The notes under the pieces: model-generated
Databases searched by the model: none
What the model was told of the DNA's origin: nothing
Seen by the model: only the letters and a program-made list of their open reading frames with translations
In this document: one piece after another, positions 1 to 46,804 of the stretch
How positions within the stretch are numbered: position 1 is the stretch's first letter
Layout: the number at the start of each line of letters is the position of its first letter
DNA from: Bacteroidales bacterium
GTDB lineage: Bacteria > Bacteroidota > Bacteroidia > Bacteroidales > F082
Direction: 5' to 3'
DNA: 46,804 nt
Assembly (NCBI GenBank): GCA_017530365.1
Contig: JAFXMK010000029.1
Coordinates: 1 to 46,804 of the forward strand
Position numbers and translations under genes: made by a program

Positions 1-3000
1 CAGCAGTATTGATAGGCATGCCTTCCAGTTCCACTGTGCAGGCGGCGCTGGTTTCGATCATGTACATCTGATCGCTCATCAACCCCTCATCGTCCAGGTC
101 GCCATACCATCCATAGTCTTCGTAATAATCCGTGGAGATAGTCTTGCTCTTGATTACGGTGCCGTTTTCGCCAAGGCTGGTTTCAAGCATCTGGAGCAGA
201 TTAGTAGGCTCGCCTGCAATATAGGTGCTGAACCAATTCCAGCCTGAAGTCAGAGTGACGGTCTGGGTGACAGTGCTTGGGGTTTCATCCTTAACATAGA
301 AGTAAACAGGATGTTGAGAGGCAGAACTGTAGCAGGAAAAGATTTTGCTGCCGTTGTTAAACTGCATTACATTGCGGTTCTCACTTTGAGAAGCAATAAC
401 ATTGGCAGAACCGCCTTCCACGAAGGTGATTGTCCAAATACCATCGGCATTATTCTCCTCTTGGGTCTTCAGGTGGTTTGCAGAAGAGCTAGCGGCATAC
501 AGATAACCTTGGTTCACATCATCAAATATAGTATAACCATCTGTACGATTTCCTTCAATGACGAACTCATAAACACCAGCACTGCTATTCACCGTGGCAA
601 CATTATCGCTGATAGAAATTTCAACTGCGCCGCGGTTGTTAGTTCTTTGTTCGCCCATGGCATAGGCGACATTATCTGCCCAACCAACAATAATGTAAGT
701 CTTTCCGGATTCAATAGTCGTCGCCATAGTGTAGGTGGTAGTGGTCACCACAGGAGCGACAGCTGCGCTGGCGTTAACAGTAACATTGCTTGAAGGCATG
801 AAGAAGCTATACACACCGTTGTTTTCAGTCAGTGTAATCTCGTTGCCATCGGCATCTGTTACGGCAAAGCCTTCAAACTCATAGCCTTCTGTGACGACGG
901 CGACCAAAGAGATTTCCGTACCTTCAAGGATGGAAGCGGATTCATCATTGGTAAGAACGCCATCCGTGCCGTAACCAACGGTAATAGTCACATTATCAGG
1001 ATTGCCAATGGTTAAGGTGTATTCCTGAGGTTCCGTATATGGTAAAAGTATGATGTTGCCTAAACCGACATTGCCGCTCGCTTTTTGTGTGTAGATCCAT
1101 TTGATGTAACGGACGTTTTCGCCCAAGTTATTGAATTCCTCGTTTTGAGTGCCTGTAATCTCAGTGTAATTCTTTAAATCAGTGTAGTTCACACCATCTT
1201 CTGAAGTTTGCACAGTGAAAGTACCACCTGAGAAACTATTGTTCTTGATATCGAACGTTAGTTTGCCTGGGCGCTCGTTGAACTGAAGCAGTAACCAGTC
1301 ACCAGTGCCGTCGAATTTCAGTTTTGTGTTTTCAACATTGGCATAATCGGTGCCAAGACCATCTTGATAAAGTCCGTCTGTTTCGGCGATGCTGTCGCGA
1401 CCATAATTGAATTCAAAAGGCAATTCCGCAAAGGTAGGAGCCACGTGGGCCTCTTGGTTGACGGTGACTTTTTCTGAGAAAACATCTTCGCCTTCATCGT
1501 CCGTGGCATAAACCCTGAAGTATGCTACACGAGCTTCGCCTTGGTTGGCTTCAACCGTGTAAGCGACGTTATTATCCTCATCGATCTCAGCGGTAAACCA
1601 CGAATACGTTGCCGGGTTGCCTTCAGCGTCGCAGAAATCAACCTCTGGGTATAATTCAGTGATGTTTTGGTATGTCACATTAACTGTGCCCGATGTTCCT
1701 TCGACGGGAGCATTGATTGTATTGGTTGCGATGGTGATGGTGGGTTCGGTGTTTTGCTGCACCGTGATATTCTGTGGGTGGGCAATCTGATTGGTGTTAT
1801 TATAGTAGCCAATATTGCCATTAAAGCTGATAACATCATTAACGATAAAGTTAATGTCATCTGAGCTGACAAAACGAACCACAATGTTGTTGTCGCTTTG
1901 GGTGATGGTGACATTCTGATTATTGACGGCAGTAACCTTGGCTTCTTCTATGCGGATGTACCATGCTTGGTTAGTGCTTGCTGTTGCTTGCGCAATTGTC
2001 ATCAATTCGGGCTGGATGGTGTTGCCTTGTGAGTTGACAGCGATTGTGGGGTTGATGATTTCAAGCAAACCATTGTATTCACTCAAAGTGCCAGAGACTC
2101 TGATTTCGTCACCAACAGCCACGGAAAATTCGCCGAATACAACGACAGCGGCGGTAGCATCTTGAATGTAGGCTGTGGTTTTATTGCTGTTATTGTTTAC
2201 ACTGAACGAAGTAACAATACCTTTAGTGGCCACATCGCCCGTAGCTTGTGTGCGCACCTCGGCAATGGTCATCAATGCAACTGGGTTGCCAGCTTGGGTG
2301 ACAGTGACATTCTTGGTGACGGTAGAGCGATTGTAGGTATAGGTGAGGGTGATGACGCCTTCACGGGTGGTTCCTGCTTCATTGGCTGTGGTGGTGAAGC
2401 TGACGGTGTTTCCAGAAACAGCAGGGTTGCTAATCCATTCCACATCTTCCGAAACGGTAGTTGCACCGCCTTCAACAGCGTTGTTGATGGTGAAGTTGAA
2501 CGAACCGGAAGTGGCGTCGTAAGCGATCTCGTTGTTGTTCTCAATGGTGAAAGAAGGAGCAGGAGCTGGAGCTTCACCATTCACAAACAGGGCGATTTGG
2601 GTATCTTTGATGTTGTTGTTCACCGATCCATAAGCCCTCCAGTCTTGGCTGTTGTAAACTCCCAAATAACGAGAGGTTCCATTATGCTTGAAACCATGAT
2701 AATTGGGGTTCGAGTCATCGGTTATATCAAGTGTCCATGCACTTGCTTCGTTCGTGCCAACACGGACGCCGTTATTTGCGTCAGTTGAATACAACCATTT
2801 TGTGTTGTCAGCAACAGAGCGGATGACATAGCCGCCATCAACAGCTTCTAATGTCCACTGTAAATCAGTATTGTTGGTCGTGATCTGGTCATTTGTGATA
2901 GTGACTTCAACTGCAGTTGGAGCCGAGCTTGTGCCATTGGCACTTGTGAGGGCTTTGCCGCTATTCAAGTCCACGATCAAATAGACTTGACCCTCAACGG

Positions 3001-4381
3001 GATTGTGTCCGTCGATTTTATTAAAGGTCAATGTCGGAGCAGGCAGGTTGATGGTATAGGTGGCTGAAGCCACAGCACTGTGATTTGTATCAACGTACGC
3101 AATGGCTTTAATAGTGGTGGTGGCGTCGATGTTGATCTCAGCTAAATATGGCGTGCTAGCGTTGGTGGGCTCAGTGCCGTCGAGAGTGTAATAAATCACA
3201 GCACTGGCTGTGGCGCAATCAATGGTAACAGTTTGGGCTTCGGTGTAGGTGCCAGCGGCAGGATTGAATGTAGGAGTGGCAACACTAGGGGTGGGGCGAT
3301 TCAAAGAAATAAGATAATTACCAGTAGCGAACTCGTAGGTGGTGTTATTGTAATATGTTAATGTTCCGTAAACCACGACTTCGTCACCGACTTGAATTTG
3401 ATCTGCCGATGTGAAATTGGCATTATTCAAATATTTACCACGATATACTTCTAATTGAGAAGTGGTAGTTCCGTCATCTGAAATCCAATAGGTGGCGTTG
3501 CCATGTTGGGTGCTGACTTCATCGACTTGAGAAACAACACCAGAAACGAATGCGTCAGTAATGGTGCTGTTTTCATTCAACGCTGCAATTGCATCAGCAA
3601 CGGTCATCGCAGAAGCCTTAGTAAACTCAGCAGTTGCAATGGCACTGTTTTCCATGCCGGATTTAACGGCAAAGGCTTTCACCGTAGTGGTTGCGGTAAG
3701 CGTAAAAGGAGCCGTATATTGGGTGCTTGAAGTAGTCGGATCATTGCCGTTGGTGGTGTAATAAATGGTGGCGCCATCAGTAGTACAGGAGATGCTAATT
3801 TCTTGTGAATCCACAAAGCTGCCGCCATTGGGTGTGATGGTGGGCTTGGAAACTGTAGGTGTTGCGCCAGCTTCTTCAGAAGTCACACCCCATATCACAA
3901 AACGAGTATTGCCTGTAGCGGTGAAAGTAAGTTCGGTGTCAGCGGTTAATGCATTTGTGAAAGTGATGACTTTATAATAATCACTGGTACTGGGGTCGCC
4001 ATTAAAAGTAAATGGAGAATTGTTTGCAATACCGCTGTTTGCTGTTAAAGCAATGTCACTGGAATAACCTGCTGGAGTGATCGCCAAAGAACAAGGTTTT
4101 TGATTCCATGCTGCAGCATGGATGTGAAGGTACTTGGTCCCTGAAGGAACGGTCATTTTCATGGCACCAGCAATACTACCCGTGCCAGCCTTGATACCGT
4201 CGTATGGAGTGTCGTTAATAGTCACTTTACATGTACTGGCATTTGTGCCACCTGTAGTGGAAAGTGTGATATTACCCGTGTAGTCAGTCGAGTAATCACT
4301 TTGAGCATTCATCCCCATCGGGATAGCGAGGAACGCTAGCAGCGTAAAAGCTGCCATCAAAAAAGTAATTCTTTTTTTCAT
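1..4381 (-). CDS. Large multidomain exported protein, C-terminus beyond the left edge
   Basis: An uninterrupted reading frame runs from ATG at 4381 to base 1, about 1,460 codons with no stop. Residues 1-27 are a Sec signal peptide (MKKR, hydrophobic core, then NAQ). Two chitobiase/HEX C-terminal-like beta domains with the ATIYYTTNGNDPTT type motif lie near residues 190-250 and 370-430. OB-fold or DUF5689-like domains (TVADAIAAL..., MTIAEVRTQATGDVATKGIV) lie near 257-361, 704-781 and 790-870. A BACON-like domain (VEWISNPAVSGNTVSFTTTA) is near 608-698 and a lectin-like segment lies between 458 and 598. The last part has a TLTSGWNWFSTYI motif of the kind found before T9SS sorting domains. Mosaics of this type are surface or secreted Bacteroidota proteins that bind glycans or matrix. 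No catalytic domain was recognised, so the function is unknown. The T9SS tail itself would lie outside the window. Confidence 0.85.
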   Translation of the reverse strand, partial: MKKRITFLMAAFTLLAFLAIPMGMNAQSDYSTDYTGNITLSTTGGTNASTCKVTINDTPYDGIKAGTGSIAGAMKMTVPSGTKYLHIHAAAWNQKPCSLAITPAGYSSDIALTANSGIANNSPFTFNGDPSTSDYYKVITFTNALTADTELTFTATGNTRFVIWGVTSEEAGATPTVSKPTITPNGGSFVDSQEISISCTTDGATIYYTTNGNDPTTSSTQYTAPFTLTATTTVKAFAVKSGMENSAIATAEFTKASAMTVADAIAALNENSTITDAFVSGVVSQVDEVSTQHGNATYWISDDGTTTSQLEVYRGKYLNNANFTSADQIQVGDEVVVYGTLTYYNNTTYEFATGNYLISLNRPTPSVATPTFNPAAGTYTEAQTVTIDCATASAVIYYTLDGTEPTNASTPYLAEINIDATTTIKAIAYVDTNHSAVASATYTINLPAPTLTFNKIDGHNPVEGQVYLIVDLNSGKALTSANGTSSAPTAVEVTITNDQITTNNTDLQWTLEAVDGGYVIRSVADNTKWLYSTDANNGVRVGTNEASAWTLDITDDSNPNYHGFKHNGTSRYLGVYNSQDWRAYGSVNNNIKDTQIALFVNGEAPAPAPSFTIENNNEIAYDATSGSFNFTINNAVEGGATTVSEDVEWISNPAVSGNTVSFTTTANEAGTTREGVITLTYTYNRSTVTKNVTVTQAGNPVALMTIAEVRTQATGDVATKGIVTSFSVNNNSNKTTAYIQDATAAVVVFGEFSVAVGDEIRVSGTLSEYNGLLEIINPTIAVNSQGNTIQPELMTIAQATASTNQAWYIRIEEAKVTAVNNQNVTITQSDNNIVVRFVSSDDINFIVNDVISFNGNIGYYNNTNQIAHPQNITVQQNTEPTITIATNTINAPVEGTSGTVNVTYQNITELYPEVDFCDAEGNPATYSWFTAEIDEDNNVAYTVEANQGEARVAYFRVYATDDEGEDVFSEKVTVNQEAHVAPTFAELPFEFNYGRDSIAETDGLYQDGLGTDYANVENTKLKFDGTGDWLLLQFNERPGKLTFDIKNNSFSGGTFTVQTSEDGVNYTDLKNYTEITGTQNEEFNNLGENVRYIKWIYTQKASGNVGLGNIILLPYTEPQEYTLTIGNPDNVTITVGYGTDGVLTNDESASILEGTEISLVAVVTEGYEFEGFAVTDADGNEITLTENNGVYSFFMPSSNVTVNASAAVAPVVTTTTYTMATTIESGKTYIIVGWADNVAYAMGEQRTNNRGAVEISISDNVATVNSSAGVYEFVIEGNRTDGYTIFDDVNQGYLYAASSSANHLKTQEENNADGIWTITFVEGGSANVIASQSENRNVMQFNNGSKIFSCYSSASQHPVYFYVKDETPSTVTQTVTLTSGWNWFSTYIAGEPTNLLQMLETSLGENGTVIKSKTISTDYYEDYGWYGDLDDEGLMSDQMYMIETSAACTVELEGMPINTA

Positions 4382-4450
4382 TGTTTGGGTTGTTTTTTAT
4401 TGTTGATTATTTGTTTTTTGTCGAATAAGGTTGCAATAATACAAAAACTT

Positions 4451-4477
4451 CCAATAATACACCTTAATTATTATTGG
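4451..4477. other. Inverted repeat CCAATAATA-N9-TATTATTGG
   Basis: Perfect 9-bp arms with a 9-nt spacer lie between the glycosyltransferase stop and the exported-protein start. On the minus strand it is followed by AAGTTTTTG, so it could be a weak AU-rich terminator for the glycosyltransferase or an operator for the exported protein. The sequence does not decide between these. Confidence 0.4.
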
Positions 4478-4510
4478 GATTTTATGAACAAAAAACTATG
4501 GCTGTTGATA

Positions 4511-5677
4511 TCATTCCTTCGTCATCCTTCCTGTGATGCGGAAGATGGGGGTTAGCAGGGCGAAGATGAAATCCCAAAGGATCAGGCCAGGCAAGAGTCC
4601 GTGTTCGCCTAGGCGTTTGGAGGCACCGCGATAGAGGATCATCTGGGTGATGTAACGCAGCAGGAACAAGAACACCAACGTGGGGAAGTAGTATGCCGCG
4701 TAAGGTGTCTCCGTGCCCACCGTGAAGGCAGGGCTTAGGAAGAACAGAGCGATGAAAGCCGCGTAAAACAAAAACTGCGAACAATAATGCAATGCCATCA
4801 TGAGCCGAACGCCGAGATGGTGCATGGGGATGGTGGAATACTTGTTGCAACGCTCACGAGCCCAGGTAATGAAACTGCTGGATGGGGCATAGGTGACGGT
4901 GTTCTCGTCGTCCACCTGGACCTTGGTGTTTTTCTTTGTGGCCACCTGGCTGATGAAGAGGTCGTCTTCACCAGCATTCTTGCCATAGTGGGAGGTGAAG
5001 CCTTTGTTGCTGAAAAACAGCCGCTGTCGGTAGGAGAGGTTCTTGCCCACACCCATATATGGCTTGCCTGCTAGGGCCGAGGAGAGATACATCATGCCGT
5101 TTTGCAGGTTTTCGAAACGCATCAGCCGGTTGAGCAGTCCGCCATTGTCTCTCAGTCTTGCGTAGCCGATGACCACCTCGGTATCGTAGTCGTAACAGCT
5201 GACCACACTGCGCAGCCACTGCTCGCTGGTGGGCATGCAGTCGAAGTCGGTGAGCACCATGAGGTCGTAAGAGGCCGATTTGATGCCCATGGAGAGGGGG
5301 AACTTTTTGCCGTTGAAGAAGTTGAGATGCTGCCTGAGCTGCACGGGCTTGATGCGGGGCTCGCGGCGCTCCAAGTCCTTCAGGTATTCCTCGGTCTCGT
5401 CGTCGGAGCAGTCGTTCACCACCACCACCTCGAACTGGGGATAGTCCTGGCTGAGCAATGCCGGAATCAGCTCTGTAAGCTGCTCGTAGGCGTCGCGGGC
5501 GCAGACCACGATGGAGACGGGCTCCAGCTCGTCGTTACGTTTGATTCGAGGATAGCGTTTGAAGAAGGCAAGCCTCGAGAAACGAATCCAGTGAATGCCA
5601 AGCTGGATGACCAGCATGAGGATGAAAATGGCTAAGATATAGAAAGACAGGCTATTGTAGAAAAATTCGATACTCAC
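4511..5677 (-). CDS. Membrane-associated family 2 glycosyltransferase
   Basis: About 388 residues. An N-terminal membrane helix (SFYILAIFILMLVIQLGIHW) is followed by a GT-A domain with PVSIVVCARDAYEQL, a VVVVNDCSDDETEEYL nucleotide-binding strand, the metal-binding DFD near residue 143 (LTDFDCMP), and GEDDLF, which corresponds to the ED acceptor motif. Three or four hydrophobic helices form the C-terminus. The layout resembles processive or lipid-linked glycosyltransferases of envelope polysaccharide synthesis; donor and acceptor are unknown. GTG at 5677 is chosen because GGAGG lies 7 nt upstream and a TATTTTTG promoter box lies at 5701-5708. A longer TTG start at 5743 would place that promoter inside the gene. 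It diverges from tgt. Confidence 0.85.
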   Translation of the reverse strand: MSIEFFYNSLSFYILAIFILMLVIQLGIHWIRFSRLAFFKRYPRIKRNDELEPVSIVVCARDAYEQLTELIPALLSQDYPQFEVVVVNDCSDDETEEYLKDLERREPRIKPVQLRQHLNFFNGKKFPLSMGIKSASYDLMVLTDFDCMPTSEQWLRSVVSCYDYDTEVVIGYARLRDNGGLLNRLMRFENLQNGMMYLSSALAGKPYMGVGKNLSYRQRLFFSNKGFTSHYGKNAGEDDLFISQVATKKNTKVQVDDENTVTYAPSSSFITWARERCNKYSTIPMHHLGVRLMMALHYCSQFLFYAAFIALFFLSPAFTVGTETPYAAYYFPTLVFLFLLRYITQMILYRGASKRLGEHGLLPGLILWDFIFALLTPIFRITGRMTKE

Positions 5678-5700
5678 GGCGGATCCTCCAAATAGATGTG

Positions 5701-5708
5701 CAAAAATA
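5701..5708 (-). promoter_or_regulatory. -7 promoter box TATTTTTG for the glycosyltransferase
   Basis: Matches the Bacteroidota TAnnTTTG consensus. A TTTTTTG -33-like element lies 19 nt further upstream (5728-5734). The promoter overlaps the divergent tgt promoter. Confidence 0.7.
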
Positions 5709-5719
5709 GAGAATTTTTT

Positions 5720-5727
5720 TACCTTTG
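5720..5727 (+). promoter_or_regulatory. -7 promoter box TACCTTTG for tgt
   Basis: A TAnnTTTG box ending 15 nt before the tgt ATG, which implies a leader of only about 8-10 nt. It also shows that the upstream in-frame TTG at 5725 is promoter, not start codon. Confidence 0.75.
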
Positions 5728-5742
5728 CAAAAAATTCTAGCA

Positions 5743-6873
5743 ATGAAATTTACCTTGTCAGCCAACGATCCGAAAAGCAATGCGCGGGCAGGCGTTCTGC
5801 ATACGGATCATGGTGCCATAGAAACCCCGATCTTCATGCCTGTGGGAACGGTGGGATCTGTCAAGGCTTGCCATATCCGCGACATCCGCGATGAGGTCAA
5901 GGCGCAGATTATCCTTGGCAACACTTACCATCTCTACCTCCGACCTGGACTCGATGTGTTGGAGACCGTTGGAGGGTTGCACCGTTTCAACGGGTGGGAC
6001 CGTCCTATCCTCACTGATAGTGGCGGCTTTCAGGTGTTCTCGCTCACGGGCATCCGCAAGATGAAGGAGGAGGGCGTCACCTTCCAGTCTCATATCGACG
6101 GATCGAGGCACCTCTTCACACCTGAGCGCGTCATGGACATCCAACGGAGCATTGGTGCCGATATCATCATGGCTTTTGACGAATGCACCCCTGGCACGGC
6201 CGATTACCAATATGCCAAGCAGTCGATGGAACGCACCCATCGCTGGCTCGACCGTTGTGTGGAGCGTTTCTCGGAAACGGAGCCGAAATATGGTTATGAG
6301 CAGGCACTCTTTCCCATTGTCCAAGGCTGTGTGTACCGCGACCTCAGGGAACAGTCAGCGGAGTATATCGCCTCTAAGAATGCTGACGGCAACGCTATCG
6401 GCGGACTGGCGGTGGGAGAACCGACGGAGAAGATGTACGAGATGATAGAACTCGTCAACACCATCCTACCCAAGGACCGCCCCCGTTATCTCATGGGCGT
6501 GGGAACACCGGCCAACATCCTTGAAGGCATTGAACGCGGTGTCGATATGTTCGACTGTGTGATGCCCACCCGTAATGGACGTAACGGCATGATCTTTACC
6601 TCCGAAGGCATCATCAACCTGAAAAACGAGAAATGGCGTACCGACTTCTCACCAGTGGATCCCAATGGGGAAACTTTCGTCGATGAACAATATTCAAGGG
6701 CTTACCTGCGTCATCTCTTTGTCGCGGGCGAGATCCTCGGCCCCATGATCGCCAGCCTCCACAACCTTGGGTTCTACCTTTGGCTCGTCAAAGAGGCCAG
6801 AAAGCATATCATCGCTGGCGACTTCACCTCATGGAAAGAAGGCATGATGTCTAAAATAACGCGCAGACTTTGA
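5743..6873 (+). CDS. tgt: Queuine tRNA-ribosyltransferase
   Basis: 376 residues. Exchanges guanine 34 of GUN-anticodon tRNAs for a queuosine precursor base. The family TIM-barrel motifs are clear: GNTYHLYLRPG, the general-acid/base D92 in DSGGFQVFSL, AFDEC, GGLAVGEP, and the nucleophile D271 in MFDCVMPTRNGRNG. The enterobacterial enzyme has a C-x-C-x2-C zinc site after the PLDP motif. Here the equivalent stretch near residues 305-320 (PVDPNGETFVDEQYSRAY) has no cysteine, although the HNL histidine near 339 remains. From memory this is shared by other Bacteroidetes Tgt proteins. ATG at 5743 is preferred over TTG at 5725 because of the promoter position. The stop overlaps the next gene by 4 nt. 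Confidence 0.97.
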   Translation: MKFTLSANDPKSNARAGVLHTDHGAIETPIFMPVGTVGSVKACHIRDIRDEVKAQIILGNTYHLYLRPGLDVLETVGGLHRFNGWDRPILTDSGGFQVFSLTGIRKMKEEGVTFQSHIDGSRHLFTPERVMDIQRSIGADIIMAFDECTPGTADYQYAKQSMERTHRWLDRCVERFSETEPKYGYEQALFPIVQGCVYRDLREQSAEYIASKNADGNAIGGLAVGEPTEKMYEMIELVNTILPKDRPRYLMGVGTPANILEGIERGVDMFDCVMPTRNGRNGMIFTSEGIINLKNEKWRTDFSPVDPNGETFVDEQYSRAYLRHLFVAGEILGPMIASLHNLGFYLWLVKEARKHIIAGDFTSWKEGMMSKITRRL

Positions 6874-7952
6874 AGAAGCTGGATCTATACATATTAAAGA
6901 AATTCATCGGCACCTTCTTCTTCGCCGTCGCATTGTTGATGATGATCATCATCGTGTTCGACCTTTCGGAGAATATCGATGCCTTCTTGAAGCATAATGC
7001 GCCTTGGCATCGGGTGATCGTCGATCATTATCTTACTTCCATCCCATATTTCACCAATCAGTTCATCCACCTCTTCACTTTCATCTCTGTCATTTTCTTT
7101 ACTTCCAAGATGGCTACTCATTCCGAAGTGGTGGCCGTGCTCAGCAGTGGCGTCAGTTTCTGGCGATTTCTCTATCCTTACGTGATAGGCGCTCTGCTGC
7201 TGACGATCATGTCTCTTTATTTAGGAAACTTCATGATCCCAAACATGAATGAGATCCGCAGGCAGTTCAAGGATGAATACATTGAGCATCTTACGAAGAG
7301 CTCGGGGTCGAATTTGCATATTCAGACCGACAAAGACGAGTTTGTATATGTCTCCATGTATGATTTGAAGCGGGATCTTGGATATAAGTTTGCTGTTGAA
7401 CGCTATGAAAACAATGAATTGGTTTACAAGATGATGTCGGATGTAATCTATCATAATCCGGAAGATCAGCATCAGTGGCGCATCGATTATGCAACGCAGC
7501 GCCATATCGACGGTGACCGTGAATACATTGTCAATTCGAGGAGCATCGACACCATCATAGAGAATCTTTCTCCCAGTGATTTTTATAACATGAAGGAAGA
7601 CTTCGAGGAGATGAATTTCTTCGAGTTGAGGGATCACATAAGGGTGATGCGCCAGCGAGGCACGGAGGGCATACGACGTTATGAGGTGGAGATGCACCAG
7701 CGCATGGCCCAGCCTGCCGCCATCCTCATCCTCACACTCATCGGTGCTGCCCTATCGAGCCGTAAGATCAAAGGTGGCATGGGCATGCACCTCGGCTTCG
7801 GCATCACCATTGCATTTGCCTACGTGCTGTTCAGCCAGATCGGCAAAGCCTTCGGTGTCAACGGGGTGGCTTCACCGGCGCTTGCCGCGTGGATTCCCAA
7901 CATTCTTTACTCGCTTCTGGCAGTGTATTGTCTCGCCAAGGCGCCAAAGTAA
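6870..7952 (+). CDS. LptF/LptG family LPS export permease
   Basis: 360 residues, starting at a TTG that overlaps the tgt stop (TTGA), which suggests translational coupling. Three hydrophobic helices at the N-terminus and three at the C-terminus flank a soluble domain of about 150 residues. This is the YjgP/YjgQ layout in which the periplasmic jellyroll passes lipopolysaccharide from the LptB2FG transporter to LptC and LptA. Which of the two paralogues (F or G) it is cannot be told. kdsB two genes downstream, needed for the LPS core sugar Kdo, fits an outer-membrane role. A heptamer repeat array starts just after the stop. Confidence 0.9.
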   Translation: MKKLDLYILKKFIGTFFFAVALLMMIIIVFDLSENIDAFLKHNAPWHRVIVDHYLTSIPYFTNQFIHLFTFISVIFFTSKMATHSEVVAVLSSGVSFWRFLYPYVIGALLLTIMSLYLGNFMIPNMNEIRRQFKDEYIEHLTKSSGSNLHIQTDKDEFVYVSMYDLKRDLGYKFAVERYENNELVYKMMSDVIYHNPEDQHQWRIDYATQRHIDGDREYIVNSRSIDTIIENLSPSDFYNMKEDFEEMNFFELRDHIRVMRQRGTEGIRRYEVEMHQRMAQPAAILILTLIGAALSSRKIKGGMGMHLGFGITIAFAYVLFSQIGKAFGVNGVASPALAAWIPNILYSLLAVYCLAKAPK

Positions 7953-7954
7953 AA

Positions 7955-7989
7955 ACAAGAATTTAGAAGCAAGAAGTTAGAAGTAAGAA
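7955..7989 (+). repeat. Heptamer array, five units (ACAAGAA, TTTAGAA, GCAAGAA, GTTAGAA, GTAAGAA)
   Basis: Five back-to-back 7-nt units begin 2 nt after the LptF/G stop codon and end just before a T run. Each unit ends in AGAA. One of a family described in the findings. Confidence 0.85.
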
Positions 7990-7997
7990 TTTTTTAT

Positions 7998-8005
7998 TAT
8001 CTTCG
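7998..8005 (+). promoter_or_regulatory. Near-consensus -7 box TATCTTCG for the deoxynucleoside kinase gene
   Basis: One mismatch to TAnnTTTG, 23 nt before the ATG at 8029. Weaker support than the perfect boxes elsewhere in the window. Confidence 0.45.
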
Positions 8006-8028
8006 CAGATTGAAATATTCTTACCACT

Positions 8029-8640
8029 ATGCATATAGCTATCGCTGGAAATATCGGTTCAGGGAAAACCACCCTGACGCGTCTGTTAGCCAAACACTTC
8101 GGCTGGACGCCGCATTTCGAAGAAGTGGACCATAACCCTTATCTGGACAGCTTCTATGAGGACATGCAACGCTGGTCGTTCAACATCCAGATATTCTTCC
8201 TCAACAGCCGTTTCCGTCAGGTGATCGACATCCGCAATAGCGGGAAGGACGTCGTCCAGGACCGCACCATCTACGAGGATGCCATGATCTTTGCGCCCAA
8301 CCTCTATTCGATGGGGCTGATGGAGTCTCGTGACTTTGAGAACTACAAGTCGCTGTTTGAGTTGATGACGAAGTTCCTGCAGCCACCCGATCTGCTGATC
8401 TACCTTCGTGCCTCGGTTCCGACCTTGATCCGTCAGATCGCCAAGCGAAACCGTGACTACGAGCAGTCGATCAGGCTCGACTATCTGAGCAACCTCAACG
8501 ACCGTTACGAAGAATGGATCAGCGGCTACAAGGATGGCAAGCTGCTCATCATCGACATGGATAACCTTGATGTGGAGAAACCCGAGGACCTGAGCGTCAT
8601 CATTGAGAAGATCGAGGCCTCGCTGAATGGACTGTTCTGA
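8029..8640 (+). CDS. Deoxynucleoside kinase
   Basis: 203 residues of the dNK family (deoxyadenosine/deoxyguanosine kinase type), which phosphorylates salvaged deoxynucleosides at the 5' position with ATP. Visible are the P-loop GNIGSGKTT at residues 7-15, the FEEVDHNPYLDSFYEDMQRWSF substrate-site segment, the DRTIYEDAMIFA motif equivalent to DRS, and the lid arginines in RQIAKRNRDYEQ. Length is normal for the family. Substrate preference cannot be read from sequence alone. The stop overlaps the kdsB start by one base (TGATG). Confidence 0.92.
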   Translation: MHIAIAGNIGSGKTTLTRLLAKHFGWTPHFEEVDHNPYLDSFYEDMQRWSFNIQIFFLNSRFRQVIDIRNSGKDVVQDRTIYEDAMIFAPNLYSMGLMESRDFENYKSLFELMTKFLQPPDLLIYLRASVPTLIRQIAKRNRDYEQSIRLDYLSNLNDRYEEWISGYKDGKLLIIDMDNLDVEKPEDLSVIIEKIEASLNGLF

Positions 8641-9383
8641 TGAGAGTACTCGGCATCATACCTGCCCGTTACGGCTCAACGCGTTTTCCCGGCAAGCCCT
8701 TGGCCATGATCGGGAAGAAGACGATGATCCACAGGACCTATGAGCAGGTCCAGAAATCGTTGTTGGATGACGTTGCAGTGGCCACTGACGACCAGCGCAT
8801 CTTCGACGAGGTGCTGGCTTTCGGAGGCAAGGCCGTGATGACCCGTTCCGACCACAAGAGCGGCACCGACCGCTGCCGTGAGGCATTTGACTTGTTGGGA
8901 GGAGACTATGATGCTGTGGTGAACATACAAGGCGACGAGCCGTTCATCGATCCTGAGATGATCGATCAGGTGACAGACCTCATCCGTCGCGATGACACTT
9001 GTCTCGCCACACTCGCAAAAAGAATAACAGATCCTTCTATGCTTGACAATCCCAATGTCGTCAAGGTAGTCTTTGATGGTCATGGCGATGCCTTGTATTT
9101 CAGCCGTCATCCACTGCCTTTTGTGAGAGGCTGCGAGCGCAATCAATGGATCGAGAAGGCGGATTATTTCCGACATATCGGCATCTATGCCTATAAGGCC
9201 GACACCCTCCGCGCCATCGCTTCCATGCCTATGGGCCGTCTTGAACAGGCCGAATCATTGGAACAGCTTCGATGGCTCGAAAAAGGCCTGCATATCCGTG
9301 TGGCGGTCACCCAGTGCGACGATTCAATCGCCATCGATACGCCACAAGACTTGTTGAACCTCCCTCAAGATATGCTTCGATGA
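8640..9383 (+). CDS. kdsB: 3-deoxy-manno-octulosonate cytidylyltransferase
   Basis: 247 residues, full length for KdsB. Activates Kdo as CMP-Kdo for attachment to lipid A, a step needed for LPS inner core synthesis in the cytoplasm. Motifs: the N-terminal nucleotide-binding loop IPARYGSTRFPGKPL, VATDD, the NIQGDEPFIDPEMI metal-binding segment, YFSRHPLPF, HIGIYAYKADTL and LEQAESLEQLRWLE. Coupled by 1-nt and 4-nt overlaps to the kinase upstream and the HU-SPOR gene downstream, so the three are very probably one mRNA. Confidence 0.96.
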   Translation: MRVLGIIPARYGSTRFPGKPLAMIGKKTMIHRTYEQVQKSLLDDVAVATDDQRIFDEVLAFGGKAVMTRSDHKSGTDRCREAFDLLGGDYDAVVNIQGDEPFIDPEMIDQVTDLIRRDDTCLATLAKRITDPSMLDNPNVVKVVFDGHGDALYFSRHPLPFVRGCERNQWIEKADYFRHIGIYAYKADTLRAIASMPMGRLEQAESLEQLRWLEKGLHIRVAVTQCDDSIAIDTPQDLLNLPQDMLR

Positions 9384-10510
9384 ACAGAATATACGATGCC
9401 ATAGCAGCCCTTCTTTATGATCACGATGCCGTGATCGTGCCCGGTTTGGGCGCTTTTTTACGTCATGACGAGGGGGCTAAGGTCAACGTCATCACTAACC
9501 AGTTTGAGAGACCTTCTTCCACCATCAGCTTCGATTCCCAGCAACGTGAGGAAAACGATTTGCTAGTCCATTATTTGGTGGCGCATGACAATATCAGTGA
9601 AGAAGATGCCCGACAGCAACTGGCGATGTTTGTCTCCGACTGTTACACCAAGCTCAAATCAGGTGAGGTGGTGACTTTCCCTGAGGTGGGCGCTATAGCT
9701 TTCAACGGCAATCAGGAACTGGTTTTTGAAGCGGTTGAAACTTCCAATTTCAACGCTGATGCCTTTGGCCTCAGTGACTTGAATCCACAACCCTTGTTTG
9801 GCGGCAGCCGACAAGATGACTGGAAGACTCGGGTGGCCGCCCAGATCAAAGATCAGAACACCCCCATGACTGTTGATGAGAAATCCGTCCATCAGGACAT
9901 GGGTGACGAGGATAACTATCGTAAGGGACGTTGGAAAAGGGTGTTGTCAGCCGCTTTTTGGGCGGTCCTGTGCGTCTTGGCCGTTGTGTGCATCCTCTAC
10001 TTTTTGGAGGTGATACATTTGGATATTCCTATCAAGCCAAAACCAGTGCCGCAAGTCGTTGTTGACGCACCTGAACCTGATTCGGCGATACTGGCTGAGA
10101 TGGTCTCCTACTATCATGAACCCGTGACAGCACCTATCGATGCGTGCGATACCATAGGGGTGATAGACACCATTGAGGTGATAGATACTATTCAAGTGAC
10201 AGAAACTGTCCAAGAGACAGTTCCCGACGTTGTTGTCAATCCTGTTGACGAAACTGTTGCCAAGGCCATTCTGCCATACGCGGAGCTGTTGCCTTATTCT
10301 GTCATTGCAGGCTGCTTCTCACAACAGGCCAACGCCGAGAACTATCTTACTCCAATTCAGGAGCAGGGATACCCGGGAGCCTTCCTCATGCAGAGGGGCT
10401 CGATGTATTATGTGTGTTTCGGCCAATACGCGACGATCGAGGAAGCTAAGACGGCCCTTGCCGATATCAAAGCCAATGCAAACAACAAAGCATGGATTCT
10501 GACCAAATAA
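9380..10510 (+). CDS. HU-like (CCDC81-type) domains plus membrane helix plus SPOR domain
   Basis: 376 residues. The N-terminal about 150 residues look like the paired bacterial HU-CCDC81 domains (IAALLYDHDAVIVPGLGAFL and the VVTFPEVGAIAF region). A single membrane helix follows at about residues 188-212, then an acidic proline-rich linker with repeated DTI(E/Q)V motifs. A C-terminal SPOR domain starts near residue 302 (LPYSVIAGCFSQQANAENYL). SPOR domains bind denuded peptidoglycan at division sites, so the protein probably links the cytoplasm to septal wall. ATG at 9380 overlaps the kdsB stop (ATGA); a longer frame upstream only reads through kdsB. Confidence 0.85.
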   Translation: MNRIYDAIAALLYDHDAVIVPGLGAFLRHDEGAKVNVITNQFERPSSTISFDSQQREENDLLVHYLVAHDNISEEDARQQLAMFVSDCYTKLKSGEVVTFPEVGAIAFNGNQELVFEAVETSNFNADAFGLSDLNPQPLFGGSRQDDWKTRVAAQIKDQNTPMTVDEKSVHQDMGDEDNYRKGRWKRVLSAAFWAVLCVLAVVCILYFLEVIHLDIPIKPKPVPQVVVDAPEPDSAILAEMVSYYHEPVTAPIDACDTIGVIDTIEVIDTIQVTETVQETVPDVVVNPVDETVAKAILPYAELLPYSVIAGCFSQQANAENYLTPIQEQGYPGAFLMQRGSMYYVCFGQYATIEEAKTALADIKANANNKAWILTK

Positions 10511-10517
10511 ACCCACC

Positions 10518-11207
10518 ATGAGCAAGAAAAACAAACTGCAGAAATTCGAGGAGAACAGGTCGTTCGACAACCTGTTCCAATACTCATACGAACGCATCAT
10601 GGAAGAGGGCTTCCCCTTGCAAGGAAAATGGCATTCCGACTTCTTCCATAACGACAACCCCATCGTGTTGGAACTCGGCTGCGGCAAGGGTGAATACACC
10701 GTTGGTCTTGCCAGAGCCCATCGCGACATCAACTATATCGGGGTTGACATCAAGGGTGCCCGTATGTGGCGCGGATTGACACAAGCCCGTGAAGAAGGGC
10801 TGACCAATGTGGCTTTCATCCGCACCCGCATTGACCAGATCGAACATTTCTTCGCTCCCGATGAAGTCAGCGAGATATGGGTCACCTTCCCCGATCCCCA
10901 TCCTGGCGAGGGTGAACGCAACGCCAGGCATCGGCTTACCTCACCCGAGTTTCTGGAACGCTACCGCAAAATCGTCCGACCCGACGGCATCCTGAACCTC
11001 AAGACCGATAGCCCCATCATGTATGAGTTCACGTTGCATGAGGTGATCGAGAAACAAGGTCTGCCTTTGCTGTATGCTACCAACGATCTTTATGCCAATG
11101 ACGATGAGTTGGAAGTCAAGACGATACGGACTTTCTATGAGCAGATGTGGCTCGATCAAGGGCTGACGATTAAGTATTTGAGATTTAAGATAAGAGATAA
11201 AAGATAA
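10518..11207 (+). CDS. trmB: tRNA (guanine(46)-N7)-methyltransferase
   Basis: 229 residues. Class I SAM-dependent methyltransferase that makes m7G46 in the tRNA variable loop. Visible are the SAM-binding motif I (VLELGCGKGEYTVGLA), NYIGVDIKGARMW, IWVTFPDPHPGEGERNARHRL (catalytic and tRNA-binding region) and the TDSPIMYEF segment. The last six residues (KIRDKR) and the TAA stop are encoded inside a heptamer repeat array, so the C-terminal end may be a repeat-derived tail. Confidence 0.95.
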   Translation: MSKKNKLQKFEENRSFDNLFQYSYERIMEEGFPLQGKWHSDFFHNDNPIVLELGCGKGEYTVGLARAHRDINYIGVDIKGARMWRGLTQAREEGLTNVAFIRTRIDQIEHFFAPDEVSEIWVTFPDPHPGEGERNARHRLTSPEFLERYRKIVRPDGILNLKTDSPIMYEFTLHEVIEKQGLPLLYATNDLYANDDELEVKTIRTFYEQMWLDQGLTIKYLRFKIRDKR

Positions 11208-11209
11208 AA
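11182..11209 (+). repeat. Heptamer array, GATTTAA then GATAAGA then GATAAAA twice
   Basis: Four exact 7-nt units spanning the trmB stop codon (11205-11207) and ending 3 nt before the next ATG. A partial unit, GTTATG, contains that start codon. Confidence 0.85.
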
Positions 11210-11212
11210 GTT

Positions 11213-12718
11213 ATGTTTACAGAAGACAAACAATTTTACATTGCGCATTGCGATAATGGACCGATCAACATGATCGGCAAGATGGCCAACCGTCATGGTT
11301 TGATTTGTGGCGCCACGGGTACGGGTAAGACCGTTACCTTGCAGGTCATCGCTGAATCGTTCAGCCAGGCTGGCGTTCCTTGTTTCATGGCCGATATGAA
11401 GGGCGACCTCTCCGGCATCAGCCAACCCGGTAAGATGAGCGGCTTCATCGAGAAACGTTGCCCGGAGTTCGGCATTGAGAACCCGCAGTTCAAGGGGATG
11501 CCGACGCGTTTCTTCGACGTGTTTGGGGAGCAGGGACATCCGCTGAGAGCCACCATTTCCGAGATGGGACCGCAGCTGCTGGCCCGCCTTCTCAACCTCA
11601 ATGAGACCCAGACGGGCGTCCTGAACATCGTGTTCAAGATTGCCGACGACCGTGGCTTGTTGCTGATCGACATGAAGGACCTCCGCTTGATGCTTGACTA
11701 CGTGGCCAAGAATGCCAGGGAGTTCACCACCACTTATGGCACCATCACTTCGATGAGCGTGGGTGCCATCCAACGTGCCTTGTTGGCCTTGGAGGCCGAG
11801 GGTGCCGACCAGTTCTTTGGCGAGCCTTCCTTCAACGTGTATGACTTTCTGCAGACCGAGCAGGGGCAGGGCATCATGAACGTGCTGGCTGCCGATAAGC
11901 TGATGATGAATCCGAAGCTCTATTCCACCTTCCTGCTGTGGCTTTTGAGTGAGCTCTACACCCAGCTGCCCGAGGTGGGCGACCTGGAGTTGCCCAAGCT
12001 GATCTTCTTCTTCGATGAGGCTCACATGCTCTTTAAGGACACATCGAAGGCTTTGGTTGATAAGATCGAGCAGGTCATCCGCCTGGTGCGTTCCAAGGGC
12101 GTGGGTGTGTATTTCATCACCCAGAGCCCTGACGACATCCCAGAGGCCATTGCCGGACAACTCGGCAACCGAGTGTTGCATGGACTGAGGGCTTATACCC
12201 CTAAGGAACAAAAGACGGTGAAGGCTGCTGCCCAAACTTTCCGCACCAACCCCAACTTCAATACCGAAGCAGCTATCCTTGAACTCGGCACAGGCGAGGC
12301 CTTGGTGTCGTTTCTTGACGAAAAAGGTGCTCCCAACATTGTAGAACGTGCCAAGATCCTGTTCCCCTTAAGCCAAATCGGCGCCATCTCTGACGAGCAG
12401 CGGGAGACCATCATCCGCCAGTCGCGCCTTTACGGCCAGTACGAAAAGACCTTCGACCGCGAGAGTGCCTACGAGATGCTAGTGGAGGAACAAAAGCAGG
12501 CTGAAAAACGCGCCCAAAAGGAGGCTGAAGAAGAGGAGAAACGCAAGGCCAAGGAAGCCAAGGAGAAAGAGAAAGCCAAGTCTTCCAAGTCATCGAGCAA
12601 GAAGAAATCGACAGGACGAAAGGCGATTGAAAAGACTATCAACACCACAGCGACGACCTTTGGACGTCAGCTCGGGAAGAGCATCTTCAGATCCATCTTG
12701 GGAGGAATCTTTAAGTAG
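11213..12718 (+). CDS. HerA-like ATPase (DUF853/YjgR family)
   Basis: 501 residues, the same length as E. coli YjgR. It has a FtsK/HerA-type ATPase fold with Walker A GATGTGKT at residues 33-40, a MKGDLSGISQPGK segment, Walker B FFFDEAHMLF near residue 267, and an arginine-finger-like RLVRSKGVGVYFITQSP motif. The C-terminal about 60 residues are a lysine- and glutamate-rich coiled region (EEEEKRKAKEAKEKEKAKSS) followed by a conserved RQLGKSIFRSILGG end. YjgR function is not settled. No NurA nuclease partner is nearby. Confidence 0.88.
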   Translation: MFTEDKQFYIAHCDNGPINMIGKMANRHGLICGATGTGKTVTLQVIAESFSQAGVPCFMADMKGDLSGISQPGKMSGFIEKRCPEFGIENPQFKGMPTRFFDVFGEQGHPLRATISEMGPQLLARLLNLNETQTGVLNIVFKIADDRGLLLIDMKDLRLMLDYVAKNAREFTTTYGTITSMSVGAIQRALLALEAEGADQFFGEPSFNVYDFLQTEQGQGIMNVLAADKLMMNPKLYSTFLLWLLSELYTQLPEVGDLELPKLIFFFDEAHMLFKDTSKALVDKIEQVIRLVRSKGVGVYFITQSPDDIPEAIAGQLGNRVLHGLRAYTPKEQKTVKAAAQTFRTNPNFNTEAAILELGTGEALVSFLDEKGAPNIVERAKILFPLSQIGAISDEQRETIIRQSRLYGQYEKTFDRESAYEMLVEEQKQAEKRAQKEAEEEEKRKAKEAKEKEKAKSSKSSSKKKSTGRKAIEKTINTTATTFGRQLGKSIFRSILGGIFK

Positions 12719-12752
12719 TGGAAAACTGAAAGTGGAAAGTTTTCCGTTTTCC
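12718..12752. repeat. Heptamer array folded on itself between convergent genes
   Basis: Units GTGGAAA, ACTGAAA, GTGGAAA followed by GTTTTCC twice. The last two are complementary to the GGAAAA-containing units, so the RNA can form a hairpin on either strand. It overlaps the stop of the HerA-like gene and ends 2 nt before the pcm stop, and probably acts as a bidirectional terminator. Confidence 0.7.
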
Positions 12753-12754
12753 AC

Positions 12755-13417
12755 TTAATCACTCGCAGTCCCTGTCAGCATCGGGACGAACGTAAAATCC
12801 CCGAACACCTCCTCGCGGAGCGTGCCATCGGGGTTTTTTGTGATGCGTCGCATCTTTTGGTGGCCAGGTTCTCCCTCGTCGATGGGGATGACCATGATGC
12901 CGTTTGGCTTGAGTTGTTGGATGAGTTTGGGTGGTAGTTGTGGAGCGCCGGCGGTGATGAGGATGCGGTCGAAAGGGGCGTAGGTGGGCAAACCCTCAAA
13001 GCCGTCGCCAAGGAAGGTCTTGATGCGATAGGGTAGTTGCTCAAGGATTTCTTTGGTGTGGAAATATAGGTTGCGTTGCCGTTCGATGGTATGTACCTTG
13101 GCGCCCATGGCAGCCAACACACAGGCCTGATAACCTGATCCTGTGCCTATCTCCAACACCTTCATTCCTCGTTCCACGATAAGCAGTTCTGTTTGTGAGG
13201 CCACCGTGGAAGGCTGGGAGATGGTCTGCCCTGATCCGATGGGGAAGGGTTGGTCGGAATAGGCGAACTCCACGAACGAGGAGTCGAGGAAGACGTGGCG
13301 AGGCACCTCGTTTAGGGCTGAGAGCACCCGTTCGTCCTTGAAGCCTTCATCGCGCAGCTGGTTGATGAGTTGCTGCCGCAAGCCCTTGTGCCGGTAATTG
13401 TCTTCCAAGATTTTCAT
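12755..13417 (-). CDS. pcm: Protein-L-isoaspartate O-methyltransferase
   Basis: 220 residues. Repairs isoaspartyl residues in aged proteins by SAM-dependent methylation. Motifs: QPFPIGSGQTISQPSTVA (the family signature), VLEIGTGSGYQACVLA (SAM motif I), DGFEGLPTYAPFDRILITAGAP and the C-terminal GIMVIPIDEGE. ATG at 13417 is used because a perfect TATCTTTG promoter box lies only 9 nt upstream; a longer in-frame start at 13540 would read through that promoter. It converges on the HerA-like gene. Confidence 0.95.
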   Translation of the reverse strand: MKILEDNYRHKGLRQQLINQLRDEGFKDERVLSALNEVPRHVFLDSSFVEFAYSDQPFPIGSGQTISQPSTVASQTELLIVERGMKVLEIGTGSGYQACVLAAMGAKVHTIERQRNLYFHTKEILEQLPYRIKTFLGDGFEGLPTYAPFDRILITAGAPQLPPKLIQQLKPNGIMVIPIDEGEPGHQKMRRITKNPDGTLREEVFGDFTFVPMLTGTASD

Positions 13418-13426
13418 TTTCGGATG

Positions 13427-13434
13427 CAAAGATA
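13427..13434 (-). promoter_or_regulatory. -7 box TATCTTTG for pcm
   Basis: Perfect TAnnTTTG, 9 nt upstream of the pcm ATG. The transcript should be almost leaderless. Confidence 0.75.
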
Positions 13435-13455
13435 TGCTTTTTCCAACAAAAAGAC

Positions 13456-13463
13456 TATCTTTG
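13456..13463 (+). promoter_or_regulatory. -7 box TATCTTTG for the Gfo/Idh oxidoreductase
   Basis: Perfect TAnnTTTG, 15 nt upstream of ATG 13479. It is divergent from the pcm promoter, with the two boxes 21 nt apart. Confidence 0.75.
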
Positions 13464-13478
13464 CCCAAATTTACCGAT

Positions 13479-14483
13479 ATGTTGAAAATAGGTGTTTTGG
13501 GAGCCGGCCATCTGGGCAAGATCCATATCAAATGCATCAAGCAGATCGACCGTTATGAGCTCGTCGGTTTTTATGATCCCGATGCCGCTACTGCCAAGGC
13601 GGTGGAGGCGGAGATGGGGGTCCGGTGTTTCGACACCTTGGAGGTCTTGATTGATGCGGTGGAGGTGGTGGACATCGTCACCCCAACGGTGCAGCATTTT
13701 GCCTGTGCCTCCAAGGCTTTGCAGCGCCGTCGACATGTCTTCATCGAGAAGCCTATCGTGGCGACGCCCGACGAGGCCGCCAAGTTGGTGAAACTGGCCG
13801 ATGAAGCCGGCGTTAAGGTACAGGTGGGTCATGTGGAGCGTTTCAATCCTGCGTTCATCGCCGCCGAGCCTTTCATCAAGGAACCCAAGTTCATCGAGGC
13901 ACATCGTCTGGCCCTCTTCAACCCCAGAGGGACGGATGTCCCAGTGGTACTTGACTTGATGGTGCACGATCTCGACATCCTTACCACCATCATCGACTCG
14001 CCCGTCACCAGTGTCAGCGCCTGTGGCGTGGCCATTGTCAGCCCTACTCCCGACATCACCAACGCACGCATCGAGTTCGAAAACGGCTCGGTGGCCAATC
14101 TTACCGCCAGCCGTATCTCGCTCAAGAATATGCGCAAGACTCGCATCTTCCAAAAAGATGCCTATATCACCGTGGACTTCCTGGAAAAGAAGTCGGAGAT
14201 CGCCCGTATCCACGACCACGAGACTTCGGGTTATCCTTACTCTTTGACTCTTGATTTGGCGGATGGCGAAACCCGACAAATCACGCTTGAGAAGTTGGAA
14301 ATACAGCCGCTCAACGCTATTCAGAAGGAATTGGAGAGTTTCTATGATAGCATTATCCACAACACTACGCCCGTGGTTTCCATCCAAGACGGGGTGAAGG
14401 TGCTTAATTTGGCGTATGAGATTTTGAAGAAGGAAGAAGAAAGGAGTAAGAAGCAAGAAAACCTACCTAGTGGAAATAAATAA
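13479..14483 (+). CDS. Gfo/Idh/MocA family NAD(P)-dependent oxidoreductase
   Basis: 334 residues. N-terminal Rossmann fold with GAGHLG at residues 8-13, the catalytic EKP at 90-92 (VFIEKPIV), QVGHVERFNP and the DLMVHDLD active-site motif near 159-166. The family oxidises or reduces sugars and related compounds; the substrate here is unknown. Neighbouring polysaccharide genes make a nucleotide-sugar or sugar role plausible but unproven. The last 20 or so residues are highly charged and partly encoded by a heptamer array, so this tail is probably not part of the fold. Confidence 0.88.
   Translation: MLKIGVLGAGHLGKIHIKCIKQIDRYELVGFYDPDAATAKAVEAEMGVRCFDTLEVLIDAVEVVDIVTPTVQHFACASKALQRRRHVFIEKPIVATPDEAAKLVKLADEAGVKVQVGHVERFNPAFIAAEPFIKEPKFIEAHRLALFNPRGTDVPVVLDLMVHDLDILTTIIDSPVTSVSACGVAIVSPTPDITNARIEFENGSVANLTASRISLKNMRKTRIFQKDAYITVDFLEKKSEIARIHDHETSGYPYSLTLDLADGETRQITLEKLEIQPLNAIQKELESFYDSIIHNTTPVVSIQDGVKVLNLAYEILKKEEERSKKQENLPSGNK
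14432..14459 (+). repeat. Heptamer array inside the 3' end of a coding region
   Basis: Units GGAAGAA, GAAAGGA, GTAAGAA, GCAAGAA occupy codons near the C-terminus of the oxidoreductase gene, 24 nt before its stop. The purine-rich words resemble the array at 7955-7989. Confidence 0.6.
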
Positions 14484-14532
14484 TTCGGGCAATATTTAGA
14501 GGATATTAAGCGTTACATAACAAAACAATTAT

Positions 14533-15462
14533 ATGATGAGGAGATTTACCGTTTTTTCCTTGATTGCTGTAACATTTTTCGCTGTTTTACTACCATCATG
14601 CAAGAAGTTCGAAGGGCCGCAATCGGTGCCTGCTTATATTCGTATCGATTCATTGGGTTTAAACTGCGATTACTACACCTACGGTGCCAACACCCATGCC
14701 TTTGTCGATGCCTGGGTCTATATTGACGACAACGTCGTGGGATGTTTTGAGCTGCCTGCCATGATTCCTGTTCTGAAGGAAGGCTCGCACAAGGTTGCTG
14801 TGTATCCGGGTATCGCCCGTGACGGCATCAAAGACCTTAGGGCACCGTATCCTTTCATGGTACCGGTGGAATATCCTAGCGTCAACTTGGTGAAGGACAG
14901 TGTTGTGCGCCTGTTTCCTGTCTTCAATTACTATCCCAACGGTGACAACCTGCATGTGCGTTGGTTGGAGGACTTCGATGGCGGTTCGATCTCCATCCAA
15001 GCTACTTCCCAAAGCGACACCAGCATCCTTCGTGTTGGAGGCCCTTTGGCTTGGCATGACCCTGAGGGCGTTCACTCCACCTATTCTGGGAAAGTAGTAC
15101 TGACTTCTGATACGACACAGTTCTGCATTGCCACCAACGAGGAGTTCACCGACCTGCCCACAAAAGGTTCGGCCTGCCTGCTGGAGATGGATTACAAATG
15201 CTCTGATACTTGCGCTGTCGGATTGTTTTATATGCAAAACTTCACGGTTAACCAGCTGCAGATACTCCGCCTTCGTCCTACAGGAACGTCGGGAGAGGAA
15301 CCTGAATGCTGGAACAAGATCTATATCAACCTAGGTCCGTATCTGGTTGACAACGAAGATTCGGATTATTTCAAGCTATATATATCCTCTTGGTATAACC
15401 GTAATGACGGTCCCCAGTATTTTTATTATGACAATTTGAAGATAATCTATCGCGACAGATGA
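14533..15462 (+). CDS. Exported lipoprotein of unknown function
   Basis: 309 residues. A lipoprotein signal peptide ends at the lipobox LLPSC, with C23 as the lipidated residue. The mature part is rich in aromatic and beta-strand-forming residues (VPAYIRIDSLGLNCDYY, YFKLYISSWYNRND, YFYYDNLKIIY), consistent with beta-sandwich domains. No enzymatic motif was seen. It overlaps the next gene, a polyprenyl glycosylphosphotransferase, by 4 nt (ATGA). That suggests a shared surface-polysaccharide or envelope role, but this is inference from context only. Confidence 0.8.
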   Translation: MMRRFTVFSLIAVTFFAVLLPSCKKFEGPQSVPAYIRIDSLGLNCDYYTYGANTHAFVDAWVYIDDNVVGCFELPAMIPVLKEGSHKVAVYPGIARDGIKDLRAPYPFMVPVEYPSVNLVKDSVVRLFPVFNYYPNGDNLHVRWLEDFDGGSISIQATSQSDTSILRVGGPLAWHDPEGVHSTYSGKVVLTSDTTQFCIATNEEFTDLPTKGSACLLEMDYKCSDTCAVGLFYMQNFTVNQLQILRLRPTGTSGEEPECWNKIYINLGPYLVDNEDSDYFKLYISSWYNRNDGPQYFYYDNLKIIYRDR

Positions 15463-16886
15463 AACAAAAACGCAAACTGCCTTTCCTGTACGGCATTATT
15501 GACTGGCTGCTTTCTGTCATAGCTTGGACGCTGTTCTACTATTTCCGGAAGACTTACGAGATTCCTGGTGCCAATATGTGGCAACGTTTCGGTGTTGAGT
15601 TCCACGACAAGAGTTTTTGGTTCGCTGTCGCCGTTATTCCAGTTTGCTGGGTGATTTTATATGGTATCACAGGTGCCTATCAGAGCGTGTATTCCAAATC
15701 GCGCTTGAAAGAGCTGACTCAGACTTTCTTCATCACGCTGTTGGGTGTGACGGTATTGTTCTTTGTGGCGATTCTCGATGACCAGATCCTTACCTACAAG
15801 ATGTACTACCAGTCGTTCATCACGCTGTTCGCCCTTCAGTTTGGCTTAATATATATTGGCCGACTGGTCATCACGAGTGTGGTGAAGCGACGCATCAAGT
15901 CGGGTAAGATTTGGTTCAACACCTTGATCGTGGGAAGCAACGACAATGCCATCAAGTTGTACAACGAAATTGCGGAGCCACAGAAACCCACTGGCCAGCG
16001 TTTTGTGGGTTTTGTCAATGTGTATGACAAGCCGTCGTACGGGTTGAGTGAGTACCTGCCGCATCTGGGCTCGGTGAACGACTTGGTGGAGATCGTAAAG
16101 CAGTATAATGTAGAGGAGGTGATCATTGCCATTGAGCGTTCCGAGAAGGATTGCATGAATGCTATCATGCCTGTGATTAACCAGACGGAGGCCGAAGTGG
16201 AGATCATCCCTGAGATGCAGGATCTGGTCTTTGGCAACGTAAGGCAGTCGGCTATCTGGCGCACGCCGTTAGTACAAGTCAGTCCTGATCTGATGCCGAT
16301 CTGGCAGCGTGTCATCAAGCGCTTGTTCGACATCGTAGTGTCCATCATCGTGCTGATTGTGCTGTCACCGGTATATCTCATCACTGCCATCATCGTCAAG
16401 GCCACCTCTCCGGGACCTGTGTTTTATGTCCAGGAACGTATCGGGAAGAACGGCAGGCCTTTCAAGATGGCCAAATTCCGCAGCATGCGTGTTGACGCTG
16501 AAGCAAATTGCACGCCACAACTTTCAAGTGACGACGATCCCCGTATCACCAAGTTCGGTAAGTTCATGCGTAAGGTGCGTCTCGACGAGATTCCCCAGTT
16601 CTGGACGGTGCTGAAGGGCGACATGTCCATCGTGGGCTATCGTCCCGAGCGCAAGTACTACATAGACCAGATTGTGGAGCGTGCTCCGTATTACAACATG
16701 CTGTTGTTGGTGAAGCCAGGCATCACCAGCTGGGGTGAAGTGAAGTTCGGTTATGCTGAGAATGTGGATGAGATGATCGAACGCCTGAAGTACGACATCC
16801 TCTACATTGAGAATGTAAGCATCAGCCTGGATCTTAAGATCTTGATTTACACAGTCCTCATCGTCATCCAAGGGAGAGGGAAGTGA
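15459..16886 (+). CDS. Exopolysaccharide polyprenyl glycosylphosphotransferase
   Basis: 475 residues. Transfers a sugar-1-phosphate from a nucleotide sugar to undecaprenyl phosphate, the first membrane step of surface polysaccharide synthesis. Four N-terminal membrane helices lead to a CoA-binding-like Rossmann domain (NTLIVGSNDNAIKLYNEI). A fifth helix (RLFDIVVSIIVLIVLSPVY) precedes the bacterial sugar transferase domain with ERIGKNGRPFKMAKFRSM, VRLDEIPQFWTVLKGDMS and VGYRPER. This is the WcaJ/WbaP layout. The sugar cannot be predicted. No glycan cluster follows it. Confidence 0.93.
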   Translation: MKQKRKLPFLYGIIDWLLSVIAWTLFYYFRKTYEIPGANMWQRFGVEFHDKSFWFAVAVIPVCWVILYGITGAYQSVYSKSRLKELTQTFFITLLGVTVLFFVAILDDQILTYKMYYQSFITLFALQFGLIYIGRLVITSVVKRRIKSGKIWFNTLIVGSNDNAIKLYNEIAEPQKPTGQRFVGFVNVYDKPSYGLSEYLPHLGSVNDLVEIVKQYNVEEVIIAIERSEKDCMNAIMPVINQTEAEVEIIPEMQDLVFGNVRQSAIWRTPLVQVSPDLMPIWQRVIKRLFDIVVSIIVLIVLSPVYLITAIIVKATSPGPVFYVQERIGKNGRPFKMAKFRSMRVDAEANCTPQLSSDDDPRITKFGKFMRKVRLDEIPQFWTVLKGDMSIVGYRPERKYYIDQIVERAPYYNMLLLVKPGITSWGEVKFGYAENVDEMIERLKYDILYIENVSISLDLKILIYTVLIVIQGRGK

Positions 16887-16909
16887 GAGGTGAGAGGTGA
16901 GAGGTGCTG
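16882..16909 (+). repeat. Heptamer array AGTGAGA, GGTGAGA twice, GGTGCTG
   Basis: Four 7-nt units that include the glycosylphosphotransferase stop (TGA at 16884-16886). It faces a second array on the other strand 17 nt away. Confidence 0.75.
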
Positions 16910-16926
16910 CTATCAAACAGGAAAAC

Positions 16927-16954
16927 CTCTAACCTTTAACCTTTAACCTCTAAC
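16927..16954 (-). repeat. Heptamer array GTTAGAG, GTTAAAG twice, GTTAGAG (minus-strand sense)
   Basis: Four exact units immediately after the TAG stop of the DUF4294 gene. Its CCTCT ends are complementary to the AGAGG of the opposing array, so the two may pair as a bidirectional terminator. Confidence 0.85.
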
Positions 16955-17620
16955 CTAAATCTGTCCTCGTTCAAGCAGCGTGGCGATGATGTCGATCTCT
17001 TCGTCTTCCTTGTTGTTCTTCGGGTCGAATTCGGTCTTGAGGTTGTAGCCCCATAGGCGTGCGAATCCTTGATAGAAGAAGGCTCTGAGTTTGCCGCGCA
17101 GTTCCTGGACAAGCTTATAGGAGGTGTTGCCCGTCTCGCGGTCGATGAGGCGGATGAGGATGGCGCCTTGTGAAAAGGTCAGTTTCTTCAGTTCCTCTGT
17201 ATATTGGTCGCTGATTTCTTGTTCAGCTTGTTTCATCATGCGGCGGCGTTCCGATTCATTAGAGACGTCGGCCAGCAAGGTGTCGAACTCTTGCAGTTTG
17301 GCGCTTGCCAGTTTGGCGTAAGGATACACTTTGCGGACATTGCTGACGAGGCGGCGTCCTTGTCGGGTATCGGTGATGGCGTAGTAGCGGCCCATGAGGT
17401 CGATATCGACTTCGGGGAGATAGACCATGAGGATGGTATCTTGGCCGTTAATATGGCCATATACCACGTGGAGTTGATCTTGGGCGGTGGGCGTTTGTTG
17501 CTGAATCGAGGCTTGTGGATGAGACAATTTCATTTTCACTCCCTTGCCCTTGGTAATGAATTGGCTGAATCCTGAAGTGGTGACCATCATGAGTATGATG
17601 GCGAGTATGATCTTTTTCAT
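16955..17620 (-). CDS. DUF4294 exported protein
   Basis: 221 residues. A signal peptide (MKKIILAIILMMVTTSGFSQ) is followed by a DUF4294-type domain: GHINGQDTILMVYLPEVDI, RYYAITDTRQGRRLVSNVRKVYPYAKLA, then KLTFSQGAILIRLIDRETGNTSYKLVQELRG and ARLWGYNLKTEFDP. The tail is acidic. The family is widespread in Bacteroidota and its function is unknown. It lies 43 nt downstream of clpX on the same strand and is probably part of the tig-clpP-clpX transcript. Confidence 0.85.
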   Translation of the reverse strand: MKKIILAIILMMVTTSGFSQFITKGKGVKMKLSHPQASIQQQTPTAQDQLHVVYGHINGQDTILMVYLPEVDIDLMGRYYAITDTRQGRRLVSNVRKVYPYAKLASAKLQEFDTLLADVSNESERRRMMKQAEQEISDQYTEELKKLTFSQGAILIRLIDRETGNTSYKLVQELRGKLRAFFYQGFARLWGYNLKTEFDPKNNKEDEEIDIIATLLERGQI

Positions 17621-17663
17621 GGCTTGGAATATCTAATTTGTAAAACCAAGCGGTCAAAAGCAA

Positions 17664-18908
17664 CTATTGTGCCAATTTGGTGTTGCCGGCGATTTTCTCT
17701 TCGGCGTAGGCACGTGTGATGACAAGTTGTTTTGGACTTTCGGAGGATGGCATCTCGAACATGGCGTCGTTGAGGATGGCTTCCATGATGGAACGAAGGC
17801 CGCGCGCGCCGAGTTTGAACTCGATGGACTTCTCCACCACGAAGTCGAGGGCTTGGTCTTCGATGGTGAGCTGGATGCCGTCCATGGCGAACAGTTTGGT
17901 GAACTGTTTCACCAGGGCGTTTTTGGGTTCGGTGAGGATGCGTTTGAGAGCTTTCTCGTCGAGAGGGTCGAGATGGGTGATGATGGGCATACGTCCCACG
18001 ATCTCCGGGATGAGGCCGAACTTCTTGAGGTCGGCAGGAGCCAGGTATTGCAGCATGTTGCTTTTGTCGAGCACTTGGTCGGCGCTGGTACTATAGCCGA
18101 TGACATTGGTGCTTTTGCGTGCGGCGATGATGCGTTCGATGCCGTCGAAAGCGCCGCCGGCGATGAAGAGGATGTCCTTGGTGTTGACAGGGATCATCTT
18201 CTGTTCGGGGTGCTTGCGTCCGCCTTGGGGTGGGACGTTGCAAACGGAGCCTTCCAGCAGTTTGAGGAGTGCTTGTTGCACGCCTTCACCGGAGACGTCG
18301 CGGGTGATGCTGGGGTTGTCGCTCTTGCGTGCGATCTTGTCGATTTCGTCGATGAAGACGATGCCGTGTTCGGCGGCTGCCACGTCGTAGTCGGCGGCTT
18401 GTAGCAGGCGGACGAGGATGTTCTCCACGTCTTCACCCACATAGCCTGCCTCGGTGAGCACGGTGGCGTCGGCGATGGCGAAAGGCACGTTGAGCATCTT
18501 GGCGATGGTGCGTGCCATGAGGGTCTTGCCTGTGCCAGTCTCGCCGACGAGGATCATGTTCGATTTCTCGATTTCCACCTCGTCGTCACCGACTTGTTGG
18601 CTGATGCGTTTGTAGTGGTTATAGACGGCCACGGCGAGGGTGCGCTTGGCTTCGTCCTGGCCGATGACATACAGGTCGAGGAAGTCCTTGATCTCTTTGG
18701 GCTTTTTCAATTCAAAGGACGACGAGCCGGTGTTTTTCCTTTTCTTCGGCTCGTCGATCCTAGTTCCAAGTTCTTCTTTGATAATCAGGTAAGCTTGTTC
18801 GGCGCAGCGTTCGCAGATGCGGGCCTCCACCCCTTGGAGTAGCATGAGCGTCTCGTTGCCAGGGCGGCCGCAGAACGAGCAGTGGTCTGATTTCTTGTTG
18901 TTTGCCAT
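17664..18908 (-). CDS. clpX: ATP-dependent Clp protease ATP-binding subunit ClpX
   Basis: 414 residues. Hexameric AAA+ unfoldase that recognises substrates and feeds them to ClpP. The N-terminal zinc domain has C10, C13, C32 and C35. Walker A is GETGTGKT at 122-129, the pore loop GYVGEDVE follows, Walker B is [10 protein letters not shown] and sensor 2 is in [11 protein letters not shown]. All elements needed for activity are present. The start lies 1 nt after the clpP stop, so the two are translated from one mRNA. Confidence 0.98.
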
Positions 18909-18909
18909 C

Positions 18910-19584
18910 TTATTTGTTCCTTACGAGCACTTCGTCGATCATGCCGTATTCCTTGGCTTCTTCGGCGGTCATCCAGTAGTCGCGGTCGGAGTCGGCCCAC
19001 ACTTTGTCGTAAGGCTGTCCCGAATGCTTGGAGATGATCTCATAGAGTTCCTTCTTGAGCTTCTGGATCTCGCGAGCGGTGATCTCAATCTCGGTGGCTT
19101 GTCCCTCGACGCCGCCCATGGGTTGGTGGATCATGATGCGGGAGTGGGGAAGGGCGGAACGTTTTCCAGGGGTGCCGGAGCACATCAGGACGGCGGCCAT
19201 GGAAGCGGCCATGCCGGTGCAGATGGTTGCCACGTCGGGACCGATGAACTGCATGGTGTCATAGATGCCCAAACCGGCATACACGCTGCCGCCAGGAGAG
19301 TTGAGGTATATCTGGATGTCGCGCTTTGGGTCTGTTGACTCGAGGAAGAGCAGCTGGGCTTGGATGACATTGGCCACGTAGTCGTCGATGGCGGTGCCCA
19401 AAAAGATGATGCGGTCCATCATCAGGCGTGAGAACACGTCCATCTGGGCGACGTTGAGTTGGCGTTCCTCGATGACGGTGGGGCTGATGTAGCCGCCGCC
19501 GTTGTTGATCTGGGAGATGTATTTTTCAAGTCCCAGCGGGTTGATGCCCAAGTGCTTGGTAGCGTATTTCTGGAATTCGTTCAT
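18910..19584 (-). CDS. clpP: ATP-dependent Clp protease proteolytic subunit ClpP
   Basis: 224 residues. Serine peptidase that forms the tetradecameric chamber used by ClpX. Catalytic S128 lies in [11 protein letters not shown] and H153 in MIHQPMGG. The oxyanion and handle regions ([15 protein letters not shown]) are intact, and the sequence ends in [16 protein letters not shown], typical of the family. The N-terminal extension of about 30 residues is longer than in E. coli and may be processed. It sits between tig and clpX, the usual protein-quality-control cluster. Confidence 0.98.
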
Positions 19585-19588
19585 AGAA

Positions 19589-19622
19589 GTTGGCAGTTGT
19601 TCAGTTATTCAGTTAGCAGTTA
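19589..19622 (-). repeat. AACTG-type repeat array between tig and clpP (7- and 8-nt units)
   Basis: Minus-strand units TAACTGC, TAACTGAA twice, CAACTGC, then a broken CAACTT unit. It includes the tig stop and ends 4 nt before the clpP start. The words match arrays at ruvX-def and atpA-atpG. Confidence 0.75.
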
Positions 19623-21002
19623 TTTTTTCTTGGAGGTTTTTTTGGTCTCCTTCTTGGTTTCAGCCTCTAGGGACTTGATGAAGTCATCGTATGTTTGGTC
19701 GGTGTAGTTGATGCTTATCTTGGTCTTGAGGAAGTTGGTCATCTTGACGTCGGCGAGTTGGTTCTTGACGTTGTTGATCTGTTCCTCGTTCTTGAGATAG
19801 TTGTCAACGATCTTGTCGAGACGAGCCTTCATGTCATCTTCCATGGTGTTGTAGTCTAGGCCGGGGAAGATCTGGCTGCGGAGGAAGCCCTTGACTTCGT
19901 CGTCGGTGATGGCGAGGTCCATGTTTTCCTTCACGATGCTATCTTCGATGAGCTGCCAGCGGAGGCCTTTGCTGTAGTTCTCAGCGTAGTTCTTCTCGAT
20001 GTCTTCCACGGAGAGCTTGCCTTGGTTGTTTTCGAAGATCCAGCGCTTCAGGAATTCATCAGGTAGTGCGAAAGGCGTGTTGTCAACGAGGGCGTCGATC
20101 ATCTTGGTAAAGAGGATGCGGTCAGTCTCGTTGGTATATTGTTTCTCCATCTCTTCTTTGACGCTGGCGCGGAAGGCATCCACGTCTTTCAGCTCTTGGC
20201 TGGGGAAGATCTTCTTGAAGAACTCTTCGTTGAGTTCGGGTTTTTCTTCGTGGCGGATGTCGTCAATGATGATGTTGTAGTCGCTATCGGCGGGGGCGTC
20301 ATTGCCAAGGACTTTGGCAGCTTTTTCCTGTCCACCGAGGATGGTGGCGAAGTTGATGATGAACTCAGCACCGGTGGTCTTGCCAACGAGTTTCTTCTTG
20401 TTGGTCTTGGTCTTGATGTCTTTCAGGTCGAGGACGACGTAATCTTTCTTGAAGCCGTCTTCCAGCTCCTTGCCGTCTTCAGCCTCGCGGACTTTCAGTT
20501 CCAGGACGTCGTTTTCGCCGACGGTCTCGGGATGTGAGACCTCGGGGTTGCGTTCGACGATTTCCTCGATGGTTTTGTCGATGGCGGCGTCATCGGCGAT
20601 GATATGTGCGAAATCGACTTTGGCCTTGGTGTAATCGACTTTGATTTCGGGACGGATGGCGGCTTCGAAGAAGAAGTCAAGCGAGTCCTGCTTGTCGAAA
20701 TCGACGGGCTGCTGGTGATCGGGGTCGCTGAGAGGGAATCCGATCAGGTCGAGTTTGTTTTCAAGGATATAATTGTTGAGTGTCTCGGAGACAAGGGTGT
20801 TGAGCACCTCGATGGTGGCTTGAGCGCCGTACATCTTCTTGATCATGCCGAAAGGCACCATGCCAGGACGGAAGCCCGGGACCTGGGCTTTGTGCTGGAG
20901 TTTGTTCAGCTCTTTCTTTACCTGTGGCTCATAGTCTTCTTTGAGCACGTTGATTTTGATGGAGATCAGTTGTTCTCCCTTCTGGGCTTGTGTTGTGTTC
21001 AT
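19620..21002 (-). CDS. tig: Trigger factor
   Basis: 460 residues. Ribosome-bound chaperone for nascent chains. The ribosome-binding loop has GFRPGMVP at residues 43-50, as in the family (GFRxGxxP). The middle PPIase-like domain is divergent and reduced, as is common in Bacteroidota. A long helical C-terminal arm domain ends in a lysine- and threonine-rich tail (ETKKETKKTSKKK). ATG at 21002 is chosen; a longer open frame upstream runs through a tRNA gene. It follows tRNA-Leu by 38 nt with no hairpin between, so both may share one promoter. Confidence 0.93.
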   Translation of the reverse strand: MNTTQAQKGEQLISIKINVLKEDYEPQVKKELNKLQHKAQVPGFRPGMVPFGMIKKMYGAQATIEVLNTLVSETLNNYILENKLDLIGFPLSDPDHQQPVDFDKQDSLDFFFEAAIRPEIKVDYTKAKVDFAHIIADDAAIDKTIEEIVERNPEVSHPETVGENDVLELKVREAEDGKELEDGFKKDYVVLDLKDIKTKTNKKKLVGKTTGAEFIINFATILGGQEKAAKVLGNDAPADSDYNIIIDDIRHEEKPELNEEFFKKIFPSQELKDVDAFRASVKEEMEKQYTNETDRILFTKMIDALVDNTPFALPDEFLKRWIFENNQGKLSVEDIEKNYAENYSKGLRWQLIEDSIVKENMDLAITDDEVKGFLRSQIFPGLDYNTMEDDMKARLDKIVDNYLKNEEQINNVKNQLADVKMTNFLKTKISINYTDQTYDDFIKSLEAETKKETKKTSKKK

Positions 21003-21040
21003 TCTGTAGCTGTCTAATGTTTTCTTTCTTGTTGTAACCG

Positions 21041-21122
21041 TGCGGATGAAGGGACTCGAACCCTTACTCCTCTCAGAACCAGATCCTAAGTCTGGCGCGT
21101 CTACCAATTCCGCCACACCCGC
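21041..21122 (-). tRNA. tRNA-Leu (anticodon UAG)
   Basis: A cloverleaf can be drawn: acceptor stem GCGGGTG/CATCCGC with one G-U pair, anticodon stem CCAGA/TCTGG around the loop CTTAGGA (anticodon TAG), the long variable arm typical of leucine tRNA, and a T-arm with GGTTCGAGTCC. The discriminator is A73. CCA is not encoded. Confidence 0.95.
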
Positions 21123-21133
21123 ATATTGGGCTG

Positions 21134-21141
21134 CAAAGATA
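21134..21141 (-). promoter_or_regulatory. -7 box TATCTTTG for tRNA-Leu and probably tig
   Basis: Perfect TAnnTTTG, 11 nt upstream of the mature tRNA 5' end. Confidence 0.75.
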
Positions 21142-21152
21142 TAAAAAAAACA

Positions 21153-21180
21153 GAAAAAGAACGGCATGCCGTTCTTTTTT
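21153..21180. terminator. Bidirectional intrinsic terminator after tRNA-His
   Basis: A perfect palindrome around GGCATGCC with an 11-bp stem and a CATG loop. It is flanked by A runs on one side and T runs on the other, so it can work in both directions. It separates tRNA-His from the tRNA-Leu/tig promoter. Confidence 0.8.
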
Positions 21181-21188
21181 CTGCTGAG

Positions 21189-21263
21189 GGTGGAATGTGG
21201 GATTCGAACCCACGACCCACGGAACCACAATCCGGTACTCTAACCAGCTGAGCTAAATCCACC
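21189..21263 (-). tRNA. tRNA-His (anticodon GUG)
   Basis: Anticodon loop TTGTGGT (GTG), discriminator C73 and an encoded G at position -1, the three marks of tRNA-His. T-arm GTGGG/CCCAC is perfect. Two pairs are not Watson-Crick: U6-U67 in the acceptor stem and C27-U43 at the top of the anticodon stem. CCA is not encoded. Confidence 0.93.
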
Positions 21264-21279
21264 ATCTGGTTTGCGGGTG

Positions 21280-21287
21280 CAAAGATA
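21280..21287 (-). promoter_or_regulatory. -7 box TATCTTTG for tRNA-His
   Basis: Perfect TAnnTTTG, 16 nt upstream of the tRNA 5' end. Confidence 0.75.
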
Positions 21288-21328
21288 CAGCTTTTTTCAA
21301 ATATGCAAGTCTTTTTTCAAAAAAAATC

Positions 21329-21336
21329 TATCTTTG
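21329..21336 (+). promoter_or_regulatory. -7 box TATCTTTG, 4 nt before the permease ATG
   Basis: Perfect TAnnTTTG separated from ATG 21341 by CACC only. Transcription should start at or next to the start codon, so the mRNA is probably leaderless. Confidence 0.7.
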
Positions 21337-21340
21337 CACC

Positions 21341-22429
21341 ATGGTAGCGAAGAAGGATCAACAGTCACCGAGCGCGTTGGCATGGCAGCGGTTCCGCAAG
21401 AACAGGCTGGGCATGGTCGCAGCGTCGTTCATTGTCGTGACTGCCATCTTGGCTTTGTTCGCCTATTATATCATCCCCGATCCGACCCCTCATGCCAACC
21501 GTCAGCTGCTAGAACTTAGCACTCGGAAACCTGGCTTTGAAGTCGATATGCTCGTCCTGCCCAAGGAGAACCCTCCCGTGGAACCTGGCTTCTTCGAACG
21601 GTTGATCAACGGGAGACCCGACGATTGTACCTACCTGCCTTACGACAGCATCAAAGTGTTCGACGACTATACCTTGGTTTATCTTTTCAACCCTGAACAC
21701 AACGGCACTGTACGTGTCCAAGAGATCCCCAACAGCGAGATTGCCGGGACAAAACATCAAAAGTTCCTGCTGGGCACTGACCAGTTTGGGCGGGACTTCC
21801 TGAGTCGCTTGGTCTTGGGCAGCCGCATCAGCCTTCTGGTGGGCTTCATCGCAGTGGCGCTCAGTCTGGTCATTGGCATCTTTATCGGCAGTATTGGTGG
21901 TTTCTTTCGCGGCAAGGTCGATGACGTGGTGGTGTGGCTCATCAACGTGGTATGGTCTATACCCACGCTGCTGCTGGTCATCGCCATCACCTTTGCGCTT
22001 GGAAAGGGCATCGCTCAGGTTTTCATCGCCGTGGGTCTCACCATGTGGGTGGAGGTCGCTCGTATTGTCCGCGGACAGATCTTCTCGGTGCGCGAGATGA
22101 CGTACGTAGAGGCAGGGAAAGCCCTGGGCTTCAAAAATATCAGGGTGATCCTCAGGCATATCCTTCCCAATATCCTTAACCCCATTATTGTGGTGTCGGC
22201 ATCCAACTTCGCTTCGGCCATCCTGCTGGAGGCGGGCTTGAGTTTCTTGGGGATCGGTGTGCAGCCCCCCATGCCTTCATGGGGTAGCATGATCAAGGAG
22301 AATTATGCCTTTATTATCTTGGATGCGGCTTATTTGGCCATCCTGCCGGGTATCGCCATCATGCTGTTGGTGCTGGCCTTCATGTTGGTGGGGAATGCCC
22401 TGCGTTCCGCTATCGACACTAATTCCTGA
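21341..22429 (+). CDS. OppC/DppC-type ABC transporter permease
   Basis: 362 residues. Inner-membrane subunit of a peptide or nickel type ABC importer. An N-terminal OppC-like helix (RFRKNRLGMVAASFIVV) is followed by a periplasmic insert of about 100 residues. The BPD permease domain starts at SRISLLVGFIAVALSLVIG, with the EAA coupling motif EAGKALGFKNIRVILRHILPN and the FLGIGVQPPMPSWG end typical of the OppC branch. No second permease, ATPase or binding protein is next to it, so its partners must be encoded elsewhere. The stop abuts the stop of the convergent gene at 22430. Confidence 0.9.
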   Translation: MVAKKDQQSPSALAWQRFRKNRLGMVAASFIVVTAILALFAYYIIPDPTPHANRQLLELSTRKPGFEVDMLVLPKENPPVEPGFFERLINGRPDDCTYLPYDSIKVFDDYTLVYLFNPEHNGTVRVQEIPNSEIAGTKHQKFLLGTDQFGRDFLSRLVLGSRISLLVGFIAVALSLVIGIFIGSIGGFFRGKVDDVVVWLINVVWSIPTLLLVIAITFALGKGIAQVFIAVGLTMWVEVARIVRGQIFSVREMTYVEAGKALGFKNIRVILRHILPNILNPIIVVSASNFASAILLEAGLSFLGIGVQPPMPSWGSMIKENYAFIILDAAYLAILPGIAIMLLVLAFMLVGNALRSAIDTNS

Positions 22430-24109
22430 TCATTTGTCCATTATTATTGGTGATTTCGTAATCTTGACAGTTTCCTCGGTGTCATCAATTGAAAATCGTA
22501 CAATGTCGTTGCCCAAGGAAATGATTTTGGTGTTTTTGACGATTTCCTTTCTTAATTCTAAGGAATGGATCTCCATTGGTTTTTGTGGATTAGATAAGTG
22601 CCAGATACAGTAATACGAATTTGTTTCATCAGTGATGATTCCATGCAGTGCGTTGTCATGTATGCAAAAATCCACAAGCCTGAACGGAAAATTGGTTATC
22701 TTATCGAATAGTGACTGAAGCCTGTTGGAAGTGTTGGGAAGGGAGAGGTGGTGTTTTTCTTTCTCTTGATATAGGGAATCGGGAAGTTGGTTGAGTAGGT
22801 TGGTCTGACGATGCAATGCTTTTGTTTTCCTGTCGTAGATGAACAATTCGCCCGTGTAACAATCTGCTAAAACCATTTCTTCTTGGTTGAATTGGACTTT
22901 GGGATTGAAATAGAAATAACCACTTTTCAGTAACTTGTGCTTGGAGGGAATCGTTCCAATGTGTTGAACGAAAAGGCCATTGTCAAGAGTGAATTCAGCT
23001 AGCATTGGACAATGCAGATAGAAACCCTCTGTTTCGGGATCCTCTTCGGGAATACTGGGCTCATCAGTGGTTCCTATGACTGGCCATCCTTTCTTTATGG
23101 GGATGAACAGGGTTTCATTCTCGTAGTCAAAATACATCTCTGTATGATCCGCCATTGTTTCAGAAGTGATTTGCAAAGGAATGATGGTTTTTTCCTTGGC
23201 CTCCAGATCGTAGATAAGAATACATGCCTTGTTTTTGTATGCAAGGTCTTCGGTTTCGATGTTTTCCCAATAGAGTTCCGGTAATGATGCAGTCGCGATT
23301 ATCCTGTTCCTTTTGAGGTCGAAAGCTAAGTCAAGATAAAACACGTTGAGGACGTTCATTTGCTGAAGTAATGTTGTAAACTCGTCTGGAACATCGGGTG
23401 ACTTGAACAAGGAATACTCAAGTGATGAAGGTCGGATAATCTCGGCAATGGCATAATGGTCTCCTTGCAATTCGCAGAAAATGATATCCGAAGTGATGTG
23501 GTCAATCAGTGCCAGTTTTGTGAAGTCTTCGGAAACAGTGTAATTCGAGACTTTCGAGATAACCGTGTCTGATCCGATTATTTCATGACAGGTCTGTGCG
23601 GGTCTCAGGTCTTGGGTGAATTTATTATAAAAAAATTCGCTGTATTGCAAGCCTAAAGTTGACGTTGCATTGATGAGCATACCTGTCTCATTGTCGAAAA
23701 CCATCAGGTAAGGCACGCCAATATAGCCTGTCTCGAAGGTGAAATGCTGTAGGAAAGGTGAATTGGTTGTCATGAATACCGTTGTGTCAGCGCCATATTG
23801 TTTTTTCGATAAAGCAATCTGTGCCGCTTTGGTTTTATCACTGACGGCGATCAGGATCCGATTGCTATCGGAGTGTTTTTTCTTGGCATGGTTGAAGAAC
23901 AAGGGAATGGCTCCTTCGCACCGAGGGCAACCTCCGACTGGAAGTATGACGGCAAAGGAGTATTCAGCATGGCAACTGTTTTCATGCAAGAAGCTCTTGA
24001 CTTGCTGTTCCGTGGCGGGTTGTTGGTGGATTTGATACAAAAGTTCTTGCGAGAACGAGAATATCATTGGCCATAGAATGAGTAGTAGTATGGTTGTTGT
24101 CTTTTTCAT
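22430..24109 (-). CDS. Exported protein with N-terminal thioredoxin-like domain and probable beta-propeller
   Basis: 559 residues from ATG 24109. A signal peptide (MKKTTTILLLILWPMIFSFSQ) is followed by a thioredoxin-like segment: a strand (YSFAVILPV), CPRC at residues 61-64, helix, and GVPYLMVFD at 131-139, where the proline fits the cis-Pro of thioredoxins. The remaining about 400 residues show repeated strand-turn-strand segments (IIATASLPELYW, MYFDYENETLFIPI, EMVLADCYTGELFIYD, ALHGIITDETNSYYCIWHL), consistent with a six-bladed propeller like the BF3164-type proteins of Bacteroidales. It is the last gene of an operon with two small exported CPx6CATL proteins and is preceded by a strong hairpin. 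A role in disulfide handling or maturation of those proteins is inference. Confidence 0.75.
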   Translation of the reverse strand: MKKTTTILLLILWPMIFSFSQELLYQIHQQPATEQQVKSFLHENSCHAEYSFAVILPVGGCPRCEGAIPLFFNHAKKKHSDSNRILIAVSDKTKAAQIALSKKQYGADTTVFMTTNSPFLQHFTFETGYIGVPYLMVFDNETGMLINATSTLGLQYSEFFYNKFTQDLRPAQTCHEIIGSDTVISKVSNYTVSEDFTKLALIDHITSDIIFCELQGDHYAIAEIIRPSSLEYSLFKSPDVPDEFTTLLQQMNVLNVFYLDLAFDLKRNRIIATASLPELYWENIETEDLAYKNKACILIYDLEAKEKTIIPLQITSETMADHTEMYFDYENETLFIPIKKGWPVIGTTDEPSIPEEDPETEGFYLHCPMLAEFTLDNGLFVQHIGTIPSKHKLLKSGYFYFNPKVQFNQEEMVLADCYTGELFIYDRKTKALHRQTNLLNQLPDSLYQEKEKHHLSLPNTSNRLQSLFDKITNFPFRLVDFCIHDNALHGIITDETNSYYCIWHLSNPQKPMEIHSLELRKEIVKNTKIISLGNDIVRFSIDDTEETVKITKSPIIMDK

Positions 24110-24120
24110 GGATCCAAAAG

Positions 24121-24146
24121 ACAAGGCGAGGGGGTCCTCGCCTTGT
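24121..24146 (-). terminator. Intercistronic hairpin, 11-bp perfect stem with 4-nt loop
   Basis: Stem ACAAGGCGAGG / CCTCGCCTTGT, loop ACCC on the minus strand, then CTTTT. It sits 11 nt before the ATG of the thioredoxin-like gene and just after the small gene. It may attenuate transcription, protect the small-gene mRNA 3' end, or restrict translation of the downstream gene. Confidence 0.75.
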
Positions 24147-24152
24147 AGGAAG

Positions 24153-24554
24153 TTAATACATAATAAAATCAATAAGATCTCCTTGGATGTCGTGGTGTTC
24201 ATCGCCCTGCAATAAAGAGGGATCAATCCTTGCAATTTTGCATCTGAAGGTCTTGTCTGCTGTTCCGACGGCATTATTGACGAGGGTGATTTTAACAACT
24301 GGGCTGTCATCCAAGACGCCGGTTAATGTATCGCCCTTGCTTGTTATCCACTCCCATAGATCCTTCCAAGAAATATCCAATGTGGCACAAGTTCGTAAAG
24401 CAAAACCGGGACAAACTTTGATTTGGCCGTTTTGGATGGTTGCTCCCGCTTTTCCCCAAATGTGGATACTAACGGCACTGCTGTTTTTTGTACCGAATAA
24501 AAATAGCATCAGAAAACTTGCGGCTATAATGAAACGTGTTTTCATGGCTTTCAT
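24153..24554 (-). CDS. Small exported CPx6CATL protein, second copy
   Basis: 133 residues. Signal peptide (KTRFIIAASFLMLFLFGTKNSSA), then VSIHIWGKAGATIQNGQI, the C-P-x6-C-A-T-L motif (CPGFALRTCATL) and a tail with one further cysteine (TFRCKIARIDPS). It aligns over its length with the preceding gene product, so the two are paralogues. The start at 24554 overlaps the upstream stop (ATGA), indicating coupling; an internal ATG at 24545 is also possible and gives a better signal peptide. No known family was recognised. The motif differs from NVEALA-type peptides. Confidence 0.75.
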   Translation of the reverse strand: MKAMKTRFIIAASFLMLFLFGTKNSSAVSIHIWGKAGATIQNGQIKVCPGFALRTCATLDISWKDLWEWITSKGDTLTGVLDDSPVVKITLVNNAVGTADKTFRCKIARIDPSLLQGDEHHDIQGDLIDFIMY

Positions 24555-24883
24555 TTTGGGATTAGTTTGATTCTGATGTTTTGTCCAAGGATAATACCTC
24601 CTCCGGCCTCATGTGGAAAGTTTTCAATGACCATGGTGTATCTTTCCATAATGGAAGCGATTTCTCCATTATCACCTCTTGCTAAGATGATATCTTTGAT
24701 TTCTGAGCCGTTGACAACTAAAGTTGCACACTCTTGGGTCGATGGATTAGGGCAGATGGTGCCTTCTTTTAGATTGACTCCACCACTTCCGTAGATGGTG
24801 AGAGTTGCAGCAGTTGAATGGCCTTCGAAAAGCGATACAATCGATAGTACAAAAGCCACTGCTAAGATTTTTATGATTTTCAT
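24551..24883 (-). CDS. Small exported CPx6CATL protein, first copy
   Basis: 110 residues. Signal peptide (MKIIKILAVAFVLSIVSLFEGHSTA), then ATLTIYGSGGVNLKEGTI, the C-P-x6-C-A-T-L motif (CPNPSTQECATL) and a beta-rich tail ending NIRIKLIPK. The two motif cysteines could form a disulfide once exported, with the thioredoxin-like protein encoded two genes downstream as a possible partner. It is first in the operon, behind a TATCTTTG promoter and a structured leader. Function unknown. Confidence 0.75.
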   Translation of the reverse strand: MKIIKILAVAFVLSIVSLFEGHSTAATLTIYGSGGVNLKEGTICPNPSTQECATLVVNGSEIKDIILARGDNGEIASIMERYTMVIENFPHEAGGGIILGQNIRIKLIPK

Positions 24884-24894
24884 GGTTTTGGCCT

Positions 24895-24933
24895 CATCTC
24901 ACGGTCCTTGAGTCCGTGGTCTTTATTGAGATG
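24895..24933 (-). promoter_or_regulatory. Structured 5' leader of the CPx6CATL operon
   Basis: On the minus strand an outer stem CATCT/AGATG encloses an inner stem CACGG/CCGTG. Nearly the whole predicted leader of about 53 nt is involved. It could be a regulatory or stabilising structure; no known RNA class was recognised. Confidence 0.45.
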
Positions 24934-24943
24934 ATTCTAACCA

Positions 24944-24951
24944 CAAAGATA
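24944..24951 (-). promoter_or_regulatory. -7 box TATCTTTG of the CPx6CATL operon
   Basis: Perfect TAnnTTTG, 60 nt upstream of the first ATG. Confidence 0.75.
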
Positions 24952-24967
24952 CAGCGTAAAGGTATTG

Positions 24968-24989
24968 ATAATCAATATGGTGTGATTAT
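24968..24989. promoter_or_regulatory. Candidate operator ATAATCA-N8-TGATTAT
   Basis: Perfect 7-bp inverted repeat with an 8-nt spacer, overlapping a second palindrome ATTGAT-A-ATCAAT at 24964-24976. It covers the -33 region of the small-protein promoter. ATAATCA occurs again at 25432-25438 in the -33 region of the LytTR gene. Binding by the LytTR protein is inference. Confidence 0.4.
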
Positions 24990-25035
24990 TCCTTAGAGCG
25001 TAGGCTTCTTGTCTGTGAGCGTGTCATTTTCGCTT

Positions 25036-25380
25036 TTAGATGTGGAGAAGTTTGATGGTGTTTTTGAGTTCTTTCCATCGTCTGAAGGCAATCGGAAACT
25101 CATCGCCGTTGCTCATCAAAGCGCTTTTTCTGTTATTATTTCCGCTCTTGATGGCTGAAACATGCTCGACATTGATCAGCGTATTCCTGCTGATTTGTAT
25201 GAAATGGTGTGGCTGAAGCAGTTTGGCGTAAATGTTAAGAGACTTTGAATGCGAATAACGAGACCCTCCCTGTAATACAAAAGTGCAAAGGTAACTCTCG
25301 CAATGGATGTAGATAATGTCTCTAACGTTGAGGCAATGCATCGTTTTACCATCTTTAATGAGTATGGTTTTAGGTTTCAT
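25036..25380 (-). CDS. Stand-alone LytTR DNA-binding regulator
   Basis: 114 residues consisting only of a LytTR domain: IKDGKTMHCLNVRDIIYIHCESYLCTF, the FIQISRNTLINVEHVSAI core and FPIAFRRWKELKNTI. There is no receiver or membrane domain, so it is not a classical two-component response regulator. It is encoded just upstream of, and in the same direction as, the CPx6CATL operon, but has its own promoter (25411-25418). Stand-alone LytTR proteins usually control neighbouring genes by binding direct repeats. A local and possibly autoregulatory role is likely but not shown. Confidence 0.85.
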   Translation of the reverse strand: MKPKTILIKDGKTMHCLNVRDIIYIHCESYLCTFVLQGGSRYSHSKSLNIYAKLLQPHHFIQISRNTLINVEHVSAIKSGNNNRKSALMSNGDEFPIAFRRWKELKNTIKLLHI

Positions 25381-25410
25381 GATAGGTAGTTATATGATTG
25401 GTTGTTGATG

Positions 25411-25418
25411 CAAAGATA
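25411..25418 (-). promoter_or_regulatory. -7 box TATCTTTG of the LytTR gene
   Basis: Perfect TAnnTTTG with a CTTTG -33-like element 18 nt upstream. It is divergent from the ruvX promoter. Confidence 0.75.
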
Positions 25419-25450
25419 ATAGAAAATCCCAATAATCAAAGACTTTTTCG

Positions 25451-25458
25451 TATTTTTG
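25451..25458 (+). promoter_or_regulatory. -7 box TATTTTTG of ruvX
   Basis: TAnnTTTG match, 18 nt before ATG 25477. It overlaps the in-frame TTG at 25456, which is therefore not the start. Confidence 0.7.
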
Positions 25459-25476
25459 CACTTTCATTCAGATGCT

Positions 25477-25905
25477 ATGGCAAGAATAATGGCTATCGAT
25501 TTAGGTCGTAAACGATGTGGTGTGGCGGTCACGGATCCGCTGCAGATCATCGCTAACGGACTTACCACCGTTGAGAGCGGTAAGCTGGCCGACTGGGTGG
25601 TGGACTACGTGGAAAAGGAAGAGGTGGAAGCCATCGTCATTGGTGAACCGAAGGACATGCACAACAATCCTTCTGACTGCTCCAAATACATCGAGCCGCT
25701 GGTGAACCGCCTGCGCAAGCTGCTACCCGACATGAAGATCGTCCGTTACGACGAACGCTTTACCTCGGTGATGGCCCACCAAACCATGATCGACGCTGGT
25801 TTGAAAAAGAAACAACGTCAAGATAAGGCTTTGGTGGATACCGTGGCAGCGACAATCTTGCTCCAGTCCTACATGGAGAGCGTAAAACTGAAAACTGAAA
25901 ACTGA
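25477..25905 (+). CDS. ruvX: Holliday junction resolvase-like / pre-16S rRNA nuclease
   Basis: 142 residues (YqgF family). RNase H-like fold with the first catalytic aspartate in MAIDLGRKRCGVAVTDP, VIGEPKDMHN, the YDERFTSVMAH glutamate motif, and KDALVD-type KQRQDKALVDTVAATILLQ with the last acidic residue. Trims the 5' end of 16S rRNA in E. coli. The final residues (KLKTEN) and the stop are encoded by an AAAACTG repeat array. Confidence 0.93.
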   Translation: MARIMAIDLGRKRCGVAVTDPLQIIANGLTTVESGKLADWVVDYVEKEEVEAIVIGEPKDMHNNPSDCSKYIEPLVNRLRKLLPDMKIVRYDERFTSVMAHQTMIDAGLKKKQRQDKALVDTVAATILLQSYMESVKLKTEN

Positions 25906-25934
25906 TAACTGATCAACTGAACAACTGCAAACTG
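25884..25934 (+). repeat. AACTG-type heptamer array between ruvX and def
   Basis: AAAACTG three times, ATAACTG, two 8-nt variants ending CAACTG, then CAAACTG. It starts inside ruvX, includes its stop (25903-25905) and ends 2 nt before the def ATG. Confidence 0.85.
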
Positions 25935-25936
25935 AT

Positions 25937-26503
25937 ATGATACTTCCCATTGTTGCATACGGTCATCCGACCTTGAAGGCGATAGCCAAAGATATTGATA
26001 AGGACTTCCCAGAGCTGGAGAAGCTCATTGCGGATATGTGGGAGACACTGGCCCATTCCGAAGGCGTGGGGCTGGCCGCACCCCAGGTGAACCAGTCGAT
26101 TCGCCTTTTCCTGGTCGATGCCAACCCGTTTTATCCCGATTATCCTGACGCCAAAGGCTTCAAGCAGGTTTTTATCAATGCCCAGCTGCTTGACACTTTT
26201 GGCGAAGAGGTGCCTTTCAAGGAAGGCTGTCTGAGTCTGCCGGGTATCTATGAGGATGTGATCCGCCACGACGGCATCCGCATCAAGTATCTTGACGAGA
26301 ATTTTGTGGAACATGAAGAGGAATTCACTGGCATCAAATCCAGGATCATCCAACACGAATACGACCATTTGGAAGGTCACGTGCATGTAGATCGTATCGC
26401 GCCGATGCGGAAGTTGTTGCTTCAAGGCAAACTTCGCGACATCTCTGAAGGGAAGTGCGATGCGGATTATAGGATGATTTTTCCTAAGAAGAAAAGAAGA
26501 TAG
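25937..26503 (+). CDS. def: Peptide deformylase
   Basis: 188 residues. Removes the N-formyl group from nascent proteins. All three metal-site motifs are intact: GVGLAAPQ at residues 43-50, EGCLSLPG at 96-103 (metal-ligand cysteine) and HEYDHLEG at 140-147 (two histidine ligands and the catalytic glutamate position, here HEYDH as in HExxH). The C-terminus is basic (FPKKKRR). Confidence 0.97.
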   Translation: MILPIVAYGHPTLKAIAKDIDKDFPELEKLIADMWETLAHSEGVGLAAPQVNQSIRLFLVDANPFYPDYPDAKGFKQVFINAQLLDTFGEEVPFKEGCLSLPGIYEDVIRHDGIRIKYLDENFVEHEEEFTGIKSRIIQHEYDHLEGHVHVDRIAPMRKLLLQGKLRDISEGKCDADYRMIFPKKKRR

Positions 26504-26508
26504 GTTTA

Positions 26509-26536
26509 GATAAGAGATAAAAGATAAAAGATAAGA
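26509..26536 (+). repeat. Heptamer array GATAAGA, GATAAAA twice, GATAAGA
   Basis: Four exact units 5 nt after the def stop. A fifth partial unit GATATG contains the start codon of the next gene. The words are the same as those at trmB and in the atp operon. Confidence 0.88.
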
Positions 26537-26539
26537 GAT

Positions 26540-27073
26540 ATGAAATGGAGTAATTTATTTATTGCCGTAATGGCAATCTTTGTGATTGCGGGTTGCAACC
26601 GTACCGTGAAAACCACGGGTGACGATGTCAAGAAGGCTGAGGAAGCCATGTTCAATGCGGACATGACCACCAACAAAGACGCTGTCGCAGGCGCCGTCGC
26701 CACCTTTACCAAGTATGTTGAAGACAATCCGGAAGCTGCCGATGCCGCTGATGTGCTGTTCAAGGCCGTCGAGGTGTCCGTCAACACCAAACAGGATCCA
26801 CAACAAAGTATTGGCTTGGTTAACAAGCTGGTGGCCGACTATCCCAAGTTCGACAAGAATGCTGTCGCCTTGTTCATGCTGGCCACCTTCGTCTATGATG
26901 AACAGCTGCACGATCTCGACAAGGCTCGTGAGACCTATCAACAAATCATCGACAATTATCCTGACAATCCTTTCGCCAAAGACGCCGAAATCTCCATCAC
27001 CCAGCTGGGCATGACGCCTGAAGAGCTGATCAAGATGTTTGAGGAGAGAGAGGAGCAGGAGAGTGAGGAGTGA
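26540..27073 (+). CDS. TPR-like lipoprotein
   Basis: 177 residues. Lipoprotein signal peptide with lipobox IAGC (C19), then helical repeats of tetratricopeptide type (AVATFTKYVEDNPEAADAAD, DLDKARETYQQIIDNYPDNP), as in outer-membrane assembly or cell-division lipoproteins. The specific role is unknown. The acidic tail (EEREEQESEE) is largely encoded by a GAGTGAG repeat. It converges on metK. Confidence 0.85.
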   Translation: MKWSNLFIAVMAIFVIAGCNRTVKTTGDDVKKAEEAMFNADMTTNKDAVAGAVATFTKYVEDNPEAADAADVLFKAVEVSVNTKQDPQQSIGLVNKLVADYPKFDKNAVALFMLATFVYDEQLHDLDKARETYQQIIDNYPDNPFAKDAEISITQLGMTPEELIKMFEEREEQESEE

Positions 27074-27081
27074 GGAGTGAG
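27061..27081 (+). repeat. Heptamer array, GAGTGAG three times
   Basis: Three exact units spanning the lipoprotein stop (27071-27073), followed by a diverged GAATAGG unit. Confidence 0.8.
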
Positions 27082-27099
27082 GAATAGGCGTCAGGTGCG

Positions 27100-28371
27100 T
27101 CAGATTTCGAAAGCTTTCTTGAACTGATCGACGAGATCGAGTTTCTCCCATCCGAAGAACTCCACGTTCTTGTAGATCTTGCCATCTTCCACGAAAGTGG
27201 TCTTGTCCTTGTAATAGACCTCCACCTTACGGGTCTCGGGTTTACGTCCGAAGTGGCCGTAGGAAGCGGTCTCCTCGAAGATCGGGTTGGTGAGGCCGAA
27301 GCGCTTCACGATGGCGTAGGGGCGCAAATCAACCAGTTTCTTGATTCTTTGGGCGATTTCAACATCAGTCATGTTGACGTGTGAAGTGCCTTCGGTGTTG
27401 ACATAGAAGCCCACAGGCTCTGCGATGCCGATGGCGTAGGCGATCTGTACCAGGACTTGGTCGCAGATGCCGGCAGCCACGAGGTTCTTGGCGATATGGC
27501 GTGCAGCGTAGGCTGCGGAGCGATCGACCTTCGAGCTGTCCTTGCCTGAGAAAGCGCCGCCGCCGTGTGCACCGCGACCACCGTAGGTATCGACGATGAT
27601 CTTACGTCCGGTGACGCCAGTGTCGCCGTGGGGACCTCCGATGACGAACTTGCCCGTTGGGTTGACGAAGATCTTCATGTCTTGGTCGAACAGCTTGCGG
27701 AGCTTGGCTGGTAGCTTGCGTTTCACCCTTGGGATGAGGATGTTGAGCACGTCGGCTTCGATCTTATCGACCATACGCTGGTCTTCGTTGAATTCGTCGT
27801 GTTGGGTGCTGATGACGATGGTGTCGATGCGTTTCGGCTTCCATCCATCTTCATATTCCACCGTGACTTGCGACTTGGCATCGGGACGGAGGTATTTCAT
27901 GACCTTGCCCTCGCGGCGAATGGCGGCGAGCTCCTTTAAAAGAAGGTGTGCCAGGTCGATGGTTAAGGGCATGTAGTTCTCGGTCTCCTTGGTGGCGAAG
28001 CCGAACATCATGCCTTGGTCGCCAGCGCCTTGCTCCTCAGGTTTCTTGCGCCCCACGCCCATGTAGATGTCGTTCGATTGGCCATGGAGGGCAGAAAGCA
28101 CGCCGCAGGACTGGGCGTCGAACTGGTATTCTGACTTGTTGTAACCGATGCGGTCGATGACACGGCGAGCGATGTCTTGGATCTCGACGTAGGCGTTGGT
28201 GCGGATCTCGCCGGCGACGACGACGAGGCCAGTAGTTACCAAGGTCTCACATGCCACCTTGGATTTGGGATCGTTGCGAAGAATCTCGTCCAATACGGCA
28301 TCCGAAATCTGGTCGCATACCTTGTCGGGATGACCTTCCGAGACGGATTCTGAAGTGAAGTAATAACCCAT
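27100..28371 (-). CDS. metK: S-adenosylmethionine synthetase
   Basis: 423 residues. Makes SAM from ATP and methionine. Motifs: [20 protein letters not shown] (N-terminal ATP and methionine site), [12 protein letters not shown], the [21 protein letters not shown] phosphate-binding signature and [19 protein letters not shown]. It is about 40 residues longer than E. coli MetK, as is usual in Bacteroidota. It is preceded by a leader of about 125 nt that contains a likely SAM-II riboswitch, so product feedback at RNA level is expected. Confidence 0.98.
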
Positions 28372-28441
28372 AACAAATTGATTATTAAATAGTTAATAAA
28401 TTAATTTGTGTGGGAAGCTGTTGACTGAAAGGGAAGGAAAA

Positions 28442-28496
28442 AGCATTGGTTTAGCATTTTTTCTTGTGGTTGCAATCAAAACAAATCTTTCCACGT
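28442..28496 (-). promoter_or_regulatory. SAM-II (SAM_alpha) riboswitch upstream of metK
   Basis: On the minus strand: P1 stem GTGG (28491-28494) and CCAC (28466-28469), loop beginning AAAGATTTG, ATTGCAA directly before the 3' P1 strand, an A-rich linker, then ATGCTAAACC with the conserved GCTAAA (28450-28455). Order, spacing and conserved words match the SAM-II class as remembered (GUGG-NN-GAUUUG ... UUGCA-CCAC ... GCUAAA). CAAT just after GCTAAA can pair with ATTG in the loop to make the pseudoknot. About 70 nt separate it from the ATG. Confidence 0.8.
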
Positions 28497-28505
28497 TTGC
28501 GGCGG

Positions 28506-28513
28506 CAAAGATA
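28506..28513 (-). promoter_or_regulatory. -7 box TATCTTTG of metK
   Basis: Perfect TAnnTTTG just upstream of the riboswitch, implying a 5' leader of about 125 nt. Confidence 0.75.
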
Positions 28514-28583
28514 ATAGTTTTTTGTCAAGAATTAGAGAATTAGAGATTTTTCTTTTTTCGATAAAGAATTTTTATGAATTGGA

Positions 28584-28603
28584 GAGAATCGCTGGCGATT
28601 CTC
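28584..28603 (-). terminator. Hairpin after the gldA-type gene
   Basis: GAGAATCGC and GCGATTCTC arms separated by 2 nt. Longer flanking complementarity (TCTCTAATTCTC at about 28604-28617 with the 28532-28553 region) could extend the fold. Probably ends the ABC ATPase transcript before the metK promoter. Confidence 0.6.
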
Positions 28604-28633
28604 CTTCTCTAATTCTCCAATTCTTGATAAAAG

Positions 28634-29542
28634 TTATTTCGTGAGTTTCTGGAACGCTTCCTCGATGCTCATGTCTTCTTTCTGAAGGGTTTTGATGATG
28701 AAGCCGTTATCGACCGACCATTTCATGAGGTTGGCGCGGATGTCGATGTCGCCTTCGGGCTCGAGGATCCAGTGGTTGTCCTTGACACGTTGTACCTTGC
28801 ATACTTGAGGGATGCTGAGCAGTCGGCCTTGGGTGACTTCGTTTTCGAATTCCACGACGATGACGTTGTTGGCAGTGTTGGCTTGTTTGAGGTTCTCGAT
28901 CTTGTCGTCGGCGACCACCACACCTTTATTAATAATGATGGCGCGTTCGCAGATGGCTTCCACTTCCTGCATGATATGGGTGGAGAGCAGCACGGTCTTT
29001 TCTTTGCCGAGGCTGGAGATGAGGTTGCGGATGTCGATGAGCTGGTTGGGGTCGAGGCCGGAGGTGGGTTCGTCGAGGATGAGCACCTGCGGGTCGTGCA
29101 TCATGGCTTGGGCGAGTCCGACGCGTTGGCGATAGCCTTTGGAAAGGGCACCTATTTTTTTGTGCGCCTCAAGGCCTAGTCCAGTCTCTTCGATCATCGT
29201 CTCGATGCGTTGTTTGGCGTCGTTTCCTGTGATATGGTGCACGCCTGCCACGAATTCAAGGTATTCACGCACGTACATGTCGAGATACAAGGGGTTGTGT
29301 TCGGGGAGGTAGCCCACGATGCGTTTCACATCCATGGGTTGGTCCATAATGTCAAAGCCGTTGACGCTCACCGTTCCCGCGGTGGGAGGGATGAAGCAGG
29401 TGATGATCTTCATCAAGGTGGATTTTCCAGCGCCGTTGGGGCCGAGAAGTCCTACGATACCTTTGTCGATGCTGAGGTTGACGTTGTTGAGGGCCAGCTG
29501 TTCGCCGTATTTTTTGGTGATATTTTGAATCTCGATGGACAT
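28634..29542 (-). CDS. gldA: ABC transporter ATPase, GldA-like
   Basis: 302 residues. Walker A LLGPNGAGKST near residues 32-42, signature LSKGYRQRVGLAQAMMHDP, Walker B QVLILDEPTSGLDPNQ and H-loop LLSTHIMQE. The C-terminal extension is typical of the GldA/DrrA type. In gliding Bacteroidetes GldA works with the membrane proteins GldF and GldG. No permease gene is adjacent, so the partner and substrate are unknown here and the symbol reflects best resemblance. Confidence 0.8.
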   Translation of the reverse strand: MSIEIQNITKKYGEQLALNNVNLSIDKGIVGLLGPNGAGKSTLMKIITCFIPPTAGTVSVNGFDIMDQPMDVKRIVGYLPEHNPLYLDMYVREYLEFVAGVHHITGNDAKQRIETMIEETGLGLEAHKKIGALSKGYRQRVGLAQAMMHDPQVLILDEPTSGLDPNQLIDIRNLISSLGKEKTVLLSTHIMQEVEAICERAIIINKGVVVADDKIENLKQANTANNVIVVEFENEVTQGRLLSIPQVCKVQRVKDNHWILEPEGDIDIRANLMKWSVDNGFIIKTLQKEDMSIEEAFQKLTK

Positions 29543-29561
29543 TTTTTTTCGTATTTGAGTG

Positions 29562-29569
29562 CAAAGGTA
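29562..29569 (-). promoter_or_regulatory. -7 box TACCTTTG of the gldA-type gene
   Basis: TAnnTTTG match, 19 nt before the ATG. It is divergent from the rplM promoter. Confidence 0.7.
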
Positions 29570-29582
29570 AGAAAATTCTTTG

Positions 29583-29590
29583 TAATTTTG
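29583..29590 (+). promoter_or_regulatory. -7 box TAATTTTG of the rplM operon
   Basis: TAnnTTTG match, 64 nt before ATG 29655, leaving a leader of roughly 57 nt. Confidence 0.7.
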
Positions 29591-29654
29591 CGCCCTCGTT
29601 AGTAAAAAGCTGTTCTATCCGCAGTTATAAAAAGGATAAAAATAATAAACCGAA

Positions 29655-30113
29655 ATGAACTACTTAAGTTACAAAACTGTTAGCGTCAACAAGGAAAATG
29701 CCAACAAGAAATGGTATGTCATCGACGCTGAAGGCCAGATCCTCGGCCGTTTTGCCTCCGAGGTTGCCATGATTCTCCGCGGCAAGCGTAAGCCTAGCTT
29801 CACTCCCCACAGCGACTGTGGTGACAACGTGATCATCATCAACGCAGAGAAGATCCAACTCACTGGCAACAAGATGGATGAGAAGTACTATGTGCATTAC
29901 ACTGGTTATCCGGGTGGCCAGCGCGTCCGCAACGTGAGCGAGCAACTCAAGAGAAAGCCCGCCGCCGTTCTCGAGCACGCCATCAAGGGTATGCTTCCCA
30001 AGACCAAGCTTGGCAATGCGATCTATCGCAACCTCTATGTCTATGCTGGTCCAGAGCATCCACATCAGGCACAACAACCCACTGAACTCAAAATTAACAC
30101 TATTAAGAAATAA
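29655..30113 (+). CDS. rplM: 50S ribosomal protein L13
   Basis: 152 residues, normal length. Family motifs: WYVIDAEGQILGRFASEVA, the RGKRKPSFTPHSDCGD segment, YYVHYTGYPGG and the AIKGMLPKTKLGNAIYRNL signature. First gene of the rplM-rpsI pair, 2 nt before rpsI, as in most bacteria. Confidence 0.98.
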   Translation: MNYLSYKTVSVNKENANKKWYVIDAEGQILGRFASEVAMILRGKRKPSFTPHSDCGDNVIIINAEKIQLTGNKMDEKYYVHYTGYPGGQRVRNVSEQLKRKPAAVLEHAIKGMLPKTKLGNAIYRNLYVYAGPEHPHQAQQPTELKINTIKK

Positions 30114-30115
30114 TC

Positions 30116-30502
30116 ATGGAAGTAATCAACGCTTTAGGTAGAAGAAAGACCGCCGTTGCCCGCATCTATATGAAGGTCGGTGACGGTAAGATTACGGTGA
30201 ACAAGCGCGACTACAAGGAGTACTTTCCAACGAGCATCCTCCACTATGTGGTTGAACAGCCTCTGATGCTTACCGACAACCTCGGCAAGTTCGACATCAA
30301 GGTCAACCTCGACGGTGGTGGTATCAACGGCCAGGCCGAGGCTTTGCGCCTCGCCATCAGCCGTGCGCTCTGCGAAATCGATCCCGAGTATCGTCCTACC
30401 CTGAAGGCTAAAGGTTTGATGCGCCGCGACCCACGTATGGTCGAGCGTAAGAAACCCGGTCGTCCAGGTGCCCGTAAGAAGTTCCAATTCAGCAAACGTT
30501 AA
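30116..30502 (+). CDS. rpsI: 30S ribosomal protein S9
   Basis: 128 residues. NALGRRKTAVARIYMK start, GGGINGQAEALRLAISRAL signature and the basic KPGRPGARKKFQFSKR end, whose last arginine reaches the ribosomal P site. Complete. Confidence 0.98.
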   Translation: MEVINALGRRKTAVARIYMKVGDGKITVNKRDYKEYFPTSILHYVVEQPLMLTDNLGKFDIKVNLDGGGINGQAEALRLAISRALCEIDPEYRPTLKAKGLMRRDPRMVERKKPGRPGARKKFQFSKR

Positions 30503-30612
30503 GCTATTCGAAGCCGAGCGATTTTGTTTAGTATCCAAATTGCTGAGATTTTTCTTTTCGAGAACTACTCAGTGATTGTATTAAGTGAATGTAAACATTA
30601 AAAAGAAAACTC
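30503..30612 (+). other. rpsI-rpsB intergenic region
   Basis: 110 nt with no perfect TAnnTTTG box, hairpin terminator or heptamer array that I can see. rpsB may be read through from rpsI or use a diverged promoter. Confidence 0.4.
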
Positions 30613-31437
30613 ATGACACAAGTAACTTTTGAAGAATTACTGGATGCCGGATGTCATTTCGGTCATCTGAAGAGAAAGTGGAATCCCGCCATGGCTCCTT
30701 ACATCTTCATGGAGCGCAACGGTATCCATATTATCGACCTTTACAAGACTCAGGCCAAGGTTGACGAGGCTGCTGCCGCTGTCTGCCAACTCGCCAAGTC
30801 CGGCAAGAAGATCCTCTTCGTCGCCACCAAGAAACAAGCTAAAGACGTTGTTGCTGAACTCGTCCAAAAAGTCAATATGCCTTACGTTACCGAGCGTTGG
30901 CCCGGCGGCATGCTGACCAACTTCGCCACCATCCGCAAGGCCGTGCGTAAGATGACCAACATCGACAAGATGATGGTCAGCGATGCCTACAAGAGCCTTT
31001 CAAAGCGTGAGAAACTCCAGATCGAGCGTGAGCGCGAGAAACTCGAGAAGAACCTCGGTTCCATCAGCGACCTGAGCCGTCTGCCTTCAGCCGTCTTCGT
31101 CGTCGATATCATGAAGGAGCATATTGCCGTCGCCGAAGCCCGCAAGCTTAACATCCCGGTCTTCGCCATCGTCGATACCAACACCAACCCCAACCTCGTC
31201 GATTTCCCGATTCCTGCCAACGACGACGCCAGCAAATCCATTGCCCTGATCGTCGGCAAGATGGTCGATGCCATCGAGGAAGGCCTCAACGAGCGCAAAC
31301 TCAACAAGGAAAACAATGTTGAGGAACCCGAAGAAGTCGTCGAAGAAGCTGTTGTCGAAGCTGAAGAAGACGAAAACAAGGACGAACGCAAGCCTCGTGC
31401 CGCCCGCCGTCCCCGCAAACCCGTCGCTAAGAAATAA
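30613..31437 (+). CDS. rpsB: 30S ribosomal protein S2
   Basis: 274 residues. Motifs: LLDAGCHFGHLKRKWNP, MERNGIHIIDLYKT, VTERWPGGMLTNF and VDTNTNPNLVDFPIPANDDA. The C-terminal 45 residues are an acidic-then-basic tail (EEPEEVVEEAVVEAEEDE, RKPRAARRPRKPVAKK) longer than in E. coli. Followed by tsf, the usual pair. Confidence 0.98.
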   Translation: MTQVTFEELLDAGCHFGHLKRKWNPAMAPYIFMERNGIHIIDLYKTQAKVDEAAAAVCQLAKSGKKILFVATKKQAKDVVAELVQKVNMPYVTERWPGGMLTNFATIRKAVRKMTNIDKMMVSDAYKSLSKREKLQIEREREKLEKNLGSISDLSRLPSAVFVVDIMKEHIAVAEARKLNIPVFAIVDTNTNPNLVDFPIPANDDASKSIALIVGKMVDAIEEGLNERKLNKENNVEEPEEVVEEAVVEAEEDENKDERKPRAARRPRKPVAKK

Positions 31438-31456
31438 CCTTTAAAACCAGAATAAG

Positions 31457-32449
31457 ATGAACATTACCGCTTCTCAAGTCAATGAACTGAGACAAATGAC
31501 CGGTGCAGGCATGATGGACTGCAAGAAGGCCCTCGTCGAGACCGACGGTGACATCCAGGCTGCTATCGACATCCTTCGCAAGAAGGGTATGGCCAAGGCT
31601 GCCAAACGTGCCGACCGCAACGCCTCTGAAGGCTGCGTCCTCTCCAAGAGCACCGAAGATCACAAATATGCCGCCATCGTGATGGTGAACTGTGAGACCG
31701 ACTTCGTCGCCAACAACGCCGATTTCGTGAAGTTCACGAAAGATGTCCTCGACATGGCTGTTGCCAAGCGCGTGAAGAACATCGACGAGCTGAAGGCTAT
31801 GGAACTCAACGGCCAGACCGTCGAGGCTCTCGTCGCCAACCAGAGCGCCGTGACCGGTGAGAAGACCGAACTGGGTGCTTTCAAAGTCCTTGAAGGTGCT
31901 TATGTGGCCAACTACAATCACCCCGGCAACCGTCTCGCCACCATCGTGGAGATGAACAAGGAATTCAATGGCATCGAAGAAGTGAGCCACGAAGTGTGCA
32001 TGCACGTCGCAGCCATGAACCCGATGGCCGTCAGCGAAGCCGCCATCTCGCAAGAGGTGAAAGACCGCGAACTGGCAGTCGCCGTTGACAAGACCAAGGA
32101 AGAGCTCATCGGCAAGGAAGTCGAGAAAGCCCTCCGCAAAGTTGGCATCAACCCCAACCACGTCGATAGCGATGACCATATCGATTCCAACATCACCAAG
32201 GGTTACATCACCGCCGAACAAGGTGCACAAGCCCGTGAGATCAAGGCTACCGTCCCCGGTACCGTGAACCTCAACGAAGGCATGGTCCAAAACATCGCCA
32301 AGGGTCGTCTTGGCAAGTTCTTCAAAGAGAACTGCCTCCTCAACCAGGTCTCTCTGGTTGCCGATCCTAAGACGGTTGGACAGTACATCCAAGACGCCGA
32401 CAAGGAAGCTACCGTGAACGCTTTCTTCCGCGTAAAGTTGGGTGAATGA
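31457..32449 (+). CDS. tsf: Elongation factor Ts
   Basis: 330 residues. Nucleotide exchange factor for EF-Tu. N-terminal UBA-like domain with LRQMTGAGMMDCKKALVETD and the TDFVANNADF core motif; dimerisation domains follow. Longer than E. coli EF-Ts because of an insertion in the core, common in Bacteroidota. A strong terminator follows 21 nt after the stop. Confidence 0.97.
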   Translation: MNITASQVNELRQMTGAGMMDCKKALVETDGDIQAAIDILRKKGMAKAAKRADRNASEGCVLSKSTEDHKYAAIVMVNCETDFVANNADFVKFTKDVLDMAVAKRVKNIDELKAMELNGQTVEALVANQSAVTGEKTELGAFKVLEGAYVANYNHPGNRLATIVEMNKEFNGIEEVSHEVCMHVAAMNPMAVSEAAISQEVKDRELAVAVDKTKEELIGKEVEKALRKVGINPNHVDSDDHIDSNITKGYITAEQGAQAREIKATVPGTVNLNEGMVQNIAKGRLGKFFKENCLLNQVSLVADPKTVGQYIQDADKEATVNAFFRVKLGE

Positions 32450-32470
32450 TCCTCTGATGGAGCAAAAGGA

Positions 32471-32500
32471 AAAGGCTGACTTAACGGTCAGCCTTTTTTT
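32471..32500 (+). terminator. Intrinsic terminator of the ribosomal/tsf operon
   Basis: Arms AAAGGCTGAC and GTCAGCCTTT with a 6-nt loop, followed by a T run. The 5' A run makes it partly usable on the other strand. It overlaps the 3' end of the convergent phosphopantetheinyl transferase gene. Confidence 0.9.
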
Positions 32501-33071
32501 GTTTGGTTGCTATGGATAAAACATATCGTTTCTCCTCCTCGATATAGGTCTCCACCCACTCCAAACCTTTTAGAAGGGTGTGTAACTGCTCGCGGAGGAT
32601 GCCAGTGCCATGTAACTTAAATACCGCCTCCTTCTTGGTCCAATACTCGGTGAAGGTGCGCACAGGATCGTCGCTCTCCTCGATGATGCGCTGCTCTTCC
32701 TCGTTCATGGTGTAACGCAACAGATGGTCGCTGAACTCACGGTAACTCTCAATGTCGATGCCAACGGGATGGTCCGACACCGCCACAGCGATGCCGCTCT
32801 TGCAATGGCTGATGTTGAAATGGATTTCGGGATAGTCAGCTAAAAAAGGCTTGCCGTGTTCGTTGCGTTCAATGTGGAAAGGGTGGGAGATTCCCCTTTG
32901 TTCCAGCATCTCACGAAGCATCACATAGGACTTCAGGCCGGTAAACCGACCGAAGCGATGCTTGTAGCGCATGGCTTCCTCACGGCGTTCCTCCGATACC
33001 AACGGCAGGAGACGGTTGATCCCCTCCTCCGTGATCTGGTCCATGTCGTCGAATACCTTTAATTCAATCAT
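32481..33071 (-). CDS. 4'-phosphopantetheinyl transferase superfamily protein
   Basis: 196 residues. Attaches the CoA-derived phosphopantetheine arm to carrier proteins. The Mg-binding motifs are present: HFNISHCKSGIAVAVSD, VGIDIE and the WTKKEAVFKLHGTG motif (WxxKEA). This is the Sfp/AcpT-like layout. The natural carrier protein is unknown; no polyketide or peptide synthase is in the window. Its last residues (QKKADR) are encoded by the tsf terminator. It lies 39 nt downstream of atpG in the same direction. Confidence 0.9.
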   Translation of the reverse strand: MIELKVFDDMDQITEEGINRLLPLVSEERREEAMRYKHRFGRFTGLKSYVMLREMLEQRGISHPFHIERNEHGKPFLADYPEIHFNISHCKSGIAVAVSDHPVGIDIESYREFSDHLLRYTMNEEEQRIIEESDDPVRTFTEYWTKKEAVFKLHGTGILREQLHTLLKGLEWVETYIEEEKRYVLSIATKQKKADR

Positions 33072-33087
33072 TTTCTACCGAGCTTTA

Positions 33088-33100
33088 ACCCCTACGGGGT
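33088..33100 (-). other. Small hairpin ACCCC-TAC-GGGGT
   Basis: 5-bp perfect arms and a 3-nt loop between atpG and the phosphopantetheinyl transferase gene. It may be a weak processing or attenuation signal. Confidence 0.35.
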
Positions 33101-33101
33101 A

Positions 33102-33115
33102 TTCTTACTCCTAAC
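33102..33115 (-). repeat. Short heptamer pair GTTAGGA, GTAAGAA after atpG
   Basis: Two 7-nt units (minus sense) that include the atpG TAG stop. A minimal member of the heptamer family. Confidence 0.5.
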
Positions 33116-33983
33116 TATTCAACGCTTCCGCACCGCCCACGATATCGATCAGCTCAGTGGTGATGACGTTCTGGCGGGCCTTGTTGTACTGGGTCTTTAG
33201 CTCCTGCAACAAGGTGTTGGCGTTGTCGCTGGCGATGTGCATGGCCGTCATGCGGGCGCCGTGCTCAGCGGTGACGGCATCGAGCATGGTGGAATAGAAC
33301 TTGGTCCGGATGACTTTCGGTACCAGTTTGTTGATGAATTCCTCCTTGGAGGGTTCCACAATATAGTCGAAGCCTTGTTCTGACGTTGTAGAGCTAGGCA
33401 CCAACGGTAGTACGGTTTCGCAGGTAGGTACTTGCACACCTGCGTTCTTGAAGTGGTTATACACCAGCACTACGGCATCGATTTTCTTTTCCAAGAACTG
33501 GCTTGCCAAGCTGTCGCTGATCTCCGTGGCCAGCTCGAACGACAGCTTTTCGCTTAGGCTTTCGTGGGCCTCGGCGATGACGATATCGCTCTTTTTGAGG
33601 TTGTCCTTTATCTTTTTGCCGAAGAGATAGACGTCGATTGCTTTGGCACCGAGATGTTCGGCATAGTCGTCGTAGGTCTTCTTGAACAGCTTGATGACGT
33701 TGGAATTATATACGCCACAGAGTCCGCTGCTGGAGGTAAATGTCAGCAAGGCGATGCGTTTCACCTCCCGTTGTTCCGCCAAAGGAATGGTAACCTCTCC
33801 TTCCAACGAACCTAGGTAGTTGGACAGCGCTTCGTTGAGTTTGTTCCGATAGGGAATGAAACTCGTGGTGATGCCTTCCGTCTTCTTCAGCTTGGCTGCC
33901 GACACCATTTTCATGGCATTGGTGATCTTCTCCGTCGAGGCAACGGAGGCAATGCGAGCACGGATTTCTTTTAACGAGGCCAT
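33111..33983 (-). CDS. atpG: ATP synthase gamma subunit
   Basis: 290 residues. Central rotor shaft of F1. N-terminal coiled helix MASLKEIRARIASVASTEKITNAMKMVSAAKLKK, SSSGLCGVYNSNVIK, and the C-terminal signature MLDAVTAEHGARMTAMHIASDNANTLL followed by YNKARQNVITTELIDIVGGAEAL. Last structural gene of the atp operon; gamma being last, after alpha and away from beta, is the Bacteroidota order. Confidence 0.97.
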   Translation of the reverse strand: MASLKEIRARIASVASTEKITNAMKMVSAAKLKKTEGITTSFIPYRNKLNEALSNYLGSLEGEVTIPLAEQREVKRIALLTFTSSSGLCGVYNSNVIKLFKKTYDDYAEHLGAKAIDVYLFGKKIKDNLKKSDIVIAEAHESLSEKLSFELATEISDSLASQFLEKKIDAVVLVYNHFKNAGVQVPTCETVLPLVPSSTTSEQGFDYIVEPSKEEFINKLVPKVIRTKFYSTMLDAVTAEHGARMTAMHIASDNANTLLQELKTQYNKARQNVITTELIDIVGGAEALNS

Positions 33984-33985
33984 GG

Positions 33986-34020
33986 GCAGTTGGCAGTTAA
34001 CAGTTGGCAGTTAGCAGTTG
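33986..34020 (-). repeat. Heptamer array CAACTGC/TAACTGC, five exact units
   Basis: Minus-strand units CAACTGC, TAACTGC, CAACTGT, TAACTGC, CAACTGC. The first three encode the last residues of AtpA (QLLTANC) and its stop (33997-33999). The array ends 2 nt before the atpG ATG. Confidence 0.9.
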
Positions 34021-35571
34021 GGCTTCTTCTTTTAAAGTGTTTCTGATCTCATCGTTGACAACGCCTTGGCGGAGTTGGTCTAGGATGTCTCTGTGTTTTA
34101 CTTCGAGCAGGTTGAGATATTGGCTTTCAAAGACCTTCACTTTGTCGATCGGCACGTTGCTGAGCAGGCCGTTGGTGCCGCAGAAGATGATGGCCACCTG
34201 TTTTTCTACGGGCATGGGGCTGTATTGTGGTTGTTTGAGCAGCTCCACGTTTTTGCGGCCTTTGTCGAGGATGGCAAGGGTAGCGGCATCGAGTTCGGCC
34301 CCAAAGCGTGAGAAGGCCTCCATCTCGCGGAACTGGGCTTGGTCAAGTTTCAGGGTGCCTGCAATCTTCTTCATGGACTTGATTTGGGCATTACCTCCCA
34401 CACGGGAGACCGAGATGCCGACATTGATTGCCGGTCGAATACCAGCGTTGAAGAGGCCGGTCTCAAGGAAGATCTGTCCGTCGGTGATGGATATCACGTT
34501 GGTGGGGATGTAGGCGGATACGTCGCCGGCTTGGGTCTCGATGATGGGCAGTGCCGTCATGGAACCGCCGCCTTTGACGATGTCTTTCATCGACTCGGGC
34601 AGGTCGTTCATCTGACGGGCCACGTCGTCGTTTTTGATGATCTTGGCGGCACGTTCGAGCAGACGTGAGTGCAGGTAGAAGATGTCGCCTGGATAGGCCT
34701 CACGTCCTGGGGGACGGCGCAGGATGAGAGATACCTCGCGGTAGGCCACGGCTTGTTTGGAGAGGTCGTCATAGACCACCAGGGCGTGGCGTCCCGAGTC
34801 GCGGAAATACTCAGCGATGGCGGCGCCGGCGTAGGGGGCGTAGAACTGCATGGCGGCTGGATCAGAGGCGGTGGCGCTGACTACGATGGTGTAGTCCATG
34901 GCGCCGTGGTCCTCGAGGGTCTTCACCAGGTTGGCCACCGTGGAGCCTTTCTGTCCAACGGCCACATAGACACAATAGACGGGGTTGCCGTTCTTGAAGT
35001 TCTCCTTCTGGTTGATGATGGTGTCGATGGCGATGGCAGTCTTGCCGGTCTGGCGGTCGCCGATGATGAGCTCACGCTGTCCACGGCCGATAGGGATCAT
35101 GGCATCGATGGCCTTGAGGCCGGTCTGCAGCGGCTCGTTGACGGGTTGGCGGAAGATGACGCCTGGTGCCTTGCGTTCCAAAGGCATCTCGTAAGTCTTG
35201 CCTTGGATGGGCCCCTTTCCGTCGATGGGCCTTCCCAGGCCGTCAACGACGCGTCCCAGCATGCCTTCGCCAGCCAATACGGAGGCGATACGACGGGAGC
35301 GACGCACTGTCTCGCCTTCTTTGATGCCCTCAGTGGGACCGAGCAGCACCACGCCGACGTTGTCTTCCTCCAGATTGAGTACGACGCCCATGGTGCCGTT
35401 CTCGAACTGTACCAGTTCGTTGGCCTGTACATGGTCGAGACCATACACATGAGCCACGCCGTCGCTGACCTGCAGCACCTTGCCGATCTCTTCGAATTGG
35501 GCACGGTTGTTCAGGCTTTGGAGTTGCATCTGCAAGATGCTGGAAATTTCGCTTGCTTTGATATCAGTCAT
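33997..35571 (-). CDS. atpA: ATP synthase alpha subunit
   Basis: 524 residues. Regulatory nucleotide-binding subunit of F1. Walker A GDRQTGKT near residue 170, [15 protein letters not shown]-type [15 protein letters not shown], the [32 protein letters not shown] signature and [17 protein letters not shown]. The C-terminal residues QLLTANC are not a family feature; they are encoded by a heptamer array. The start overlaps the atpH stop (ATGA). Confidence 0.98.
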
Positions 35572-36107
35572 AATTGCAATTCTTTTTTTATGGCATTAAG
35601 TCTGCCAGCAACGCTGGCGTCCATGCGGTCGTGCTCAATGTCGAGCGTGAAGCCTCCTATGAGGGCTGGGTTTACTATCAGGTGCATCTCCACACTACAA
35701 TGGAAGACGTCCTCCAAATAGGCCTTGATTTTCTGCAAGGTGATGCCATCCATCACAGCGGCAGTGGTCACCTTGGCGAGGATGATGCCTTTTTGCTTAC
35801 GGTACATCTCCTGGAATTTAAGGCCAATGAGATAGATTTTGTTCTCACGTTTCTTCTCGATCAGAAACTCGAGGAAACGATTCAGACATGGATGGAGCGG
35901 CTCGTCAGAAGCAGTCTTGAGCAAGACCAGCTTGTCGTTGTCGGACACCGTTGGATTGGAGAGTGCCTCGGTGAATTGATTGATGGCAAGGCTGTAGTTG
36001 TGGGTCAGCCTGTCCATGCCTTCATATACTTCCTTCTCGCAATGCTGTTCGAGGGCGTAGTTGAGCAACGCGCGCGCGTAACGCACCGATATCTTCCCGT
36101 TATCCAT
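35568..36107 (-). CDS. atpH: ATP synthase delta subunit
   Basis: 179 residues. Peripheral stalk subunit at the top of F1. [16 protein letters not shown] start, [28 protein letters not shown] middle, and the C-terminal family motif [32 protein letters not shown] (OSCP-like). Three nt after atpF and overlapping atpA by 4 nt. Confidence 0.95.
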
Positions 36108-36110
36108 GGC

Positions 36111-36611
36111 TTATGCTTCTATCTGTGGACGGTCTTTCAGCAGCTGTTCGATGTATTCGGTCTGCGCTTCCTTGTCGCTGAGTTCGCGTTGAAGGACTTT
36201 CTCGGCGATATCGACGGAGAGGGCGATGACCTCCGCCTTGATCTGCGACATGGCCTCAGCCTGTTCCTTCTGGATCTTCAGCCGTGCGTCGTTCACGATC
36301 TTCTCTGCCTCGTTGCGTGCTTCCCGTCTCGCTTCTTCGATCAGCTGTTTCTTCATTTCCTGGCTCTCGTTCATGATACGAAGCTGTTCCGCCTTCGAGT
36401 CGGCCAAGGCCTTCTCTTTGGCGGCTTCGATGCCGGCCAGGGCGTTGTTGGCTTCTTCCGCGGCCTGCAACGAATCGCTGATGTGCTGGTTGCGTTTGGT
36501 CACAGCCCCCATGATCATCGGCCATCCCACCTTGGCGAGGATGAACAGCACGATGAGGAAGCCGATCAGCATCCAGATCATCAAACCGCTTTCAGGAAGA
36601 AATAGTTCCAT
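36111..36611 (-). CDS. atpF: ATP synthase b subunit
   Basis: 166 residues. One N-terminal membrane helix (SGLMIWMLIGFLIVLFILAKVGW), then a long charged amphipathic helix (AAEEANNALAGIEAAKEKALADSKAEQ and onwards) that forms the peripheral stalk with delta. Eight nt after atpE. Confidence 0.95.
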   Translation of the reverse strand: MELFLPESGLMIWMLIGFLIVLFILAKVGWPMIMGAVTKRNQHISDSLQAAEEANNALAGIEAAKEKALADSKAEQLRIMNESQEMKKQLIEEARREARNEAEKIVNDARLKIQKEQAEAMSQIKAEVIALSVDIAEKVLQRELSDKEAQTEYIEQLLKDRPQIEA

Positions 36612-36619
36612 CGTTCAGT

Positions 36620-36868
36620 TTATTTTACGACAGCCAAAATACAGACCACGACGGCAAACAGCGTGGCGCCTTCGACAAGAGCGCCAGCAATGATCATGCT
36701 GGAACGTACGTTGCCAGCAGCCTCAGGCTGACGGGCGATGGCTTCCATGGCAGATTTTCCGATGCCTCCGATGCCCCAAGCAGCTCCGATAACGGCAATA
36801 GCAGCGGCAATGGCGGCGATACCCGGCACGTAAGCGCCGATTTCAAGGATGGTTGTTAAGAGATTCAT
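36620..36868 (-). CDS. atpE: ATP synthase c subunit
   Basis: 82 residues, two membrane helices joined by the polar loop ARQPE (RQP). The ion-binding carboxylate is E66 in GALVEGATLF. The residue after it is glycine, not the serine or threonine seen in sodium-binding c-rings, which favours protons as the coupling ion (inference). Confidence 0.96.
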   Translation of the reverse strand: MNLLTTILEIGAYVPGIAAIAAAIAVIGAAWGIGGIGKSAMEAIARQPEAAGNVRSSMIIAGALVEGATLFAVVVCILAVVK

Positions 36869-36885
36869 GATTTAATGATTTTAAG

Positions 36886-36920
36886 ATTTAACTTTTAACT
36901 TTTATCTTTTATCTTTTCAC
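36886..36920 (-). repeat. Heptamer array GTGAAAA, GATAAAA twice, GTTAAAA, GTTAAAT
   Basis: Five exact units on the minus strand. They encode the last residues of AtpB (EKIKDKS) and its stop at 36895-36897. Confidence 0.9.
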
Positions 36921-37986
36921 TTTCCTCCCCCTCCTGCGCCATCCCGATAAAGATCGAGCTCAGCATTGTGAACACGTAAGCTTGGATGTAGGCCACTAGG
37001 CATTCCAAGGCGGTCATGAAGACCATCATGAAGATGGAAATGATAGAGGTCGCACCGCCCATGCCAGCACCGTACATGCCTCCGATGATGAAGATCAGGG
37101 CCATGAGCACCATGATGATGATGTGGCCGGCCAGGATGTTGGCGAACAGACGGATCATCAAGGCGAAGGGCTTGGTGAGCGTTGACACGAGTTCTATGAT
37201 AGGCATCAAGGGGATGGGGAATTTCAAGAACATGGGCACGTCGGGCCAGAGGATATCCTTCCAATAGTGGCGGTTGCCGAAGATGTTGACGGCGACGTAG
37301 GTGCAGAGAGCCAGCACCAAGGTAATGCTCAGGTTGCCCGTGACGTTGGCGCCGAAGGGGAAGAAGGGGATGAGCCCGAAGAGGTTACAGAAGAAGATGA
37401 AGAAGAACACCGTCAGCAGGTAAGGGGCGAATTTTGGCACCTTGCTCTTGGGGATGGAGGGGCTAATGATGCCGTCGAGCACCATGTAGGTGAGCCACTC
37501 CACCAGACCTTGGTATTTGGTGGGTGTGCCTTCGGGGTTTTTCTTGTATTTCTTTGCGGCAGGCAGGAAGAAGGCCAGCATGAAGCCGCAGACCAGGAAG
37601 ATGCCAAAGGCGTTCTTGGTGAACGACAGGTCGAAAGGCCGCTTGATCTCGCCAGAAGGGGTGACTTCCATCAGTTTTCCAGGGTGTTTTGGGTCGGTCA
37701 TCGGGGCGATGTAGAAGCCTTGGTAGGTCTCGCCTTCCGCTAGCTCGCAGACGTGTTTTGAAGAGAAGACGTGCCATCCGGTCTCCTTGCTGTGGACGAT
37801 GACAGGCAGCCAAACGCAGACGGGCTTGCCCTTGATCTCGGTGATGTGGAAGCAGTAGCCGTCACTGGTGTGGCCGAAGATGAACGACTTCACGTCGAGC
37901 GACTCCTTCTCTTCGGCATGCAACGTCCCGATGCCGACAAGTGCCAGCAACAGGAGGAGGGTAATATGCCGAAGGAGGTTCTTCAT
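36895..37986 (-). CDS. atpB: ATP synthase a subunit
   Basis: 363 residues, longer than E. coli because of a signal peptide (MKNLLRHITLLLLLALVGIGTLHA) and about 100 extra periplasmic residues. The membrane part has five or six helices with the essential arginine in MIRLFANILAGHIIIM and the C-terminal LVAYIQAYVFTMLSSIFI. The tail EKIKDKS is repeat-encoded. It overlaps the upstream small membrane gene by 4 nt. Confidence 0.95.
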   Translation of the reverse strand: MKNLLRHITLLLLLALVGIGTLHAEEKESLDVKSFIFGHTSDGYCFHITEIKGKPVCVWLPVIVHSKETGWHVFSSKHVCELAEGETYQGFYIAPMTDPKHPGKLMEVTPSGEIKRPFDLSFTKNAFGIFLVCGFMLAFFLPAAKKYKKNPEGTPTKYQGLVEWLTYMVLDGIISPSIPKSKVPKFAPYLLTVFFFIFFCNLFGLIPFFPFGANVTGNLSITLVLALCTYVAVNIFGNRHYWKDILWPDVPMFLKFPIPLMPIIELVSTLTKPFALMIRLFANILAGHIIIMVLMALIFIIGGMYGAGMGGATSIISIFMMVFMTALECLVAYIQAYVFTMLSSIFIGMAQEGEESEKIKDKS

Positions 37987-38366
37987 TGTTTGAGACGTTT
38001 CAGATAATCCATGAAGCTATAGGTCTCTACAATCAGTCCGAGCAGATAGGCGATGGCAGTGATGAGTACGAAGGCCCTGGCACCTTGCTTGACGAGGACG
38101 ATGTAAAGCACCAGCATGACGATGGTAAGCAGCATCTTAATGCCTTTGTAGAGGTAGAACCATCCTTGCTTGTTGACCTGTGCGTCAAGGTTTTTGACCA
38201 TCAGCGGACAATAGAGCGCACCCAGGATCATGTAAAGATTGGGCGCAGTGACCATCCAGTTGTTCCACCATTCCTTCTGGCTGAAGAAACACAACAGCAC
38301 TCCCACCATCACGATGTCAACGATCAGGAACAGCGCCAAATAATATGTTGATTTATTCTTTTTCAA
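37983..38366 (-). CDS. Small four-helix membrane protein in the atp operon (AtpI/AtpZ-position)
   Basis: 127 residues with about four hydrophobic helices (YYLALFLIVDIVMVGVLLCFF, LYMILGALYCPLM, MLLTIVMLVLYIVLV, FVLITAIAYLLGLIVETY). It sits where other bacteria carry atpI, which helps c-ring assembly. Similar function is inference from position; I see no sequence identity to AtpI. It starts at TTG inside a heptamer array and overlaps atpB (ATGA). Confidence 0.8.
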   Translation of the reverse strand: MKKNKSTYYLALFLIVDIVMVGVLLCFFSQKEWWNNWMVTAPNLYMILGALYCPLMVKNLDAQVNKQGWFYLYKGIKMLLTIVMLVLYIVLVKQGARAFVLITAIAYLLGLIVETYSFMDYLKRLKQ

Positions 38367-38388
38367 CTTTTATCTTTTATCTCTTATC
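38361..38388 (-). repeat. Heptamer array GATAAGA, GATAAAA twice, GTTGAAA
   Basis: Four exact units, minus sense. The first supplies the atpC stop (38384-38386) and the last contains the TTG start of the next gene. Confidence 0.88.
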
Positions 38389-38621
38389 TCTCCGCACATA
38401 TAATGACCTGATTCCCGTGTTGCTCACAAAATCCTCCCTTGATGTCGAACTCCCGTTTCTCGCCGTCGCATTCGGTAATCACCACTTTGCCAGCTTCCAA
38501 TATCGCCACGATGGCGGCATGGTGCTCCAGCATGGTGAAGGGCCCTTGTTCACTGGGCACCGTCACCGCGGTGGCTTCGCCTTTATAAAGGCTCTTTTCC
38601 GGTGTGATTATTTCAGTTTTC

Positions 38622-38623
<2 letters not shown>
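38384..38623 (-). CDS. atpC: ATP synthase epsilon subunit (short form)
   Basis: 79 residues. Only the N-terminal beta-sandwich is present (EIITPEKSLYKGEATAVTVPSEQGPFTMLEHHAAIVAILEAGKVVI). The C-terminal two-helix domain that inhibits ATP hydrolysis in E. coli is absent. A short AtpC is usual in Bacteroidota. It starts at TTG within a heptamer array. Confidence 0.93.
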
Positions 38624-40235
<1,612 letters not shown>

Positions 40236-40249
40236 TTAAAACAATAAAA

Positions 40250-40280
40250 AAGCAACCCACCTTTCCGATGGGTTGCTTTG
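40250..40280 (-). terminator. Intrinsic terminator, small-protein cassette 1
   Basis: Arms AAAGCAACCCA and TGGGTTGCTTT with a 9-nt loop, then a T-rich tract on the minus strand. It separates the 40332-40583 gene from the atp promoter. Confidence 0.85.
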
Positions 40281-40282
40281 CT

Positions 40283-40324
40283 TTTTGACTTCCGTCTTCT
40301 GTCTTTCGACTTCCGACTTCTGTC
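40283..40324 (-). repeat. Heptamer array GACAGAA/GTCGGAA type, six exact units
   Basis: Minus-strand units GACAGAA, GTCGGAA, GTCGAAA, GACAGAA, GACGGAA, GTCAAAA, between the small gene stop and its terminator. Confidence 0.9.
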
Positions 40325-40331
40325 TTCTTCC

Positions 40332-40583
40332 TTATTTCTCGTTTCTCTTCTTCAGGGCGTAAGCTGCGCCGAAGCCGATGAGCAGGAGAGCGCCGCCAGT
40401 GAGCGGAGCGTCAGCGTTACCGGTGCCACCGTGACCTGGGGTGCCAGGAAAACCGCCACCTTTCATCATGCCTTCACCGCGAGTTTGTTCAGCCTCTTGG
40501 CCATATTTGAACAAACCGCCTTGAGCGTAAGCGCCAATACCCATTCCGAGAACGATTGCAATAGCTAAAACAAGTTTTTTCAT
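40332..40583 (-). CDS. Small exported protein with C-terminal membrane-anchor signal, copy 1
   Basis: 83 residues. Signal peptide (MKKLVLAIAIVLGMGIGAYAQ), conserved GGLFKYGQE, glycine-rich middle, then ADAPLTGG, a hydrophobic helix (ALLLIGFGAAYAL) and a basic end (KKRNEK). Motif, helix and basic cluster in that order resemble tripartite C-terminal sorting signals, but PLTGG is not a sortase site I know in Gram-negatives. Very similar to the 45261-45512 product. ATG 40583 is chosen at the signal peptide, 44 nt after a TAATTTTG box. Function unknown. Confidence 0.85.
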   Translation of the reverse strand: MKKLVLAIAIVLGMGIGAYAQGGLFKYGQEAEQTRGEGMMKGGGFPGTPGHGGTGNADAPLTGGALLLIGFGAAYALKKRNEK

Positions 40584-40627
40584 TTTGTTTATGATTTTAT
40601 TTGTTACTTTTCGATTCAAATCGGCTG

Positions 40628-40635
40628 CAAAATTA
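40628..40635 (-). promoter_or_regulatory. -7 box TAATTTTG of small protein copy 1
   Basis: TAnnTTTG match between the stop of the large protein gene and the small gene, so the small gene can be transcribed on its own. Confidence 0.6.
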
Positions 40636-40674
40636 CAACAATTTTTGAAACCTGCAACTTTTTTTTCGATTTTT

Positions 40675-43600
40675 TTATTCAACCACAATCTTTTGTGTCA
40701 TGACCTTTTCGCCTTGGATCAGCTGGAGCATATAGACACCGGCTTTGGCGTTGATGCTGACATTCTCGCTGCCGTTGATGTTCTGGCTGCTGATGGTGCG
40801 GCCGAGGACATCGACGATATTGAGGATGGCGTTGCCTTCGTTGCTGATGACGATGTTGCCGTTGTTGTAGAAGGCGAAGCTGTTGTCATCGCTGTTGCCA
40901 GTGGCAAACACCAGTTTGAAGCGGCTGGCGTAGTCGGTCACCTTGGCGTCGAAGCTGTAGCTATGAGTCTCAAGGAGGTCGATATCGGCGCCAGTCATAT
41001 TATCAATAAGGTGTAAATAACCGAACTCAACGTTCTCGTTGCTGAAGCTGATGGTGTAATTGCCGTTCTTCTCAGCCTTGAAGCTGACGGGCATCTCGCC
41101 GATCTCTTCAGCGTTGACGATGGCGTAGTCTTTGTTGTCTTGTTCGATATAGACCTTAGATTTGCTGAAGAGCTGTAGTTTGGGCAATTGCTGTTCTTTG
41201 CCGAAGCTGACAATGGCGCGGTCAACGAGCTTGCCACTTTCGGTGAGGTTGAGTGCAAGCATGGACCCCTTGTTTCCGTTGGACGGTGTAATCGTCACTT
41301 TTTGGTTTTCAGCTGTGGCGCAGACGAAGAAGCCTTCCATAGGGGCAATGTTTCCTTCTTGCAGTTCAGGGAGGAAGGCTCCGTTTTGCATCCTATAGTA
41401 GGGCATGCTGCTGGTAGCGGCCACGCAGAATGGGTTGCCCATTAGGTTCCACCCCGGGAAGTCCTCGGCGTTACTATCGTAGGCCAGATCCATTTCATAA
41501 GCGCCCTCGGTAATGCCGGTGCCGTTGAAGGTGAGGTCTTCGCCGCTGTTGTTGGCATAGAGGTATCCCACACCAGGTTGGAGTTCGTAGACCTCATCAT
41601 CCCTGAGGTTGATCCATTCTAGACCGTCACCATTAGTACCTGACTGATTGAAGGAATAGAAGTCGAAGTCGGGGGTTCTCAGGCCTTCAACCATATTGGC
41701 AGCGATGGCGCCGATCGGAGAGGCGATGAGGTAGTAGTTGTCATTGTCGCCAGTGTAAGCGTTGATTTCGAGGGTGTAGGTAATGGGTTCCTCAAGCGTG
41801 GTGAAGGTCACCATGTTTGTCCATTCGGTCGCAACGCCGCCGCAAACGCCTTGCACCTTCACTTCGTATGGGGTTTCAGGTGTGAGGCCAGTGAGGACGA
41901 CGGGCGATTCACTAGCTTCAACGGTCTCCCATTCGCCAGCTTCAACTGGGGTGCCGCAAACGATATTGTCGATGTGCAGGTCGTTGTCGCCAGCGTTCTC
42001 GTCACTAGATGATGTTGATTCGCCGTAGAAAGCGATCTTCACCTTTTTGCCATAATAGGCCGAAAGATCGATGGTGACATTTTCGCCTGTAGCAGAAATG
42101 GTGTTATAGACGTATTCGGAACCGCTGTTGTTCCACTCGCGCAGGATGTGCCATGCATCGTCGGCATAAACCAGGACGATGAATCTGTCATCGGCTTGCA
42201 AGGTGTCGTTTTCAATAGGATCGGAGTTGTTATAGTCCGTCAAGGCGAGGTCAAAGGTCAAGTCTTGGCTAGGCTTGAATTCAGGTGTCACCAACCAATG
42301 CTTGACATAGGAGGCTCCATAGATGTTGAGCTTCATATTGTATTGACCCAAGGCGTAACTATTCGTTGCCCAACCGCCAGTTGCCGGTGCCAATTGAATG
42401 GAGTCGGTAAGGACATAATCAACCAGGCCAGTGTATCTAGTCCAGCCAGAGGGAACGCCTAATACATCGAAATGCTCGATGAGGCCATCCGCGTGGGCAG
42501 CCATTCTATAGCTGACGTTGTAGCTGTCGTTGTAGCCATCCCAAGTCACAGTGGCGCTGTTGTAGGTGATGTCGTTCACTTCCACATTCTGGGGAACCGG
42601 GCAACCTTCGAGGGTGGTGAAGGTGACGATAGCGGTCTCAAGGCTCATACCGTCAAGTTCGCCGCAGTCGCCTTGTACCTTAACTTCGTAGGCGGTCTCA
42701 GGATTGAGGTCAGTAATAGTGGCGGTAGTTTCAGTAGTGGTGATGGTCTGCCATTCGCCGGCTTCGTACGGTATTCCGCAGATCACATTGTCGATGTGCA
42801 GGTCGTTGTCACCATTGTTGGAAACAGTCGATTCGCCGTAGAAGGCAATCTTCACGTCCTGGCCATAGTATGCTGAGAGGTCGATACTGACGTTTTCACC
42901 TGTGTAGGAAATGGCGTTATAGACATATTCAGAACCGCTGTTGTTCCACTCGCGCAAGATGTGCCAAGCATCGTTGGCATAAATCAGGACGATGAATCTG
43001 TCATCGGCTTGCAAAGTGTCGTTTTCAATAGGATCCGCGTTGTTGTAGTCGGTCAGGGCGAGGTCAAAGCTCAGGTTTTGGCTCAGGTTGAATTCAGGTG
43101 TCACAAGCCAGTTTCTGCATGAAGTGCCAAAGATGTTGAGCTTCATGTTGTATTGACCTAAGGCATAGCTATTTGAGCCCCAACCGCTAGTAACTGTTTG
43201 CAATTGAATGGAGTCGGTAAGGACATAATCAACCAGGCCGGTGTATCTCGTCCAGCCAGAGGGAACACCATAATTGTTGAATTCTTCAACGATACCCTCT
43301 GAGTAGGCGGCTGTTCTATAGCTGACAATGTAGCTCTCGCTGGTGCCATCCCAGTTCACAGTGGCGCTGTAGATACCGGGATTGACAGTAAGACCTGTAG
43401 GAGCGGGGCAGGCGATGGCTGTGGTGAAGTTGACTACGTTGCTAAATTCGCTCTCGCTGTCATCACCGCAATGGGACTTCACGCGCACATAGTAGGTGGT
43501 CTCAGGTTCGAGGCCGACAAAGGTATAGGTAGGCGTGTCTTCAACCGTCTCAAACAAGACATCAGTGAAATCAGCATCGGTAGCGAACTCCACAATCCAA

Positions 43601-45075
43601 GTGCTGGCTTCGCCGCTTTCGGTCCAGGTGATGGTGGCGTTGTGGGCGGTGACGCTGTTGGCAGTCACAGCCAAGCCTGTGGGTGTCGGGCATGAAGGCA
43701 TTGCCTTCACGGTCAAGTTGTCCATAAAGGTGGACGTGCAATATTGGCTCTCACCGCGCAGGATGATATAGCAGGTGCCGCTCATGCCGATGGGCAGTTC
43801 GTAAGTGTACCAGCCCGTTGCTCCTTCAGCAGGAATTACATCATTACTGACTTGATAATGACGCGGAATGAAGGCCAACTCAGTGGCACCTTCGATTTCG
43901 CCGTCGGTGCTGGCATACACGCGGATACCTTCGTTTGGATAGTTATCGTTATAGGTGCTGCTGCTACGATAGATATCAATGGAGAATTCATAGTTTGCAG
44001 GCAGGGTCATTTCGGGTAGCACCAGTTTGGTCAGAGTGCCTCCTGCCATGTCGGGCAGCTGCAGCTGATGGGTGGTGTTGCCTTCATTGCTACTAGTGCT
44101 TACTTTGAAGACATAGGTTCCACTGCCTTCGATATGCTCGTTCACCCAGCAGGGATCCTCGAAGTTACCGGAAGCATAGCTTTCGAAAGTCTCCGTCCAG
44201 GGGAAGGTGGTGATGACTCCGCAGGCGGTGGTGAAGTTCACGCTCTTCCAGCCGCTGGTGGCATCGCCGCAAACGCTCTGCACGCGTGCTTGGTAAACCT
44301 TGCCGGGGGTGAGGCCTGTCAGATTGCAGGTGGTGGAGGTGGTGTTAGTCATGAAACTGGTCCATTCAGTTTCGGAAGCCAACTTGTATTCCACGTTGTA
44401 GTTGCCGCTGCCGCCGGTCCAGGTAAGGGTGGCTCCATTTTCGGTCACGTTGGTGGCCTCAAGACTTTCGGGCTTCTCGCAAACCACGCCACCGCCAGGA
44501 ATGTAGGTGAAGGTGGTCTTAGGAATGAAATTCTTTTGAGAGAAAGAAATACCATCAAGGCTGCCACTGCTATAACCTTGTCCGCTGGCTCCAGTGACGG
44601 TTGCACCAGCGAAGGTGGCACCCTTCCAGTTGCCTTTAACGATTTGGTACACACCAATGAGGAGGTTGCCTCCTCCGTAGATGTAGTTGTCGGAGAAAGC
44701 TACCGTCATAGTGCTTTGGGTACCGTCAAGCGTGCCTTCGTAAACGATGGCGGCACCGTTCGTGCCGTAGTAGTCGCTGATAGTGGCATCGCCCACTTCA
44801 TTGAGGAACACTTGGAAAGTACCTGTCCAAGCCTCTGCTGCGGGAGAAGTCAGGTAGAAGTCCATTTGCGAGATGGTGCCGCCGTTCATGCTCTCCAGTT
44901 GGTCAGCAGGAACGACAATCTCACATTTCAAGTAGGCATCGGCCCACGTGCCGTGAACAGGGACGTTGGAGCTTGTCGCTGTTCCATCTTCGTAGATGGT
45001 CAAGGTCTCTTGAGCCATCATTGCCAACGGTGTGAATATGGCCATCAGCAGCGCGAATAGTAATGATTTTTTCAT
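40675..45075 (-). CDS. Large fibronectin-III protein with T9SS sorting domain
   Basis: 1,466 residues. Signal peptide 1-22 (MKKSLLFALLMAIFTPLAMMAQ). FN3 domain near 197-285 (CEKPESLEATNVTENGATL), then a jelly-roll (choice-of-anchor/MAM-like) domain near 290-460, FN3 near 461-554 and two tandem modules at 556-824 and 825-1093. Each module combines FN3 strands with an anchor-type domain (VPSGWTRYTGLVDYVLTDSI is identical in both). A further domain near 1096-1380 (LEWINLRDDE) is shared with the next protein upstream. The end (about 1390-1466) is a type A T9SS sorting domain (ILNIVDVLGRTISSQ ... YMLQLIQGEKVMTQKIVVE). Probably exported across the outer membrane and anchored on the surface. No catalytic motif was seen. 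Confidence 0.9.
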   Translation of the reverse strand: MKKSLLFALLMAIFTPLAMMAQETLTIYEDGTATSSNVPVHGTWADAYLKCEIVVPADQLESMNGGTISQMDFYLTSPAAEAWTGTFQVFLNEVGDATISDYYGTNGAAIVYEGTLDGTQSTMTVAFSDNYIYGGGNLLIGVYQIVKGNWKGATFAGATVTGASGQGYSSGSLDGISFSQKNFIPKTTFTYIPGGGVVCEKPESLEATNVTENGATLTWTGGSGNYNVEYKLASETEWTSFMTNTTSTTCNLTGLTPGKVYQARVQSVCGDATSGWKSVNFTTACGVITTFPWTETFESYASGNFEDPCWVNEHIEGSGTYVFKVSTSSNEGNTTHQLQLPDMAGGTLTKLVLPEMTLPANYEFSIDIYRSSSTYNDNYPNEGIRVYASTDGEIEGATELAFIPRHYQVSNDVIPAEGATGWYTYELPIGMSGTCYIILRGESQYCTSTFMDNLTVKAMPSCPTPTGLAVTANSVTAHNATITWTESGEASTWIVEFATDADFTDVLFETVEDTPTYTFVGLEPETTYYVRVKSHCGDDSESEFSNVVNFTTAIACPAPTGLTVNPGIYSATVNWDGTSESYIVSYRTAAYSEGIVEEFNNYGVPSGWTRYTGLVDYVLTDSIQLQTVTSGWGSNSYALGQYNMKLNIFGTSCRNWLVTPEFNLSQNLSFDLALTDYNNADPIENDTLQADDRFIVLIYANDAWHILREWNNSGSEYVYNAISYTGENVSIDLSAYYGQDVKIAFYGESTVSNNGDNDLHIDNVICGIPYEAGEWQTITTTETTATITDLNPETAYEVKVQGDCGELDGMSLETAIVTFTTLEGCPVPQNVEVNDITYNSATVTWDGYNDSYNVSYRMAAHADGLIEHFDVLGVPSGWTRYTGLVDYVLTDSIQLAPATGGWATNSYALGQYNMKLNIYGASYVKHWLVTPEFKPSQDLTFDLALTDYNNSDPIENDTLQADDRFIVLVYADDAWHILREWNNSGSEYVYNTISATGENVTIDLSAYYGKKVKIAFYGESTSSSDENAGDNDLHIDNIVCGTPVEAGEWETVEASESPVVLTGLTPETPYEVKVQGVCGGVATEWTNMVTFTTLEEPITYTLEINAYTGDNDNYYLIASPIGAIAANMVEGLRTPDFDFYSFNQSGTNGDGLEWINLRDDEVYELQPGVGYLYANNSGEDLTFNGTGITEGAYEMDLAYDSNAEDFPGWNLMGNPFCVAATSSMPYYRMQNGAFLPELQEGNIAPMEGFFVCATAENQKVTITPSNGNKGSMLALNLTESGKLVDRAIVSFGKEQQLPKLQLFSKSKVYIEQDNKDYAIVNAEEIGEMPVSFKAEKNGNYTISFSNENVEFGYLHLIDNMTGADIDLLETHSYSFDAKVTDYASRFKLVFATGNSDDNSFAFYNNGNIVISNEGNAILNIVDVLGRTISSQNINGSENVSINAKAGVYMLQLIQGEKVMTQKIVVE
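41790..43410 (-). repeat. Internal tandem duplication of about 269 codons
   Basis: Two modules, 43410-42604 and 42603 to about 41790, are near-identical over long stretches at DNA level, for example around the TGGACTAGATACACTGG and GAATGGAACAACAGCGG words. This indicates recent duplication or gene conversion. Confidence 0.85.
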
Positions 45076-45133
45076 GGGTTAATTGTTTGTTTTCTTTTGG
45101 GTTTATAATTATTAGGTTTACTTCTGTTTGGCG

Positions 45134-45147
45134 GTGTAAATTTACAC
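45134..45147. promoter_or_regulatory. Perfect 14-bp palindrome GTGTAAATTTACAC
   Basis: It lies 59 nt upstream of the large T9SS gene. Its centre (TAAATTTA) is one base from the TAnnTTTG -7 box, so it may be an operator overlapping the promoter. No matching regulator was recognised. Confidence 0.4.
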
Positions 45148-45181
45148 TTTTTGGGGGATTAGGCAATTTATTTTATTAAAA

Positions 45182-45213
45182 AAGCAATCCACCCAATTGA
45201 GGGTGGATTGCTT
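45182..45213 (-). terminator. Intrinsic terminator, small-protein cassette 2
   Basis: Arms AAGCAATCCACCC and GGGTGGATTGCTT (13 bp) with a 6-nt loop, then TTTAATAAAAT on the minus strand. Homologous in position to the terminator at 40250-40280. Confidence 0.88.
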
Positions 45214-45222
45214 CGTGGGAGG

Positions 45223-45264
45223 TTCAGTCTTCTGTCTTCCGACTTCCGACTTCTGGTTTCTTAC
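45223..45264 (-). repeat. Heptamer array GTCGGAA type, six exact units
   Basis: Minus-strand units GTAAGAA, ACCAGAA, GTCGGAA twice, GACAGAA, GACTGAA. The first includes the TAA stop of the small gene. Same words as the array at 40283-40324. Confidence 0.9.
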
Positions 45265-45512
45265 TTCTCGTTTCTCTTCTTCAGGGCGTAAGCTGCGCCG
45301 AAGCCGATGAGCAGGAGAGCGCCGCCAGTGAGTGGAGCGTCAGCGTTACCAGTGCCACCATGACCTGGCATGCCGGGGGTGATATCTTTGAAGAAGCCAC
45401 CACGTTCCGTGCCATATTCAGGCTCTTGACCGTATTTGAACAGACCGCCTTGAGCGGAAGCTGCGATGCCCATTCCGAGAACGATTGCGATTGTTAAAAC
45501 TAGTTTTTTCAT
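45261..45512 (-). CDS. Small exported protein with C-terminal membrane-anchor signal, copy 2
   Basis: 83 residues. Signal peptide (MKKLVLTIAIVLGMGIAASAQ), GGLFKYGQE, a variable acidic/aromatic middle, then the same C-terminal block as copy 1 (GHGGTGNADAPLTGG, hydrophobic helix, KKRNEK). The two proteins differ mainly in residues 31-48. It lies 37 nt after the T9SS gene at 45550 with no clear TAnnTTTG box, so it is probably co-transcribed with it. Function unknown. Confidence 0.85.
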   Translation of the reverse strand: MKKLVLTIAIVLGMGIAASAQGGLFKYGQEPEYGTERGGFFKDITPGMPGHGGTGNADAPLTGGALLLIGFGAAYALKKRNEK

Positions 45513-45549
45513 ATCCTAAGTATTTTATATTCGATTTAAAAATTCAACA

Positions 45550-46804
45550 TTATTTAACCACAATCTTTTGGGTCATGACCTTTTCGCCTTGGATCAGCTG
45601 GAGGGTATAGACACCAGCTTTGGCGTTGATGCTGACGTTCTCGCTGCCGTTGATGTTTTGGCTGCTGATGGTGCGGCCGAGGACATCGACGATGTTGAGG
45701 ATGGCGCTGCCTTCGTTGCTGATGATGATGTTGCCGTTGTTGTAGAAGGCGAAGCTGTTGTCATCGCTGTTACCAGTGGCAAACACCAGTTGGAAGCGGC
45801 TGGCGTAGTCGGAGATGCGAGCGTCGAAGCTGTAGCTCGGAGTGGCGAGCAGGTCAACGTCGGCACCAGTCAGATGGTCGATGAGGTGCAGATAGTTGAA
45901 CTGGGTGTTCTCGCTGTTGACAGTGAAGCTGTAGCTGCCAGTCTTTTCAGCCTTGAAGTTGACAGGCATGGAGCCGATACCGTCGCTGGTGACCACTGCG
46001 AAGTCTTGGCCGTCCTGCGGGATATAGACCTTGGAGCTGGTGAAGAGCTGGAACTTGGGCAGCTGACGGCCTTTGCCGAAGCTGACGATGGCGCGGTCAA
46101 CAAGCTTGCCGCTATTGGTAAGGTTGAGGGCGAGCATAGGAGCCTTGTCGCCAGCTTGTCTGGAGAAGGTCACGCTATTAACCTCGTCAGAGCCGACCAC
46201 GAAAGCGCCGTTCATGGCAGGAAGGATGGCTCCTGCTGCATTGGAGACGAAAGCGCCTTCAACCATGGAATAGAACGGCTGATCGAGGGTGGCGTCCACT
46301 TCGAAGGGGTTACCCACGAGGTTCCAGTCGGGGAAGTCGAGGCCTGTGGCTGCTTCGGCATAGGTCAATGAAACCGCCATTTCTTCATCGGTAATAAGAT
46401 TGCCACCGCTAAAGACGAGGTCAGTGCCGGTGTTGTTGGCATAGAGGTATCCCACACCAGGTTGGAGTTCGTAAGTCTCGTCATCCCTGAGGTTGATCCA
46501 TTCCAACTCGGCATTTTGGTCGAAGGAATAGAAGTCGAAGGAGGGGGTGCGGAGGCCTTCAACTGCATTGGCAGCAACGGCACCGATGGGAGAGGCGATA
46601 AGGTAGTAGTGATCCTTTCCTTGTTCATCCTCATAGGGGTCGATTTCGAGAGTGTAGCTGTTGTTAGATCTAACGAAATACACAAACCATGGAGTACGGG
46701 CATTACCGTATTGGTCGTTTGGTTGGTAAGCCACTTGTGGATAATCCTCAGTAAAGACGACATCCGTCAGCTCTTCTCCGGTTTCATGGTTGTAAACTTT
46801 ATAG
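45550..46804 (-). CDS. T9SS sorting-domain protein, N-terminus beyond the right edge
   Basis: The last 417 residues are present and the frame is open to the right edge, where it reads YKVYNHETGEELTDVVF. An internal GTG at 46734 is not the real start. The part from YYLIASPIGAVAANAVEGL onward parallels the C-terminal 370 residues of the 40675-45075 product. The sorting domain (IVDVLGRTISSQNINGSENVS ... VYTLQLIQGEKVMTQ) is almost identical to it, also at DNA level. Exported surface protein of unknown function; the start of a tandem cassette. Confidence 0.88.
   Translation of the reverse strand, partial: YKVYNHETGEELTDVVFTEDYPQVAYQPNDQYGNARTPWFVYFVRSNNSYTLEIDPYEDEQGKDHYYLIASPIGAVAANAVEGLRTPSFDFYSFDQNAELEWINLRDDETYELQPGVGYLYANNTGTDLVFSGGNLITDEEMAVSLTYAEAATGLDFPDWNLVGNPFEVDATLDQPFYSMVEGAFVSNAAGAILPAMNGAFVVGSDEVNSVTFSRQAGDKAPMLALNLTNSGKLVDRAIVSFGKGRQLPKFQLFTSSKVYIPQDGQDFAVVTSDGIGSMPVNFKAEKTGSYSFTVNSENTQFNYLHLIDHLTGADVDLLATPSYSFDARISDYASRFQLVFATGNSDDNSFAFYNNGNIIISNEGSAILNIVDVLGRTISSQNINGSENVSINAKAGVYTLQLIQGEKVMTQKIVVK

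Follow-up and report, generated by a model that had tools for sequence, protein, structure and literature searches.

Heptanucleotide arrays in the window

The window, i.e. the whole stretch of 46,804 nucleotides analysed on contig JAFXMK010000029.1 of a Bacteroidales bacterium, contains an ATP synthase gene cluster among other genes, and at the ends of many of these genes short units of 7 nt follow each other head to tail (Table 1). An earlier note had listed 17 positions of such repeats, 14 of which bear an array with a period-7 score of at least 10, the threshold for calling an array, while the stretch at 12718 scores 7, the repeat at 19589 consists of mixed 7/8-nt units and only about two units are present at 33102, where the sister species has an array. 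The 14 arrays compare with a mean of 0.26 and a maximum of 2 in 100 local shuffles of the window. Runs of at least 10 matches occur nine times at lag 7 and at most once at other lags up to 30, with the exception of lags 14 and 21 (three and four runs, respectively). No Rfam family was found at the array positions.

Table 1. Repeat arrays of the window and two associated ATP synthase genes.
Positions	Strand	Feature	Placement	Observation
7965..7989	+	AAGAAGT-type array	after stop of gene 6870-7952	score 10.5; TRF 7956-7992; array also in sister
11176..11213	+	AAGATAA array	over stop of 10518-11207, up to start of 11213-12718	7-nt indel versus sister
12739..12752	+	weak two-unit GTGGAAA stretch	near stop of 11213-12718	left out of array count
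14426..14459	+	GAAGAAG/AAGAAGC array	encodes C-terminal tail of 13497-14483	sister ortholog shorter, without array
16872..16906	+	GTGAGAG array	over stop of 15459-16886; left arm of facing pair	7-nt indel versus sister
16924..16956	-	AGGTTAR array	over stop of 16955-17620 (minus strand); right arm of facing pair with 16872..16906	
19594..19624	-	mixed 7/8-nt CAGTTATT array	between 18910-19584 and 19620-21002	TRF period 8; not period-7 by score
25884..25913, degenerate to 25935	+	AAAACTG array	over stop of 25522-25905	AGATAAA words at L010 junction
26508..26546	+	AGATAAR array	directly after stop of 25973-26503	arrays also in sister and L010
27061..27083	+	GAGTGAG array	over stop of 26570-27073, convergent junction	sister array longer
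33985..34019	-	AACTGCY array	encodes tail of 33997-35571, up to start of 33111-33983 (gamma)	21-nt difference versus sister; different word in L010
33997-35571		ATP synthase alpha/beta family gene, taken as alpha		
36880..36923	-	AAGATAA/AAGTTAA array	over stop of 36895-37986 (ATP synthase A chain)	28-nt difference versus sister
38361..38391	-	AGATAAR array	upstream of 37983-38339, ATP synthase gene cluster	
38611..38664	-	GAGATAA array	over stop of 38652-40160	missing in sister, present in L010
38652-40160		ATP synthase alpha/beta family gene, taken as beta		
40289..40347	-	GAAGACA/GAAGTCG array	over stop of 40332-40544	TRF and period-7 score
45223..45261	-	GAAGTCG/GAAGACA array	at stop of 45261-45473	TRF and period-7 score

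A repeat population anchored at stop codons

In the scan at lag 7 against shuffled controls that the earlier note had proposed, 840,109 bases of the same genome (31% of a draft assembly of 50 contigs, window counted in) yield 121 period-7 arrays as compared with 0.6 for shuffled sequence; among periods 4 to 24 and multiples of 7 apart, period 8 comes next with 17 arrays. The strict 7-nt period in spite of changing words, as originally claimed, is observed in other species of the genus as well, and the sampled stretches of 7 of 22 genomes of the genus contain no array. The nearest named relatives of the host are mostly ruminant-gut metagenome assemblies, which together with the draft state of the genome might invite the suspicion of chance or of an assembly artefact; this reading is already refuted by the array counts, and three separate assemblies bear arrays at the same junctions, with 7-nt differences.

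Most arrays (83/121) are located at junctions and 38 within called genes, a location missed in the earlier note, with 76 of the 121 situated at stop codons. That the arrays are tied to stops and not randomly distributed holds true, as a stop codon is overlapped or directly adjoined by 65 of the 83 arrays at junctions, where 9.3 are expected upon random intergenic placement. In roomy co-directional spacers, 45 of 51 arrays lie within 5 nt of the stop (7.7 expected), as do 20 of 24 (4.9 expected) in a stricter set restricted to spacers with at least 60 nt to spare, in which the 50 nt next to the following start were barred. Arrays are present at 4/105 divergent, 56/429 co-directional and 16/101 convergent junctions. 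Stop codons host 44/52 arrays in the sister species, 44/66 in genome G041 and, more weakly, 38/71 in other stretches of the genus, a count that leaves out locus L221 (overlapping L010, counted with G041). In Flavobacteriia the anchoring fails, with just 5 of 26 arrays at stops. Cumulatively, this is a dispersed heptanucleotide repeat population, chiefly at gene 3' ends, of one Bacteroidales genus.

Equally borne out is the purine-rich sense with respect to the upstream gene, which is seen in 69/76 stop arrays of the own genome, in 142/164 stop-anchored arrays of three genomes and in 34/38 stop arrays of the other genus stretches, the mean purine content of 279 array-free stretches behind stops being 0.52. 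Arrays within genes are without such a bias (purine to pyrimidine 17:21 in the own genome, 1:2 in the sister and 6:10 in G041), and in Flavobacteriia one purine versus four pyrimidine stop arrays are found, so that the purine sense fails there. The rule of purine sense at stops points to a tie to transcription and translation, not to the word.

Words and facing pairs

The words of different loci are identical in 4.6% of comparisons in the own genome versus 0.7% for shuffled letters, and the only features found in the words are their composition and a contiguous block of pyrimidines. The idea of a Rho site, with GA in each unit and UC in antisense, was rejected, as GA is without clear enrichment over shuffled letters (64/76 versus 59.3 in own words, 36/52 versus 33.9 in distinct genus words). 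Stop-rich words as a general rule were likewise dismissed, since the excess of stop triplets is confined to the own genome (57/76 versus 47.0 shuffled) and is not seen among the distinct words of the genus (35/52 versus 34.7).

Inverted repeats take the form of facing pairs, 11 among 148 arrays of the own genome, with differing words, most arrays being one-sided; a conserved palindrome as in REP/BIME-like elements was not found. The facing pairs of the own genome (11/11) and of the sister (6/6) are all purine-first, and the two words of a pair agree within one mismatch in 17 of 32 cases, with approximately 14-15% expected. At the alpha-gamma junction, hairpin-like inverted pairs are visible by eye in several species.

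Change between species and arrays inside genes

The comparison of orthologous junctions, also suggested beforehand, shows that 14 of 24 indels touching arrays between sister species are multiples of 7, compared with 3 of 32 at array-free junctions; the remaining 10 are not. Junctions with an array still bear one in 27 of 33 cases in the sister; for a species further removed the figure is 14 of 25, with another word in half of these 14. Of 84 ortholog comparisons, not all of them independent, 67 show the same protein end and eight a tail longer than in the ortholog.

In-frame arrays were also found within conserved enzymes, in variable stretches of the protein and in either orientation (protein comparison of nine of ten chosen proteins, the tenth, across a stretch border, being left out). 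Two in-gene arrays common with the sister (C22:105201 and C22:117974) show no length change. Overwriting without length change was rejected as a rule, as the ortholog simply lacks the stretch inserted with the array in several genes; the single clean case is a SufS-like gene compared between the own genome and the sister. Their occurrence in enzymes suggests that the process behind the arrays writes coding sequence as well.

Relation to known heptanucleotide repeats

Mazel in 1990 is said to have described STRR in heterocystous cyanobacteria, and Mrazek in 2007 reportedly treated heptanucleotide long simple sequence repeats (LSSR). These share the heptanucleotide preference with the arrays here, and polymerase slippage was proposed for them. 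Head-to-tail 7-nt units far beyond chance, chiefly intergenic placement and whole-unit copy-number change between relatives are all found here as in this class, whereas stop anchoring and word replacement are absent from the descriptions of STRR/LSSR cited in the available portions of PMC4692102 and PMC4679880.

According to the sections of PMC4692102 at hand, the GGGAATC and GGGGA(C/T)T arrays of Xanthomonas and Nostoc likewise have a 7-nt unit close behind the upstream ORF, a preference for four copies being a further likeness, and are rare between divergent genes, include inverted pairs and occupy the same junctions in two species with varying length and sequence. Their G-rich strand is the coding strand, as is the purine-rich strand here, and the same placement is found (behind the ORF, few divergent). 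Those words, however, are G-rich and quadruplex-forming, while the arrays here use many words, of which the leading AAGAAGT, AGGAGTT and AAAAGAT lack GGG; a G-tract of at least three is no constant part of the unit, GGG occurring anywhere on the purine strand in only 22 of 121 own arrays. Interspecies word replacement, extension over the stop codon itself and location in coding stretches also set the present arrays apart from what those sections report (PMC4692102).

Directly repeated TAACTGA has been described from Beggiatoaceae, Cyanobacteria and five Bacteroidetes, likewise with 7 nt, two to six copies, intergenic location, stops in all frames and some copies over stop codons; the accessible part of that source depicts one word mostly just 5' of start codons, with related heptamers seldom repeated in the genome concerned (PMC4679880). 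The arrays here differ on both counts: TAACTGA occurs in 840 kb as 45 single copies without any exact tandem pair, and 45 of the 51 arrays in roomy co-directional spacers adjoin the stop. TAACTGA is the consensus of one of 76 own stop arrays, and its reverse complement is the word of one array of genome G022. Paludibacter propionicigenes belongs to the Bacteroidales. The previous statement that no equivalent had been described in this order was nearly right, the exception being the two TAACTGA repeat sets of P. propionicigenes mentioned in the same excerpt (PMC4679880). In the Nostoc trnL intron, degenerate heptamers of the P6b stem form a hairpin by pairing with each other, and their copy number varies, as far as the consulted text of PMC3488679 goes, but they form one intron stem and not a dispersed gene-end population. 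The literature search returned no paper joining heptameric tandem repeats, Bacteroidetes and intergenic regions, and the part of PMC4060949 available holds nothing specific to Bacteroidetes heptamers. Compared with the arrays in the portions of PMC4692102 and PMC4679880 considered, many words, stop anchoring, in-place word replacement and arrays in coding stretches are new.

Possible origin of the arrays

The favoured explanation, with a rough probability of 0.55, is a population of repeats that slippage drives with a stride of 7 nt and that selection filters, the purine sense suggesting a transcription-linked bias. Slippage during replication or repair, preferentially by 7 nt, would make the arrays grow and homogenise, and they would be tolerated where the loss is small, namely behind stops, between convergent genes and in protein loops. 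With lower confidence, the purine orientation may arise from a transcription-linked bias that sets in at the exit point of the last ribosome, for example through putative RNA:DNA hybrids favoured by a purine-rich transcript. In favour of this explanation are the excess at period 7, the whole-unit indels, the two in-gene arrays of constant length, the anchoring at stops, a purine sense that is found behind stops and not within genes, the dearth of arrays at divergent junctions and the mostly unchanged protein ends. Slippage alone does not explain the few word classes recurring across loci, for which copying between arrays or a mutational preference may be responsible, whole-word replacement at a junction and the matching words of facing pairs. 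Counted against this explanation are also the Flavobacteriia without stop anchoring or purine sense, the 7 of 22 array-free genome stretches and the 10 of 24 indels that are not multiples of 7.

Matching, purine-first facing pairs, the hairpin-like pairs at the alpha-gamma junction and the persistence of arrays at the same junctions would suit an RNA-level element, in which selection acts on the purine repeat as a protein-binding site or as a signal at the mRNA 3' end and the facing pairs form hairpin terminators between convergent genes, as would a purine sense that prevails 20 to 1 where stops are offered in none or one frame. This alternative is nevertheless unlikely, given words swapped between species at one junction, coding-stretch arrays in either orientation, arrays at only a small part of the co-directional junctions (56/429) and words in which no feature was found apart from composition and the pyrimidine block. 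The earlier note had in addition considered stop-codon backup, i.e. arrays kept for all-frame stops that would cover for a lost native one. Its claim of stops in every frame is right only in part, as on the purine strand 89 of 164 stop-anchored arrays of three genomes offer them. Anchoring at stops, the stop-rich own words and the eight longer tails speak for backup, the mostly unchanged protein ends against it. As a driver it is unsupported and quite improbable, because a genus-wide stop excess is lacking, the orientation is maintained with stops in no more than one frame and arrays exist inside genes, enzymes included. Stop supply may rather be a filter on arrays, because opposite-sense arrays are commoner when stop-bearing (16/66 versus 6/98, three genomes). 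Finally, a dedicated copying system, a reverse transcriptase or other templated synthesis with a template that changes between lineages, would account for few word classes at many loci and for relatives with an array of another word at the same stop. It is very improbable, as own/sister alignments display by eye no shared flank or target duplication, and RVT_1 is present in 15 of 24 genus genomes, with no match in the array-bearing G010 and G019 (84% and 79% complete); with both of these genomes incomplete, the patchy presence makes a reverse transcriptase doubtful as a universal partner.

A bolder and tentative reading, with the odds rather against it, is genome-wide concerted evolution, in which stride and place are inherited and the word is copied from array to array, behind stops as well as in coding stretches of SufS, isoleucyl-tRNA synthetase and other essential enzymes, such that new protein sequence might be written from a non-coding heptamer vocabulary.

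With respect to significance, the field has yet to explain why prokaryotic simple repeats favour units of 7 nt; a polymerase-footprint idea is quoted in the available parts of PMC4692102 and PMC4679880. In this genus many words have a single stride, placement rule and orientation in common; the stride is therefore separable from the sequence and from quadruplex formation.

Results

The window is located in contig C27 of a draft genome of 2.67 Mb (88% complete), of which 840,109 bases, the window included, were scored for head-to-tail arrays of a 7-nt word as maximal identity segments at fixed lag. Genes were called by a simple dicodon script (642 genes, 92% coding), with stops more certain than starts. 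Among named genomes, the nearest relatives are metagenome assemblies of uncultured Bacteroidales/Bacteroidia, several of them ruminant-derived going by their titles; the ATP synthase gamma of RUG14627 (genome G040) and RGIG7248 (genome G041, a more distant species of the genus) is 94% and 82% identical to that of the window.

Of the 17 array positions proposed in the earlier note, 14 score as period 7, while 12718 is weak, 19589 mixes 7 and 8 nt and 33102 holds about two units. The excess at lag 7 that the note anticipated extends well beyond the window, with 121 period-7 arrays in the 840 kb versus a mean of 0.6 in five Markov shuffles, 17 arrays of period 8 and at most nine at each remaining period between 4 and 24 that is not a multiple of 7; the 80 and 30 arrays at periods 14 and 21 are expected, as these are multiples of 7. 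Arrays have a median of 4.6 and a maximum of 10.7 units. In the genus, 430 kb sampled from 22 genomes (one of these, G020, is G041 by overlap) contain 54 period-7 arrays versus 24 of period 8 and five of period 6, with seven of the 22 free of arrays in the sampled stretches. In other families of the order, 291 kb from twelve genomes contain four, of which three share one 5-kb contig, and 58 loci of Flavobacteriia (1.12 Mb) contain 26 versus 14 of period 6.

Of the own arrays, 83 belong to gene junctions and the other 38 lie within called genes. Their reported placement at stop codons is borne out, as 65 of the 83 junction arrays overlap or abut a stop codon versus 9.3 by random intergenic placement, and a further 11 are at most 10 nt away (4.4 by the same placement). 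Arrays occur in 56/429 co-directional, 16/101 convergent and 4/105 divergent junctions. Of 72 single-array co-directional junctions, 51 leave 10 nt or more of spacer outside the array, and in 45 of these the array lies within 5 nt of the stop versus 7.7 under uniform placement. When 60 nt or more of room was required and the 50 nt preceding the start were excluded, the figure is 20/24 versus 4.9, so that arrays are anchored to the stop rather than to the start that follows. All five convergent single-array junctions roomy enough to test have the array near a stop (2.1 expected). Arrays are at stops in 44/52 cases in a sister species, 44/66 in G041 and 38/71 in other genus stretches, where 32 are neither at a stop nor in a gene; in Flavobacteriia the anchoring does not hold (5/26).

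The suggested purine richness in the sense of the upstream gene is equally evident, in 69 of 76 own stop arrays (co-directional 20/22 and 29/33 on the two strands, convergent 20/21), while array-free post-stop stretches show no purine bias (mean 0.52, n=279). Own genome, sister and G041 together have 142 purine-sense stop arrays versus 22 opposite, and other genus stretches 34 versus 4. Inside own genes no orientation bias is found (17 purine, 21 pyrimidine), nor does purine sense hold at Flavobacteriia stops (1 versus 4). Could the supply of stops account for the orientation? Opposite-sense arrays make up 16/66 when that strand also has stops versus 6/98 otherwise, whereby stops look like a filter on opposite-sense arrays. 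However, where at most one frame of the purine strand holds a stop, arrays of the same three genomes still have purine sense by 20 to 1, and stop supply alone is thus insufficient.

The own genome uses few word classes (AAGAAGT, AGGAGTK, AGAGGTK, AARAGAT, AAGACAG, AAAACGG and others), with a between-locus word identity of 4.6% versus 0.7% with shuffled letters; other species of the genus have partly common, partly different classes. In two-pyrimidine words the pyrimidines are adjacent in 37/39 (13/15 distinct words; one third expected), in three-pyrimidine words together in 2/10 (one fifth expected). Genus-wide, no enrichment of GA or stop triplets in words was found; in own-genome words stop triplets are enriched (57/76 versus 47.0 with shuffled letters).

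About 160 kb of sister sequence was aligned to the own sample. Array-touching indels are multiples of 7 in 14/24 cases, versus 1/12 elsewhere in array junctions and 3/32 in array-free junctions, a count leaving out 19 of 131 junctions as unalignable. Junctions with an own array also bear one in 27/33 (sister) and 14/25 (G041) cases, own array-free junctions in 3/98 and 6/91. Words agree within one mismatch in 21/27 sister and 7/14 G041 pairs (shuffled partners 0.15 and 0.20). Words also change at orthologous junctions, a comparison that the earlier note proposed: those at window 25884 and 33985 are replaced with respect to L010, a relative's locus counted with G041, and one at C22:116796 is replaced even between own genome and sister. 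Against orthologs that lack an array or bear a different word, the protein has an unchanged end in 67/84 comparisons and is longer in 8 and shorter in 9, some pairs being entered from both sides.

In-gene arrays number 57 in the three genomes, 26 with a comparable ortholog. All nine own array-bearing proteins searched match conserved Pfam families (S41 peptidase, Mur ligase, fumarate reductase flavoprotein, PEP-utilising enzyme, semialdehyde dehydrogenase, NqrB/RnfD, GH20, ApbE, sulfatase). The ApbE array is read in pyrimidine sense in the own genome and, judging from its residues, in purine sense in G041, the two being equally long. Also in G041, a SufS-type cysteine desulfurase and an isoleucyl-tRNA synthetase (PDB matches 5e-136 and 2e-250) contain array-coded stretches that align poorly or with gaps to the best solved homolog, and which we infer to be surface loops.

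Neighbouring arrays of opposite sense (facing pairs) are purine-first in 11/11 own, 6/6 sister and 10/15 other genus cases, with words within one mismatch in 7/11, 4/6 and 6/15 (about 14-15% expected). By eye, the ATP synthase alpha-gamma junction, its gene families confirmed, has facing pairs with differing words in several species. Judged from sequence, such pairs should form hairpins, which may have a function or be a by-product of inverted copying. Other repeats are found alongside (Table).

Table. Further features of the window, the own genome (C1, C5, C9, C22) and relatives (S1, sister stretch; L009, a relative's locus)
Feature	Location	Remark
SAM-II riboswitch	window 28441-28500 (-)	at gathering score
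Two tRNA genes	window 21041-21122 (-), 21189-21262 (-)
Matching arrays, near-identical sequence after	window 40332-40957 and 45261-45832 (-)	both match same L009 end; look like a duplicated short gene plus neighbour
Protein with array-coded stretches	C22:13492-16818	sister ortholog has longer palindrome-containing inserts at same two places
REP-like dispersed palindrome with GTCATTGCGAGG	L009 equivalent of window 33059-33071; S1 ~19650-19800; C9 ~18360; C5 ~56580	gene-end sites like those of arrays, sometimes between two array arms
Palindrome of GGGGCGGACC...GGTCCGCCCC type	G041 equivalents of own arrays C1:50709, C22:75159, C22:36434	takes the place of the own arrays, as though gene ends served several kinds of repeat as common landing sites
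Short hairpin element ACCGAGCTT(T/G)AA(C/G)CCCTACGGG(G/C)	window ~33072-33100; S1 ~2250-2290; C22 ~18740	adjoins arrays

Discussion

The heptamers described in Xanthomonas and Nostoc (PMC4692102, which also quotes a polymerase-footprint idea) closely resemble the arrays in where they lie, in copy number and in orientation, but the arrays here are without the quadruplex feature that defines that set. TAACTGA repeats have likewise been described, two sets in Paludibacter included (PMC4679880), and their defining word is not that of the arrays here. As the arrays do not share these defining features, they are kept out of both sets and filed as a new form of heptanucleotide tandem repeat.

The arrays change length by whole units, persist in place while their words turn over, are anchored at stops with a gene-linked orientation and occur also in coding stretches. 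Such a family probably arises by slippage with a preferred 7-nt stride, acting together with selection on where arrays are tolerated. Their orientation, and the fact that they begin where ribosomes come off the transcript, suggest in addition a transcription-linked bias, which might involve, for example, RNA:DNA hybrids.
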